This document shows positions 1 to 64,000 of a stretch of DNA of 64,000 nucleotides, in pieces (within the stretch, counting starts at the first letter, position 1; every line of letters starts with the position of its first letter). The notes below the pieces were generated by a model that worked only from the letters and a program-made list of their open reading frames with translations, searched no databases and was not told where the DNA came from. The stretch covers positions 6,677,999-6,741,998 of the forward strand of contig JABBOT010000015.1 in assembly GCA_016165875.1 (NCBI GenBank). The letters are read 5' to 3'. This stretch comes from Acanthopleura granulata (Eukaryota > Mollusca > Polyplacophora > Chitonida > Chitonidae). The position numbers and the translations under genes were made by a program.

Positions 1-360
1 ACCTGCCTACATCAGAACTTGCGTACAGATTGATGAATTTTTCTCTGGTTTGCACGAGGCCCAATAATTCTGACAGTTGTGCATTTACGTCAACGTAAAA
101 TTACGGGTTCTCCCTTGCTGGGGACAATCAGTTAAGACCCAGCCATGTAGGCTCTACAAGTCGCGTCACTAGTGCCAAGTTGCCGAATATATTAATGCGC
201 TTATAGGACGTACCTCTGGATACCATCAGTGAAATGAGGCAGTTTTGCGAGGCAAATTGCTAGTAATTGGCGATTTTAGACGTGATAGAGGGCAACAGAT
301 GTCATCCTGTATTTCGCGTGGTACCAGCAGTTGGTGAGTTTGGTGAGGCCGTTACTTTAC
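1..360. other. Gene A intron 13 (partial)
   Basis: Lies after the exon 13 donor on the minus strand. No sequence resembling gene B exon 14 is present, so exons 14 and 15 are beyond the left edge. Confidence 0.7.
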
Positions 361-3300
361 CTCCCTTTCCAGAAGTGCAAGCCATGACAAGCCAGGCCAA
401 TCCGAGCGCCCACACCGTCCTGGACACAGTATTGTACAGGGCGCTGACGTCTGACGTCAACGGTTCTGTGTTGAAGTGTCCATACAGGCCATAAAGTACA
501 GCCAAGTTACACGTGAAAGCCAACACCCAGCCCAAGGCCACACATTTCTAGACGGAAAATTGAAACAAAACTGGCGATAAGGCGTTGCCAACTGGATATT
601 AAGCAGCCATGCATTCACCATACACAAATATACACGAAGAACTCTATTAAGCACTCCCTCTGGTTTTCACTGTGATGATTCTGTACACATGCTATTAATG
701 TTCTTCCTTGTATGTATGTATGTATTTCTATTATCACTGGTTTAGATGTGAAACAATGGCTTTACAAGTATGGTTCTGGGATGAGCAGAGCTAAAACAGT
801 AGTTGAAATTACTTAATGAAAACGTTATTTGGTACCTCGTAAAACATTTTACGTCAGTATCGGGTGTATCCACCGTGTGTCTGGATGACAACCTGAACCC
901 TTCTCCTCATACCACCTGTCAGCCTCCTTCGACTCAGAAGGGGAAGCCACCGCCATTTCTCGTTCAAGGCAGCTTCCAGTTGGGCCAGATTATGTACAGG
1001 TGGATCTCCTGCTTGCACACGACGACCAATCATGTCCCAGGCGTGCTCGAGAGGGTTAAGATCGGGGCTCATTACAGGCCACGGAGTCAGGAGGTTGATG
1101 TGGTATGATGAGAAGGGTTCAGGTTGTAATCCAGACATTTAATTAAGAGATACGCAGTGTGTTTTTAATACGAACCCAATATATGGCTTTAATAGAACAT
1201 CTCCCACAAAGGTTATATTTATTTAATTATTCCGGTGGTGTTTTACGCCGTACTTCTCACTTATACAACGGCGGCCAGAATTATGGTGGTAGGAAGAGCC
1301 ACGACTGTCCGCTGGCAGTTGGGTTGCTGGCGGACTTTCCCACGTACCACAGAAGTGGAAACGGGTACGAAGTGGACTTTAACTCACATCGTTCACACTG
1401 GTGTGAACCTCCTAGGTCATTGTGCTGCGCTAACAGGCTAACTACTTCGGCCATCGAGGTCCCCCAAAATAAGATTACTTTATAGCGACACTTCCATTTC
1501 ATCCGAAAAGCCTCGTCACGTCGGTGACAATTGCTTTTGGACTTCCAAACGCCTTAGGCCAAGGGGCTAGTTTCTGTCAGAAACAATTGGTGAGCTCGAC
1601 GGCTAAGGATACAAATTAGCTTTTAATTTACACGTTTGTAAAAATATAAAGTACGCCTTTTATCGCCTTGCAAATTATAAAGTCAAAACTGACTCGGTAT
1701 CTCCGAATTCATCACCGATCCGATTTTCGCTGTAACCATGTTACAAAACCTTATATATATGTATATATATGGACATACCTTTGTGAAAGAGATCTTTGAA
1801 CCCGTCCTGTACAGTATGTAGCCCACAGCCATCCCGACTAGGTATGGTCCTATACGACAGTACGGCTTCTCGTAGTACAAATCCTGGTAGAGGTTTGGTT
1901 TTCTATAAAAATGGAAGGAGTAAGTACATACATTAGTAAAATGTTGATGTGAACCCAAATATTTGTAGCTGATTGTAATTTCCCTTCTTGATGTGAAAGT
2001 TTTGCCATTCTTAGTTTCCAGTTTATTAAATAATCTTCTTGAAGGATGTCTGAAAAAGCTTTTACTTCTTTTCTTTGAACTTTGTTTACGCCGGCTGTGC
2101 AACTTTTGTTATCGTTTATTTATTTAGTTACATTATTTATTTATATATTTATTTATCTGAGCGGTGTTTACGCCGTAGGCCTACTCGTGAATATTTCTCT
2201 TGTACGACGGCATCCATCAACATTGTGGGAGGAAACCGCTCAGAGCCCCGAAAAAACCCTCGACCACCCGCATTTCTATTTTTAAAACCCGGTATAGTCC
2301 TATTATATCGTTTTAGTTGCACTTAGGTACATTGTCTGCGTCTTATCACGAGATTTGGGCCCACATGTAGGAAGCCCTCTTAACGTTACGAACACTTAGC
2401 TACCATGACGTGTTTGTGACGTTAACAGGGCTTCGTGCAAGTGGGCACAGGCTTTAAAGATAGCCACCATAATAAATCGGTCCAACAAAACGGCATCGCA
2501 AAGGCAGGGATGAACGACGCACTACGTAGCGTAGGACACAACTACTAAATTAGGCAGAAAATGTCGTCATAATAACGCATTATTGATTTATCTATTTATT
2601 TAATTGGTGTTTTACTCCGTACTCAAGAATATTTCACTTATACGACGGCGGCCAGCATTATGGTGGGGAGGAAACCGGGCAGAGCCCGGGGAAACTCACA
2701 ACCATCCGCAGGTTGCTGGCAGACCTTTGCACTTACGGCCGGAGAGGAAGCCAGCATGAGATGGACTTGAACCCACAGCGACCGCATTTGGTGGGAGGCT
2801 TCGGGTCATTGTGCTGCGATAGCGCGCTAACCGACTGAGTCACGGAGGACCCTAATAACGCACTAGATTATCCACAGCTTTCTTTACTGATGAATAGTCT
2901 GTCTTTGTTATTCTGAAGAAGCCCAACACATTGTATGTATGTTTTAAACTAACGACAATGTGAGAATTAGGGATTTCATTGCCCATACCAACAGGTAATG
3001 TTGAACCACGATATTTACAGTGACGTACGTAAAGTCTTGATGGAGGTCATTTCCGGTGGGGGGAAGCTTGTTAACAGAGCTGACCACCCCCGTGGTAATA
3101 AATGAACCCGTCAGGAGAGTCATGAGAACTGCGGCGCCGACAACCTTTGATCTGAATAGAGAAAAGGAAAACAACAACAACGTGTCGCATAATTACAGTC
3201 AAACATAACACAAATCACTGAATATTGCATTACGCTGATGCGGGTATTGACGCCAAAGGATTGCTGAGGCTTAGTCCCTTTGTATTGTTTTCATGTGATT

Positions 3301-6300
3301 GGTTATTCAATATGACGAAGAAACAGGGTTTTGAGTAATTCCAGACCTCTAATAAATTGTTAGTAACATCACGGCCTTTTTTTTAAACAAAAGTCAGCGT
3401 AAGTCATGGTGCTAGGGGGTGTGTAAGATGCTACTTTTTAAGCAAGTGGTTAGTGTATGTCCTATATATATGTCGGTGTATCCCATTTATATTACTCCTG
3501 ATGATGACAAAATAAGTTGCTGAAATACCGAGTCAAAATGAAGCTTTCGTGTTTTCGCAAATGCTACTTTAAACTCATGTGTATCTATACTGGACTATGT
3601 AGTTAACCTGTGTACCATAGAAGCCTCGTACTTACAGTTAGACTGCCCAAGGCTATTCCTTTGACCATTATGAGAGTCAAACTAATTGCCAAAAACATAC
3701 CAATGTGATAACTACGAGTCAAGCTGGACACCAAACATACCATCATGCAGGCCATTTTGACAGCTTACCTGTACAGGGTTATCAGCACCAGAGGACTGAT
3801 GACGTAAAACTGCATGTCGTTAGCCAAGTACCACGCCCAGGACATACACTGTAATGCAACTGAAATTATTATCTTTTGCGGATCATTCATAAGCTGTGTC
3901 GTATGATGAGCGGCATTGATTTATGGGATGACATATCCTTTCTAGCCCCATGGTCTTTCGCGTAAAGATATGGGTCCAGGTAAGACACATCTCTCAGAAG
4001 TTTCACCACCAACCTGCGGATGGTCATGGGTTTCCCGCGCGCTCTGCCCGGTTTCCTCCCACGATGATGATGGCTGCTGTCGTATAAGTGAAATATTCTG
4101 TAGTTTGTCGTAAAACACGAATCAAAATAAAATAAAAAAATAATAAACACATACCTCGGGTTCTGTCATGTTTAATTTAGACCAGTCCTATGTGGGTAAA
4201 TTCCCATCGCGTCAGTTATATTTGTTATGTGTCAAGTCAACAGATGGTGATGGTATGAAAAGTTTACGCTGAAAGGCTACTGAGTTTGTCATAATCATAG
4301 GCGAAATGTCAGGGACTCAGGAAACTGTGAGTGATGCACCATGGACGTTGCTAGGTACTCCTCCCAGCCTCTGGCACAGAAACGCCCATATTTTATCGGG
4401 CAACCTATTTCAATGTTTTTAAGGCTGCAAGATTTTTATGGCACATGTGGCGGACACAGACGAAGTAGACAGCAAGGAATTCCAACAAAAGCACAAAAAG
4501 TACACATAAAAACAAGAGCACCTGATCATTTAAGTCTAGATGCTTTAACATTACAGGCTTGGATGACAAGCTCGGGATTTAGTTCAGTTCAAAATACTTT
4601 ATCTGTATTTTTTCCAAGTTGTCAACTTGAAATCGATACCGTGTCAGACGTCACAAGGACTCGCATAAAATACACAGGATTGAGTGAATCGTGTTTGACT
4701 GCCGAAGGTCATTATGTTTTAACAGAGCTACGTGGGTTTCCTTCAAATACCGGTTATGCGCAGTGTAAACATCTATCTAGCTTATCTACCAAAATCTGTG
4801 CGTCACAGGTGGGGATTTTCCTCAGTTATCACCATTTAATAAGCGACAAATTCTTGAGTCTCAGAACACAATCACACAAATAAATAAATACATTACCATA
4901 GCATGGGATGTGGAAAAAGTATACATGAAAATTCGTCAGGAAAGGTTTTAGAGGAACGTACCCCAGTGTTGAAAGAGAAGAAGTTGTTGATGTACAGTAA
5001 ATTTTTCCACCAGGAATCCCTGCAGTAGTTGATCTCTAACCCCTGCTGAGGCCAAATGGGACCATCTCCAAAATACTGGAGAAGGCAAATGTCCACCATC
5101 ATGACCAACATATATGCTGGAGTCAACCTAAATCAGAAAGAGACTAATGTTTACAGGAAAAATTACACTTTGGGATTTCTGATAGGTCAAAATTTAAACC
5201 TTCGTTATTATCAACCTGTTACATCTACTCAGTCGTACTTTTCTAGATTCACAAGTAGTAATTAGCGTTTGTGATGTAAACTAAATGTTTGATAGAGTCT
5301 TCGTTATGAAATGCATTTTGCAAACAACTGTATCAGAGAAATGAAAGAGAAATAAGACTCGCTATACATACACGCTATGAAGTCTATCTGGATGAACAAA
5401 TATAGGCTTTGAGACGTAGGTGTTTACAACAAAATCACAAGAGGTCAAGAACTGAGACGTCAAAAGGGACACATTGACACTTTCTGTTGGACTTACACCT
5501 AACACGAACTTAGCCATGTCAGCATACCTCCAAAATCTGTGGAAATAGAACATCGCCCAGTTAATCCGGCCCTTACTTTTGTCCATTTCCTTAAAGGTGA
5601 TATATGCCACGAGTAGGCCACTGCAACCAGTATGAATATATTATGTTTTAGACACATTTATTGTTGCCCGAATCAATTTATTTATTTACTTAATTCAGAT
5701 TAGGTATATGGGTGAATAAAGTAGTGCGAGTGTCCGGATTAAGCCACTTCCCTTCGAGTACCCTACCTGATAATCCTTCTAACTAAACCCTGCAGACAAG
5801 GCGGGATTCGAACCTTCGATCTCCCTGGTGAGGGGCCAAGCTGGAGTGACCATTGTTCTCTTGCAGTGCAGGATTAGCCCTAAAGTGTTACCAGTTTGGC
5901 CATGTGATCGCAATGTCAGAAATGAACAATACACTACACAGCTTAAGCCCAAATTGCTATAGGCAGGGAACTTTGTGCATTTTGGGACGAGCATCTCAAC
6001 TACGCTATAAAGATCCAGTCCCTACCTCAGGAAGAAAAACGTATCTACCGAGAAGGTCCCATTCACAACGGCCTGAAACGTCCATCGCTTGAAGATCACA
6101 GGCCCATAATCCATCAGATTATCTAAATACATGCAAAACAAAAATTATAACAGGACAAGGAAAACTGTCTGTTTTTGAAAAGCATTATTCAGGTTCAAGG
6201 CAGGTCACGTTTACAGGCGTTTGAGTAATTGAAAACAAAAGCAGATTCATAACCTGTGTGTGCTACGATCATCATCCCCATTCATATCATTTCGTCAGGT

Positions 6301-9300
6301 AATATGTTGTACAATTTTGCATCACTTTTTAATGAAAGTGCTCAGACGACTTACATACTGTCAAGACACTATCAGCGTGATTGTGTACACAATGTAACCC
6401 ACATACATACTCACCAGAGTACGACGTAAAAATACAAGCATACATACATATACCTACATGCTCAGTAGACACTTTCAGCGGGACATTACCAGCATGACTA
6501 CATATGTGTGACCCAAACACACACTCAAACAGACCCACTGCAGGCGTATGACAAACATACGTACTCACCAGACAATATCAACATGATTACACACGTGGGA
6601 TCTAAATACATAGGCACCAGATACTATCAGCGTGATTGCATACGTGTGACCCACGTTCATACTCACCACACACTATCAACATGATTGCATACGTGTGACG
6701 CACATTCATACCCACCACACACTATCAACATGATTGCATACGTGTGACCCACATTCATACTCACCACACACTATCAACATGATTGCATACGTGTGACCCA
6801 CATTCGTACTCACTACACACTATCAACATGATTGCATACGTGTGACCCACATTCATACTCACCACACACTATCAACATGATTGCATACGTGTGACCCACA
6901 TTCGTACTCACCACACACTATCAACATGATTGCATACGTGTGACCCACATTCATACTCACCAGACACTATCAACATGATTGCATATGTGTGACCCAGGAT
7001 AACCCAGCTCATGCTCAGGAACCGGATGCCATGTAAGCAGGTCAGACTTCCGGGGACTTGCGCAGTGCTCAAAATCTTGCTCCCGTTTGTATAAACTGAA
7101 AACGCCACCAAACATCTAACCAGAATGCCTACAAAACAAGCAAAATTAAGCCGTGGAATGATTCAACATGAATTGTATTTTTCATTCTTTTATGCCCGCA
7201 ATATTCAGCGTTTTACATCTTAAATAATCTTATCCATGTCCGTAGGCCAAGCTTATACTTGTCCGCATTTCTGGTGCCAGAAAAGAAACTTGATGTGATG
7301 ATTGGCAATAACATGTAAATTAAATTATGTTATATTAACAATAATTATAAAAATATATTTCTTGTTTTTTTGTTTTTTTTTTACTTCTTGCAAAATCTCA
7401 TGGCATGTAAAACCAGATTTTGTTTTTGCCAAAAATACTGATGCACCTAGCACCACCCTTTAGATTCCGTAGTTGTTATGCTGTCTGTTCGTTTTGTCCA
7501 TCAGCATCACATGTGACCAAAGAAGCACTGTTCGTCAAAGCATTTTTCAACGTGTGGTCTAACCTATATATTCAAAATTCGATAAAATGTCTACAATGGC
7601 TCTGTAAGCGGTTTGAAATTTTTGAACTCAAGGCTATAATTAAACACGATTACATAGCTGAAATCTTCGTTCACTTTTTTACTCAACACTTTCATTCCAT
7701 TTTATAATAAGTAGTTTCTTTTCTTAATTTGTTTTTATCGACTGATCTTTTCCTGGAGTTTCATCTACCCTCAACGTAACAAAAATATATTGATTTATTT
7801 ATTTATCACGTGTATCGCCGTAAAGAATTACTCTGAGTTTTCAGAGTAGGACACCGCCTACACAATTTTTTACCTGACAAACCTGACTTAAATGTTGCAC
7901 AATGCAGCCAGACCTGAATTCGAGTTTAGGTCCGTCTTCATTGGTCTGGGTCTACTGAATGAGCATAACGTTTAACCCGAACAGCAGGAGAATTACTACC
8001 TTTTTTTGTTTATTTCACGAACCTGGTTTTGAGGGTGCCTGTGTAATCTCTGCCCCACCCGAGTGCTCGTTTAGCAGAGCTGTCTTCTCGTCTGGTGGGT
8101 ATCTGTCTGAACCCTTCTCACAGGATCTTAGACAGGCCAGGATTTGGAGGACACAGACATCATAGACGGTGCCCACCAGAAGGAGAAATCCGATGACCGA
8201 ACAAATCACACTGAAAAAACAACACAACGTACTAGTGGACAACACTCGACGACCAAAGCTATCAGAGTGAAAACAACACAACGTACTAGTGGACAACACT
8301 CGACAACCAAAGCTATCAGAGTGAAAACAACACAACGTACTAGTGGACAACACTCGACGACCAAAGCTATCAGAGTGAAAACAACACAACGTACTAGTAG
8401 ACAACACTCGACGACCAAAGCTATCAGAGTGAAAACAACACAACGTACTAGTGGACAACACTCGACGACCAAAGCTATCAGAGTGAAAACAACACAACGT
8501 ACTAGTGGACAACACTCGACAACCAAAGCTATCAGAGTGAAAACAACACAACGTACTAGTGGACAACACTCGACGACCAAAGCTATCAGAGTGAAAACAA
8601 CACAACGTACTAGTGGACAACACTCGACGACCAAAGCTATCAGAGTGAAAACAACACAACGTACTAGTGGACAACACTCGACGACCAAAGCTATCAGAGT
8701 GAAAACAACACAACGTACTAGTGGACAACACTCGACGACCAAAGCTATCAGAGTGAAAACAACACAACGTACTATTGGACAACAATCGATGGCCCACTTA
8801 ACAGAGTGAAAACAACACAACGTACTAATAGGAAAAAAAAAACGGACGAAGGCAGATATCACACCCAAAACAACAAAACTTCTCATGGACAAAAACTGAC
8901 GACCGAACTTATAATTTCATTGGATTTTGATTGGTGTTTTACGCCGTACTCAAGAATGTTTCACTGATGGTGGGGGGAAACCCACAACGCTGGTTGCTGC
9001 CAAACCTTCCCACATACGGCCGGAGAGGAAGCCAGCATGAGCGACCGCATTGGTGGGAGACTCCTGGGTCAATAACCGACTGAGCCACCGAGACCCCTTA
9101 TCACACTGAAAACAACATGACATACTAGCAGATCTACATCGATGACCGAATTTATCACACTCAAAACAAGACGATGTATTGGTGGACAAAAATTGACGAC
9201 CGACCTTATCACATTGAAAGCATAAAAAACTGACCAGTATATAAAAACCCGGAGTATGAAACAGACCGAACTGATAAGGTACATGTAAAAAGCAAGCTTT

Positions 9301-12300
9301 TAGCAGGGTCTAAACCACGATGACCGGATATAATATAAGGCAAAATTTGATGACCAAGCAGCCAAATGTGGAAGGAAAGCATTCCGCCCGTAGAGAAAAA
9401 GCCATGAATGTTTCAAGATACTACATTATAAGCCAGACGACGAAAAAGTGATCTGTACATAAAAAAATGAGGACTAAACATATTATGGGAAAAGTTAGCG
9501 AACTCTAGGCCTACAAAAATTTAACATTAAACATACCGCATTAAAAACAAACACAAATCAATAAAATTTTACATATTTGAAAAAAAGCCGACAAAAGGCA
9601 AATGCCATTATAGGGTGTGCTTCACAGAAAAAGTACCAATTAGTACATAATGACGACTAAACAAACTGGGCAAGCACTAGCTGGTCAAATCCGATGGTCG
9701 AACCTAATCCCACACAGTATAAGCTTCGCTTTTGAGGTTCCAGGCGTTCATATTTCCTGCACCCATAAAAATCACCTTCGTATACATAAGAGAAAAATTC
9801 TTGTGTACGGCGCCAAACAAACCTGAATGTTCCGTTGGCACTTACATGGCTGCTATTGCCCGCCCGTCGGAAGCTAGATCCAAGTGTTCAGGACAGCTGA
9901 CCGAAACAGGCGGTGCTGACGTGTTTAGGGGAAGGAGCGACATGGCTGCAAGGATAACGGCATAACTGGTTTAATTTACTATCGACAAGTGCTTTTTTTG
10001 AAAATAATGATGGCATCTTCAAGAAATACTGTTGACGGCCATATAGAGAGCAAATGTATTTAAGCTGACCCATCCGAGGCAAACACCGGAGCAATGGTAT
10101 GGTGATATCAAATACTGGACTAAAAAAAATAGGAAATATGAAGATACCTTACACTAATAAACCACCCTATATACGACTGTAGAAAATACCTAATTTGCTT
10201 AATTTGGTAACAGGCAATGATGAGAACCCGTGATCTATATAAATACCGATACAGACTTTAGCAGAATTGAGCTGATGTAAACATAACACCTGATGACGCT
10301 AAAGGTTTTTGCTAAGATATTCATTAAATACATGTACATTGTCTGATGTATGAAATTGCATTATAGATCATTCTGGATGCTACTGGTCATTCTACATGGA
10401 CGTGTATATAAATGTTACTCGAAATCTTAGGTTATGGCTTCTAATGAAAAACTCGTAAAACTCCATCCCGGCTAGAACAAATGGGTACCAAGCCGTGTGC
10501 TCCTTTGTTCTTTCTTGGATCACGTCAGACTTACGGTTGCACGTGTGCTCAGAAAGCACTAAGGTAGCACACAAACACTGGCGCGTCACAGCAGAAAGCG
10601 ATGTGTTTCTCTGCGATTTGAACCCTTTTGTGTAGGACGTCAGAGTCTCCCATGAACATAATCAATTTAAGTATTTCCAAGAATTTCAAGGACCAGTTTT
10701 TCGTTTACTAATTTTAATTTAAAACTTGTCAGTATCATTTATGCATCTTACCTCTATCGAGAAGCCCTATGACGTCACGCTGAGAGCACGAGCGCGGTAC
10801 ACACATTCCAATCATCAAGCCCATTGACATGAAACTGGGTGCCTTTTCACAGAACAAAGAAGACAACTGTTTCTAGGATAAACTCTCGTTTCACAAAACC
10901 TCACACTGTTTCGTATTAGCATCTGGCATCCAGGGAATGTCTGCTACAGGAGGCTTTCTGTTTATTTATCTATTATTCATTTCATTGCTCACTTAAACAA
11001 CCGACCTTTGACAAGCTAGTCCTGAACTTTTCCACACGTGAAATACAGACATTGACGCATGCGCCATATTGCTGAAAATCAAGCTGTTTTCAGCTAATGT
11101 TAGATAGCGCAAAAGGTCATTCGCCCACATACTGTCATGTAGCCTCGACAAGCATTGAAAATCTACCATTTCATTGTGCAAGCCTTGTTTTGAACCCGCA
11201 AACCACTAACAATCACACAATTAGGGTTGGCCACCTATCCAATGCCACCTGAACGTTAAAGGGACTATACTTAGCCTAGTGTAGTTATTATAGGTTACAT
11301 ATGCCCAGTTCGACCAGTTTGGCTCCAAATTGATGAGTGCTGGAGCACCGATTGGATAATACTGCCACACAGAAAGTCTAAGTTGTTGATACGCTGTAAA
11401 TTTCTAAACTGTTATTTTACACCCAGTTAAAATATATCTCTTTGCCAGGGGGACTACCCAATCCACCTGGAGGTAACCAAGAGGACAAAATGCTATTACT
11501 TCACTTCCAGGAGCAACAGCTCAAAACATGTTGGTCATGCTACGTTGGTTTTTTTATATGATGTGGAGAAAAGTCGAAGCTGTGTGTGATGGCATGGCAT
11601 ACCACCATTCGAAAGTTTGGGGATATATATTTTAGGGGCTGAAGTTGACAAATTTACTACATAAATAGTAAGGAGAACCAATGCGCTCGTGTAACGTATA
11701 AAGTCACCTGCTGATTAGGGGAATCCCCGCCTGTTCCGCCAAGCGGTATTTGCGCTGCACAGTACCGGGTCGTCAAGGTCCTCTGTTGGCCGTATGATAT
11801 GTTGAGGGTAGCGGAGATTTTCAGACACTCAGTATATGACCCTAACCAAAACCTGTTCCCAAACAACACTCCACTGGGTAACTTCCCTTGAGAGTCCAGG
11901 ACTGTAATTAATTCATTAATTAATTGTTGTAAGTATGTACAGGTGTTGCCTTGCGTGTGTATATAAATATAATATATTGATATATTGCGTATTTATTTAT
12001 GTGTCTTTAAGCTTTGTATAAGACAAGAATCAGCTTTGATTTGTTTAATATCTTAAAAGAGGGAGATTTTGAGCCATAATTATTTATTTATTCGGTTGGT
12101 GTTGTACGCCGTACTCGATATTTCAGTTATACAACGGCGGCCAGCATTGTGTTGACCAGCAACCAGGCAGAGCCCCGCAGACACCCAAGGCCATTGGCAC
12201 ATAGCTGGCAGACCTTCCCACGTACAGGCGGAGAGGAAACCGAAGTGAAATGGACTTGAACTCACAACGACGGCATTTGTGACAGGCTCCTGGGTCATTA

Positions 12301-12843
12301 CGCTAGTTGCCATACTTAGATTACCTGGTTGAGAGTGGCCAGTAGTTCTTCATACATATTTGATAGCATAGTTTGCTTTGATATGTCGTTGTTGTTCGTT
12401 GATATTATTGGTGATAAAAACATTCTTAATGTACTAGATTTCACCTTACTTTGAAGAGCCCACTGTTTCGCTGGTGGCACAATACCCATGACGTAGGCTT
12501 TCGTGTCGTTAACACAGGTAATGGAGACGTTGTCATTCGCGTCATCTGTCGTAACTCCATTCTCCAACATCAAATCACTGTGGTAATAATCCCCTTCCTC
12601 ATTAAAAAAGCCTAAGACATCCACATCGTCATCGGCGATGCTGTCTTCAAGTTTGGGGCTGAAGGGAACGTTATTCCACAGTTGTCGGACAGTCCGCGCA
12701 CGTTCCTCCAACCGAGATCCAAACTCTTTCAAAAGGTTAGGACCGATGTTTCCCAATATGGCTACGCGACCAGGCTCAATGAATTGAGCCAAGAGCCCGG
12801 GAACAATGCTGATCAGGACGAGAAATCTCAAGCAGGAAAACAT
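361..12843 (-). CDS. Gene A: nose-resistant-to-fluoxetine (NRF-6)-like membrane acyltransferase, 3' end outside window
   Basis: Likely transfers acyl groups in a membrane; its substrate is unknown. Coding exons, in order: 12843-12450, 11901-11708, 10842-10752, 9945-9846, 8210-8023, 7128-6961, 6122-6026, 5620-5528, 5127-4962, 3848-3769, 3151-3029, 1902-1779, 547-361. All joins keep frame and use GT-AG, giving 668 residues; by comparison with gene B about 91 more lie left of the window. The start at 12843 aligns with gene B and opens a signal peptide (cleavage near residue 19); an in-frame ATG at 12870 is the alternative. An N-terminal NRF domain (CVND, WALQ-LDSQGKLPSG, GSYTECL, GMCVPRSCS) precedes a first membrane helix in exon 5 and the acyltransferase-3 core, with R358-X10-H369 in exon 6. 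Exon 2 is 33 bases longer than in B (insert around ISYGQQRTLTT). The exon 5 donor is GTTCGT, fixed by frame. Family call is firm; function is inferred. Confidence 0.9.
854..1138 (-). pseudogene. Tc1/mariner transposase, C-terminal fragment
   Basis: The frame reads WPVMSPDLNPLEHAWDMIGRR and ends HGGYTRY, the C-terminal third of a Tc1-type DDE transposase including the last catalytic glutamate (PLEH). The N-terminal two thirds, with the first two aspartates, is missing and a SINE lies just beyond. It sits in intron 12 of gene A in the same orientation. No terminal inverted repeats were recognised. It is a dead fragment. Confidence 0.85.
1217..1464 (-). mobile_element. SINE family 1, full length
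   Basis: Reference description: the head is a tRNA-like GCCTCCGTGGCTCAGTCGG (pol III A box) with a second box GAGTTCAAGTCC. The body is CTGGCTTCCTCTCCGGCCG, CCAGCAACCTGCGGATGGTCG and CACCATAATGCTGGCCGCCG. The tail is GTAAAACACCAATCAAATAAA repeats. This copy lies beside the Tc1 fragment in gene A intron 12. Confidence 0.8.
2145..2275 (-). mobile_element. SINE family 1, tail-proximal fragment
   Basis: (TTTA)n tail, GCGGTGTTTACGCCGTA and GGGAGGAAACCGCTCAGAGCC. The tRNA head is missing. Confidence 0.7.
2357..2446. mobile_element. Palindromic MITE, GGGCCCACTTGCACGAAGCCC-end family, copy 1
   Basis: Left end GGGCCCACATGTAGGAAGCCC; right end GGGCTTCGTGCAAGTGGGC is its imperfect reverse complement, about 90 bases overall. 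The same ends occur at 53140-53277, and one end occurs near 63240. Confidence 0.7.
2584..2852 (-). mobile_element. SINE family 1, full length
   Basis: Intact from the (TTTA)n tail to the ACCGACTGAGTCACGGAGG head, in gene A intron 11. One of the best-preserved copies. Confidence 0.85.
4010..4146 (+). mobile_element. SINE family 1, 3' fragment
   Basis: From AACCTGCGGATGGTCATGGG to an AAATAAAATAAA tail; in gene A intron 9, opposite to the gene. Confidence 0.75.
6340..6965 (-). repeat. 49-bp minisatellite built from the exon 6 end and 5' splice site of gene A
   Basis: Counterpart of the gene B array, at the same intron position. Read on the minus strand it starts at the exon 6 end (last exon base 6961). 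Roughly eight good 49-base units run down to about 6600, each with GGTGAGT. Decayed units continue to about 6340. The homogenised units carry the gene A exon variant (GCAATCATGTTGATAGTG). Confidence 0.9.
8205..8835 (-). repeat. 54-bp minisatellite next to and related to the exon 5 acceptor of gene A
   Basis: Eleven full units and a partial twelfth, starting at 8223 and every 54 bases to 8817, nearly identical. On the coding strand the unit start resembles the exon 5 acceptor plus exon start (about 20 of 27 positions). The acceptor CAG is CAC in the homogenised units. Since 54 is divisible by three, the array stays open in several frames and runs in frame into exon 5. Confidence 0.92.
8925..9098 (-). 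mobile_element. SINE family 1 with internal deletion, inserted in the gene A acceptor array
   Basis: GATTGGTGTTTTACGCCGTA to ACCGACTGAGCCACCGAGA, lacking part of the body. It splits the homogenised 54-bp units from the worn ones. Confidence 0.8.
9100..9710 (-). repeat. Worn distal units of the gene A exon 5 acceptor array
   Basis: Beyond a SINE inserted at 8925-9098, diverged units continue, recognisable by GATGACCGAA-like and TTATCACACTGAAAA-like strings on the plus strand near 9110, 9135, 9195 and, more weakly, to about 9700. Some match the exon 5 junction better than the homogenised units do, which points to that junction as the source. Confidence 0.65.
10190..10750 (-). other. Intron 3 block conserved between genes A and B
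   Basis: Read on the minus strand, about 560 bases after exon 3 align almost throughout with gene B 18890-19460, while most other introns of the pair share little. No consistent open frame is shared, so coding is unlikely. It may be a regulatory element or a conversion tract. Confidence 0.75.
11270..11530 (-). repeat. Dispersed repeat shared with gene B intron 4
   Basis: On the minus strand the sequence around TTGCT-CTGGAAGTGA and the TCAGTGCTCCAGCACT-like segment matches 22180-22460 of the plus strand with gaps. The introns are not equivalent, so this looks like a mobile repeat and not gene homology. It has no coding capacity. Confidence 0.55.
12082..12302 (-). mobile_element. SINE family 1, diverged
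   Basis: TATTTATTCGGTTGGTGTTG through GGCTCCTGGGTCATTACGC; the head is truncated. Lies in gene A intron 1 just after exon 1. Confidence 0.75.
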
Positions 12844-12903
12844 GGCAGAGGTATTTGCCTGGCGTCTCAACTTACGAATGATTACACAAGTTTTGAACCC
12901 ACA

Positions 12904-12912
12904 TTATATACA
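12904..12912 (-). promoter_or_regulatory. Candidate TATA box of gene A
   Basis: A TATATAA-type string on the minus strand, about 65 bases upstream of the gene A start codon. Gene B has a weaker TTTTAAAG at a similar distance from its ATG, which supports a shared promoter layout. Confidence 0.45.
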
Positions 12913-13159
12913 GATCTCTGCGCTTTCAAAAGTACTACGTGCACATGCCCCAGGGGTGATATGTAAACAGCGTCTAAGACCGTCGTGTGACCCACATTTG
13001 TGACTTATGCAAAAGTACATGTATTCCTGTATAAACAAGAGTCTGTGCAAACACCATATTAGTTTTAAATAACCTGGGTTCAGAATGTAGGAACATACAT
13101 GTACTTACCCAGCTCAACTGTGTCATTCATACATGTCATGCGTCACTGATTGTCTTTTG

Positions 13160-13342
13160 CCAGCTCATGCTAGCTTCCTCTCCGGCCGTACGTGGGAAGA
13201 TCTACCAGCAACCTTCGGATGGCCGTGTTTTTCCCCCGCGCTCTGTCGGGTTTCATTCCACCATAATGCTGGCCGTCATCGTATAAGTGAAATATTCTTG
13301 AGCACGGCGTAAAACATCAATCAAATAAATAAATAAATAAAT
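13160..13342 (+). mobile_element. SINE family 1, headless
   Basis: CCAGCTCATGCTAGCTTCC to a fourfold AAAT tail, upstream of gene A. Confidence 0.78.
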
Positions 13343-13611
13343 TGTCCTTTGATAATTGATCAAAAGAGATTGTTCAGATGAACAGGTTCAGCTCAATACT
13401 GACTGATCAGCTTCGTCAATACTGAAAACTGTTCACTTCTTCCCTTTCCAAGAATCTGTCCTTATTACTTACCTTATATACTGTCTTAATTCTTTTGGTG
13501 GTTTCATGTGAACAATCTTTTGGAAACAGATCTTGTGATTATTAACCCGTAGCTTCCACTATGGTTGACGGCTGGTATACGAATGTCGGGTTCGACGCCC
13601 CGAGCGTTTAT

Positions 13612-13760
13612 TCATTTACTGATCTGATTGGTGTTTTACGCCCTACTCAAAAACATTTCACTTATACGACGGCTGCCACATTATGATGGGAGTAAACCGG
13701 GTTCAGACCGGGGGAAACTCACGGACATCCGCAGGCTGCCGTTAGACCTCCCCGCGCAAG
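13612..13760 (-). mobile_element. SINE family 1, fragment
   Basis: TTGGTGTTTTACGCCCTACT to GACCTCCCCGCGCAAGGACG; the head is missing. Confidence 0.7.
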
Positions 13761-13854
13761 GACGTTCCGAGTACGGTCAGTTACTATATTACTTGCTTTA
13801 ACTGATATGGGTACTCGTAAGCGAATGTTGACAAATTGGCCACGCACAGAGATG

Positions 13855-14310
13855 TCTGTTATAGACTCAAATTTGTTGTGGCGCCCCTTAGAGTGTTAAT
13901 AGATATAGGTTTGCTTTGGAGCCTCAGGGTTTTTATACACAATCATAGATTTGTTACGATTTGTGTGACGTCCCTTTGGCTTTGCAGGCATATATTTGCA
14001 GTGGAGTCCCTTAGAGCTTAGCAGACAGATTTGCTGTGGTGTTCCTCAGAGATTTAGAATACAGATTTGCTCTGGAGCATCTTAGAGTTTGTGCAGACAA
14101 AGATTTGCTGTGGTACCCCATTAGAGGTTTTGCTGACATAGATTTACTGTAGAGTTCCTTAGGGCTTTTGCTGACAGATTTGCTGTGGAGTTCTTAGAGC
14201 TTTCGAAGGCAAATTTGCTGTGGAGTCCCTTAGTGCTGTTGTAAACACAGGCTTTTATAGATACACATTTGTTATGGAGTATTTAACGGCTTTTAAGACT
14301 TCAAATTTGC
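13855..14310. repeat. Degenerate minisatellite between genes A and B
   Basis: About ten imperfect units of 40-50 bases around AGATTTGCTGTGGAGTCCCT followed by TAGAGCTTTTGCAGACA. Identity between neighbours is low. It does not resemble an exon of either flanking gene. Confidence 0.75.
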
Positions 14311-14869
14311 CTGTTTCTACATGCTGCATGGCAATTCCGCATTACATGTAAATCATTTTGTTTTGCTGCGCTAGATCACCTTTCCTTCGAACTTACATGT
14401 AAGTTTACTGAACGGTTTATATATATTTACTTACAGCTTTTTATTTGATCGCTATTTGACGCACCATATTCTACCTGAGTATAACACACAATACAGAGTG
14501 TCTGAAGGTATCTATCGCCCTTCGCCAAGTAAATGACAACCCAACCCTCATCCTCCCCTCCTCCTTTTTAAACGTAGGACCGACAAGGGATGGGTTTGAA
14601 TCCACGACTCACCGCATTGTCGGATCTGAATTAATTGGCCTGCATGTTGACCCACTTAATTGTTAAAGGGCACTCACAAATCCTCCGTGCGAGGATTTCC
14701 TGCGAACTCAGAAATTGACCTTTATACATAGCATTAAATAAAAGGATGAATGGGCTAACAATGCCTCGTTTTGGGACGAGAGCGTGGTGATCAGGTATTT
14801 ATATTGGTCCGTTCATTTCCTCAGACTGGCACATGTACCTCAGTTATTAAAGCCTGAGGGTAGCCTCTG

Positions 14870-15218
14870 GGAGATTTATAAATCTTATGTATACGTAAAT
14901 GCCAGTTGTTCTGTTTCATACGATGGCGGAGTGTTATGGTTGAAGAAAACTGGAGCACACGGGGTAAACCACCGACCTTTGGCACGTTACAAACAAACTT
15001 TCCGACACAGATATGCACAGCATATTGGTGATAGACAACTGGCCTTCAACGAATGTTTGTAGACGACCCAAAGGGCTTTCTTTTACCAGAGCCCTACGAA
15101 CAGCGAGAAAGGTAGAATGCACAAAATTTCAAGTCAAAGGCTGGGAATGAACCCACATCTCACATGTCCTAGCTATTGAAAAGCGAATGCCTTAACCACT
15201 CGGTTACGGTCCGCTGAA
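14870..15218 (-). mobile_element. SINE family 3, tRNA-Ser/Leu-like head
   Basis: On the minus strand, 15218 downward reads GGACCGTAACCGAGTGGTTA then AGGCATTCGC, and a B box GGGTTCATTCCC. This is followed by a body with ACGTGCCAAAGGTCGGTGG and CCATCGTATGA. The head resembles a class II tRNA, but no cloverleaf closes, so it is a SINE and not a tRNA gene. Confidence 0.65.
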
Positions 15219-16784
15219 TGTAAACAAGAAGGTCTTATATATGAAATTACTGCAGGTGGCCGCAGAAAAATTATTGCATGTGAAACTTCAGGGCCATAAA
15301 GGATATTTCATGACTAAATTACGGCCTGATCACTGCACACTACATAAATGATGTGAACTCTGTATAAAATATCTAAAAATACTGCTTATAATCATAGAAA
15401 CTTATACTTATACACTTCTATACTGGGAAGACGCGCAATTTTTATGAAGTATATTTAGTGTTGGAATAGCTCTTTATTGTGTAAGTAGAGGTGAAGTAAA
15501 CCTCACAAGAAAGTCATCCAAACTACATAAACTCACATCACTGGCACCTGACATAATCTGTATTAGCAATTCTTGGGCTTAGAGGTACCAGTTCGAATCC
15601 CGGGGCTTCTAAGGAACAAGTCCTTCTCACTTTAAAACTGAACGTACAGCTTCAAGCATCTGATCAGATCCATTTGGCAAGCTGCTGAATACTTTCGACT
15701 GACGATTATTACCAATCACATTCTATGACAAAGAGAAGAAAGTTTTTAAAAAGTCAAAAAACTAAGACATTTGTTGAACCATTTCAAAGCGGAAGGCACT
15801 CAGAGCATCCTGGCATGTCTGTGGGTGAAATGAAGGAGACATTATTTGTCCGTCTGGATCTGGAGAGAAATAAATATGGTGAAAGTGTCGAAATGAGTGA
15901 ATCTGGATCAGAAATCACCCATATTTTTGCTTTCTGGTGCAAAAAGGTGTACTGTTTGACGACTAGCAAATGGCGGGAGTTATGCTGTAAGATGTTGCAT
16001 GATATTATATTAACAATGTAACGGTATATTTTGATTGTAACTGGTCATAGCAATGAGAGTTTTAGGTCAGACTTGTGTCATTTGAGGATATGTTATCCGA
16101 GGTAAAGCTCTAGACTGTATCCATAGCTTAACGCCACGTCGGCAGCATTGTAGCTAAATCGTTGCGATTGTCAGTGGTGAAGGATCGTTTATTAACAAAT
16201 TCCGATATCGATCCGGACCACCACCAGAATTTATTGACCTGGAGCTTACCTCAGTCCCAAACTGTGGAGGTCTACTTACAAAATTTCATTTAGATCCTGT
16301 CACAACTGTTTTCTGTCAGGCACATGTAACTCACAGTGATAGAGAGACCTACAGACAGACACACAGACAGACAGAAAAATAAAAGCTGACAAAGTCAAAC
16401 ACTAAAAAAAATAAAAACACTTAAAAGAAATTGGAACTGAGATCAATGTCCGTAACGTTGTAGCACAGGCCCAAAGGGCCACGTGCTTGTGCTTATCGCA
16501 CGTCTGTATGACCCGTGCTGGAAATGCGTATTGACACAAGGCTCGAAACAGATATCTGGCTTATGCGACGACTTTTTCCTGTTAGACGATAACTAGTATC
16601 AATGAGTCAGTTATGCAATGGCGATACAACTTAGATAAAATATGTCACTACATACTGAACCCATTATGATTCAGTGTTACTCAGGGTGTTTCTGTATACT
16701 GCTGGTTGTGTATAATAAGCCATAATATATGTGGGTCACAAGGCTTTGCTATAGACGCTCTTTACAACTATCCTGTGCATGGGC

Positions 16785-16792
16785 TTTTAAAG
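16785..16792 (+). promoter_or_regulatory. Candidate TATA-like element of gene B
   Basis: TTTTAAAG lies about 70 bases before the gene B ATG, mirroring the TATA-like string of gene A. It is weak and is supported mainly by this symmetry. Confidence 0.35.
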
Positions 16793-16861
16793 AGCTGGGC
16801 TTGTACGAGGTGTTAAAACCATCTGTCTGCTCGATCTAGACTCGTGTAAAAACTTTTCACG

Positions 16862-19800
16862 ATGTTTTCCTGTCTGCATTTTCTCGTCTTGACCACAGCT
16901 TTTCCTGGGCTCGTGGCTCAGTTCATTGAGCCCGGTCGCGTCGCCTTATTGGAAAACATCGGCCCTGACCTTGTGGAAGAGTTTGGGTCTCTATTGGAGG
17001 AACATTCTCGGACGGTCCGACAACTGTGGAGTCACGTGCCCTTCAGCTCCAAGCTTCAAGACGTCATCGCCGATATCTCTTCTTCTAACGAGGGTGGGGA
17101 TTATTACCACAGACTGGCGCTGGAGAATGGAGTTACTTCGGAAGACGCGAATGACAACGTCTCCATTGCCTGTGTCAACGACACGAACACCTACATCATG
17201 GGGATTGTGCCACCAGCGAAACAGTGGGCTCTTCGAAGTAACATTATATATTTGTATACACCTTTTAACGAATTGCAGATTATATTATTTATTTGTTTAT
17301 TATTGTTTTATTATCATTGCACAAACATTATAGCAATATCGTAGCAAATTTTATGTATACCTTTATGTTCGGGTTTGTGTAATATACTGGTGAAATTTGT
17401 CAATGTAATGTGTGTCTTTGCAAGGAAATACGAAGCAGAGATTCTAGTTTAAATATCTAGTTTAGATACAAATACATACATTAGCAATATACACCATTAA
17501 TATGCTTCATAAAGCCTATAGTTTGTAATCATAATATTTGAGTGTATTTAATTTCACTGAAAACAAGATCTTAACGAAGAAGTGAAGACATTTTCAGAAA
17601 AAGTCTTCAATGATCTTATTGCCGCGCATTTCATTTTCAACTTTCTCATAATTAAAAACGTAATTTTAATGAAGATATGAAAGTTTTGTCCAGGCACCCA
17701 TGTCAAAAGAACTGAGTTTCGATAATAATTTCAACAATTAACAAAGTATATGTTTACAGTGTTGGGATCACAAGGAAAGCTACCCAGTGGAGTCTTGCTC
17801 TAGAATAGGTTTTGGACACGATCGTACACAGAATGCTTGAAAGCCTCCGTCTTGGGGACTTCTTACTGCGTCGCACAAAGATCAGGGGTGACGGTAATGA
17901 TTAAACTGAACCATTGGTTTTGTTCAAAACAGTGGTTTGTAAATATGAAAGAACACAACAAAGAGAGTAAAACCAGATCAGCGACGACCGTGTGGCACAC
18001 CTAACCCACGAAATCCCGACTCGGCGGATTTGGTGGCTGTGGAAAAAATATTCCAATAATTATCAAATGATTTATTTACAGTGTTGGACTCACAAGGAAA
18101 GCTACCCAGTGGAGTCTTGTTGGGGAACAGGTTTTGGCTAGGATCATACACAGAATGTTTGAATGCCTCTGTCTTGGAAACTCGTTACTGCGTAGCGCAA
18201 ATATCACTGGGTGTGCCGGACGCAGAATCGCACAATCTAAAGGTAAACGGTTATAATAAACAATGCCCTTTTGAGACAAAGAATCCATCCTTTACCTACC
18301 TAAGCAAGACATGACCATCGTCAATATCTGTCGTTTGCATACTCTCTAAAAACGACTGTGTACACAGGCACTCAATCTAGAAACGACTGTGTACACAGGC
18401 ACTCAATCTATGACAACGTTGAACATTTACTCTTGTGTACTAGAGATCTGAAAATTGTGTACTTGAGAAACATCATTCCTTTGGATTATACACATGGTTG
18501 TGTACCTCTAGTATGCAAAATTGTAGATGTTCAGTTTTGTTACAGCTTGTGTACCCCTAATATACAGTCGTTTTTAGAGAATAATTAAGCATAAAACGAA
18601 TCACTGATTTAATTATGGATATATTATATTTCTTTGTGAACTGGAAAGAGTTCGCTAGAAAACCTGGTAGTTGAACTATTTAAGAAACAACACATTGTCA
18701 TTCAAAATACTGGATGCGAGGTAAATTGTAGCTGTGTGACATTTTGTGAGGCAAAAATTTATTATGGAAATATTTTTCTCGTTTTTGTTTGCTAAAAGAC
18801 AAGCGGTTTCCTGTCAATGGGCTTGATGATTGGCATGTGTGTGCCGCGCTCGTGCTCTCAGCATGACGTCACAGGGCTGGTCGATAGAGGTAATACACAC
18901 AAATGACATTGGAAACTTTTGGCATTGTTCTAAAATAAAATTAGTTTATTTCCGGCGGAGCCTGGTATACAGGGTTTCCATTTCCTAGAAATTCTTGAAA
19001 GTTCTTAAATTGGTAATGTTAATGGGATACTCTGACGGGCTACACAAAAGGGTTCAAATCACAGAGAAACACATCGCTTTCTGCTTCGAAGCTGCAATGT
19101 TTGTGTACTACTTAAGTGCTTTCTGAAAACACGTGTAACTGGAAGTCTAACGTAATCCAAGAAAGAACATAGGAGCACACGGCTTTGGACCCGTTTGTTA
19201 AAGGCGGGAAGGAGTTTTAAGAGTTTCCCATTACAAGCCATACCATACGATTTCGAGTAATATTTATACACGTGTACATGTAGCATGATCGATAGCATCC
19301 AGCAATTCCATCTATCAGACAACATACATGTATTTAGCACAGATGATTGCTTTAAGCTTTAGCGTCATCAACGGTTATGTTTGGTTGAGCTCAGTTCTGC
19401 TAAAGTCTGTATCGATAATCACAGAGATCACGGGCACTCATCATTACCTGAAACCAATGGCGTCTGGTATACTGGTTAACTCTTGAAATTTTTGAAAATA
19501 CTTGAAATTAATTAAACGGTTTTCAAGGCCTTCAAATGCCATTAAAAACAATTTATTTTGGGAAAAATCTTTACAGTGCTTGATATTTTTCAATGTTAGA
19601 TATCGTAATGCATTACAGATATGTTCATCATGAACTGTTAAGTAAATTACCGAAATGGTTTTAATTTATTACCAAACGAAGGCTCGTAGTTGAACTGAAT
19701 GGTCATTGAAACTGCTAGGACACGCGATCTTTGGAAGTCCTTGAAAAACTTTTTGTTTTTCATCATAGGGGCATTGAACACAATCTTCAGTGATGCAAAT

Positions 19801-22800
19801 ACATACCCTCGACAAGAGTAAAAGTGATTGAAAGAGACATGCGCTTCAATCAACGGCTGTGCTAGCTGTACCGCTGTTTTCCTGGATGAGCATGAAATAA
19901 AGTGATGTGTCTTCATTTCTCTGATCATTTTCATAATTAGCGCTAGGAGCTAATGCATTCATATACTAATTACCTGGCATAAGATATACTGACTGCCACA
20001 TAAGTTACGGATATCAAGTCCATTCGAGTTAAATAATATGTCGACAAAGCTGCCGTTCACTGTAGTCTTCTTCTTCTTCTAAAACATATCTTCCCTCCAT
20101 TTGATTGAGTCCTCCTGCTCCCAGAAGCTCTTCCAAACCTACAAAAACCAGACTGCAAGAGAGCCTCTGGAAAACTTTCTCTAAAATCCAGAAGCTGCAA
20201 ATTTAGTCCCCCTTAGCTTTACAACACTGTGACGCTTGCAGTCCATGTTAGAATCAACAATTGGTTTTGTTGAAAACTGTGGCTTATAAATAAGAGAACA
20301 CAACAAAGAGAATAAAATCAGAATTCAGACGACCGTGTGATAGCTAGCAACTCGTTCCACCTAACTCATGAAATGTGGCCTCTTGACAGTTCACCTGGGT
20401 CAGGGTTTCAATCCAACTGTAGATGCTTAAGAATCAAAAACTTATACCCCCCCTATAGCACCACAACTGAAGCCGAAATTTGGTTTAAAAAATGCCGTGA
20501 TCTCACTAGTATTTTGTTAGACGTCACTGGCCTCGGAAGATTTTGTTTTCCGGCTTGAGTCTGCTTCTTTCTCACTGAAATATAAAATCGCATCCTTAGG
20601 CATGAACTCCATTAAAACAATGTAATACAAATGAAATCCTTCTCACATCAAAAGTTTCAGAGGTGGGTTTCTGTGATTGCATGGGATTTCAAAGGTTTAC
20701 TCCAAAAATATTTATCTTAAATGTACACGATTTTGGCCGGATAGATGGGTAGAAGAGACCGAGCAAAGTTCGATGAACTCCACGACCCCTCAAGACCACT
20801 ATTCATAAAGTACCTGACAAGTTCTCTGATTGACTGATGATTGTTTCTTAGCGCCAAACTCAAGGCATTTGCTGCTTATACCATATGGGGAACAGTTTTA
20901 CATTTGGAGGAAAAGAGAGTGGACGAGGAAAACCACAAGTGTAATTAAATTACTTTAATTACATAATTACTTGTGGGAGAGAAGCTATCTTCAGTTAACT
21001 TCAGAGAGCATCGTGTCCCGTTCGACGTCATGAACAGTTGGTAATCTAGAACGGATATGGTCAGTTGTGTAAATTTTTCCTTTTAGCGGTGTCCCTTCTC
21101 CCCGTGAACGCATCAGCATTGCCCGTGTCCATTAGTTGCCGTGAAGACCTGGAGCTGTCCTCCGATACACGGGCAATAGCAGCCATGTAAGTGCCAGCGA
21201 AAAACCCATCTGTTTATACCATTTACTGTTTCACCTTCAAGGGAAAGACCACTCAAAAATGTTTCTATAAGTCAAAAAGACACTTTTTTTCTTCACCAAA
21301 TTAAACGCACTCAAATCTTCCGATTATATGCTGGGTTTTATGAACAATATCGATAAAATTAGTTTACCAACGACTTTCGTAGATATCTGTTAAGTTACCA
21401 ATTTTGCCTACTAGGTTGTAGGATGGTTGTATTTGTTTATTTATTTCATTATGAGGGAAAGGAAACCGGTCAAACCTCGTGGAAAAGTCATGAACATTCA
21501 CAGGTTGCTAAAACATGATAGTAGATGGTATGTACATCGTCATCTACTTTCAATGCTGAAAGCAATATTTTATTACATTTATTTGCCGCTAAATATGAAC
21601 TTTTTGAATGGACATTTTTTTTTTTCGCTCTTGCAACTACATGGTGGTTACTTGTATTGCTTTGCGGAAACCAGAATGCCGGAGTGAACAACGTTCGGCT
21701 TTCTGCCGCGGGTACCTGACCAGATTACTTTTCCCAGTGATTTTCCTTGCTATTTATAGACTAATGTTGTCAATTGTAACCCCAAAAAGAGAAATGCCAG
21801 AGGCACTAAGCCATACGAACACCTGCTGCTCGGAGTTTTCCCTACAACATATGGGAAAGGGGAGCCTCCGTGGCTCTGTTGGTTATGGCTTTAGCGCAGG
21901 GCAATGACCCCGAAGCCTCTCACCAATCAGGTCGCTGTGAGTTCAAGTCCAACACATGCTGGCTTCCTCTCTGGAAGTGGGAAGGTCTGCCAGCAACCTG
22001 CGGATTGTCGTGGATTTCGCCCCCTATTCTGCCCAGTTTCTTTTCACCATAATGCTGACCGCCGTCTTATAGGTGAAATATTCTTGAGCGCGTCGTAAAA
22101 CGCCAATCAAAATAAATAAATAAATAAATAAATACAACATACAGAAAACTCAACCTTACATGGACACATTTTTTGTACCTTTTGTTGCTGGAAGTGATGT
22201 ATTAGCTTTTTGTTACCTTGGTAACCTTCAGGAGTTTGGGTATTAACCGTGGCAAAAAGTTTTCTGTTCCATCTAAAGCAGACAAAAAATTTTGATATAC
22301 TTTAACTACTTGTGAAATAACAATGAATAATTTATGGAGTATCAATAATCTGTAATGTCTGTGTGACAGTATTGCCCAATCAGTGCTCCAGCACTGTTCA
22401 ATTCAGAGGCAAATCTTGGACTCATTTGGTCGAAATGCACATGTGTAACCTTAACAGCCGCATCACACAATGTTGTTTCTTTGGTAGGCTGAATTGCCCG
22501 CGACTCTGTTGATTTGTTCACACCGCATCATATTCAGTCATAATGTTGCTTTTTTGTTTTGCTGATCAGTTGTTCTTGCTCTAAAATAATCTATTCGGCT
22601 ATGTATTTTTGTCCGTTTGTCCGCTGTTTTGTTCTTTATGTAGTATACATTCACTCACCATGGCTTTTATCAATTGGCCATTTCCTTTTGTACTGTGTCT
22701 GGGTGCCATGGATGTATGTACAGTAATATGACTGTCATCGGTTTTCATCTCTCTGTTATCAAATCTTTTATCTACTGCAGTTTTTTTTGTTTTGTTTTTT

Positions 22801-25800
22801 TTTTTGTTTTTTGTTTTTGCTTTCAGTGTAGTGTGTTCGATCATCGGATTTTGCGTTCTGGTCGGTACCCTCTATGATGTTTGTATCCTTCAAATCCCGG
22901 CCAGGCTGAGTTCTCGAGAGAAGATAACAGGACAGCACATCCAAGACGACCTGACAGCTCTGATAAACAATGGTGATTCATCAGACAAAAGCAAGGGGGG
23001 GATTCTTCATGTGCAGACACAACCAGGTTCGTACGTGGAGTAAATAAAGAAATTTTAAGGATACGTGAAACGTTTGCTTTTTTTTTTATTTCTTAATAGA
23101 CGATTTTATGATGTGTCCTATATAAGAATGGGAAAAAAAGCTTTTCAGCTTTCCTCTTTAGGCGTAAATATGGCTTCAAACTAGTTTTCCTAACGGGGAA
23201 ATGAGGGAAATGAGTCCCAATGAGGGGAGATAATCTGCCCAAGTAATAATTTCATTAATGACTTCATTTCCGAAAATTTCCGACCATTAGCGAAAAATAA
23301 AGAATAAAATGACGCGGTTTCCAAACACTGTGTGTGCTTGCAGCATACTGGTTCTAAGCGTTCAAATGGACATACCAGGTATAAATCATTATCGGCATTC
23401 CGGGTCAATGATCGGAAGACCAATTATCAAAACAACGTCCAGTACAAACCATCAAAAAACTGAGAAAGTATACAGAGTAAGAAATCAGGGCCTATGCAAA
23501 GAGAAGCACTCAACAGTTTTCAGTGATGACAGAATGCTGTGGACAAAAGACCATTTTCCAAAACACGAACATTCAATACAAACCACCAAAAAGCTAAGAA
23601 AAATATACAGAAATCAGAGTGGATGAAAATAAAAGCACATTGGTTTTCAATAATTACAGAAAAACGCAAGGATTGCAGTAGGCGAAAAAGACGCCATGCA
23701 CTATGTTAGTTTATGAGTGATGCCTTAATCGAAAGCTGTATCTAAATCGTGCTTGATTTCAACTGATCAAATATCTAACATGGTGATCTTTCAAAACGAT
23801 GAAGATACGTGCTTGTGATGGCGGACAATGGTGTTACATTCCAAAGTTGCTACATTACAATGGTTTTACATTCCAATGGTGCTACATTACAATGGTACAA
23901 CATTACAATGGAGTAACATTACAATGGTGAACTAAGAGCAATGTTAACTTGACACTAGGGAAGTGAATGTGACGAAAGGACTGAATCAATTACAAAAGCT
24001 TATCATTTTAAAATGAATGAAGAACATAATTGAGTCGATTTGTGCTGTATACATTCCAGGCATTCTCGCTAGGTGTTTGTTGGCGTTTTCTGTTTATTCA
24101 AACGGGAGCAAGATTTTGAGCACTGCGCAGGTCCCCGGAAGTCTGACCTGTTTACATGGCATCCGGTTCCTGAGCATGAGCTGGGTTATCCTGGGTCACA
24201 CGTATGGAATCATGCTGACCTTGTCTGGTGAGTATGTATGTGGGTCACACGTGTGGAATCATGCTGACCTTGCCTGGTGAGTACGTATGTGGGTCACACG
24301 TATGGAATCATGCTGACCTTGCCTGGTGAGTATGTGTGTGGGTCACACGTGTGGAATCATGCTGACCTTGTCTGGTGAGTATATATATGGGTCACACGTG
24401 TGGAATCATGCTGACCTTGTCTGGTGAGTATATGTGTGGGTCACACGCATGGAATCATGCTGACCTTGTCTGGTGAGTATGTAGGCCTATGTGGGTCACA
24501 CGTATGGAATCATGCTGACCTTGTCTGGTGAGTATGTATGTGGGTCACACGTGTGGAATCATGCTGACCTTGTCTGGTGAGTATGTATGTGGGTCACACG
24601 TATGGAATCATGCTGACCTTGTCTGGTGAGTATATATGTGGGTCACAAGTATGGAATCATGCTGACCTTGTCTGGTTAGTATGTATGTGGGTCACACGTA
24701 TGGGATCATGCTGACCTTGTCTGGTGAGAATATATATGGGTCACACGTGTGGGATCATGCTGACCTTGTCTGGTGAATATATATATGGGTCACACGTGTG
24801 GAATCACGCTGACCTTGTCTGGCGAGTATGTGTGTGGGTCACAAGTATGGATTGTAGGTATGCAACCACGTTGACCGTGTCTGGTGTGTACATATGTGTG
24901 CCACACGTATGGAATCATGCTGACCGGGCCTGGTGAGTATGTATGTAGGTCACATGTATGCAACCATGCTGATAGAGTCTGTTGAGTATATATGTGGGAT
25001 ACACGTTTGCAATCATGCTGATAGAGTCCGGTGAATGTGTGTGTGTGTGTGTGGGGGGGGGGGGGGTTCATACGTATGCAACCATGCTGATAGTATGGTG
25101 AGTATTATTGTGGGTCACACGTATGCAACCATGCTGATAGAGTCTGGTGAGTATGTATGTGGGTTATACGCAGGCAATCATGCTGGGCCTAGCGGTTTGA
25201 TTGTCTGCCTTGAGGTAGAGAGATAAGGGATCAATCCCGGGTCGAGACTCGTCCTGCCATAAGGACACACAGCATATAAATCTGTTTCGCAATGTACTGA
25301 AAAATTAAGAACGACACATACGCCTTAGAATACATACATGCGTTTAAGCAAACTTGCTAATGGTGTCTGGTGAGAATCTATGAAGGTCACACGTATGCAG
25401 TCATGCTGAGAGTGCCTGGTGAGTACGTATGTGGGTTATACGTATGCAGACATGTTGATAATGTCTGGTGAGTATGCATAAGGGTCACTATAGGCCCATA
25501 GGTCACCTAGGCCTATGCAGTCTTGGCGATAGTGTCTGGGGAGTATCTATTTGGATTACGTGTCGTCAGTTATCCTATGAAATATTCCCTTGTCCACAAT
25601 AAGACATATTGCAATACGGCATAATATCCATGCAAATGGGACAATCAGTCCTGTATCTATCGACAACATACCTACATGGCACCAATCTGTTGTTTTCTAG
25701 GAGGGCCTCCGTCGCTCAGTCGGTTAGCACGATATCACAGCGCAATGACCCAGAAAGCCTCCCACCAATGCGGTCGCTGTAAGTTAAAGTCCAACCCATG

Positions 25801-28800
25801 CTGGCTTCCTCTCCGGTCGTACGTGGGAAGGTCCGCCAGCAACCTGTTGATGGTCGTGGGTTTCCGCCGGGCTCTACCCGGTTTCCTCCCACCATAATGC
25901 TGGCCGCCGTCATATAAGTGAAATATTCTTGAGTACGGTGTAAAACACCAATCAAATAAATAAATGAATTAATAAAATATTGTTTTCTAAACTTTTCGCT
26001 CGTCTTTTATTCCCTGGGTCTTCCGAACAATCTATATATCCTGAACCTTTTGTGTAAAAATGCCGTTTTTCTCTATCGGTGGAATGATTGCTTTGTATTT
26101 ATTTAGATAATCTGGCAGATTATGTTTCTGTGATCTTCAAACGCTGGACGTTTCAAGCCATCCTCAACGGGATGGTCTCTGTGGATTCCTTCTTCTTCCT
26201 TAGGTATGGAACACTTCACAGAGGTGCCATTGGTTAGGACAGGAAATTGTCACAGTTCCCAGTCTCTGTCGTTTCTAAGTTCTGGCTGCAATATTAAACC
26301 AAATTTCCGTTTTTAAGTGTGCATGACACATTCGAAGAGCGCATGCCACACGTAGGTGTTAAATGGGTTAAACAACTGCATATGCCCCTATGTTAAAGCA
26401 GTGTAACACCTGTCACGCAAGCACATTTCAACAAATTTGGGGGAATTGATGTGAAGCTATGTGACACCTTCGAATTTACATCAGCCACCACAGTCGTACG
26501 TGGGAAGATCCACCAGCAACCTGCCGATGGTCGTAGGTTTCCCCCAGACTCTGCCCGTCTTTTACCCACCACAATGCTGGCCGTTGTCGTTTAGGTGAAA
26601 TGATCTTCAGTATGGCTTAACGCCTAGTTGCCAGAGTTTTTCCCCTAGACCGTGCAAAAATTCATAATAATGGGCTATAATAATTCATCAATCTTACAAA
26701 CAGCAAAAAGGCTTCCCACTGAAAAAGTTGCAAAACGTTGATTTATCTGTTCATTTGCTTATTTATTTGATTGGTGTTCTGCCGCTCACTCAAGAATACA
26801 TATATATCACTTATACCACGGCGGTCAGCATTTTGTTGGGAGGAAACTTGAAAGAGCCTGAAAAGAAAACCACGACCATTCCCAGACTGCTAGCGGACCT
26901 TCCCACCTACGGCCAAGGAGGACGCCAGCATGGGGAACTCACAGCTACCGTATATTTGAGGGACTCGAGTCTGGTCATAGCGAACGCATTAGCGCGCTAA
27001 TCCCCTCGGCCACAGAAGCGCCGTCTCAGTGTTGATTTTTTTTTTTGTAACAACCATTTAATATCTGAATAAACACATAAGTATCTTTCTTTGGGCTTAC
27101 ATACATCGCCTGGCGATGTAAACACAATGTTAGATAGTTAGCAGGGAGCGGCTAAAGGGGATAAGCTAGGTATTACTCGATCCAGTGTCAGTTCATGTAT
27201 ATGGAATGGTGTGATTCTATAAGGCGTCATGTCCGGTGTCTTGCGCATGACTTTCCGTTCAGGCACTGGGGCCGGCGTTTTCCACCCTGAGATGGATATG
27301 ACTGAAACAACCTTGAAATTGGCGTAAAAGCAAACAAATCATACGTACAGATCTATGAGATTCATGATCTTGGATCGGGTATTGCTGTGGAGCCCTCAGT
27401 GACTAATTGCTCTGCTGCATCTTCTCGTCCCAATCGCGAGGCCCTTTGCTCCTCAATGAGTCGCTGGTTCGAATCCACCTCACTCCGCTGCTGTTGTAGT
27501 CAGGATATTTGCCAGGTACTTGACGCAGGATGGTATTTTACTTCGGAGCATTGTGCAAGTGAAAGGGCCTCATGAAAGGAATTAAACACCAGTAAAGTAA
27601 ATACATAAACAAGTAAATAAACTGATTCAGGTAAAATATAAATACCTCTAAAACACAGATATTCATACTAATTGCAGCGGGCTACTCGTGGCGTATATCA
27701 CGTTTAAGGAAATGGACAAGAGTAAGGACCGGATTAACTGGGCGCTGTTCCATTTCCACAGATTTTGGAGGTATGTTAACAAGGCTGGGTAGAAATCCTC
27801 CCCCCCCCCCCCAATTGTGAAAAACTGTAGGACCATTACTTAATTGATTCAACGAATATGTTGTTTCATTCGCTTCTGCTGCATTACGTGTGTGTATCTT
27901 CTCTTCATATCTTTTTTTTTTCTTCCTTCTACAATCATTTGACCAAAGATGTATTTTAAAACTGAAACATTAGCAACGATTGTCAAACCAGAATAGGATT
28001 GAATGAAAAGCATGATCGAACCATAAATGTATAGGTCGAATTCGTGTTTTAGGAACTCATCAAAATTTGGAACTAGACAGAACAGTAAATTAATTTAATC
28101 TAAGGCATACATGCAAGAAATTTAGACTCTTCTTTTTGCAATTTACAGGATTTAAAATTATGCACAAATGAGCAGCTATATTAATATTTAGCGAACGGTG
28201 TCGTAATTTGAAGTTGAGTAATAAGAAAGTTTATAAATTTCGTCTTTTGAAAAAGCGGAAGTTCAGAATTTTATGAATTTGTATATCTCTTCATTCAGAC
28301 TGACACCAGCTTACATGTTAGTGATGATGGTGGACATTTGCCTTTTCCGGTATTTTGGAGATGGACCCATTTGGCCTCAGCAGGGATTTGAGGTCAACTA
28401 CTGCAAGGATACCTGGTGGAAAAGTCTTTTGTACATCAACAACTTCTTTTCTTTGAACTCTGGGGTACGTTCCACTCGACCGCCTTTCCTGGCAAATTTC
28501 CTCTACAGGTTTTTATATTTCCGCAAAAATTACGGATTCATACATATTACTTTTCGCGCAAACAACATTAAATGGTTTGTTGATATTATGATATGTATAG
28601 CTAAAGCGCTGAAAATGATATATCCGCGTTTGGTGGATTTAAATCAAACTTGACAAAACGTGAGACATACATAAGTCTTAGTAGGACCTACGTCTATACC
28701 TATATCATGGCCATGGGAGGAGAAAGCATAAGCCATTATTAAAGCAAATCCCATGGTTTAAAACGGGGCCTCCGTGGCCGAAGTGGTTAGCGTGCTAGAG

Positions 28801-31800
28801 CAGCACAATGAACCAGGAGCCTCTCACCGATGCGGTCAGTTCAAGTACAGCTCATCCTAACTTCCTCACTGGCCCTACGTGGGAGGTTTGGCAGCAACCT
28901 GCGCATGATCATACGTCTCTAGGTTTCCTCCCACCATAATAGGCCTACTGGCCGCCGTTGTATGAGATATTTTGGAGTACAGTGTAAACTCTACGCAAAT
29001 AAATAATTAAATGTTCCAAAAGGAAGCTGATAATATGTTGCGTAATAAATTACGAATGATTCAAGGCAGAAATGGCTGATACCCTTTTTTGACTGCAGTG
29101 CATTTCCTGGGGCTGGTACCTAGCCAACGATATGCAGTTTTACGTCATCAGTCCTTTGGTGCTTATTACGCTACACAGGTAAGTTATCAAGACTAAACTG
29201 CTCGGTGATTAGGATGCGCGCACATGTAGCATAGTGACGGTATTCTCAAGATTGCCTGCTGATCAGGTGATATATTCTTAATATATATCTCGGTTATTAT
29301 CTACTCATAGCGATCATGTTGGTAGGATACATTGTTAGCAGTCAGCTTGGTTCGTTATATTTTCAAGTTGGTATATACCTTGACAATCAGCTTTATGCAA
29401 GATTTTGTCAAATTGGTATATCTTGACAACATATTGGATATTTTCATGTTATCATACTGTTGCAATTAACCCCTTGATTATATATTCGTAAGTTGGTATA
29501 CCTTAACAATAAGTTTGACGCATGTGGTATTTTCAAGATTGTGTACCGTAACAAGCAGATGGCGCATGATATTTCCAAGTTGATATACGTTTGAAATCAC
29601 CTGGACGCATGCTATTCTCAAGTTTGTATATACCTTGACAATCAAGTTGAGTTAAAATGGTCAGGTTTGTTCTCGGATTGTTTGATCGTCTCGTGATCAA
29701 AGAGGTCGCATAATTATTGCTATAGGTAATGTTATTATTGTTCCGCTATTTACAAGTTCTTTTTTTTTCTTTTTTTTTGTGATCTCCCCATCCAGGTCAA
29801 AGGTTGCCGGGACCGCCGTTCTCATGGCCCTCCTGACGGGTTCATTTATAACCACGGGGGTGATCAGCTCTGTCAACAAGCTCCCACCCAACGGTATTGA
29901 CCTGAACCAAGATATCACGTAAGACATGATATAAAGTGTTCCCGTCAAACATTCATATTTATACAGTGGAACCAACATAATCTGATAAACGAAAACTCCG
30001 CCTAAATGCAAAGAATTCCCCAGAACAAAACCAAATTGTATTCAGTCTCAGTGTTTTTACATCGTATATTTGCAAATCTTTTATATGAAAAGCTCTGTTA
30101 ATGGGAAGGCTTTGAGCCCTGAAGTTTGGGTTAATTTCCGGGTAATCGCATAAAATCACATTCTGAAAAATCCATCCATGCGCGCAAGCCTCCTCGATGT
30201 AATACCGAAAGTTTAATTCTAGTGGTCCTAAACTTAAATAACCACTAATAGTGTCACATCAGAAAATGTAGAGGACACCACTTATATGAGATAGTACATT
30301 ATTATTACCTTTAATCTAAATTGGGGGCCTCTGTGGCTCAGTCGGTTAGCACGCTAACGCAGCGCAATGACCGAAGCCTCCCATAAATGTGGTCGCTGTG
30401 AGTTCAAGACCAGATCATGCTGGCTTCCTCTCCAGCTTCCTCTCCAGCGGGAAGGTCTGCCAGCAACCTGCGGATGGTCGTGGGTTTCCCCCGGGCGCGG
30501 CCCGATTTCCTCCCACAATAATGCTGGTCGCCGTCGTGTAAGTGAAATATTCTTGAGTACGGCGTAAAACACCAATCAAATAAATAAATAAATCTAACCT
30601 AATATCTTGTCCAGTATTTAAGCTATCTAAATTTTGTACAAGACTTTAACGACAAAGTCGAAGTTTTTGTCGAACAAACCTCAAAATGATGGTTATATAC
30701 AAAAAAAAATAAAATTTCTTCCTTCATCGCAAGACTTTAACAATAAAAAAAAACAACTGCTTGGACTCTTACTGTGCAAATATATGTGCGCCAATCAACA
30801 TTTTGGTGGCGGTGCACACCCATCCATGTGAGTAATAAGAAGTATTGTTGTTTTAATTTTAAAGTAAACCGAACCTGTACCAGGATTTGTACTACGAGAA
30901 GCCGTACTGTCGTATCGGACCGTACCTGGTCGGGATGGCCGTGGGCTACATACTGTACAAGACGGGCTCCAAGATCAGTTTGTCAAAAGTATGTCAGCTT
31001 ACAGTGAGCATTCTAATCTTTACTATAGGCTATTTTGTTTTCAGTGTGAAAATCTAACGGAAATTAGGTCGATTCAATGAAGCTACGTTTTACCTAAATC
31101 CCTGAAACTGAAACAAAATTCATTAATTATTCACCGGTATTTATTCATTATTTATTTAGTATTGTGACTTTTGTGACCTCGGCCCATGGATTGTCCTGGA
31201 GGCCGAAATTGTTTATAGGCCACATCCTATGTTTGTTTTAAGAAATTAACATACGCAGTCAGTTGACTGACCCTGTTTACTTTTGTAAAATCAGTAATCA
31301 CCGCTTAAGACAATATCTGTTGGTTTCCTTTTTTTCCGTTCAGAAATATGTGGCGTTGGGCTGGCTGTTGGCTTTCACGTGTAACTTGGCCGTACTTTAT
31401 GGCCTGTATGGACACTTCAACACAGAACCGTTGACGTCACACGTCAGCGCCCTCTACAATACTGTGTCCAGGACGGTATGGGCGCTCGGATTGGCCTGGC
31501 TGGTCATCGCTTGCTCTTCAGGAAACGGAGGTAAAATAACAGGCTCACCACACTCACCAAAATGGGCACCAACCTCAGTCCAGAGTCATACCTGTTGCCC
31601 TCGTTTCCATCTGGAAAGTTAAACGTCGGAACAACTTGCTTCTCCTGGGAAGTCTGGTTGTCTTCAAAGCTTTCATTTGATCGATGGGATATAGATGTAA
31701 AACTCATTGTAGGCCTATTCTTGTGTATAAGTACTCTAATAAGCACTACATCAGATCTTGTCTGGTTATCATTTGATGGGCTCATGTTATCGGTTCACTC

Positions 31801-32871
31801 ATTAAAAAATACACCCTATATACTTTCCTTTAAAAATTTTGTTGATATAAATAGACTATAAGGGTGGTCACCAACAAGAGGGCGAAATTCGATGCAGGTC
31901 GACAGTGATTACAGATGGGCGTCAAAAGTGAAACGTTTTCGTAAGCTCATCTCAGAGAAACGCTTTGGCGTACATGTAGGCTTACGTTAACACGGCCATA
32001 AACTTGGTTTGTTACTTTAAAGTATATCCGACGAAATGAGTTTCATGTCGTCACTTCCAGGCTTCATCAACACCCTTCTGTCGTGGGCCCCCTTCCAGCC
32101 CCTCGGTCGCCTCACCTACTGCGCCTATCTCATCCACCCCCTCATCATTCTGTACTTCGCCACCGGACGAGACGTTGTAGCTCATGCTTCGGACCTAAAC
32201 ATGGTGAGATTTCATGACAGAGAAGTCAATATTACATCTTCATTTGTAGTTCTGGGTCTATGCCGCAAAACTTAGTAATTCAATTTCCGATAAATCATAT
32301 CGGCGTATGGCTTTAAATTTGATTGCTTGCGCATAATCATTTCCTAAATAAAAATGGATAATGGACGCTCTGAGTTAATAATCGAAAGACAAATTTTTCC
32401 CAAACAACGTTTGCATGTGCATGATTGACAGCTCAGCTCGAGATCTTGAGGTGGCTTATATGTTGATTTGACCCCTAGATGATGTGGCCACAGGTACATC
32501 TTGTGATAAACCACGCGCTGGTTAACTTCAAGTGGCAGCATACTGTGAAATTCCGCTGTGTTATTCCTGGTATCTTCAGAAAAATATTCCAATGAGGCAG
32601 CTCCCGAAAAATGCTCTTCCAAGTGACTCGACACTGTCGAGCTCTAATGTGAATGAAGTACTGTCGAAAACGGCATCAAACTGGATGCAAACTAACAATC
32701 CTGTCAACGTTAACGTTGCTCTCGGTTTCTATTTAACAGATCTACTATTTCCTTGGACATCTCTTCGTATCGTACGGACTGGCCTTTGTTGTCTCCCTAG
32801 TATTCGAGGCCCCGATGATCGGCCTGGAGAGGGCGCTGCTCAGAAGAGACAGGAAGCGAGCAGAACATTGA
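16862..32871 (+). CDS. Gene B: complete nose-resistant-to-fluoxetine (NRF-6)-like membrane acyltransferase
   Basis: Paralogue of gene A on the opposite strand. Coding exons: 16862-17237, 18082-18242, 18799-18889, 21087-21186, 22827-23026, 24060-24227, 26107-26203, 27678-27770, 28299-28464, 29099-29178, 29796-29918, 30865-30988, 31344-31530, 32061-32203, 32740-32871; 2241 bases, 746 residues, all phases consistent. Signal peptide about 1-19. The lumenal NRF domain runs to about 227, with cysteines 104, 151, 162, 193, 198 and 227. The first helix (about 243-258) begins exon 5. The acyltransferase-3 core follows, with R345-X10-H356 (the family's catalytic-type motif), the WYLANDMQFY motif in exon 10 and a final helix ending in an Arg/Lys-rich tail. 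Exon 5 uses an unusual GTTCGT donor; the nearby GTACGT would break the frame. Exon 1's donor, GTAACA, is weak. Family known from C. elegans drug-resistance and yolk-transport genes; the reaction here is unproven. Confidence 0.93.
17726..17893 (+). pseudogene. Dead duplicate of gene B exon 2
   Basis: Starts after a TTTACAG acceptor at 17760 and aligns to the live exon 2 (18082-18242) over more than 120 bases: LDSQGKLPSGVLL, then a TAG stop at 17801-17803, then RSYTECLKASVLGTSYCVAQ. A GTGACG follows but the exon end differs. Inclusion would stop translation inside the NRF domain, so it is probably skipped. The intron just upstream was copied as well. Confidence 0.85.
17900..18020 (+). repeat. 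Intron segment also present at 20250-20390
   Basis: This stretch after the dead exon copy (TTGGTTTTGTTCAAAAC onward, including AACACAACAAAGAGA and GACGACCGTGTG) recurs after the live exon at 20255-20390. The duplication therefore covered exon 2 plus following intron, and about 2 kb, including a MITE and exon 3, now separates the second exon copy from its trailing segment. Confidence 0.65.
18343..18580 (+). mobile_element. MITE with 17-bp perfect terminal inverted repeats
   Basis: Begins TCTCTAAAAACGACTGT and ends with its exact reverse complement at 18564-18580. A 30-base direct repeat (GACTGTGTACACAGGC-containing) lies just inside the left end. It sits in intron 2 of gene B and encodes nothing convincing, so it is nonautonomous. 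The superfamily is not clear. Confidence 0.75.
18890..19460 (+). other. Intron 3 block conserved between genes A and B (B copy)
   Basis: Partner of the block at 10190-10750. Shared landmarks include ACACAAAAGGGTTCAAATC, CAGAGAAACACATCGCTTTC and TCTGCTAAAGTCTGTATCG. Stops fall at different places in the two copies, arguing against an exon. Confidence 0.75.
21428..21510 (-). mobile_element. SINE family 1, short fragment
   Basis: GGAAAGGAAACCGGTCAAACC and CAGGTTGCTA pieces of the body, with a TTTATTTATTT tail, in gene B intron 4. Confidence 0.55.
21859..22133 (+). mobile_element. SINE family 1, full length
   Basis: GGAGCCTCCGTGGCTCTGTTGG head, GAGTTCAAGTCC box and an AAATAAATAAAT tail, in gene B intron 4, sense orientation. 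Confidence 0.88.
22180..22460 (+). repeat. Dispersed repeat shared with gene A intron 2
   Basis: Second copy of the repeat at 11270-11530, in gene B intron 4 just after a SINE. Class unknown; no terminal repeats were noticed. Confidence 0.55.
23845..23935. repeat. Short tandem repeat, about 15 bp
   Basis: Six to seven copies of ACATTACAATGGT with small changes, in gene B intron 5 shortly before exon 6. Confidence 0.75.
24181..25555 (+). repeat. 49-bp minisatellite built from the exon 6 end and 5' splice site of gene B
   Basis: About 24 units, period 49 bases. The first unit includes the true end of exon 6 (codons GHTYGIMLTLS) and its CTG/GTGAGT donor; each later unit repeats the same exon end plus donor. 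Units 2-13 are nearly identical. Units past about 24840 are worn, read GATAGTGTCTG-like instead of GACCTTGTCTG, and are interrupted by a tRNA-like insert near 25190-25370 and a G-run near 25050. Confidence 0.93.
25700..25978 (+). mobile_element. SINE family 1, full length
   Basis: GAGGGCCTCCGTCGCTCAGT head to an AAATAAATGAAT tail, directly after the gene B donor array in intron 6. Confidence 0.88.
26491..26625 (+). mobile_element. SINE family 1, body fragment
   Basis: GTCGTACGTGGGAAGATCC to TTCAGTATGGCTTAACGCC; head and tail are missing. Confidence 0.7.
26755..27022 (-). mobile_element. SINE family 1, full length
   Basis: TTATTTATTTGATTGGTGTT tail to a CCTCGGCCACAGAAGCGCC head, antisense in gene B intron 7. 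Confidence 0.85.
28765..29010 (+). mobile_element. SINE family 1, full length
   Basis: The head GGGGCCTCCGTGGCCGAAGT then GGTTAGCG is the most tRNA-like in the window (a Ser/Leu-type D arm). In gene B intron 9. Confidence 0.85.
29246..29655 (+). repeat. Degenerate minisatellite in gene B intron 10
   Basis: About nine units of roughly 44 bases around TTTCAAGTTGGTATACCTTG and ACAATCAGTTTGACGCATG. One unit near 29486 reads GTAAGTTGGTATACC, reminiscent of the GTAAGTTATCAAG donor of exon 10, 310 bases upstream. An origin from that donor is possible but weak. Confidence 0.7.
30323..30592 (+). mobile_element. SINE family 1, full length
   Basis: GGGGGCCTCTGTGGCTCAGTC head, a small internal CTTCCTCTCCAG duplication and an AAATAAATAAAT tail, in gene B intron 11. 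Confidence 0.88.
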
Positions 32872-34959
32872 AACATTGACATTGAGTCCTAAAACCCGCA
32901 TTCTCAGAGTTCGATTGTCGACTCGTCGAATTCCACTTGAAAGCAATTTTACCATTCGACAAAGCGCATCATCTGAAACTCGGCTTTGTATAATTAAGCA
33001 CTGGATACACAGATGCATCTATAACTGGTGACCATTTATGCTTGTTGATATCTTGCCAAGACCTGTGACACATATGTAACCAAGTTGGAGTGATGTTCTG
33101 TTTCGGCTGTTTGGACATAGTTTTTCATTACTGCTTGCGCACAGAAGGCACACCTGATTGTAATTTTTTCAAGCAGTGCTCACTGAGGAGAAGGATGAGG
33201 AACAAGACGTAAAATTCAGTTTTTGTGATTGATTCCATTGAAGGACATTTAAAAGACGTTGGGATGAAAACGTCATTTTTCCGTACGTTTAAATACTGAT
33301 TAATAGGCCTTGATATTAACCTTATTTGTTTCGCATTGATTTATGCAGAGAAAGACTTCCCAAAAATGATGTTATCTTGAGTAATTAAAAAGAGTTCTTG
33401 AAAATATCTTTTCGAGTTTTTTTTCAACCAAATTAAATACAGTTAGAATGTTCTGATTGCATGCATGATGGGCTTTATAAGCCATACTGATAATGTGGTT
33501 CTCCAGTCACGCCGATTGTCCAATGATAAAAACTCCGCAAAAAAAAGCCGACGTCGAGTTTCGATTCCGTTAAGTTTTGAAATTATAGATACCACTTCTT
33601 TAAATTAAAAAACAGCTCATGACCGACGAAGTGTTAATTAAAAATATTACAAAATTCCTCTCTTGAATGCTATAACCTGTTTGAATTTGCATGAATTCGC
33701 TTTTGAACTATCTTCGTTTGAAGTGTGGAGTATTTTGCTGCCTGCATGGAATCTGAAGGCGTCGATGCTTTTAAGGGTTATGGGAGATTGACCAATGACA
33801 GAGCTAGGATATATCAGCTGATTATAAACGTATAAATCTTCTGAGTTCACTGTCAATGTAACGTAATAACACAGGCACAGGACTCTGCTTTTTTGTTATA
33901 TATTTTGATTATAACAAGTACATGTTTGAACAACACAAGTATTCCCAGGCCACTGTGTTGTTGCGGCAATAAGTTTCTTCACCATTTTATGTCATAAATT
34001 AACAAATATACTTAAGTTTCAACCGCAACCCTAATTTTTTCCGGCAGTCGGTAGACCTTAGACTGTTGTTCTTGATGTAGCGACTATCGGAAATCACGTC
34101 TTTTGAACGTTATTTTGCGTTTTTACTCATGTCTCGCCCAAACAGCGTTAATCTCTAAAGCAGATTTCGGCTTATTAGTGCGCATTGAAAGTAATCTATA
34201 CATGCAGGGAGACAGGCCTACATGTTCGTAAGCTTTTTATGTTGTAAGTACAGACCTAGTAACAGTCTCTTTTCCTTCTTCTTAACCTGGAACCTGTCTT
34301 TCTTCATTCTGGCATCTCTTTCTCTCACAATTACAATCACTATCCATTACCTTCTTCTATATTTGTGATATAATGAAGTAAATAGAATTTATATTAGATA
34401 GTGGTTTGTCAGTGCTAAATCTGCATCATGAAATGCATGCTTATCTATATATGGTAACTAATATCTAATGAAGTCATTTTTGTCAGTTGTAATGAATATA
34501 GAATAAGGCGAGTTTGTCTGAGATTACCTTTTGTTAGGTTAAAAAGTCAGCTAAGGATAGTTATAGTCTCATTACCTCTATCTTCCGCGCGCGATATCTG
34601 TGAAGGGGAGGTAACCTTACATAACCTTGTTATGCCGACATGTCACATAAGGATAGTTATAGTCTCCGAGCGCGAGATCTGAGAAGGGGAGGTAACCTTA
34701 CATAGCCTCATTGTGACGACCTGATATTTATAGTCTCATTACCTTTTATCATTTTGTGCAGTGGATTGATAAGGGTGTAGTGGATTAACAAAAGTAGTTG
34801 AGCATTTCATTAATATGCTTTGATGTCATTATATTTCCTGTAGATGATATTTTCTTTGATTTTGAATACCGCATTTAGCAAGTAAATGTCGCTTTCTTAG
34901 CAACTATAGATGGTAATTATTTCCTGATAATAAATTTTGTTCAAATGCTGCTGTATTTA
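32872..34959. other. Gene B 3' flank
   Basis: AT-rich with no convincing gene. A candidate ATTAAA for gene B lies near 33384. It contains the duplication at 34552-34725 and otherwise nothing recognised. Confidence 0.5.
34552..34725 (+). repeat. Two-copy tandem duplication, about 100 bp
   Basis: AAGGATAGTTATAGTCTC and GAAGGGGAGGTAACCTTACA occur in both halves, separated by GCGCG-containing sequence. No coding content. Confidence 0.7.
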
Positions 34960-35270
34960 ATTTTTAAGGGCATTTGTGGCATGGGAGGAAAATTCGGAAA
35001 TCGATGCAACCAAGGAACAGCTTTTGAGGTCTAACCTTGATGAGTGCAAGAAACTTCTGACGGTAGGGGATTTAAACCTGCCAGATCCATTCACTCTCCA
35101 GGAGGGGTGGATTTCTGAAGCAGATTGTAGCCAATGGCCAAGTCTAAACTTCAAAGATATTGCAGAGTACTTACAGTTAAACGCGACAGCTGACCTATAC
35201 AACAGGCTCTGTAATGGCTACAAACAAGTGAAGGCTTTCAGGTTTATCTTTCAGACATACTCAGGTTGAA
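34960..35270 (+). pseudogene. Possible 5' part of a YqaJ-type gene
   Basis: An open stretch from 34976 gives a 97-residue frame with WPSLNFKDIAEYLQ and YKQVKAFRF. It resembles the leader region found before YqaJ nuclease domains in invertebrate transposon-derived proteins. It is preceded by an AG acceptor-like site and lies about 2 kb before the nuclease domain on the same strand. The resemblance is from memory of the family and is modest; it could be an unrelated hypothetical exon. Confidence 0.4.
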
Positions 35271-35367
35271 TCTACATGTTCATGGCCTTCTCGTGCATGA
35301 CCTTGTAGACCTTTTGCTGTCGAATCCAACAGGCCATCTCTAGCAGTGTGCAGGCCTATGTACAACA

Positions 35368-35495
35368 GGGCTCCGTATCGCAAAGCGATTTAGGCTAAGT
35401 TGATTGTAACTACTATCGTAACCCCTGTTGAAAAGATACGTTGCCAAGGTAGTTACAATCATCTTAGGTTACAGTTGCCTTGTGGAACGAGCCCC
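35368..35495. mobile_element. Palindromic MITE, GGGCTC-end family
   Basis: Left GGGCTCCGTATCGCAAAGCG and the TTGATTGTAACTAC stem pair with right GTAGTTACAATCATCTTAGG and GGAACGAGCCCC. A long imperfect palindrome of about 128 bases, in the spacer of the YqaJ relic. Confidence 0.65.
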
Positions 35496-37211
35496 AGGCC
35501 TACATTGTACAGACTTGATTTTCTGACGAAAGTTGTAAAGATTTTATATTCTGTCTGGAGGAAGTACAGACCCACGTGTACAGCCCCATTCTCTTGTGTA
35601 TGAAACCGGTTTCACTTTATTACGTCATGAGCTGTATTGAAACTGTGACTGCATGATTATTGTGTTTTCAAATACTTTTTTTCTGGATGGGGGCATGATG
35701 TAAGGTACCATCCCATTCGGGGAAATAATCCTGTATGTTGATTGACTACAAAAATCACCCTTTCCATGAGAACTTCAACGCCTCCTTATCACGTTTAGAT
35801 GGCTGTTGAGAAGGACGACCATGAAACCCCTGGTGGACAGGTCCATTGTTCTTCCTGTACTTGTACAGCAGGGGAGGTAACAAAATGCTTTTTAAAGGAT
35901 TTATCTATCCCTTAACAATACATGATTTATCTATTTATCTCACAGTTCAGTGTGTTATTGGTATAGTTCATGCAAGCTGTTTGCTAAGAGTAAAACTCTT
36001 TGTGAAGTTTATACCTTGACTGAAATGTAGGCTAACCTTGTCAAGTACGAATAGGCTACTTAAAGTGAAAGACAGTTTATGTTCTAAGTTAAGTTTTGCC
36101 AGAAAGGTTGGAAAATGTTATGTTTTTTTTTTTACTGGGCTACTAGTGCAGCGGAAACTTACATCTGACCCTGCTTCGTCGCCTAACATAAAACGCAGCT
36201 ATTCTGTCAGAGGTGTGACGTAATTGTTCCAAGCGCGAAACACTCTTGCTAAGACTGCAGTAAGCTGCTAGCATTATGTTTGTAACTTAAGTATAAATGC
36301 CAACTTACAACTTGACATGATCAAGAAACTTATTCCTGCCCCAACACAATGGTCTGGAAATACTTTGCAGTGTTGTTTACAAATGTACCTGTTATAATTA
36401 AAACATATAATATTAAAATAGTGTGCCGTCCCTACGTTGTTACATGTTACATTGACAGACAACTCGGAACATCTACGTCACAGCTTACAAACAGGTGGTA
36501 TCTCCTAGCTCTCAGATGGGGCAGTCCCTCACAAGCTTGAAAGCATGGAAGCCTTCCGATCGTCAGTGGGCAGCACAATACTCCACATTTCAATCGAAGA
36601 TAATTCAGTAACGAATTCATACAATTTCAAACAGACTTGTACATTCAAGAGAGAATTTTATACTCTTTGTAATGAGCAGTACATCAGTAACTGTCTATTA
36701 CTTTAAGCTGAGGTCAATGGGTGGCTGTTACTAATGTTTAAGTATACATGAACATAAGTTTGCTTTCTTTATAAGTTACATGGGGCATGCAGTCACATTG
36801 CCGGACTTTTGTTTAGAGGATAGTAAGCTGTCAGAGTAAGTTTGACGAAAACGGCATCCTGCACGTCGCTGCCATGTGTATGGAATGTGCCCGGTTTATC
36901 AGTTTTTAGATCTTCCCAACCTGTGGTACTTTCAAACAAGTCCTTGAAGAAGGGAAAGCACTTCAAAACTGGTAAGATGAGAACTAACCAAAAATAATTT
37001 TTGATTTATCTTCCTGACCAGAAATGGATAGTTGCAGTAGTATTATTTGGCATTGGCTGGGGTTTGGGAGTGAACTGGGGGCAGTGTACTTGTTTGAATG
37101 AATTTTATATATTTCTTTCCATGAAAATGTAATTATTTTTCTTATACTATGCAGATAGTCAAGACTTCCAAAAATCTGTATGAGAGTTAGTTACAGTTTT
37201 CACTCCTCTTT
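35496..37211. other. Unassigned spacer in the YqaJ relic region
   Basis: No domain recognised; short frames only. It could hold worn exons of the YqaJ-like gene, for example around 36840-36900, but no motif was convincing. Confidence 0.4.
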
Positions 37212-38425
37212 CCTTTAGACAGAAAGAATATGTTTCTGAAAGCCGTAAGGTCCGGGCTGAACTTGCGAGCTTGTTAAGAGATGTCATCCCAAAGTTCTGC
37301 TTCATACATATGTATCATAAATGATCTTTTCCAGAAAAAAATATATCCTACATGTAAGGATCCTTCCCGTGGATTAGCAAGGCAGTTCCGGAATGACCAT
37401 CCAGAAGCCAATGTTAACAGGTTAATTACCAAATTGGCTTGTACCGATGAAGAAATCTTGGCCTTATCAGCAGCAACAGTTGGTCAACCTGGGACTGAAA
37501 CTTGGCACCAACGCCAAGGGCGTATAACAGCCAGTGATTTTTCAAGAACTTACACACGAACTGAAGGTCTTGAAAGAAAAGGCCGAAGACACACTAGCAC
37601 TTGTTAAACATATAATGAGGTTACACTAAATTTTACTTGTCGGCTGCCATGAAGCATGGTATATCACAGGAACCGCATGCTAAACTGGCCGGAACTATCC
37701 CGGAAAAAGCATCGTGTATTTGTGACAAAGGATTCTTCATTGTGGATCTGCAAAGACAAGCCGTATATAAGAGCTTCCCCTGACCTCCTTGTTTCTTGTA
37801 AATGCCATCGCGAAGGACTTTGTGAAATAAAATGTCCATACACCATAAGAAATGAGGTACCCTCCCCAATCACCTATCGGCATTTGACAGACACAAATAG
37901 CAAAACTTCCCTGTCTCAGAAGTCACCATACTTTCACCAAATGCAGGGACAAATGGTGTCTCAGGGCTCGAGGACTGTGATTTCTTTGTATTCACAAATA
38001 ATGGACATCACTTAGAAAGAGTGTATTTCAACCCGAACTTCTGGGAAAGCGTGGTTCACAGTTTATCAATTTTTTAGACTGGACATGTTGCTCCTTAGAT
38101 TGTGACTGGTACACTTGATAATGAACAAACTATAAACACTGAGTCAGTGCCAACAGCCTCGCAAATGCGAGATGCAGCGCTCCCGCTTTCAACAACAGTT
38201 GTTTCTGCTCTGAAGAAACCCAAGTTGCCTCTTGTGTATTTATGTGGTATTTGTGGGAAAGATATAGCTGAATTACCACGAGGTTTTAAAGAGGAGAGTG
38301 TAGAGTGCTCACTCTGCAATGTATGGTGCCATTTCTTATGTGCAGTTATATCCGAACATGGGAAGTCTAATGAAGCGGACATTTGGCTTATGTCCAAATT
38401 GTTCATCTTTATGAGAATAGCCCAT
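37212..38425 (+). pseudogene. Decayed YqaJ-like nuclease with C-terminal PHD finger
   Basis: Follows a TTTAG acceptor-like site. In order, across shifting frames: TVGQPGTETWHQRQGRITASDF (YqaJ start, frame of 37281), KHGISQEPHAK (frame of 37649), KPYIRASPDLL and CEIKCPY (catalytic D and ExK, frame of 37656), then DFFVFTNNGHHLERVYFNP (frame of 37979). After stops, a PHD finger follows (CGICGKDIAELP, CSLCNVWCHFLC), whose last CPNC pair needs one more frame change near 38380. At least three frameshifts plus stops make it a pseudogene. YqaJ is a lambda-exonuclease-type PD-(D/E)XK nuclease, and invertebrate YqaJ-PHD proteins are usually transposon-linked. Confidence 0.75.
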
Positions 38426-38565
38426 TTACATCCATAACTGAATTTATGCTTAACTAAGAGATATTTGATTCACATTGCTGGATTTCTTTGCAATGCAATG
38501 CAATGTATTCATGAATTTCAGAAATTTTTTAAGCTAATGACTGTAGGACCTTTATCAAAATTCAA

Positions 38566-38912
38566 TTAATGCACCAGCCCGAAAAGCTCAGTTGGTAGGT
38601 CGTCCGTTTATTGGTTGGAGGATCCAGGTTCAAATTTGAGTCTAGCCACACCGAAGACTAACGGTGGTAGTTGCTGCTGCTCTCGCTTGGTGCTCAGCAC
38701 TTAGAGGTTTGAGTAACGACTGGTCAGTCCGGTGTCACTATAAGTGACTGGGTGTGGTGGCTTGCGCAATGTCCTTGGAAGCATTCTTGGAGAGGCAGCA
38801 CCTGAGAAGTGAGCGATGGAAATCCGCCCTGCACTGAGGAGATACAGTCGTCTTACGAAAGAAATAATGTTAAGTAAGACGTTAAAACACCAATCTTTCA
38901 CTCAATTCATGC
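38566..38912 (+). mobile_element. SINE family 2
   Basis: tRNA-like head AAAGCTCAGTTGGTAGGTCG and GGATCCAGGTTCAAATTTG. The body has CTCGCTTGGTGCTCAGCACT and GGTGTCACTATAAGTGACTG. It ends GTTAAAACACCAAT. The body is shared with 52815-53112 but the head differs from family 1. Confidence 0.7.
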
Positions 38913-38933
38913 ACCTGACGAATTGTTAAGTGG

Positions 38934-39065
38934 GAAAGTCCTGCAGCAACCTAGGGATGGTCGTGGGCTCTCCTTAGACCTCGTCCAGGCCTTTTTCCTG
39001 CAATAATGCTGGCCACTGCCATATAAGTGGAGAGTCAAGTGTAGCGTTAAAACACCAACCACCTA
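38934..39065 (+). mobile_element. SINE family 1, 3' fragment
   Basis: GAAAGTCCTGCAGCAACC, CTGCAATAATGCTGGCCACTG and AAAACACCAACCACC; no AAAT tail. Confidence 0.65.
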
Positions 39066-40628
39066 ACGTCTGGCCCCAAGGCAGTGTGGTCCTGGGTTCA
39101 ATTCCTGGTCTAGTCATTACAAATTGCTAACTGAATTACAGTAATTGACTCCCAAATTTAGGCCATAGTTATGATCTCAATTTAAACATATTTTAAGGAC
39201 TAAACTCAAGACATAAACTCGCTATTCTTGTTGAAATATTTAAGGACTACATTCAAGGGTTTAAGTTTCTGTACGCTTCAGTTCAAAGTAAGAAAAAGTG
39301 ACAGTTAACTTGTTCTTGGTCGTCATTTGGGCTGTATTACACTACATCATAAGGAATCACCAGTAATTTCAGTACTGCTATGAACTTCAGTGAATGAGGG
39401 GAACGCTGCAACTGTAGTGATACAGATTTTAAGAACTCTTTTATTTTGAACCTTGGCTAAATGGTAACATTTCACTATGAAGATTTACTTCATGGTAACA
39501 AGCATTACGAACATTGCATAGATGGTAACCTTGATTATAGAAACACTCAGTGTGTGCTAATATTATATAATTTACTACCCATGGGCCTGTTTAACGAAAG
39601 GGTGTACGCCAAATTTTTCACTTAAATGATGTTTTCCTGGGTTAAAGCTCCATAAGATGACGTCCTTTTACGTGAAATTTACCGTACAGCCTTTCGTGAA
39701 ACAACACTGGCTGCTTGTAAACATCGTGTATTGACATTTTAACATGTTAACGTGTTTAATATTTTAATGTGAACAAAGGCTATGGTTTAACATGGTATAC
39801 TGAACATTGCAATTTTGTGGAACATTTGCTGATATTTGAGAACATAACATTCTAGAAATGTTGAAATAAAGTTCTATGAAACATAGATACAACTACCCAC
39901 TGTAAATTTTATTCAGTCATTAGTGTATCCCTCAGGTTAGAAAGGGCTGAACATACTATAACAGTTTTATCAATAGAAGGAACAAGAGTTACTTGAACTT
40001 CGTATTTCAGAATTCTTAATTTTCAGGCGCGAATAAACTGCTCTACAAGAATTCTTAAATTGGCTACCCTACTTGTCTTTTTGACTGAAGCAGAACTAAT
40101 TTGTGTTTGCCCTCTTTCACCTGATGGGATTTGTAAAGTAATCATCCTCCAGCACAATCTTCATGTATGCTGAAGTCCTTGTCAGCCTGTAAGACATCAA
40201 ATGGATCCATCTTGTCAAGAAATTCACATTTAACAGTCATAGGCTTGTCCGATGATCTTCCACCATACGCAGGCGACATACATGTCATTTTGGAATTTGG
40301 GGTGACAGCTTAGCCACAGCTAGTTGTATTATGACTATTAACAGTTGGCGTTAGGGGTCGGAAATTGTAGCGGATGCAAAGCACCCAACCTAAGGAGAAA
40401 AATGCAACACAGAAACAAAGCCGAACTGGGTGAAAGCCGGTCGGTAGGTGGCCGAGTATAAGTCATTAGTGCTCAATGAGAACTTCCCATGGCGTTGTAA
40501 CGTAGTGGAAAGGCCATGTGATTACTTCGCTGGTGACAGCTATGAGAAATTTTCCAGTACTGTGATAATTGTAGTCTGACCAGGTGATGTACTGCATTCG
40601 GGGATCCTGTGGACTCGTTTGGGTTTTG
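39066..40628. other. Spacer before the THAP relic
   Basis: Apart from the MITE at 39586-39706 and a tRNA-box-like GGTCCTGGGTTCAATTCC near 39090, nothing is recognised. Confidence 0.5.
39586..39706. mobile_element. Palindromic MITE, TTTAACGAAAGG-end family
   Basis: Left CTGTTTAACGAAAGGGTGTA with AAATTTTTCAC pairs with right GTGAAATTTACCGTACAGCC and TTTCGTGAAACAAC. About 120 bases, imperfect. Confidence 0.6.
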
Positions 40629-41480
40629 TTAGATGGAGTCGTCTCTATTGGGCCAAAAAACTAAATGTTTTAAAACCTTGCACATGGCAGTCAACCATGA
40701 ATATAAAACTTGAGAAGGCAAACATCCAAACCTGTCTGCGAGGTCTCTGTTCAAACAGTCTAATCTCAACTTCATTAAAGTCAGTAAAAATTCAACCTTA
40801 CTATCGATAAGTTGCCTTGGTCCAAATTTCCGTGGGCTCTTCAAAAACTTGCCATGCACTTTTGAGCCTTTCCATCTACGCTTTACATAACTGCAAAGAA
40901 AACCGTGTAACTCAAGAAATGATCGCGTCACAGGAATGCCAGTACAGAACAGCGCATAAGAATCATTTTTCAGAAATTTATCGTTGACAGTGTGTGTGTG
41001 TTTTTTTTCACTCTCCTTGCGCAACTCCCTTTTCAATCTATTATTGCCATTTTACAATTCAGCTATCTTTGACTTTAGTTTCCTTACCACACAGAGCAAC
41101 AGAAGTATAATAAACATGCGAACAATAATCAGTAATTCAGATGCAGGGCAATAAGGTGGAGGCACTTCTGTGGGTGAGTGGGCAGGATCATCCTCAGTCA
41201 ATTCTGGAACTGACTGGCAGGCTTCTAGAAACCTGTCCTCTCTGGCTAAATTACGCTTAGGGCCTGCTGATAATGTATGACCTAAATGTACGTCTAGAAC
41301 AGAATGTTCTTCACTGATGATTCCATCAACAGAATGAATGGAACAAACATGACGCCCTTTCTTTGCTTCCAGCAAATTATGTGGCTTACGAGGATCTGCT
41401 CGTGAAAGACCCTACGACCATCTTTTTTTGCCTGCGGAATCAACTCTCTTTGTCGTAAATTTTTTCAGCCTGAAATGTTT
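40629..41480 (-). pseudogene. Decayed THAP-domain DDE transposase (Harbinger-like)
   Basis: From high to low coordinate: a THAP-domain end (FSRADPRKPHN-like start broken by a stop, then KKGRHVCSIHSVDG), a variable linker, a hydrophobic/coiled stretch, one in-frame stop near 41050, then the helix-turn-helix segment that precedes DDE_Tnp_4 catalytic domains (KVEFLLTLMKLRLDCLNRDLADRFG, SQVLYSW, LVFWPNRDDS; the first is given here in two joined parts of the frame near 40790). The catalytic domain is absent after 40629. It is a truncated relic. Confidence 0.72.
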
Positions 41481-43938
41481 ACAAGTAGATAATGTAGTTC
41501 AAATTCGTTACGAACTAAGAAAATAATATGTTAGGTCTAAAGTCACACTGGTGTTGTAAAACTACTTGCAAAGTATTTCGGTATGACCTGACAAATGAAT
41601 GCTAGAACTTGGATCTGCTGGACGGCCAGTGGTGGACGTTAACTGGCCTGCCGTATAATCCTAACACCTCCAGTGACGTTTATATTCTCTTATACTTACT
41701 TAAATGGTGGTAGACATTTACACTCTGCATCTGGAACGGCATGTTTTTTATACTGTGTTTTGGGTCAAGTTGATAGTTTGTAATCTCTATTAAAACAGCC
41801 GATAACATAGCAATGCCTCTCTCCAGTCCGAGCACGAAATGACTGCATTTTGTTTTGTTTTCCTTCAGAAATAGCACAGCACATATGAGATATATATGTT
41901 TAGCCTCCGATACAGGCAATAAATCGCCTAATAACGCACCAGTATATATAGCACTGAAACAACAACAACATAAAACCAATGCAGTCATTAATGCGGTTTG
42001 TGCTTGAAGTATCTATCAGTATGATTGTGTAACCCTCACATTTGTTCTTATTAATGTCTAGTACAATCTCCCACACCATATTCATTCTCGTGGACATGTT
42101 CCTGTCGATATAATCTATGACTTAAAAAATTGCTGTACTAACTGCATGCTGGAGCTGGTCACGTAGTGTTGTTTACGTTCCTGCCAAAAAAGGTCAGGGT
42201 TACAGCTAAGCTGTGGACTAGTGTATTGACCATCTAACCGAAAAAGATGACTTAATCGTCGTTCCCTGTACATTATAGTGAACACACACGGTGAAAGTCT
42301 CGATCTGGGCGAAATGGTGCCGTAGCCAATAAGCGATTAGAATAACAATTAACTAAACGTATATGCAGTCTCCCTGATGAATTAAGTATTTATCATTGAT
42401 ACCGAATGCAGTGAGGCGAAGCCGAAAGCGGAGTCGAATGAAAAAAACGGTCTATAAGTATCGTGTAAGTTTATTTGGCTATGGTCTTGGTCTAACTCAG
42501 TGAAAATGGCCACCGTTACTTCCGGCGTCTGCTATTTGGTATGTGAACTGCATTATAGGAAAAACAACAAAAAGTGTCAAAACTCTCCAGAATCTAAAAT
42601 ATACGAGCACTTACACGCTTGTAATTTTCCCTGCCTTATGACACAAAGTCATCATTACACTTTTTAAGTAGCGCTTTCGTTCTTTAAGGCTTATAGTCTA
42701 CCGAAGTTGGCGTAAGAAGACGAAAGGAGACCCGTCAAAAGTGCCCAACAGCACGACCTCGTGACGTAATTTTATTGACGTCAAATGTTTTTTGACAAAA
42801 AACAAAAAACAAAAAAAAAAAAAAACCATCGAGTTTTGGCTTATTTAAATTACCAGGCGTAGGATGTGAGAAATGCATCACACGAAGCAACACAATTATA
42901 TACTTGAAAACTTTTTTGCTTCAGTACTGTTTCTGGACCTAAACATAGATCACTATTTATTGTGCCTATAATGCAGGCCTGAACTACGTTCTGTTTTAGG
43001 CTTTGCCTATTTCACATTACAGGTTGGATTTTATCACTTAATTACTTGCCTTGAGAAGAGGGATTCGATAAGGATTTGAATATACGTCGAAATATGAAAC
43101 CAACGTTGATTCACGTGTGTACACAATGCCAGCGGTGGTTACCATGCATTACTGCCCTGATGTTCTACCGCAATGAATATGAAGGGAGACAACTCCGTTG
43201 ATGATTCGTTATTCGCGCCACAACAGAATGCTGCGCGTCACAAATAGATTTTATGCACATGACGTTGACAAATGGCAAAAAAATCATACCTGTTACGTTA
43301 AGCTACTTTTGGCTGCACGTCGTCGAGGAAGAGGTAAACTGGTAAATGAATGGCGATTGTTCCATCGATTTCTGATTACAGATTGTATCGATGAACAATC
43401 GGTGCAGCTTTAAGACAGAGTCAAATTAGGCAGCACCTTAGATTTCGAGCACGGTTCGAAGTTCATTTTGCAGGTGCTCAACAACAACAAAAACAGTAAA
43501 CGAGGAAGAAACAACTGACCCAAACCTCCTAAAGGAAAGATAAACTGGAGCGATAATTCTGCGGGTACTAACTATTGTCCAAGTCCGTGTAAATTACTCT
43601 AAAACATGTTAATCTTTTGCCAAAGTTGAGCTGAGTATTAAATTTGATAATATTGTTTTCCGTTAAAATTGTTTAGAGAGTATTTTTGTATAGTTGTTAT
43701 GAAGTTGACCATGAACTCGAAAGGGATTTTAGACACTACGTGTACTTGTATTATGTTAGGGTTTGGGGTATGTGTTGATATGTGAAATCAGTTTGATTGT
43801 ATGGAAGCAGTTGACTTGAACTGTTGAAAATATGATGTCACCACAGATTGAGAGTCTTGTGGCTTTTGCATGAGTGCGTTTTTAATGATATCATTTTTGA
43901 TTCATCTATAAGTCCTGATGTTTTATCTACCTCTGCAG
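41481..43938. other. Spacer upstream of VAMP4
   Basis: Minus-strand frames at 41680-41988 and 41900-42097 show no known domain. The CRE pair is at 42762-42783 and a poly(A) run near 42810. The VAMP4 5'UTR exon is expected here. Confidence 0.45.
42762..42783 (+). promoter_or_regulatory. Paired CRE-like sites upstream of VAMP4
   Basis: TGACGTAA at 42762-42769 and the palindromic TGACGTCA at 42776-42783 lie about 1.2 kb before the first coding exon of VAMP4. They could belong to its promoter if the 5'UTR exon is near 43.3 kb. CREB/ATF binding is inferred from the motif only. Confidence 0.35.
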
Positions 43939-43960
43939 GTTCGTCGTTCAAGTAGTCATC

Positions 43961-46900
43961 ATGCCACCGAAATTTAAGCGAAGTTTTGACCGAGAGGACA
44001 TGCGGAATTCAAGAGACATTGAAAGGGTGAGGCAGTTAATTAAAGGAAGTTCAGTTCCTAGTTCTGTTAAATAAATGTTGTTTGTGGCGATATGTGTATT
44101 TCATGGTCTGATAGTCGACAGACATGTTAGTGTTAAAGTGTTTCATGATGGATCTTCCGTGAAGGATCTTATGGCTAAAATGGTAAGACCTGATTTTTTT
44201 CAATATTCTATCTGTCGCAAACCGGTAAGAAAAATGTAATTGACTTTGGAAGCCCTTGCATTAAGCATCAGTTTAGCTGTCTACTATCAGATGGTCAGAC
44301 ATTACCACAATGGAAACCCATCCAGTGCCCAGCAGCAGGATCTTGGTGTCATCTTAATGATGTCAAGTGTTCCTTACCCAGCACATCATAATGACATCAA
44401 GTAAAACAAAGTGCGATGTTAATACAGAAACCGATACATTGTAACATTGTAGATGTTGCGCTACAATCAGTGTAACAGACGTAACAATGGCTCAAGCTCT
44501 TGTACTACCTCACAGGATTAAACAATATGCCGTCTGCCCATTGACATTCACGTTAACTGAACTAAAGCATTACGTGAATGTATGACTGTTCTAACCCTAT
44601 CATTGTACATGCATACAGGTCTAGGATATAAATATGGCAGGTGATAGAGCAATTCCTACTTCACATACTTTCTGTACTCTTTAGATTATGTGGGCCTAAT
44701 CGAACTTGTGTAAAGTTATCTCCCCTTGGTGCCAACTCCAGATAAACATTGTGGGACGGTTGGGATGACCTATTCAGACATGTTACATACATGTGGCTAC
44801 CAGCAAAATGGCATGTAGCTTCAGGCATGTAGGAGTTTTATGCTGAATAATGGACTGTATTCCACAACTAGAAGTTTTGTTTTAGAGCAGGTGTGTATCA
44901 CAACCATGTCACAAATCATGTCACAATCATATTCGGCTTGAACATGTGGTCGAGGTCCAAAACATTGCAAGGAAGTCTGTATGTCACCATCGGTTTGTCT
45001 GTAACTCGCCAGATGTCTGTGGTTTATCCCATCCATAGAGCTTAGCAGAAGTGGATTACAGACGATGGACATGTACATGAAACAGTACAGACATTAAACA
45101 GTACATGAAAAAACATCACACCCATCACTGGCAAGACCAGGACTGTGATTTTGTGCACCTGAATTTTTTCCCAAATTGTTTCCAGTTGGTGATACTTTCA
45201 TGATTTTGGGGTAAGTGATGCAGAATAATAAATTCAAGTGCATCATATTTCATTCAGTAACCTCTTTTTACCTTTTTGCTGCTCTAATTTGAAAGTGAAA
45301 GTGAAAGTTTCTTACCGTAACCAGGTATCCCTACTATTTTCCATGTTCTGATTCGCAGACAGCTCTTTTGGAGGGAAATTCAGATGATGAAGATTTCTTC
45401 TTGAGGTAGGAGCTTAGATATAATACTATGATGATGGATTATGGGTTTGAAGGGAAGAGTCATAAAAGCACTTAGACTTCTTTGAAATTACAAGCATAGA
45501 CTGTCTGGTGGTATGAGTGTAAGAATGGAAGAAATAGCACATGTAGCTCAGGGAAGACACCAGGAGTTTTCAGTAAGTAATTTACTTATTTTTTTACACT
45601 ATATATGAACAAATGATAAGATTAAATATGAACTATTGTATACCTGTATTTATGTCAACATAATGCTGAAATTGAAAACATGGTTGTTTGAAATACATGT
45701 AGGTCAAGTTATAATTCTTGTGCTCATAACAGAAATGAACAGTAGACTACATAGCTCAGACATAAATTACTTCAGGCAAGAAAGGTTCCTTGCTGACAGG
45801 GACATATTGAGAAGAACAAAAAAATGAAGATACTGATATGAGAATTCAGTGGTGATGTTCTGACCATGCCAAAAGACATTTTATAAATTTGGAAATCCAT
45901 ATGGTGGGCTCCAGGAATAAAAATAAATTCTGCAATAGAAAGAAATTTAATTGAAAACTGAACTGTGTGTTTGTAAACCAACCTTGAACATTTTTGTTCA
46001 TTGTTACTTGTTATTTTAAATACAGGCTAATTTGTAGTTTGGGTGCCCTAGAGTGTGGGAATCTGTTATGAACTGCATGTATCAAAGAGGGTTCTTTGCT
46101 TATCGAGTGCTCTGAATCTTGAAATGGAATATCCCTGGAGACACTGACAGTTACATGTGTCCAGCATTTGACCACTGAGATCATGTGATAGTGTGACAGA
46201 TAGTGGTAGTGGCCTGTAGCCTGGAGTCTTTTCGGTCTTATGGCAGTGGGCTTCATTTGATGTTGACCATAGTCAGCTAATAAACTGAGTCGGCATTTCA
46301 TGAGTCCCGCGAGTTAGTGAAGGTTGAGGTGAGACAAGCGAGGTACTCTCGCAAACTGAGGTGAGGGAAGATGGGATTTTATGGTGGTTGCATAGTCGGC
46401 TTTATGTATTAATGTAAAATCACGTGTTCAGCCGCATTACATTGCGAGAGCAACCCTCCTGAAATGATGATTCAGTCTATAAATTTGTGCAAGAAAGACT
46501 GTCATTTTAAAGTCACTCATATAATTAGAACTTTTGGTTTTGTTTTTTTCAGGGGACCTAGTGTGAATACAAATAGACTTAGTGATCCTAAAATAGAAAG
46601 GTAAGTTTTTCTTAGGTTAGACTGCAGTTTTACAGTGGGAATGTGTCGCTGTTGTTTTCTTTCTGTGTTTCATTTTTGGACATAAACTCAAGTTCACAAC
46701 TTCACAAACATGATGAAGTCGTCATGTTTGCAGTGGGCACTCTTTGCTCTGTCATCTGCTCAGGATATTAATATACACATACATGTAGATCACTGAAATA
46801 ATCTACAGTGTCCTATCATTCAGAAACCATTTAGACACCAAAATCAATTAACAGTGGCTCCTTACTCTTTGTAACTCAGGCTTCCGTGGGGAAAAGAAAT

Positions 46901-49900
46901 GAATTGATGGGTTTGGAAAAGAGTTGATGAATTCCATAAAGTTTGACCACGTTAATACTAATACCATATAAATACCAATGTACATGTGTTAGATTAGCCC
47001 TGGAAAGCTATTCAACACCTTCAGTTTACAAATAATTCTGTTCATTAACATCTCAACAGTTTCAGATCAATTTCAAACTGCAAACAACTGGGCATTAGAG
47101 GTTTTACTCATGCCAACACACTTTGCTCGCTCTGACACAGTGGTGAAAACATTGTCAAAATAACGTGGGGAAGTTAATAAGGGACGGCCTCATGAGTCCA
47201 AAACTAGGTTTCGTTAAAGTTCATAATGTACATATGTTATGCAATTGTTGTGTAGTAAAACAGACTGTAATTTCTCGTTAGTATAAGCCATAGTTGTCAG
47301 GATATTGTGCAGTGTTGTTCATTTTTCCTATCCCTTCCGGTGTTATCTTTCACCTCATTGTCTGTTTGTCACCGCCTCAAGAAGTATGTGGATGTCTCAA
47401 GCTGGTGAAGTGCTCAGATGTCAGCAGTCTTAAATACACATCAGACATTTCACAGTGTGAAATTAGTCTGATGCTCCCTGTTCTCCATTGATAAAGCTAG
47501 AATATTCATATTCCTGTGCCTTTTTAATACCAAATGTTTGCTGTATATACAGGTTACAGGGCCAGGTTCATTAAGTGGTGGGAGTGGTGAAGGACATTGT
47601 GAGCAAGGTTTTGGAGCCATGTTTTTATACCATTGTTGTTACATGTACAGGTTTCAGGGCCAGTGTTAATACCAGTGTTGTTACATGTACAGGTTACAGG
47701 GCCAGGTCCATGAGGTGGTGGGCGTGATGAAGGACAATGTGAACAAGGTTCTGGAAAGAGGAGAACGGCTGGAGGAACTTCAGGACAAATCAGGTGAGGA
47801 AGATTGAATCTGTTTTTTCTAGATTTTGTCTGTTTTCCTTAAGTTTTGTTTTGTTTCCTCCTAACTTTTTCTGTTTCCTCTGGACTTAGCCATGTTTCCT
47901 ATAAACTCTGCTTGGTTTCATCAAATGGGTGTGGAGTTAGAAACAGCAATTTTTTTTATAAATACTGTAGAATATCTATAATTAAATACATATATTTTAG
48001 CTTTTCCACACACATGTATATAAACTTAAGAGTGACATGTAGGATAGACTTGTCATGGCTTACCAGAGAACTAAAAGTCTAGGGTAAATATCCATATATG
48101 ATATCATTAAGTAGTGTTATGTTAGAACAATCTGTTAGTACTGTATTTGTGGCCAAGGGGGGTAGTTTGCTAGTGCGGCGTTATGACCCCGTGCCTCTCA
48201 CCAGTGTGATCGCCGTGAGTTCTTCCAGCTCATCCTAGCTTCCTTTCTGGCCATACAAGGGAAGGTCTGCCAGCAACCTGCAGATGGTCATGGGTTCCCA
48301 TTGGGCTCTGTCCAGCTCCCTTCCACCATAATGCTGGCCGCTGTCATATAAGTGAAATATTTTTGAGTACGGCATAAAACACCAATCAGATAAATAAATA
48401 AATAAATGCTCTATGTGAACCCAAATATAACTTACATTTTCCCAGTAGGGTGTAACCCTAGTTCCCAAATAAACTGTGAGATATCTTTCTAACTTGAATA
48501 ACTCTCAAAATCTGTTAACATGCTGAAATTTAAGGTCGCACACAGTAATTATTAATGCCAGATATGAAACTGTACTCTCTTTTTGTGGATAGATTCCCTG
48601 GCCACCAACTCTGATATATTCCGCTCACGAGCTACTGGATTACGCCGACAGATGTGGTGGAACAACTGCAAGGTTTGGCTCTCTTCTCTATTTTACATGT
48701 CTCACTTTCTTCATGACTGGGATTCCACTGGCTCATTTAGGACAAAAGCATCACTCTGGCCACAACTGCTCTTGCACCATTCCCCCAAACATAATTACGT
48801 CATCAGTTGTTTGTTGCAACACATTGTTGGCAAAACTGGGTTCTTTTCCTGCTTACTGTGTTACAAAAGAGGGTTCTTCGAGTTGTTGACACACAGTCGG
48901 TACACAACCGGAAAATTCAAGCAGCTCCAGAAAACCGAATAAACAAAGAAGATAACAAAGAAAAATGATGCATTTACACCTGGGCGTTGCACCAACATAA
49001 ATGTTCATAAACATAATAGAGGAGTTTCGAGCTCAAACACTCTTGTGGCAAAGTGTAAAAAGATTTCAGCTGTATCCTGTGGCTTGTCAAAAGTCAGGCA
49101 ATATTGTTCACAATAAATTTATTGATCACCTGTCTCACTGTGTTATGGAGGTACAAACAACCTTTCCTTCATTCAGGAGCTTCTTAAATTAAAAAGGTTC
49201 CAGCTCCTCAATTTTTTCCATCGTTCGTCTAATTTAAATAACTTTTTGTGATACTTTTCTTAGAGATAATTGCATTATTCCATTATTTGCTTGCAGGTGA
49301 AGTTGATCATTGCTGTCATTATTCCATTGTTTGTTTGCAGGTGAAGATGATTATTGCTGTCATTATCCCATTGTTTGTTTGCAGGTGAAGTTTTGCTGTC
49401 ATTATTCCACTGTTTGTTTCCAGGTGAAGTTGATCATTGCAGTCATTATTCCATTGTTTGTTTACAGGTGAAGTTGATCATTGCGGTCATTATTCTCATC
49501 ATTATGGCTATCATTATCAGTAAGTACCCTGAATTATCTAACATTTCGTCCATGACAAAACTGTGCATTTTGAATTCTTCTATCGGTTTTCGAAAAGGCT
49601 TTTTGGAAGTTTTGTTTGGATAGTGGGAAGATATCCTGCTGGAAAAGTTTACTTTTTAGCTTCACAAATAATAGTTGAAGCTGTAAATTTCTGATAAACA
49701 TGTACATGAAGTATATCTCCTTGAATGTTCTAAGTGGTTCATTTGATTCAAGCATTGTCCAAGGGGATGATCGTTGACCATGATGCGTGACAGACCAGAA
49801 TCCAAGTTACTTTATGTGGGTTGCTGCTTAAAGTCTGGAGGTTTATCGGATACCACAGTCCTGCAAATCGTGCTGTGCCATTTACTCCAGACTATCCAGT

Positions 49901-50089
49901 TCCTTCAGGCCTTAATTCGACGGCTCTCATGTCAGTGAAAAATTCTTGATTATAACTGTTTATAATTAAAATAAAATAACTAATATGTCATAAATGTATA
50001 CGTGCATTTAAAGGAATTAATTTTTAAATTTCCCATTTGCTTTTATTTCAGTTTCAATCATTGTGAAAAGCCAGAACACACAGAAATGA
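43961..50089 (+). CDS. VAMP4: VAMP4-type R-SNARE (vesicle-associated membrane protein 4)
   Basis: Tail-anchored R-SNARE that drives fusion between trans-Golgi network and endosomes. Coding exons: 43961-44026 (exon opens at 43939 after a CAG acceptor), 45359-45405, 46553-46600, 47693-47793, 48593-48672, 49468-49519, 50052-50089; 143 residues, close to vertebrate VAMP4. It begins MPPKFKR and carries a dileucine (L25-L26) followed by an acidic run ending DEDFF, the TGN-sorting signal of VAMP4. The SNARE helix spans about 55-108 with the zero-layer arginine at R76. A juxtamembrane MWW (108-110) leads to a membrane anchor at about 115-136 and a short polar tail. At least one 5'UTR exon must lie upstream because the first coding exon has an acceptor; AG/GTAAAC near 43335 is a possible donor. 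Extra copies of two of its acceptors lie in its introns. The exon 5 donor GTTTGG is weak. Confidence 0.93.
47550..47692 (+). repeat. Partial upstream copies of the VAMP4 coding exon 4 acceptor
   Basis: ACAG/GTTACAGGGCCAG at 47553 continues for about 65 bases as a mutated copy of exon 4 (an in-frame stop replaces the residue after LQGQVH). A shorter copy starts at 47651. The real exon begins at 47693. The copies share an ATACCA-TGTTGTTACATGTACAG lead-in. Confidence 0.88.
48148..48405 (+). mobile_element. SINE family 1, near full length
   Basis: TTTGTGGCCAAGGGGGGTAG through CACCAATCAGATAAATAAAT, in intron 4 of VAMP4 (between coding exons 4 and 5), sense orientation. Confidence 0.82.
49270..49467 (+). 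repeat. 44-bp tandem copies of the VAMP4 membrane-anchor exon acceptor
   Basis: Four extra copies of the acceptor tract plus the first ~30 bases of the anchor exon, with CAG/GTGAAG junctions at 49297, 49341, 49385 and 49424, before the authentic one at 49468 (spacings 44, 44, 39, 44). A decayed half-unit precedes them. Only the last copy continues into the full exon. Confidence 0.93.
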
Positions 50090-50918
50090 ATCTAGACAGC
50101 GTTCAGCTGCAACAGGAGCGTTTGTCAAAAGATGCAGCCTGCGGGCGAATTGTGCAAACGTATTCTTGTAAATATGTGTATATATATTAAAAATGGACAT
50201 ATCATACGGTATTTAAAAGGAGTATTCATCTTTCAGAAAAATGCGTGCTTCACTTGTATGAATGATGTCACTTAGGACTTTCATCATTGTGCTGTATGAA
50301 CAAGCAGACAGGAGACATTTGCCGATTTCCTTTGATAGGGACAGAATCTGCCGTGTGGACTTTCTAACGTGGAAATCATCCTCACCGCCCACCCTAGTAA
50401 AGTGCATAGTAAAATACATAAAAGACATGTACCTATACGGAACCATAGAATTGTTACTGTATATTTTAATTTCTAAATAATAATTCTTCAAATGGACTTT
50501 GTGAATATTTGAAGGATAATGGATTTGTATTAAAGTATGATTGCAAAGTGTATTAACATGGAACTTTCTACTTCATTGTTCGTAAAATTGATGTAAAAAT
50601 AACTTTTCATGTCGTGTTGAAAACTGTGGCAAATGTCTAAGAATTTTTGGCATGGTTGTAAACACCAAATAAATCCATGTACGTACATGTATGATAAATC
50701 AAGCAAGCATGCATTTAACTTTTCCTTTTTTATACAGATTGCTAATACGGCCAAAAAAGATCTGATAATTCATGTACTAATTAAAACACAAAGTCTAACT
50801 TGTAATGATCCATTTTCTTTGTAATTTCTGTTATCAGCAAAGATTGTAATTTATTATTGTTAATATTGGTACATTGTTTTATGCTATATTTATGCTCGCT
50901 TTATACATTGTAACATTT

Positions 50919-50924
50919 AATAAA
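50919..50924 (+). terminator. Candidate poly(A) signal (AATAAA) of VAMP4
   Basis: AATAAA about 830 bases after the VAMP4 stop. The intervening sequence is AT-rich with no open frame of note, as expected of a 3'UTR. Another AATAAA lies near 52684. Confidence 0.45.
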
Positions 50925-52814
50925 AAATACCACACTGACTTCCTGTGCATCATTGACATGATGGGTTGAATCAACCTCAGTGTACAAGGTGACTTTAAGC
51001 AAGAAGTTTGGTTCTAATTAAAAAAAAACATCTTGAAAACATGCTCAGGTGATATTTGTCTTTGAGTTTTTAAATTGTTTGACTTTAATACTGGCATATT
51101 GTAAATAATTTCTTCATGTTACACTTGTATGCTTTAAGTGATGGTGTAAAAATAATATGCAGTGAGAACGCCTATCGTGTAAGGTGACGAGGGTGCACAG
51201 TTGTATGGAATGAAAAGGTGCTAAATGCCTGTATTCATCAGTAACCACGATTTCTTGAGCCCATTTTTTTTCTCTTTATCAGAAATGATAGTTTTGCAAA
51301 ATACAGTGCTGAAGACATTTAATTGTAATGGTAGCTTGATGCGAATGTTTACTGCATTGTGTACAAATCATGTGGAAAATGATATGTCCTGTTATTTTCT
51401 GTGTGAAAGTTGATAATTTCTGCATAAAACATAGGTTATATGTACAGAGGGTTTTTCATTAATGTGTTGTGAATTTTCTCTGGGAGTATTTGTAAAGAGG
51501 ATATTTCATTGAATGATCTTCATTGGTATCAGTTTTATGTTCTTGCTTTTTGTGTTGTTTTTTTGGTGGGTGGAGTGGGGACATTGTCTATGAAGAAGAG
51601 CTTATATATCTTTGTCCATTACTGTATTTGACTGAAAATTTGGATCACAACTAAGTTACTGAACTCATTTTACATGTTTTCTCCATCTTAGAAAGATAGG
51701 TCTTGGTTTGTTCGAAGGTACATGTAGAATGATACCCTACTGGAAAAATGGTAGTTTAGGCCAATTTTTTATGGGGCAAATACGGTATATGTTTTCGTTG
51801 GTTTCACAATTCACATGTATGGGTTTTTTATGGTGTCCATGTACCAGTGCATGGACAGTTTCAGGAGTGCATTTAGGGCTGTTAGAAGGGGGTACATTTC
51901 CCTGGGTTATGCAACTTTGTCCCAAGATGTGTTGACCGGTGTTATATTGTATTGTATCATTACCGCGTCATCAATTTTTCGACTGAACATAGTCAAGTGT
52001 ATACATGACGTTTACGCATCGCGCATATGTTAACGCCATGTATGTACTTGGTTAGAATAGACAATGCACAACACAACTTTGGCCAGAATTACATTAAAGG
52101 CTGTGATGATGATAATTAAAGGTTACTAGTTGTTATCCATGTACAACAACTTCCACGTGTTTTCGGAGTTCACTTTATTGGCCGGGAACAAAGTGAACAA
52201 ACTGTTCGACATTGGTAATCTGATTTGTTCATACATATATAATTGATTATGGATTCCCCCATCCCCACCCCCCGGCCATGCCACCTGTAAATTATATCTG
52301 TATTGTTACATTGTTTCACAGGTGGTCAGTATGTACGAGAGTTGTTATGTCAATCTCGAGCCAGCTCCACAAATTCAGCTGTTCTTAATTTGAAAAAAGT
52401 TCTTAAGTTGAAGTGAACTGTTATTAGAAAAGTTCCATGTGTTCAGATTTCTGCGTGTGGATTCAGGTTACAAAGAAGCTAAAAGAGTACCGGTATGTTA
52501 ATAGCACTTCTTTCTTCCATTTGTTTTTAAGTGAAATAAGGCGTAAAAGGCGTAAAACACCAATTAAATAAATAATAAAATCAAATCATTTGGTTTGTAT
52601 GATTACAACCTTTGCACTGTGAATTCCTCCTAGGTTGTAAAATCAGTGTGTGCTATTTACATGTACATCTCAAAGTTATATGAATAAAACAATATCAGCT
52701 TAATGTGTTTCGTTACGTGTCATGAAATAACAAAGGTTTGGTCCCTCATTGGGTTGTCTTATCCAGCTTAAAGAGCCCAGTCACACCAGAGCTACCACTA
52801 CCTATACAAACCGG

Positions 52815-53112
52815 TATTGACCGCCTCGGTGGTCTGGTAGTTAGAGATCCGGGATCAATCCCGGCAAAGTCAGATGGTACTTTTTGTTGCCTCGCTTGGC
52901 TCTGAGCGCTGAGAGATCAGAGCAAGGAAAGAGGACTGGTCGGCTCGGTGTGAGTATAATGTGACTGGGTGGGGTGTCTTTGTGATGATGCACCAGTGGC
53001 GGCACCACGTAGGCAGCATGTACTCGCCCTGCCACAAGAAGGCACACAGTATAAACATTCTAAGGACTCTGTCGTATTATGACTGGAAAAATTGTTAAGC
53101 AGGACGTACATA
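52815..53112 (+). mobile_element. SINE family 2, second copy
   Basis: Head CCGCCTCGGTGGTCTGGTAG with the pol III B box GGGATCAATCCC. The body CTCGCTTGGCTCTGAGCGCT and GGTGTGAGTATAATGTGACT aligns with the copy at 38.6 kb. No (AAAT) tail. Confidence 0.7.
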
Positions 53113-53139
53113 GGCCTACTTGGTGAAACCAAGTGACTT

Positions 53140-53277
53140 GGGCCCACTTGCACAAAGCCGTCTTAATAATGTACATGTACGAGCACGCAGCTACCATGGC
53201 AACCAGCACTGTAGGCATTGCGTCGCCCTGAAAGTTATGTACTCGTAACGTTAATAGGGCTTCGTGCAAGCGGGTCC
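53140..53277. mobile_element. Palindromic MITE, same family, copy 2
   Basis: Starts GGGCCCACTTGCACAAAGCC and ends GGGCTTCGTGCAAGCGGGTCC. The inverted ends extend into CGTTAATA-like sequence. It is 138 bases and lies right after a SINE in the VAMP4-BiP spacer. Confidence 0.72.
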
Positions 53278-55069
53278 TGTTTGGTACGTTACATCGTCAT
53301 ATCAGTTGAATTACACATGCGCAGCTACCTGCAACCACTGAGGATCCGTCATCATATTTTGATCAAATCGCAACCGCAGCCGATTTACCCGATTGAAAGA
53401 AGACGTTTGCTGTCGTGCTTAAACTGCTCCGGCCCTCGACTCTTACAGCACTCCAGTTTATCCTTGCCAGTCCTCTTATTGCATGAAATCAGAGGTCTAC
53501 TCCATGACCAAAATCTGCATAGACATACGATTCGTGAAGATCGCTTGGAATGCTCAATACGTACAGGTCGTACGACAAAGTCCGATAGATTAAGGTCTGT
53601 CAGGATTTAAGAAGATCGCAGATAGTTTTTTCGCTGTCACAAAAGCCAGTTTCAACCTCCCCGACTACCTCGCGATTCATCAGGATTCGCCAAGATGCCC
53701 CTGGAACTTATCCTACGGTCAGCCTAATTACGAGTGAACACGATTACCTGCGATTTTCACTCGCAAGATGTGCTTGGTTAGTCGTAGATGTAGGTGTATT
53801 CAGCTGATTTTTACGCTCTTCATCAACTTCATCGAATTTTTCACATCCTGTATCGTTTGACAGACATTTAACTAATGGATGGACCTCCAAGTTTAAGACT
53901 TCACCATTTGAGAAATATCACATCTATTGCGAATTTGTACCGGCTTTCCTGCGATTTCACATCTTCTTATTGAGCTCGTATAGTTTTGTATCCTATTACT
54001 CAGTAAGCATGTAACGAATTTATCCCGCAGAGGACCCGAAAAGCTACACTGAAAATTTGTTTCTTGAAAAACAAAAGAAGATTCAACAGTTATTTCCCGT
54101 CACGTCGAGGAGCTTACCAGTGATCTGGGAATTAGGACGTCCTAACGTTGTTGACAATGTTCATTCAACATTCTTTGTGACTTGTTGGTATCATTGTTAT
54201 ATCACATTGTATCTGTTACGTCATAGCGTTCTCCCCCTACTGTCATCTGACGCATATAGCATTTGCTGCATGGTATAAAGTTATGTCTATCACGCGGCCA
54301 TTGCACTCCAATCAAAAGCAGAGGATTTTGTCTAATGCAGAATTTATGTAGTTATGTATCAGCATAAAATATTTGCAACATTCGATGTCATCTTTGCGAT
54401 GACATGGGATTGCTTTAACATTTTCATTTGGACGTCTTACAAACCAGTGACCAACATTTAGACTCCTGTGCGTGGTAAGGATGTTTGCCTTTTAATGGCT
54501 AGGTCACCAAGCAGAGAACTCATTCCCTGGGAATTTATTCAGGGATTTCTTGCTGCCATTGCCCTTGAGCCATTGGTGGCAGAAAAATTCATTGGTCTTC
54601 AACCAGTACGACCTATGGCATGAAAAAAGTTCTTCAGTAACTTGCCAAAAGGTTGGTGGTTTACTCTGGTTTCTTCCTGCCATAGAACTGGTAGCCATCT
54701 AATAGGTAAAGAATTCTTGGGAATGCGATTAAACATCCCCTCTGATATTATAATACTCCTCAGGCATCGATTAAACCCAAGATTGTTCCGACATTGATAC
54801 TTGTAAAGAGAAATATTCTGGATCATGCAGTTAAACTCCAACCAAATACAATCCAGCCAGCCTAAGAGTACACTTCAGCATGGACAAATTAGCCCTGCAT
54901 GTGACTGGCATCCGCAGTTACCTTCATCCATAAAGCTGGCTGCCATTTTATAGGTGAAAATTTCTTGACAAGCCTTTCACAAACAAATGTAAAAAGGAAT
55001 GAAATAATTTGTGCGTACCGTAATTAAAAAGAGAACAACGTTCAACTGAGAAATCTCGCATGAATGACT

Positions 55070-55075
55070 TTTAAT
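55070..55075 (-). terminator. Candidate poly(A) signal (ATTAAA) of BiP
   Basis: ATTAAA on the minus strand about 450 bases after the stop codon. It is the clearest candidate in the AT-rich 3' flank, but no transcript end can be verified. Confidence 0.35.
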
Positions 55076-55524
55076 GTTGAAATGATCTGATGTTTGTTTC
55101 ATAACGACGACAAATGACAATTCAGTATCAGAAATATAAATTATTCTACACTCTTTGCAGTAAGGGTTGAATTCTAGTACGTGAAGGCTGCATGTTGACT
55201 ACAGTGTTTGTGAGACTGGAACTTTTTATGTACAAAGCACGGGAAGCTAGGAAGATGAATGTGCACACGTTCGGTCCAGGACAGAACAGATTTACAACAC
55301 CATGATTCGTTACTCAGATATATACAAACTTATGTACAACACAACAACAACAACCAGTCGCGCTTTTGAACACTCTCGTAACAAAAACTACTGAAATAAT
55401 GTCCATGCCCTATTGCCCGCCCAGAGTTAACTCCCCTTCCCCCAAAACCTAACCCACATATGTAAAATCCCCAGCCCCCTCCCCCCCAAACCTATTTATA
55501 AATATCCTCTATAGAACTTAGTCT

Positions 55525-59442
<3,918 letters not shown>

Positions 59443-59444
59443 TT

Positions 59445-60295
59445 CTGAAAGGACAACAAACCCCCCACAAAACATTAAAATACACTACATTATTTAAAAA
59501 AGCGTTCCTATATAAGCACAGGTGTGATAGTTTTACTCATATCGAAGATAATCCTAGAATAGCAACAAAGCAGACTTCCAATAATGTAATTCAAGGGGTA
59601 TCTGGAAAAGCAGAAGCAGGATTGACTGCAAGATACTGGCAACAAATATACATGTCATTCTTCATGATCTGGAGAAGGACAAGATTTTCATTGATCTTAT
59701 GTTTGATGGCTGTATTACCGGTAAAACTGTACCAAGATAATCACAAAACTATAAGTGCTCATGCACAGTTCTCAGCAGATTTCTTCCAAATCAAGTGAAC
59801 ATTATATATGGTTTGCAGACCTTCAGATAACTCTTGGATGCTAGCCCATATTTCCAGCATATTTTATTTCTAAAAGTAATTTACACATCTCTTAAATTTA
59901 AGTGTAATCTTGATCAATTATTGATATTTCATCAAAATCATCAAGCTAGTATCCATAGGACCAAAAGTTAACTCTGTATCAACTTGGAGAATTATGAAGA
60001 TCAAAAAATTAAGATCTTCGGATCTGTGTCAATCTTCAGATTAATTTCTGGATTAAAGGCTTATTACACTCAAAAATCTAGACATAAAAGAAAAGTACTG
60101 GGCTAACAACATATGAAGCATCTGCCAAGTGATGGGTGGAATGCCATACACTGATAAAAATGCCACATTTGTCAAACAATATTTCACACGTGAGAATGTC
60201 ATGTGGCGATTTGCATCTTGCCGGTACAAAACCTAAATACTGAAACGTATCTTTGGATTAAACACGTCAGATATTATAACCATTGTAAAACTTAC
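59445..60295 (-). other. BiP 5'UTR intron
   Basis: A GTAAGT donor directly follows the exon base at 60296, and a TTTCAG acceptor ends at 59445, two bases before the BiP start codon. The intron is about 850 bases. The noncoding first exon lies at 60296 and above; its cap site cannot be fixed from sequence alone, but the ERSE pair starting at 60471 suggests transcription begins near 60400. Confidence 0.75.
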
Positions 60296-60470
60296 CAAAT
60301 GATGTCCTCCTTCCTTTGAATGTATGTGTTTGTCAAATTAGTACAACGACAACTACCGAACTAGTTGTAAAAGCTGCAAATTTTGCACACTTGATCAATC
60401 TTGTCGACTTGTTTCTCGGTATGAATGCAGAAGTCACACGAAACGTGCAGTCTTGTAGCGTAGTGCTCTG

Positions 60471-60522
60471 CGTGGCGAGCGCTGATTGGTCAGCCTAAGG
60501 AAAAGTGGCGATATTTGATTGG
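60471..60522 (-). promoter_or_regulatory. ER stress response elements (ERSE pair) of the BiP promoter
   Basis: On the minus strand, 60489-60471 reads CCAAT, nine bases, CCACG, an exact match to the ERSE consensus that NF-Y and ATF6/XBP1 bind in BiP promoters. A second copy at 60522-60504 has the same nine-base spacing and differs by one base (CCACT). Both lie about 175-225 bases upstream of the first splice donor. ER-stress induction is inferred from known ERSE function. Confidence 0.88.
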
Positions 60523-60658
60523 TCAGCGTGTGTTTCTAGCTATTTCCTCGGGTCGACACGTTTCACTCACGATGTTACGCTCAATACCTGTGAGTGCAAC
60601 GTCATCCTTAACTGAGGGTCAATGTCCCCGAAAAGAGCTGGGGAATGAAAAACAAAAA

Positions 60659-60667
60659 CACGTCAGC
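60659..60667 (-). promoter_or_regulatory. UPRE/CRE-like site upstream of BiP
   Basis: The minus strand reads GCTGACGTG, containing the TGACGTG core bound by XBP1/ATF6-type bZIP factors. It sits about 140 bases beyond the ERSE pair. A further minus-strand CCAAT box is at 60756-60752. Confidence 0.5.
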
Positions 60668-63129
60668 GAGAAAGCGAAACTAAGCCCGATGATAACATCA
60701 AGATATTTGCGACTTTACGCTAAAAGCTATAGGTACACTACAAGGCCATCCATTGGCTAAAATTTTCAACCGGAAGTGCTCTAGATTTTCAGCCACTCCT
60801 TTAATTTCGCATGTAAATTTTATGCAATTATAACGTTAAAACAATTCAAAGATTCGGCAAATATGGTCTGTTTATATTTTCATACAGTTGATAGAGTGCG
60901 AGTCTCAACTTTAGTATGAAATTCCAGTTTGGAGATTGTTATGAGGCAGCCAATGAATGGGTCTGTTACATGAGTCGTCTGGATAATTTATCTTGAGCTT
61001 CACGCACGTGGTTTCAGAGATTAATACTCGAGAAAGATCCATGCACAGAGAAAGGTGAAAGTTGGGTCAAAATATGTTGTTTCAGCCGATAATCAGTGTT
61101 GACCAGTAAATTAGGTAAGTAACGATACAGAATATTTGGTAGGGTTTATCAATTACGCAGTCTGTTTTTCTGTAGTCTATAGATACGACCAAAGTCAAAA
61201 GTTCGCTCCCTGCGGTTCAGCACCTTTTTGCAGGTCCCAGCTTTCGTCATCGAATTTGTTTCCATTTTCTCTCCCTCAAAACGCTAGGCATGCCTCTGTA
61301 TTAACCAAAAATAAAATCACTATGATTTAGATTATTTATCATCCATTGGAACACCGTGTAAGCCAGAAGTGAACAAGTCTGTTAATGCACTGGATTGGTG
61401 TTGATAATAAAAAGGCAACAAAACTTGACTTGCATGCGTTGGAAAATGCGAGAGCCGTCATGCGAGTCATCCGCATGTTAAACGGTTTTCTTCAAATTTC
61501 ACGTAGGGTGCCATTTTATGAAATCTATGGCTTAGTTGTCTATGAAGAATATATCCGAAATGATGTTCAAATGATGCATTATCACCAATTCTGAGACTTT
61601 CAAGCCTTTCTAAAGTTGACACAATTTGTCAACTATTTTTTTGACTTTAATGGACTACTTGTAGTTTTAAAAGTATTCCTACATTGTACAGATACAATTA
61701 TATGGTGTCATACATTGATAAAGTTAGCTTCTAAAGGTTGATGACACTTGATTCTTAGTTTCCCATCAAAGTATTTTGGAAAATTGGTGCAGGCAGTTGA
61801 ACAATTTTAAAAGAAAAAGAACACATTTAAACAACCTATACCTTTAAAGAAAGAGCTTTCCTTATGGTTGAAAATAAAATCTGAGTTTTCTGGCGAAAGT
61901 GCTCATTATTTGAGTATTTGATAGTTGAACATCCAAGACTAAGAATCCTTTTTAGACTGCCATTTTAACAGATTGCTTACATCATCGTGCATAGCTTTGC
62001 AGAGTAGCTCTTCTGTCTTTGAAGGTAAAAAGAAAACATGTAGATAATGTAATGGAGGGCTAGTTCTGATGATAATGAATGTGACTTACAAGGCTACCAG
62101 TTTGAATCGCAGAGGAGTGAGGCTGAGAGCAGTAGTTCGACCAACCACGCATCCAGCTCAAGTGAGTGGGAACCGGGATTTCTGGCTTTGACAGGGGCAA
62201 TCTGTGAAAGGACAGGTTGCGCGCTCTGCCTTCAAGACATCCCAATTCAGACACATTTTAGCAGCCTACAGCTACACATGTTGGCATGATGTGGCACATC
62301 TCAAACTCTTCCTTTTTAGAGTTGGCTTGAAGAGAACTTAAAATCCACGATGTGCGAATATATTTAGCTGAGACTGGAAATGCACATTAATTAAATGGTA
62401 GGAGTAAAACCTTAAGCACAGTGATGTCACAATGAATATTCAAGAGGAGGACAGGAGGATTTTCACTGGACAAGCCTAAAACATGGCGGGACTTTCTATA
62501 TGCCCAAAATAGGTGGATTTTGTTAAAACTGACGATGTTTAAAACAGTTTGTCACTTTCAAGAAACCTTTAAAAACTGTAAAAAAAAAATAGTATTCCAC
62601 ACAGTTTGTATAGTTCTTTCGTTTAAGGATTAGGTTGTATAATTGTGTTCTTTTCTTTTAATTTCACCATATCATGACTTTATGATGCCATCTTTTGTCA
62701 CATTTTCCAACCAAATATTGAAATGACAATGCAGATGTTGGGGGTAAAATGATGTGTGGAGGTGATGGGAACAAAAGACTCATTTGTGATATGTCTGTAC
62801 TTTTAAGTAAAACCATTGGTACCCAGGTGCATTTCATCGTTCTTACAAAGTGTAGTTCTCAGTCACAAAGGATCACCTTGATTAACTTGTATTTCCAAAA
62901 TCATTTGTTTTCTTGAATTCATAGAATTTGTGAAGGTTGTGTTACTTTTTGTTCTTTTATATTCTTTGCAGAGAGGACTTAAGCAGTAAATCCAGCCTTG
63001 CTCTAGATGTTGGATGAAGATGGCAGAATTAGCAGCAGTGATAAATCCCAGGAGCCAGTTTTCCCCGAGAATATTTCTCAGGTCTGTCCTGTCGGGAATG
63101 TGGATGTCTGACTTTGGATCTTGAGCCGA

Positions 63130-63260
63130 CTGGGAAGCAGCCCTCCTAAAGTCACAAGCACCTAAAAACTACCATAACAACAAGCTATGTAGGCCTCACG
63201 TTGCCTTAGTACAGTATTGATGTGGTTGTAATGTTAAAAGGGCTTCGTGCAAGTAGGCCT
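63130..63260. mobile_element. Degenerate MITE, same family, copy 3
   Basis: The right end, GTTAAAAGGGCTTCGTGCAA then GTAGGCC, is clear. The left end is only recognisable as AGCCCTCCTAAAGT near 63138. Confidence 0.5.
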
Positions 63261-63465
63261 TAATATTTTGTTTACGGTCCACGTCACACTCAAAATTTGC
63301 ATTCCTCTGGCAAAAAATGAGAATTATGAAATCTGCGTTAGAGTTTCACCAGCACAGTTCGTTGATTTTAATGAATTTGAGGCAGTCAGGGCAGTACCCG
63401 CGTGTTCAGATCCTGGCTGCCATGGTGATTTGTAACCTTTTCCTGTAATTCTATGTGCATACCGT

Positions 63466-63608
63466 TCCTCTCCATTTGTATGTGGGAAGGTCCGCCAGCA
63501 ACGTGCACATAGTTGTGGGTTTAAACTTTCCTCCAGGCACAGTCCATTTTCCTCTCGCCATAATGCTGGATGCCAGTGCCACGGTTGTATAAGTGAAATA
63601 TTCTTGTC
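63466..63608 (+). mobile_element. SINE family 1, 3' fragment
   Basis: CCTCTCCATTTGTATGTGGG to TATAAGTGAAATATTCTTG; the tail is lost. Confidence 0.7.
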
Positions 63609-64000
63609 AGTTTTGATGTCTAATGATGATAGAGACCTTCTGATGATCACTGATAATCATCTTACTATTAGCTCTAACTGAAAGACATCAAACAGTAGTT
63701 ACGAAATTATAAGCATTAATGACATCCGGGGTTTTTCTAGCCACTTTCTTGAAGTGGTAACGACAGTGGGAGTTGTAGACAAATTTTGTATTGAGTTTTT
63801 GTAAAATAAATGAGTTTTTGATACATATTACATACAGTGGTGATGAAGAACATTGAGTTTTCTGATTTGTTCACATTGAGTTTCTTGAACAGAGATAAAA
63901 ATTTTCAGGGCTTAAGCAAAATTCAAGATATCTTGGATTAATAAATGTGATGATAAATTTAGCAAGAAACGATCATAAGTTCACTATATTTGTGCATGTA

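Follow-up and report, generated by a model that had tools for sequence, protein, structure and literature searches.

Minisatellites spanning splice junctions in the introns of three chiton genes resemble lancelet 'mirages'

Tandem repeats that span exon borders have been described in lancelets, where they are called 'mirages' (PMC3087553, PMC3902484). In the sections of these two papers considered here, mirage loci include Adh3, the globins BflGb6 and BflGb9, troponin C and PGBD5, and one of them reports that regular splicing is undisturbed and that the repeats are unstable in length (PMC3087553). In the human gene IFI6 (6-16, G1P3), according to the part of the source used, several splice donors come from units of a minisatellite beside an exon (PMC4526556), and in human duplicated genes internal tandem repeats at exon–intron borders have been associated with new introns and with alternative transcripts in the portion of the report covered (PMC2812944). 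Among the matches listed from open-licence PubMed Central articles, judged by title and the start of the abstract, none describes a molluscan splice-junction minisatellite; the passages covered of papers on hemocyanin introns (PMC7931591) and on worm intronic minisatellites (PMC4039745) contain no border-spanning repeats.

We analysed a window of 64,000 nucleotides from the chiton Acanthopleura granulata, which carries two NRF-6-like acyltransferase paralogs (genes A and B), VAMP4 and BiP; the closest protein relatives found are from the chiton Liolophura sinensis. Splice borders were predicted from open joined frames and from chiton proteins reading through the same joins. A 48-base window at each border was matched against that border's own intron (the acceptor of the last VAMP4 exon, 50052, was taken as 50053 in the border set, which is immaterial for a window of this size). 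A junction-spanning copy is present in the own intron of 6/68 testable splice borders of the four genes, with scores of 42–96, and a clear gap separates these from the remaining 62, which score at most 20. The six comprise two donors and four acceptors; duplication affects either kind of border. Even the weakest, gene A exon 5 (score 42), is not equalled by any of 300 dinucleotide shuffles (maximum 36). Arrays of at least five copies occur at gene A exon 6, gene B exon 6, gene A exon 5 and the VAMP4 anchor exon, with only one or two partial copies at VAMP4 exon 4 and gene B exon 2. The scoring thus recovers the same six cases, in three genes, that a preliminary description of this DNA had listed, including its two donor and two acceptor arrays. 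That description also held that BiP is free of border copies, and this was borne out: its borders are clean, self-comparison (without short-period overlaps, which were covered by TRF) finds no local duplication in it, and TRF at a low threshold returns one row only, a trivial pair of 10-bp copies within an exon. An Rfam search of the window gave no matches.

As far as the passages covered describe the lancelet mirages, the chiton repeats resemble them in three respects: they span the intron–exon boundary, on the donor or the acceptor side; they affect several genes within a single lineage; and many copies, although not all, keep AG or GT. The phenomenon is therefore not new in kind. They differ in that they lie in another phylum (the best protein hits are chiton, which speaks against the lancelet origin that the mirage literature would suggest), lineage being no part of how the structure works, and in that one array is here common to two paralogs and is layered. 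What is reported of undisturbed splicing and of unstable length concerns lancelets; the chiton arrays come from a single genomic sequence. Our preferred reading, to which we give a probability of about 0.6, is that the chiton arrays are mirages, that is, minisatellites with a junction-spanning unit, which likely started as ordinary tandem duplications that chanced to straddle an exon border and which are likely tolerated since splicing still uses the site flanking the exon. Should chitons, like lancelets, carry many of them, mirages would be no lancelet oddity and their cause would be open to species comparison.

The two donor arrays lie at exon 6 of genes A and B (6961–7128 on the minus strand and 24060–24227 on the plus strand, respectively). 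Exon 6 is defined in gene A by open frame and phase and by the same join in the Liolophura protein P0001, and in gene B likewise, with the same join in P0002. Both arrays, delimited by TRF and unit extraction, have a 49-bp unit: that of gene A, exon copy included, extends over 6352–6996 (minus strand; border score 91), and that of gene B over 24192–25550 (plus strand; border score 96). The unit consists of 36 nt of exon and 13 nt of intron, so that the last 36 nt of exon 6 are the first copy. Copies can be traced to about 6352 in gene A, where the distal units are degenerate, and to about 25550 in gene B. Unit length and phase are common to the two arrays. The same set of 13 exons is modelled in both genes, and the copies sit within existing introns. 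The likeness to the human duplicated genes (PMC2812944), in the portion covered, lies in the border repeats; unlike those genes, no novel intron is seen here. Duplication across an intron–exon boundary copies splice signals in a system described in the part consulted of PMC4974935, but the chiton copies remain inside introns that already exist in both paralogs.

The donor array would be older than the split between the paralogs. In the protein tree A groups with P0001 (support 0.953) and B with P0002 (support 0.965), which suggests that the A/B split itself predates the split from Liolophura. Similarity is absent in 7/12 A–B intron pairs, while intron 6 aligns over 487 bases. Distances between A and B units (0.21–0.26) are under the overall A–B synonymous difference of 0.363, for which conversion between the paralogs, or constraint, may be responsible; exon 6 itself has a synonymous difference of 0.32 within the unit and 0.16 outside it. 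It is highly improbable that misassembly or erroneous exon models produced the arrays or their borders: assemblies often mis-size tandem arrays, but the differences between units follow an order, the two paralogs carry homologous arrays and the joins agree with chiton proteins.

This order is seen in both donor arrays. The inner units of each match their own exon best, and identity to the exon end drops with distance (Spearman −0.82 for 21 units of B and −0.74 for eight units of A; the incompletely aligned units A9–A12, B13, B18 and B20 were left out of this identity analysis and of the conservation analysis below). The diagnostic codons of gene B read, from the exon outwards, TL, then TV/TG, then IE and IV-like. 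Close to the exon the copies correspond to its present sequence; one more distant copy has the residue pair found in the chiton orthologue, and those at the far end resemble paralog A. These outermost copies are likely older versions of the exon 6 end. Selection would keep the exon copy in place as a lasting source of new copies; the donor arrays would then be replenished from the exon side, and older exon states would survive at their distal ends. An ordinary array that has decayed at one end would likewise account for the gradient in gene B. We propose only tentatively that gene B intron 6 is a layered archive in which distance from the exon orders paralog-A-like, Liolophura-orthologue-like and present states, and that junction arrays renew themselves around one selection-protected unit. 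The layered array of gene B may preserve ancestral exon sequence inside one genome, which can be tested in any sequenced chiton; if this reading is true, junction arrays could serve as a record of ancestral sequence in any lineage with mirages.

Array-driven change of the coding sequence at exon 6 was also considered and is not supported (6/36 versus 8/132 bases, P = 0.08); a difference as large is reached in 222 of 879 exon windows.

Sequence resembling a splice site is kept by the copies of both donor arrays and of the VAMP4 anchor array. We may wonder whether selection maintains them because they adjust gene output via unproductive splicing, either as decoys, a role already suggested in the preliminary description, or as reserve sites. 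In gene B, 13 donor-like sites beyond the true donor score at least 8/9, equal to it, compared with only two in the remaining A and B introns (20,464 nt), and a stop follows from all 20 of its alternative donor-like sites (at least 7/9) and from 15/16 in gene A. Moreover, the donor array has outlasted most A–B intron similarity, and repeat units do serve as donors in IFI6, on the evidence of the part of that paper used (PMC4526556), where two downstream units are really used, whereas the chiton copies, if used, would nearly always lead to a stop. On the other hand, GT is retained in 26/29 full-length donor copies, yet its conservation ranks only 16/48 among the 11 diverged copies, a small sample, and most gene A copies are one step weaker than the true donor. 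Selection for decoys also fits poorly with the gene A exon 5 array, in which the AG is lost: 10/10 core copies examined have CAC against CAG at the true site, though a TAG lies 9 bases further on and these copies may thus keep some acceptor strength. Taken together, this makes maintenance as decoys improbable, and the proposal is not supported. Under the chance-duplication reading, the copies would be near-neutral while the true site wins, because splicing at nearly all copied sites would introduce a premature stop and lead to mRNA decay. Gene B is in any case a natural test of donor choice among more than a dozen equally good sites.

The acceptor array of gene A exon 5 (exon at 8023–8210 on the minus strand, starting at 8210, from its open frame; Liolophura P0001 has IVICSVIGF across this join) has a 54-bp unit and extends over 8191–9238 (minus strand; TRF and copies). 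Its evidence is the border score of 42, the 54-bp consensus having been drawn by eye from the array and the exon-like copies. A near-uniform core adjoins the exon, and older copies lie past an insertion that reads as a SINE. The exon is not always the source of new copies, since this uniform core differs from the exon copy and no gradient is visible by eye among the units of the VAMP4 anchor array. Gene B exon 5 was searched for a leftover of this acceptor array, without a significant result (18/300 shuffles as good).

In VAMP4, whose joined frame is open up to the acceptor of the last exon, the functional anchor exon (49468–49519, plus strand) is defined by its frame and by Liolophura P0121, which has CKVKLIIAVIILIIMAIII across the join. 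Its acceptor array has a 44-bp unit and covers 49273–49495 (plus strand; TRF, copies and reading frames; border score 76). It contains five AG|GTGAAG copies with AG in 5/5, the last being the real acceptor, and all four upstream acceptors lead to a stop. An 8-bp direct repeat, CATTATTC, marks the limits of the unit and is present in intron and exon at a spacing of one unit; it corresponds to bases 21–28 of the anchor exon and is the opening 8-mer of each unit. Breakpoints in such a repeat are what slippage or microhomology-mediated duplication predicts, and of the six cases only the anchor array shows a recognizable seed. The array therefore needs no special seeding: the direct repeat would be enough to seed it by chance, by ordinary microhomology.

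The preliminary description had further suggested that some process in this lineage sets off tandem duplication at splice junctions, such as AG–GT slippage or an RNA-templated route; R-loops are another candidate. Of the 13 loci given by the self-comparison, the event list omits four pairs that read as SINE copies and two loci outside the four genes (13868–14237 and 34546–34744, neither with a modelled border). Counted by event, a border is included in 6/10 in-gene duplications on that list compared with 1.24 expected from a uniform seed (P = 1.1 × 10⁻⁴, post hoc, in a window picked for its oddness), or in 5/9 when the A and B donor arrays are counted once (P = 9.7 × 10⁻⁴). With the nine borderless in-gene TRF rows (scores 31–52) that are absent from this list added, it is 6/19 compared with 1.26 expected (P = 1.5 × 10⁻⁴). 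All four arrays with units of 44–54 bp include a border (P = 4 × 10⁻⁵). These event P values assume independent events and an unselected window, whereas the window was selected. Several such loci also occur in lancelets, where the cause is unclear from the sections considered (PMC3087553). However, by covered sequence there is no excess: 5/71 borders lie in footprints spanning 12.4% of gene-span bases (6/71, still no excess, once the gene A exon 5 array is taken to its true end), and border copies at 6/68 borders compare with 127/1,500 random intron positions. In addition, microhomology accounts for the VAMP4 breakpoints, the conserved exon half makes old border duplications easier to detect and the borders of BiP are clean. 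The part of the suggestion that stands is thus the excess of border events over the uniform-seed expectation, which does not extend to covered sequence, and we regard a junction-seeding process as rather unlikely. The same excess is a point against straddling by pure chance.

Finally, the two remaining acceptors have only small copies, described beforehand as partial or whole-exon copies; both are present, but neither is a whole exon. The functional VAMP4 exon 4 (47693–47793, plus strand; frame and Liolophura P0121) is preceded by partial copies of its acceptor junction at 47524–47665 (plus strand; self-comparison and sequence reading; border score 64): 47524–47615 matches 47666–47755 over 92 bp at 84%, and a further short copy lies at 47651–47665. 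The functional exon 2 of gene B (18082–18242, plus strand; open frame) has a partial copy with its acceptor at 17728–17884 (plus strand; 82% over 157 bp to 18050–18206; border score 61), which contains 125 of the 161 exon bases and a stop in the exon's frame.

The window contains two inverted paralogs encoding NRF-6 (nose-resistant-to-fluoxetine) type acyltransferases, gene A (minus strand, 12843 to 361) and gene B (plus strand, 16862 to 31530; Pfam NRF and Acyl_transf_3), the last exon of each lying outside the model, as well as VAMP4 (45359 to about 50090; Pfam Synaptobrevin; first exon not found) and BiP (minus strand, 59442-55526; Pfam HSP70 in its last exon). Exon joins were placed using splice signals, phase and the A–B comparison; the reading frame is open throughout the modelled exons of A, B and BiP, and up to the last join in VAMP4. 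We aligned a 48-base window at each junction with up to 1,600 bases of flanking intron, which was possible for 68 of 71 borders. Junction copies were found at six of the 68 (scores 96, 91, 76, 64, 61 and 42; next border, 20): the exon 6 donors of genes B and A, and the acceptors of the VAMP4 anchor exon, VAMP4 exon 4, gene B exon 2 and gene A exon 5. The last is the weakest, yet its score was reached by none of 300 dinucleotide shuffles. All six junctions listed in the preliminary description are thus copied, but the copy of gene B exon 2 is incomplete, comprising the acceptor and 125 of 161 exon bases.

Whether borders are copied more often than chance depends on the null. When each in-gene duplication is treated as one event, a unit-sized seed placed randomly in the gene spans, six of ten duplications include a border versus 1.24 expected (P = 1.1e-4), in a post hoc calculation on a window picked for its oddness. 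The count is five of nine with the A and B donor arrays merged as one (P = 9.7e-4), and six of 19 with nine weak TRF rows added (P = 1.5e-4). By coverage, on the other hand, there is no excess: five of 71 borders lie in duplication footprints, which occupy 12.4% of gene-span bases, and extending the exon 5 array to its true end, giving 6/71, does not change this. Nor do the 6/68 borders exceed random intron positions, 127 of 1,500 of which have a nearby copy; away from the six arrays the figure is 19 of 1,310, with 13 of the 19 in regions read as SINE pairs. The event null fits the question of array origin, because borders, unlike arrays, do not grow, although ancient duplications at borders are more readily detected since their exon half is conserved.

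The donor arrays of A and B share a unit of 36 exon and 13 intron bases. Numbering units outwards from the exon copy (unit 0), identity to the exon end drops with distance (Spearman -0.82 for 21 units in gene B and -0.74 for eight in gene A), values that overstate certainty because units multiply in blocks and are not independent. In gene B, a diagnostic residue pair reads TL in units 0–12, TV in 14, TG in 15, IE in 16, 17 and 19, and MV, RV, IM and IV in units 21 to 24 in turn; unit 20 (GL) aligns poorly, and 13 and 18 are partial. The adjoining residue is G in units 0–12 and 15, and A in 14, 16, 17 and 19–24. The B orthologue of the chiton Liolophura sinensis has G with TV, and both A-type proteins have A with IV. 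Going inwards, the residues encoded by the gene B units shift from A-type to today's exon states, in line with the succession implied by the protein tree; unit 15 departs from it locally. A donor array anchored at the exon and renewing from it would be compatible with this layering; an ordinary array that has decayed at one end would fit the gene B pattern too. The arrays at gene A exon 5 and in VAMP4 lack such layering.

The identity of unit, phase and junction in A and B points to a donor array older than the paralogs. Intron similarity between them is mostly gone (seven of 12 pairs without any match), and a 487-base alignment of intron 6 runs through the array. Mean A–B unit distance is 0.21 (inner) to 0.26 (outer); synonymous difference is 0.363 over the coding sequence, and, within exon 6, 0.16 outside the repeat unit and 0.32 in it. 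We searched a collection of 5.8 billion proteins with gene B (7,995 candidates scored). Among the matches listed, the best 120 of 1,057, the top two are from Liolophura (73% and 81%), and the others, at about 38-48%, are nearly all molluscan where named. In a seven-protein tree A pairs with the Liolophura protein P0001 (0.953; 81.5% identity) and B with P0002 (0.965; 80.2% identity), so the A–B duplication likely predates the split from Liolophura. VAMP4 is 93% identical to its Liolophura counterpart, P0121. Such identities make a chiton of another genus than Liolophura the likely source of the window. Separately, a block of about 489 bp in intron 3 (10204-10692 in gene A, 18983-19457 in gene B) is 80% identical and stands out, most other A–B introns being dissimilar by now; a conserved non-coding element, a missed exon and an old insertion are candidates. 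Exons 6, 8 and 13 differ by only 6-9% between A and B, other exons by up to 29%; either constraint or gene conversion between these two inverted genes may explain this.

Gene B has 13 extra donor-like sites at 8 of 9 or better, matching the true donor's score; the remaining A and B introns contain two in 20,464 bases. At 7 of 9 or better, a stop follows use of all 20 alternative donors in gene B and 15 of 16 in gene A (the exception, at +12, would add four residues), as it does each of the four upstream VAMP4 acceptors. As nearly all such sites end in a stop, the copied sites, if used, would likely feed mRNA decay. Selection of the copies as decoys, which the preliminary description had proposed, left no visible sign: GT is present in 26 of 29 full-length donor copies, but by conservation among the 11 diverged copies the pair is only 16th of 48. 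Array-driven protein change is likewise unsupported, the repeated end of exon 6 differing between A and B at 6/36 bases versus 8/132 in the rest of the exon (P = 0.08), a difference equalled in 222 of 879 exon windows.

Border-spanning repeats are already a known kind. Those of lancelet globin genes, called mirages, are reported to leave splicing undisturbed and to differ in copy number in two haplotypes, by a mechanism unclear to the authors (PMC3087553), downstream repeat units act as splice donors in human IFI6 (PMC4526556), and human duplicated genes also carry repeats at exon borders (PMC2812944). The arrays described here are of the same kind and likely add a molluscan example, distinctive in the layered array common to paralogs A and B.

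The VAMP4 anchor unit comprises 24 intron and 20 exon bases and occurs five times, one copy being five bases shorter. The 8-mer CATTATTC starts the unit in the intron and recurs at exon bases 21-28; the 44-base step is therefore the spacing between two direct repeats, the mark expected from slippage or microhomology-mediated duplication. In the gene A exon 5 array the unit is 54 bases long, and ten nearly uniform core copies (mean 53.2 of 54) all carry CAC where the exon has CAG. The array is open in the exon 5 frame (8015-8797, minus strand) and, 54 being a multiple of 3, splicing to an upstream acceptor could lengthen the protein by repeats of 18 residues. A SINE-like element (about 8920-9090, minus strand), with a tRNA-like head, an end near GTACGGCGTAAAACACCAATCA and several family copies in the window, splits the array, which must predate the insertion interrupting it; some copies past the insertion resemble the exon more. 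A degenerate array of about 36 bp lies between A and B (13868-14241), clear of all modelled exons. At 37278-38437, one of the neighbouring open frames matches YqaJ viral recombinase above cut-off (Pfam) and another matches PHD finger models below cut-off, possibly representing a domesticated or mobile gene.
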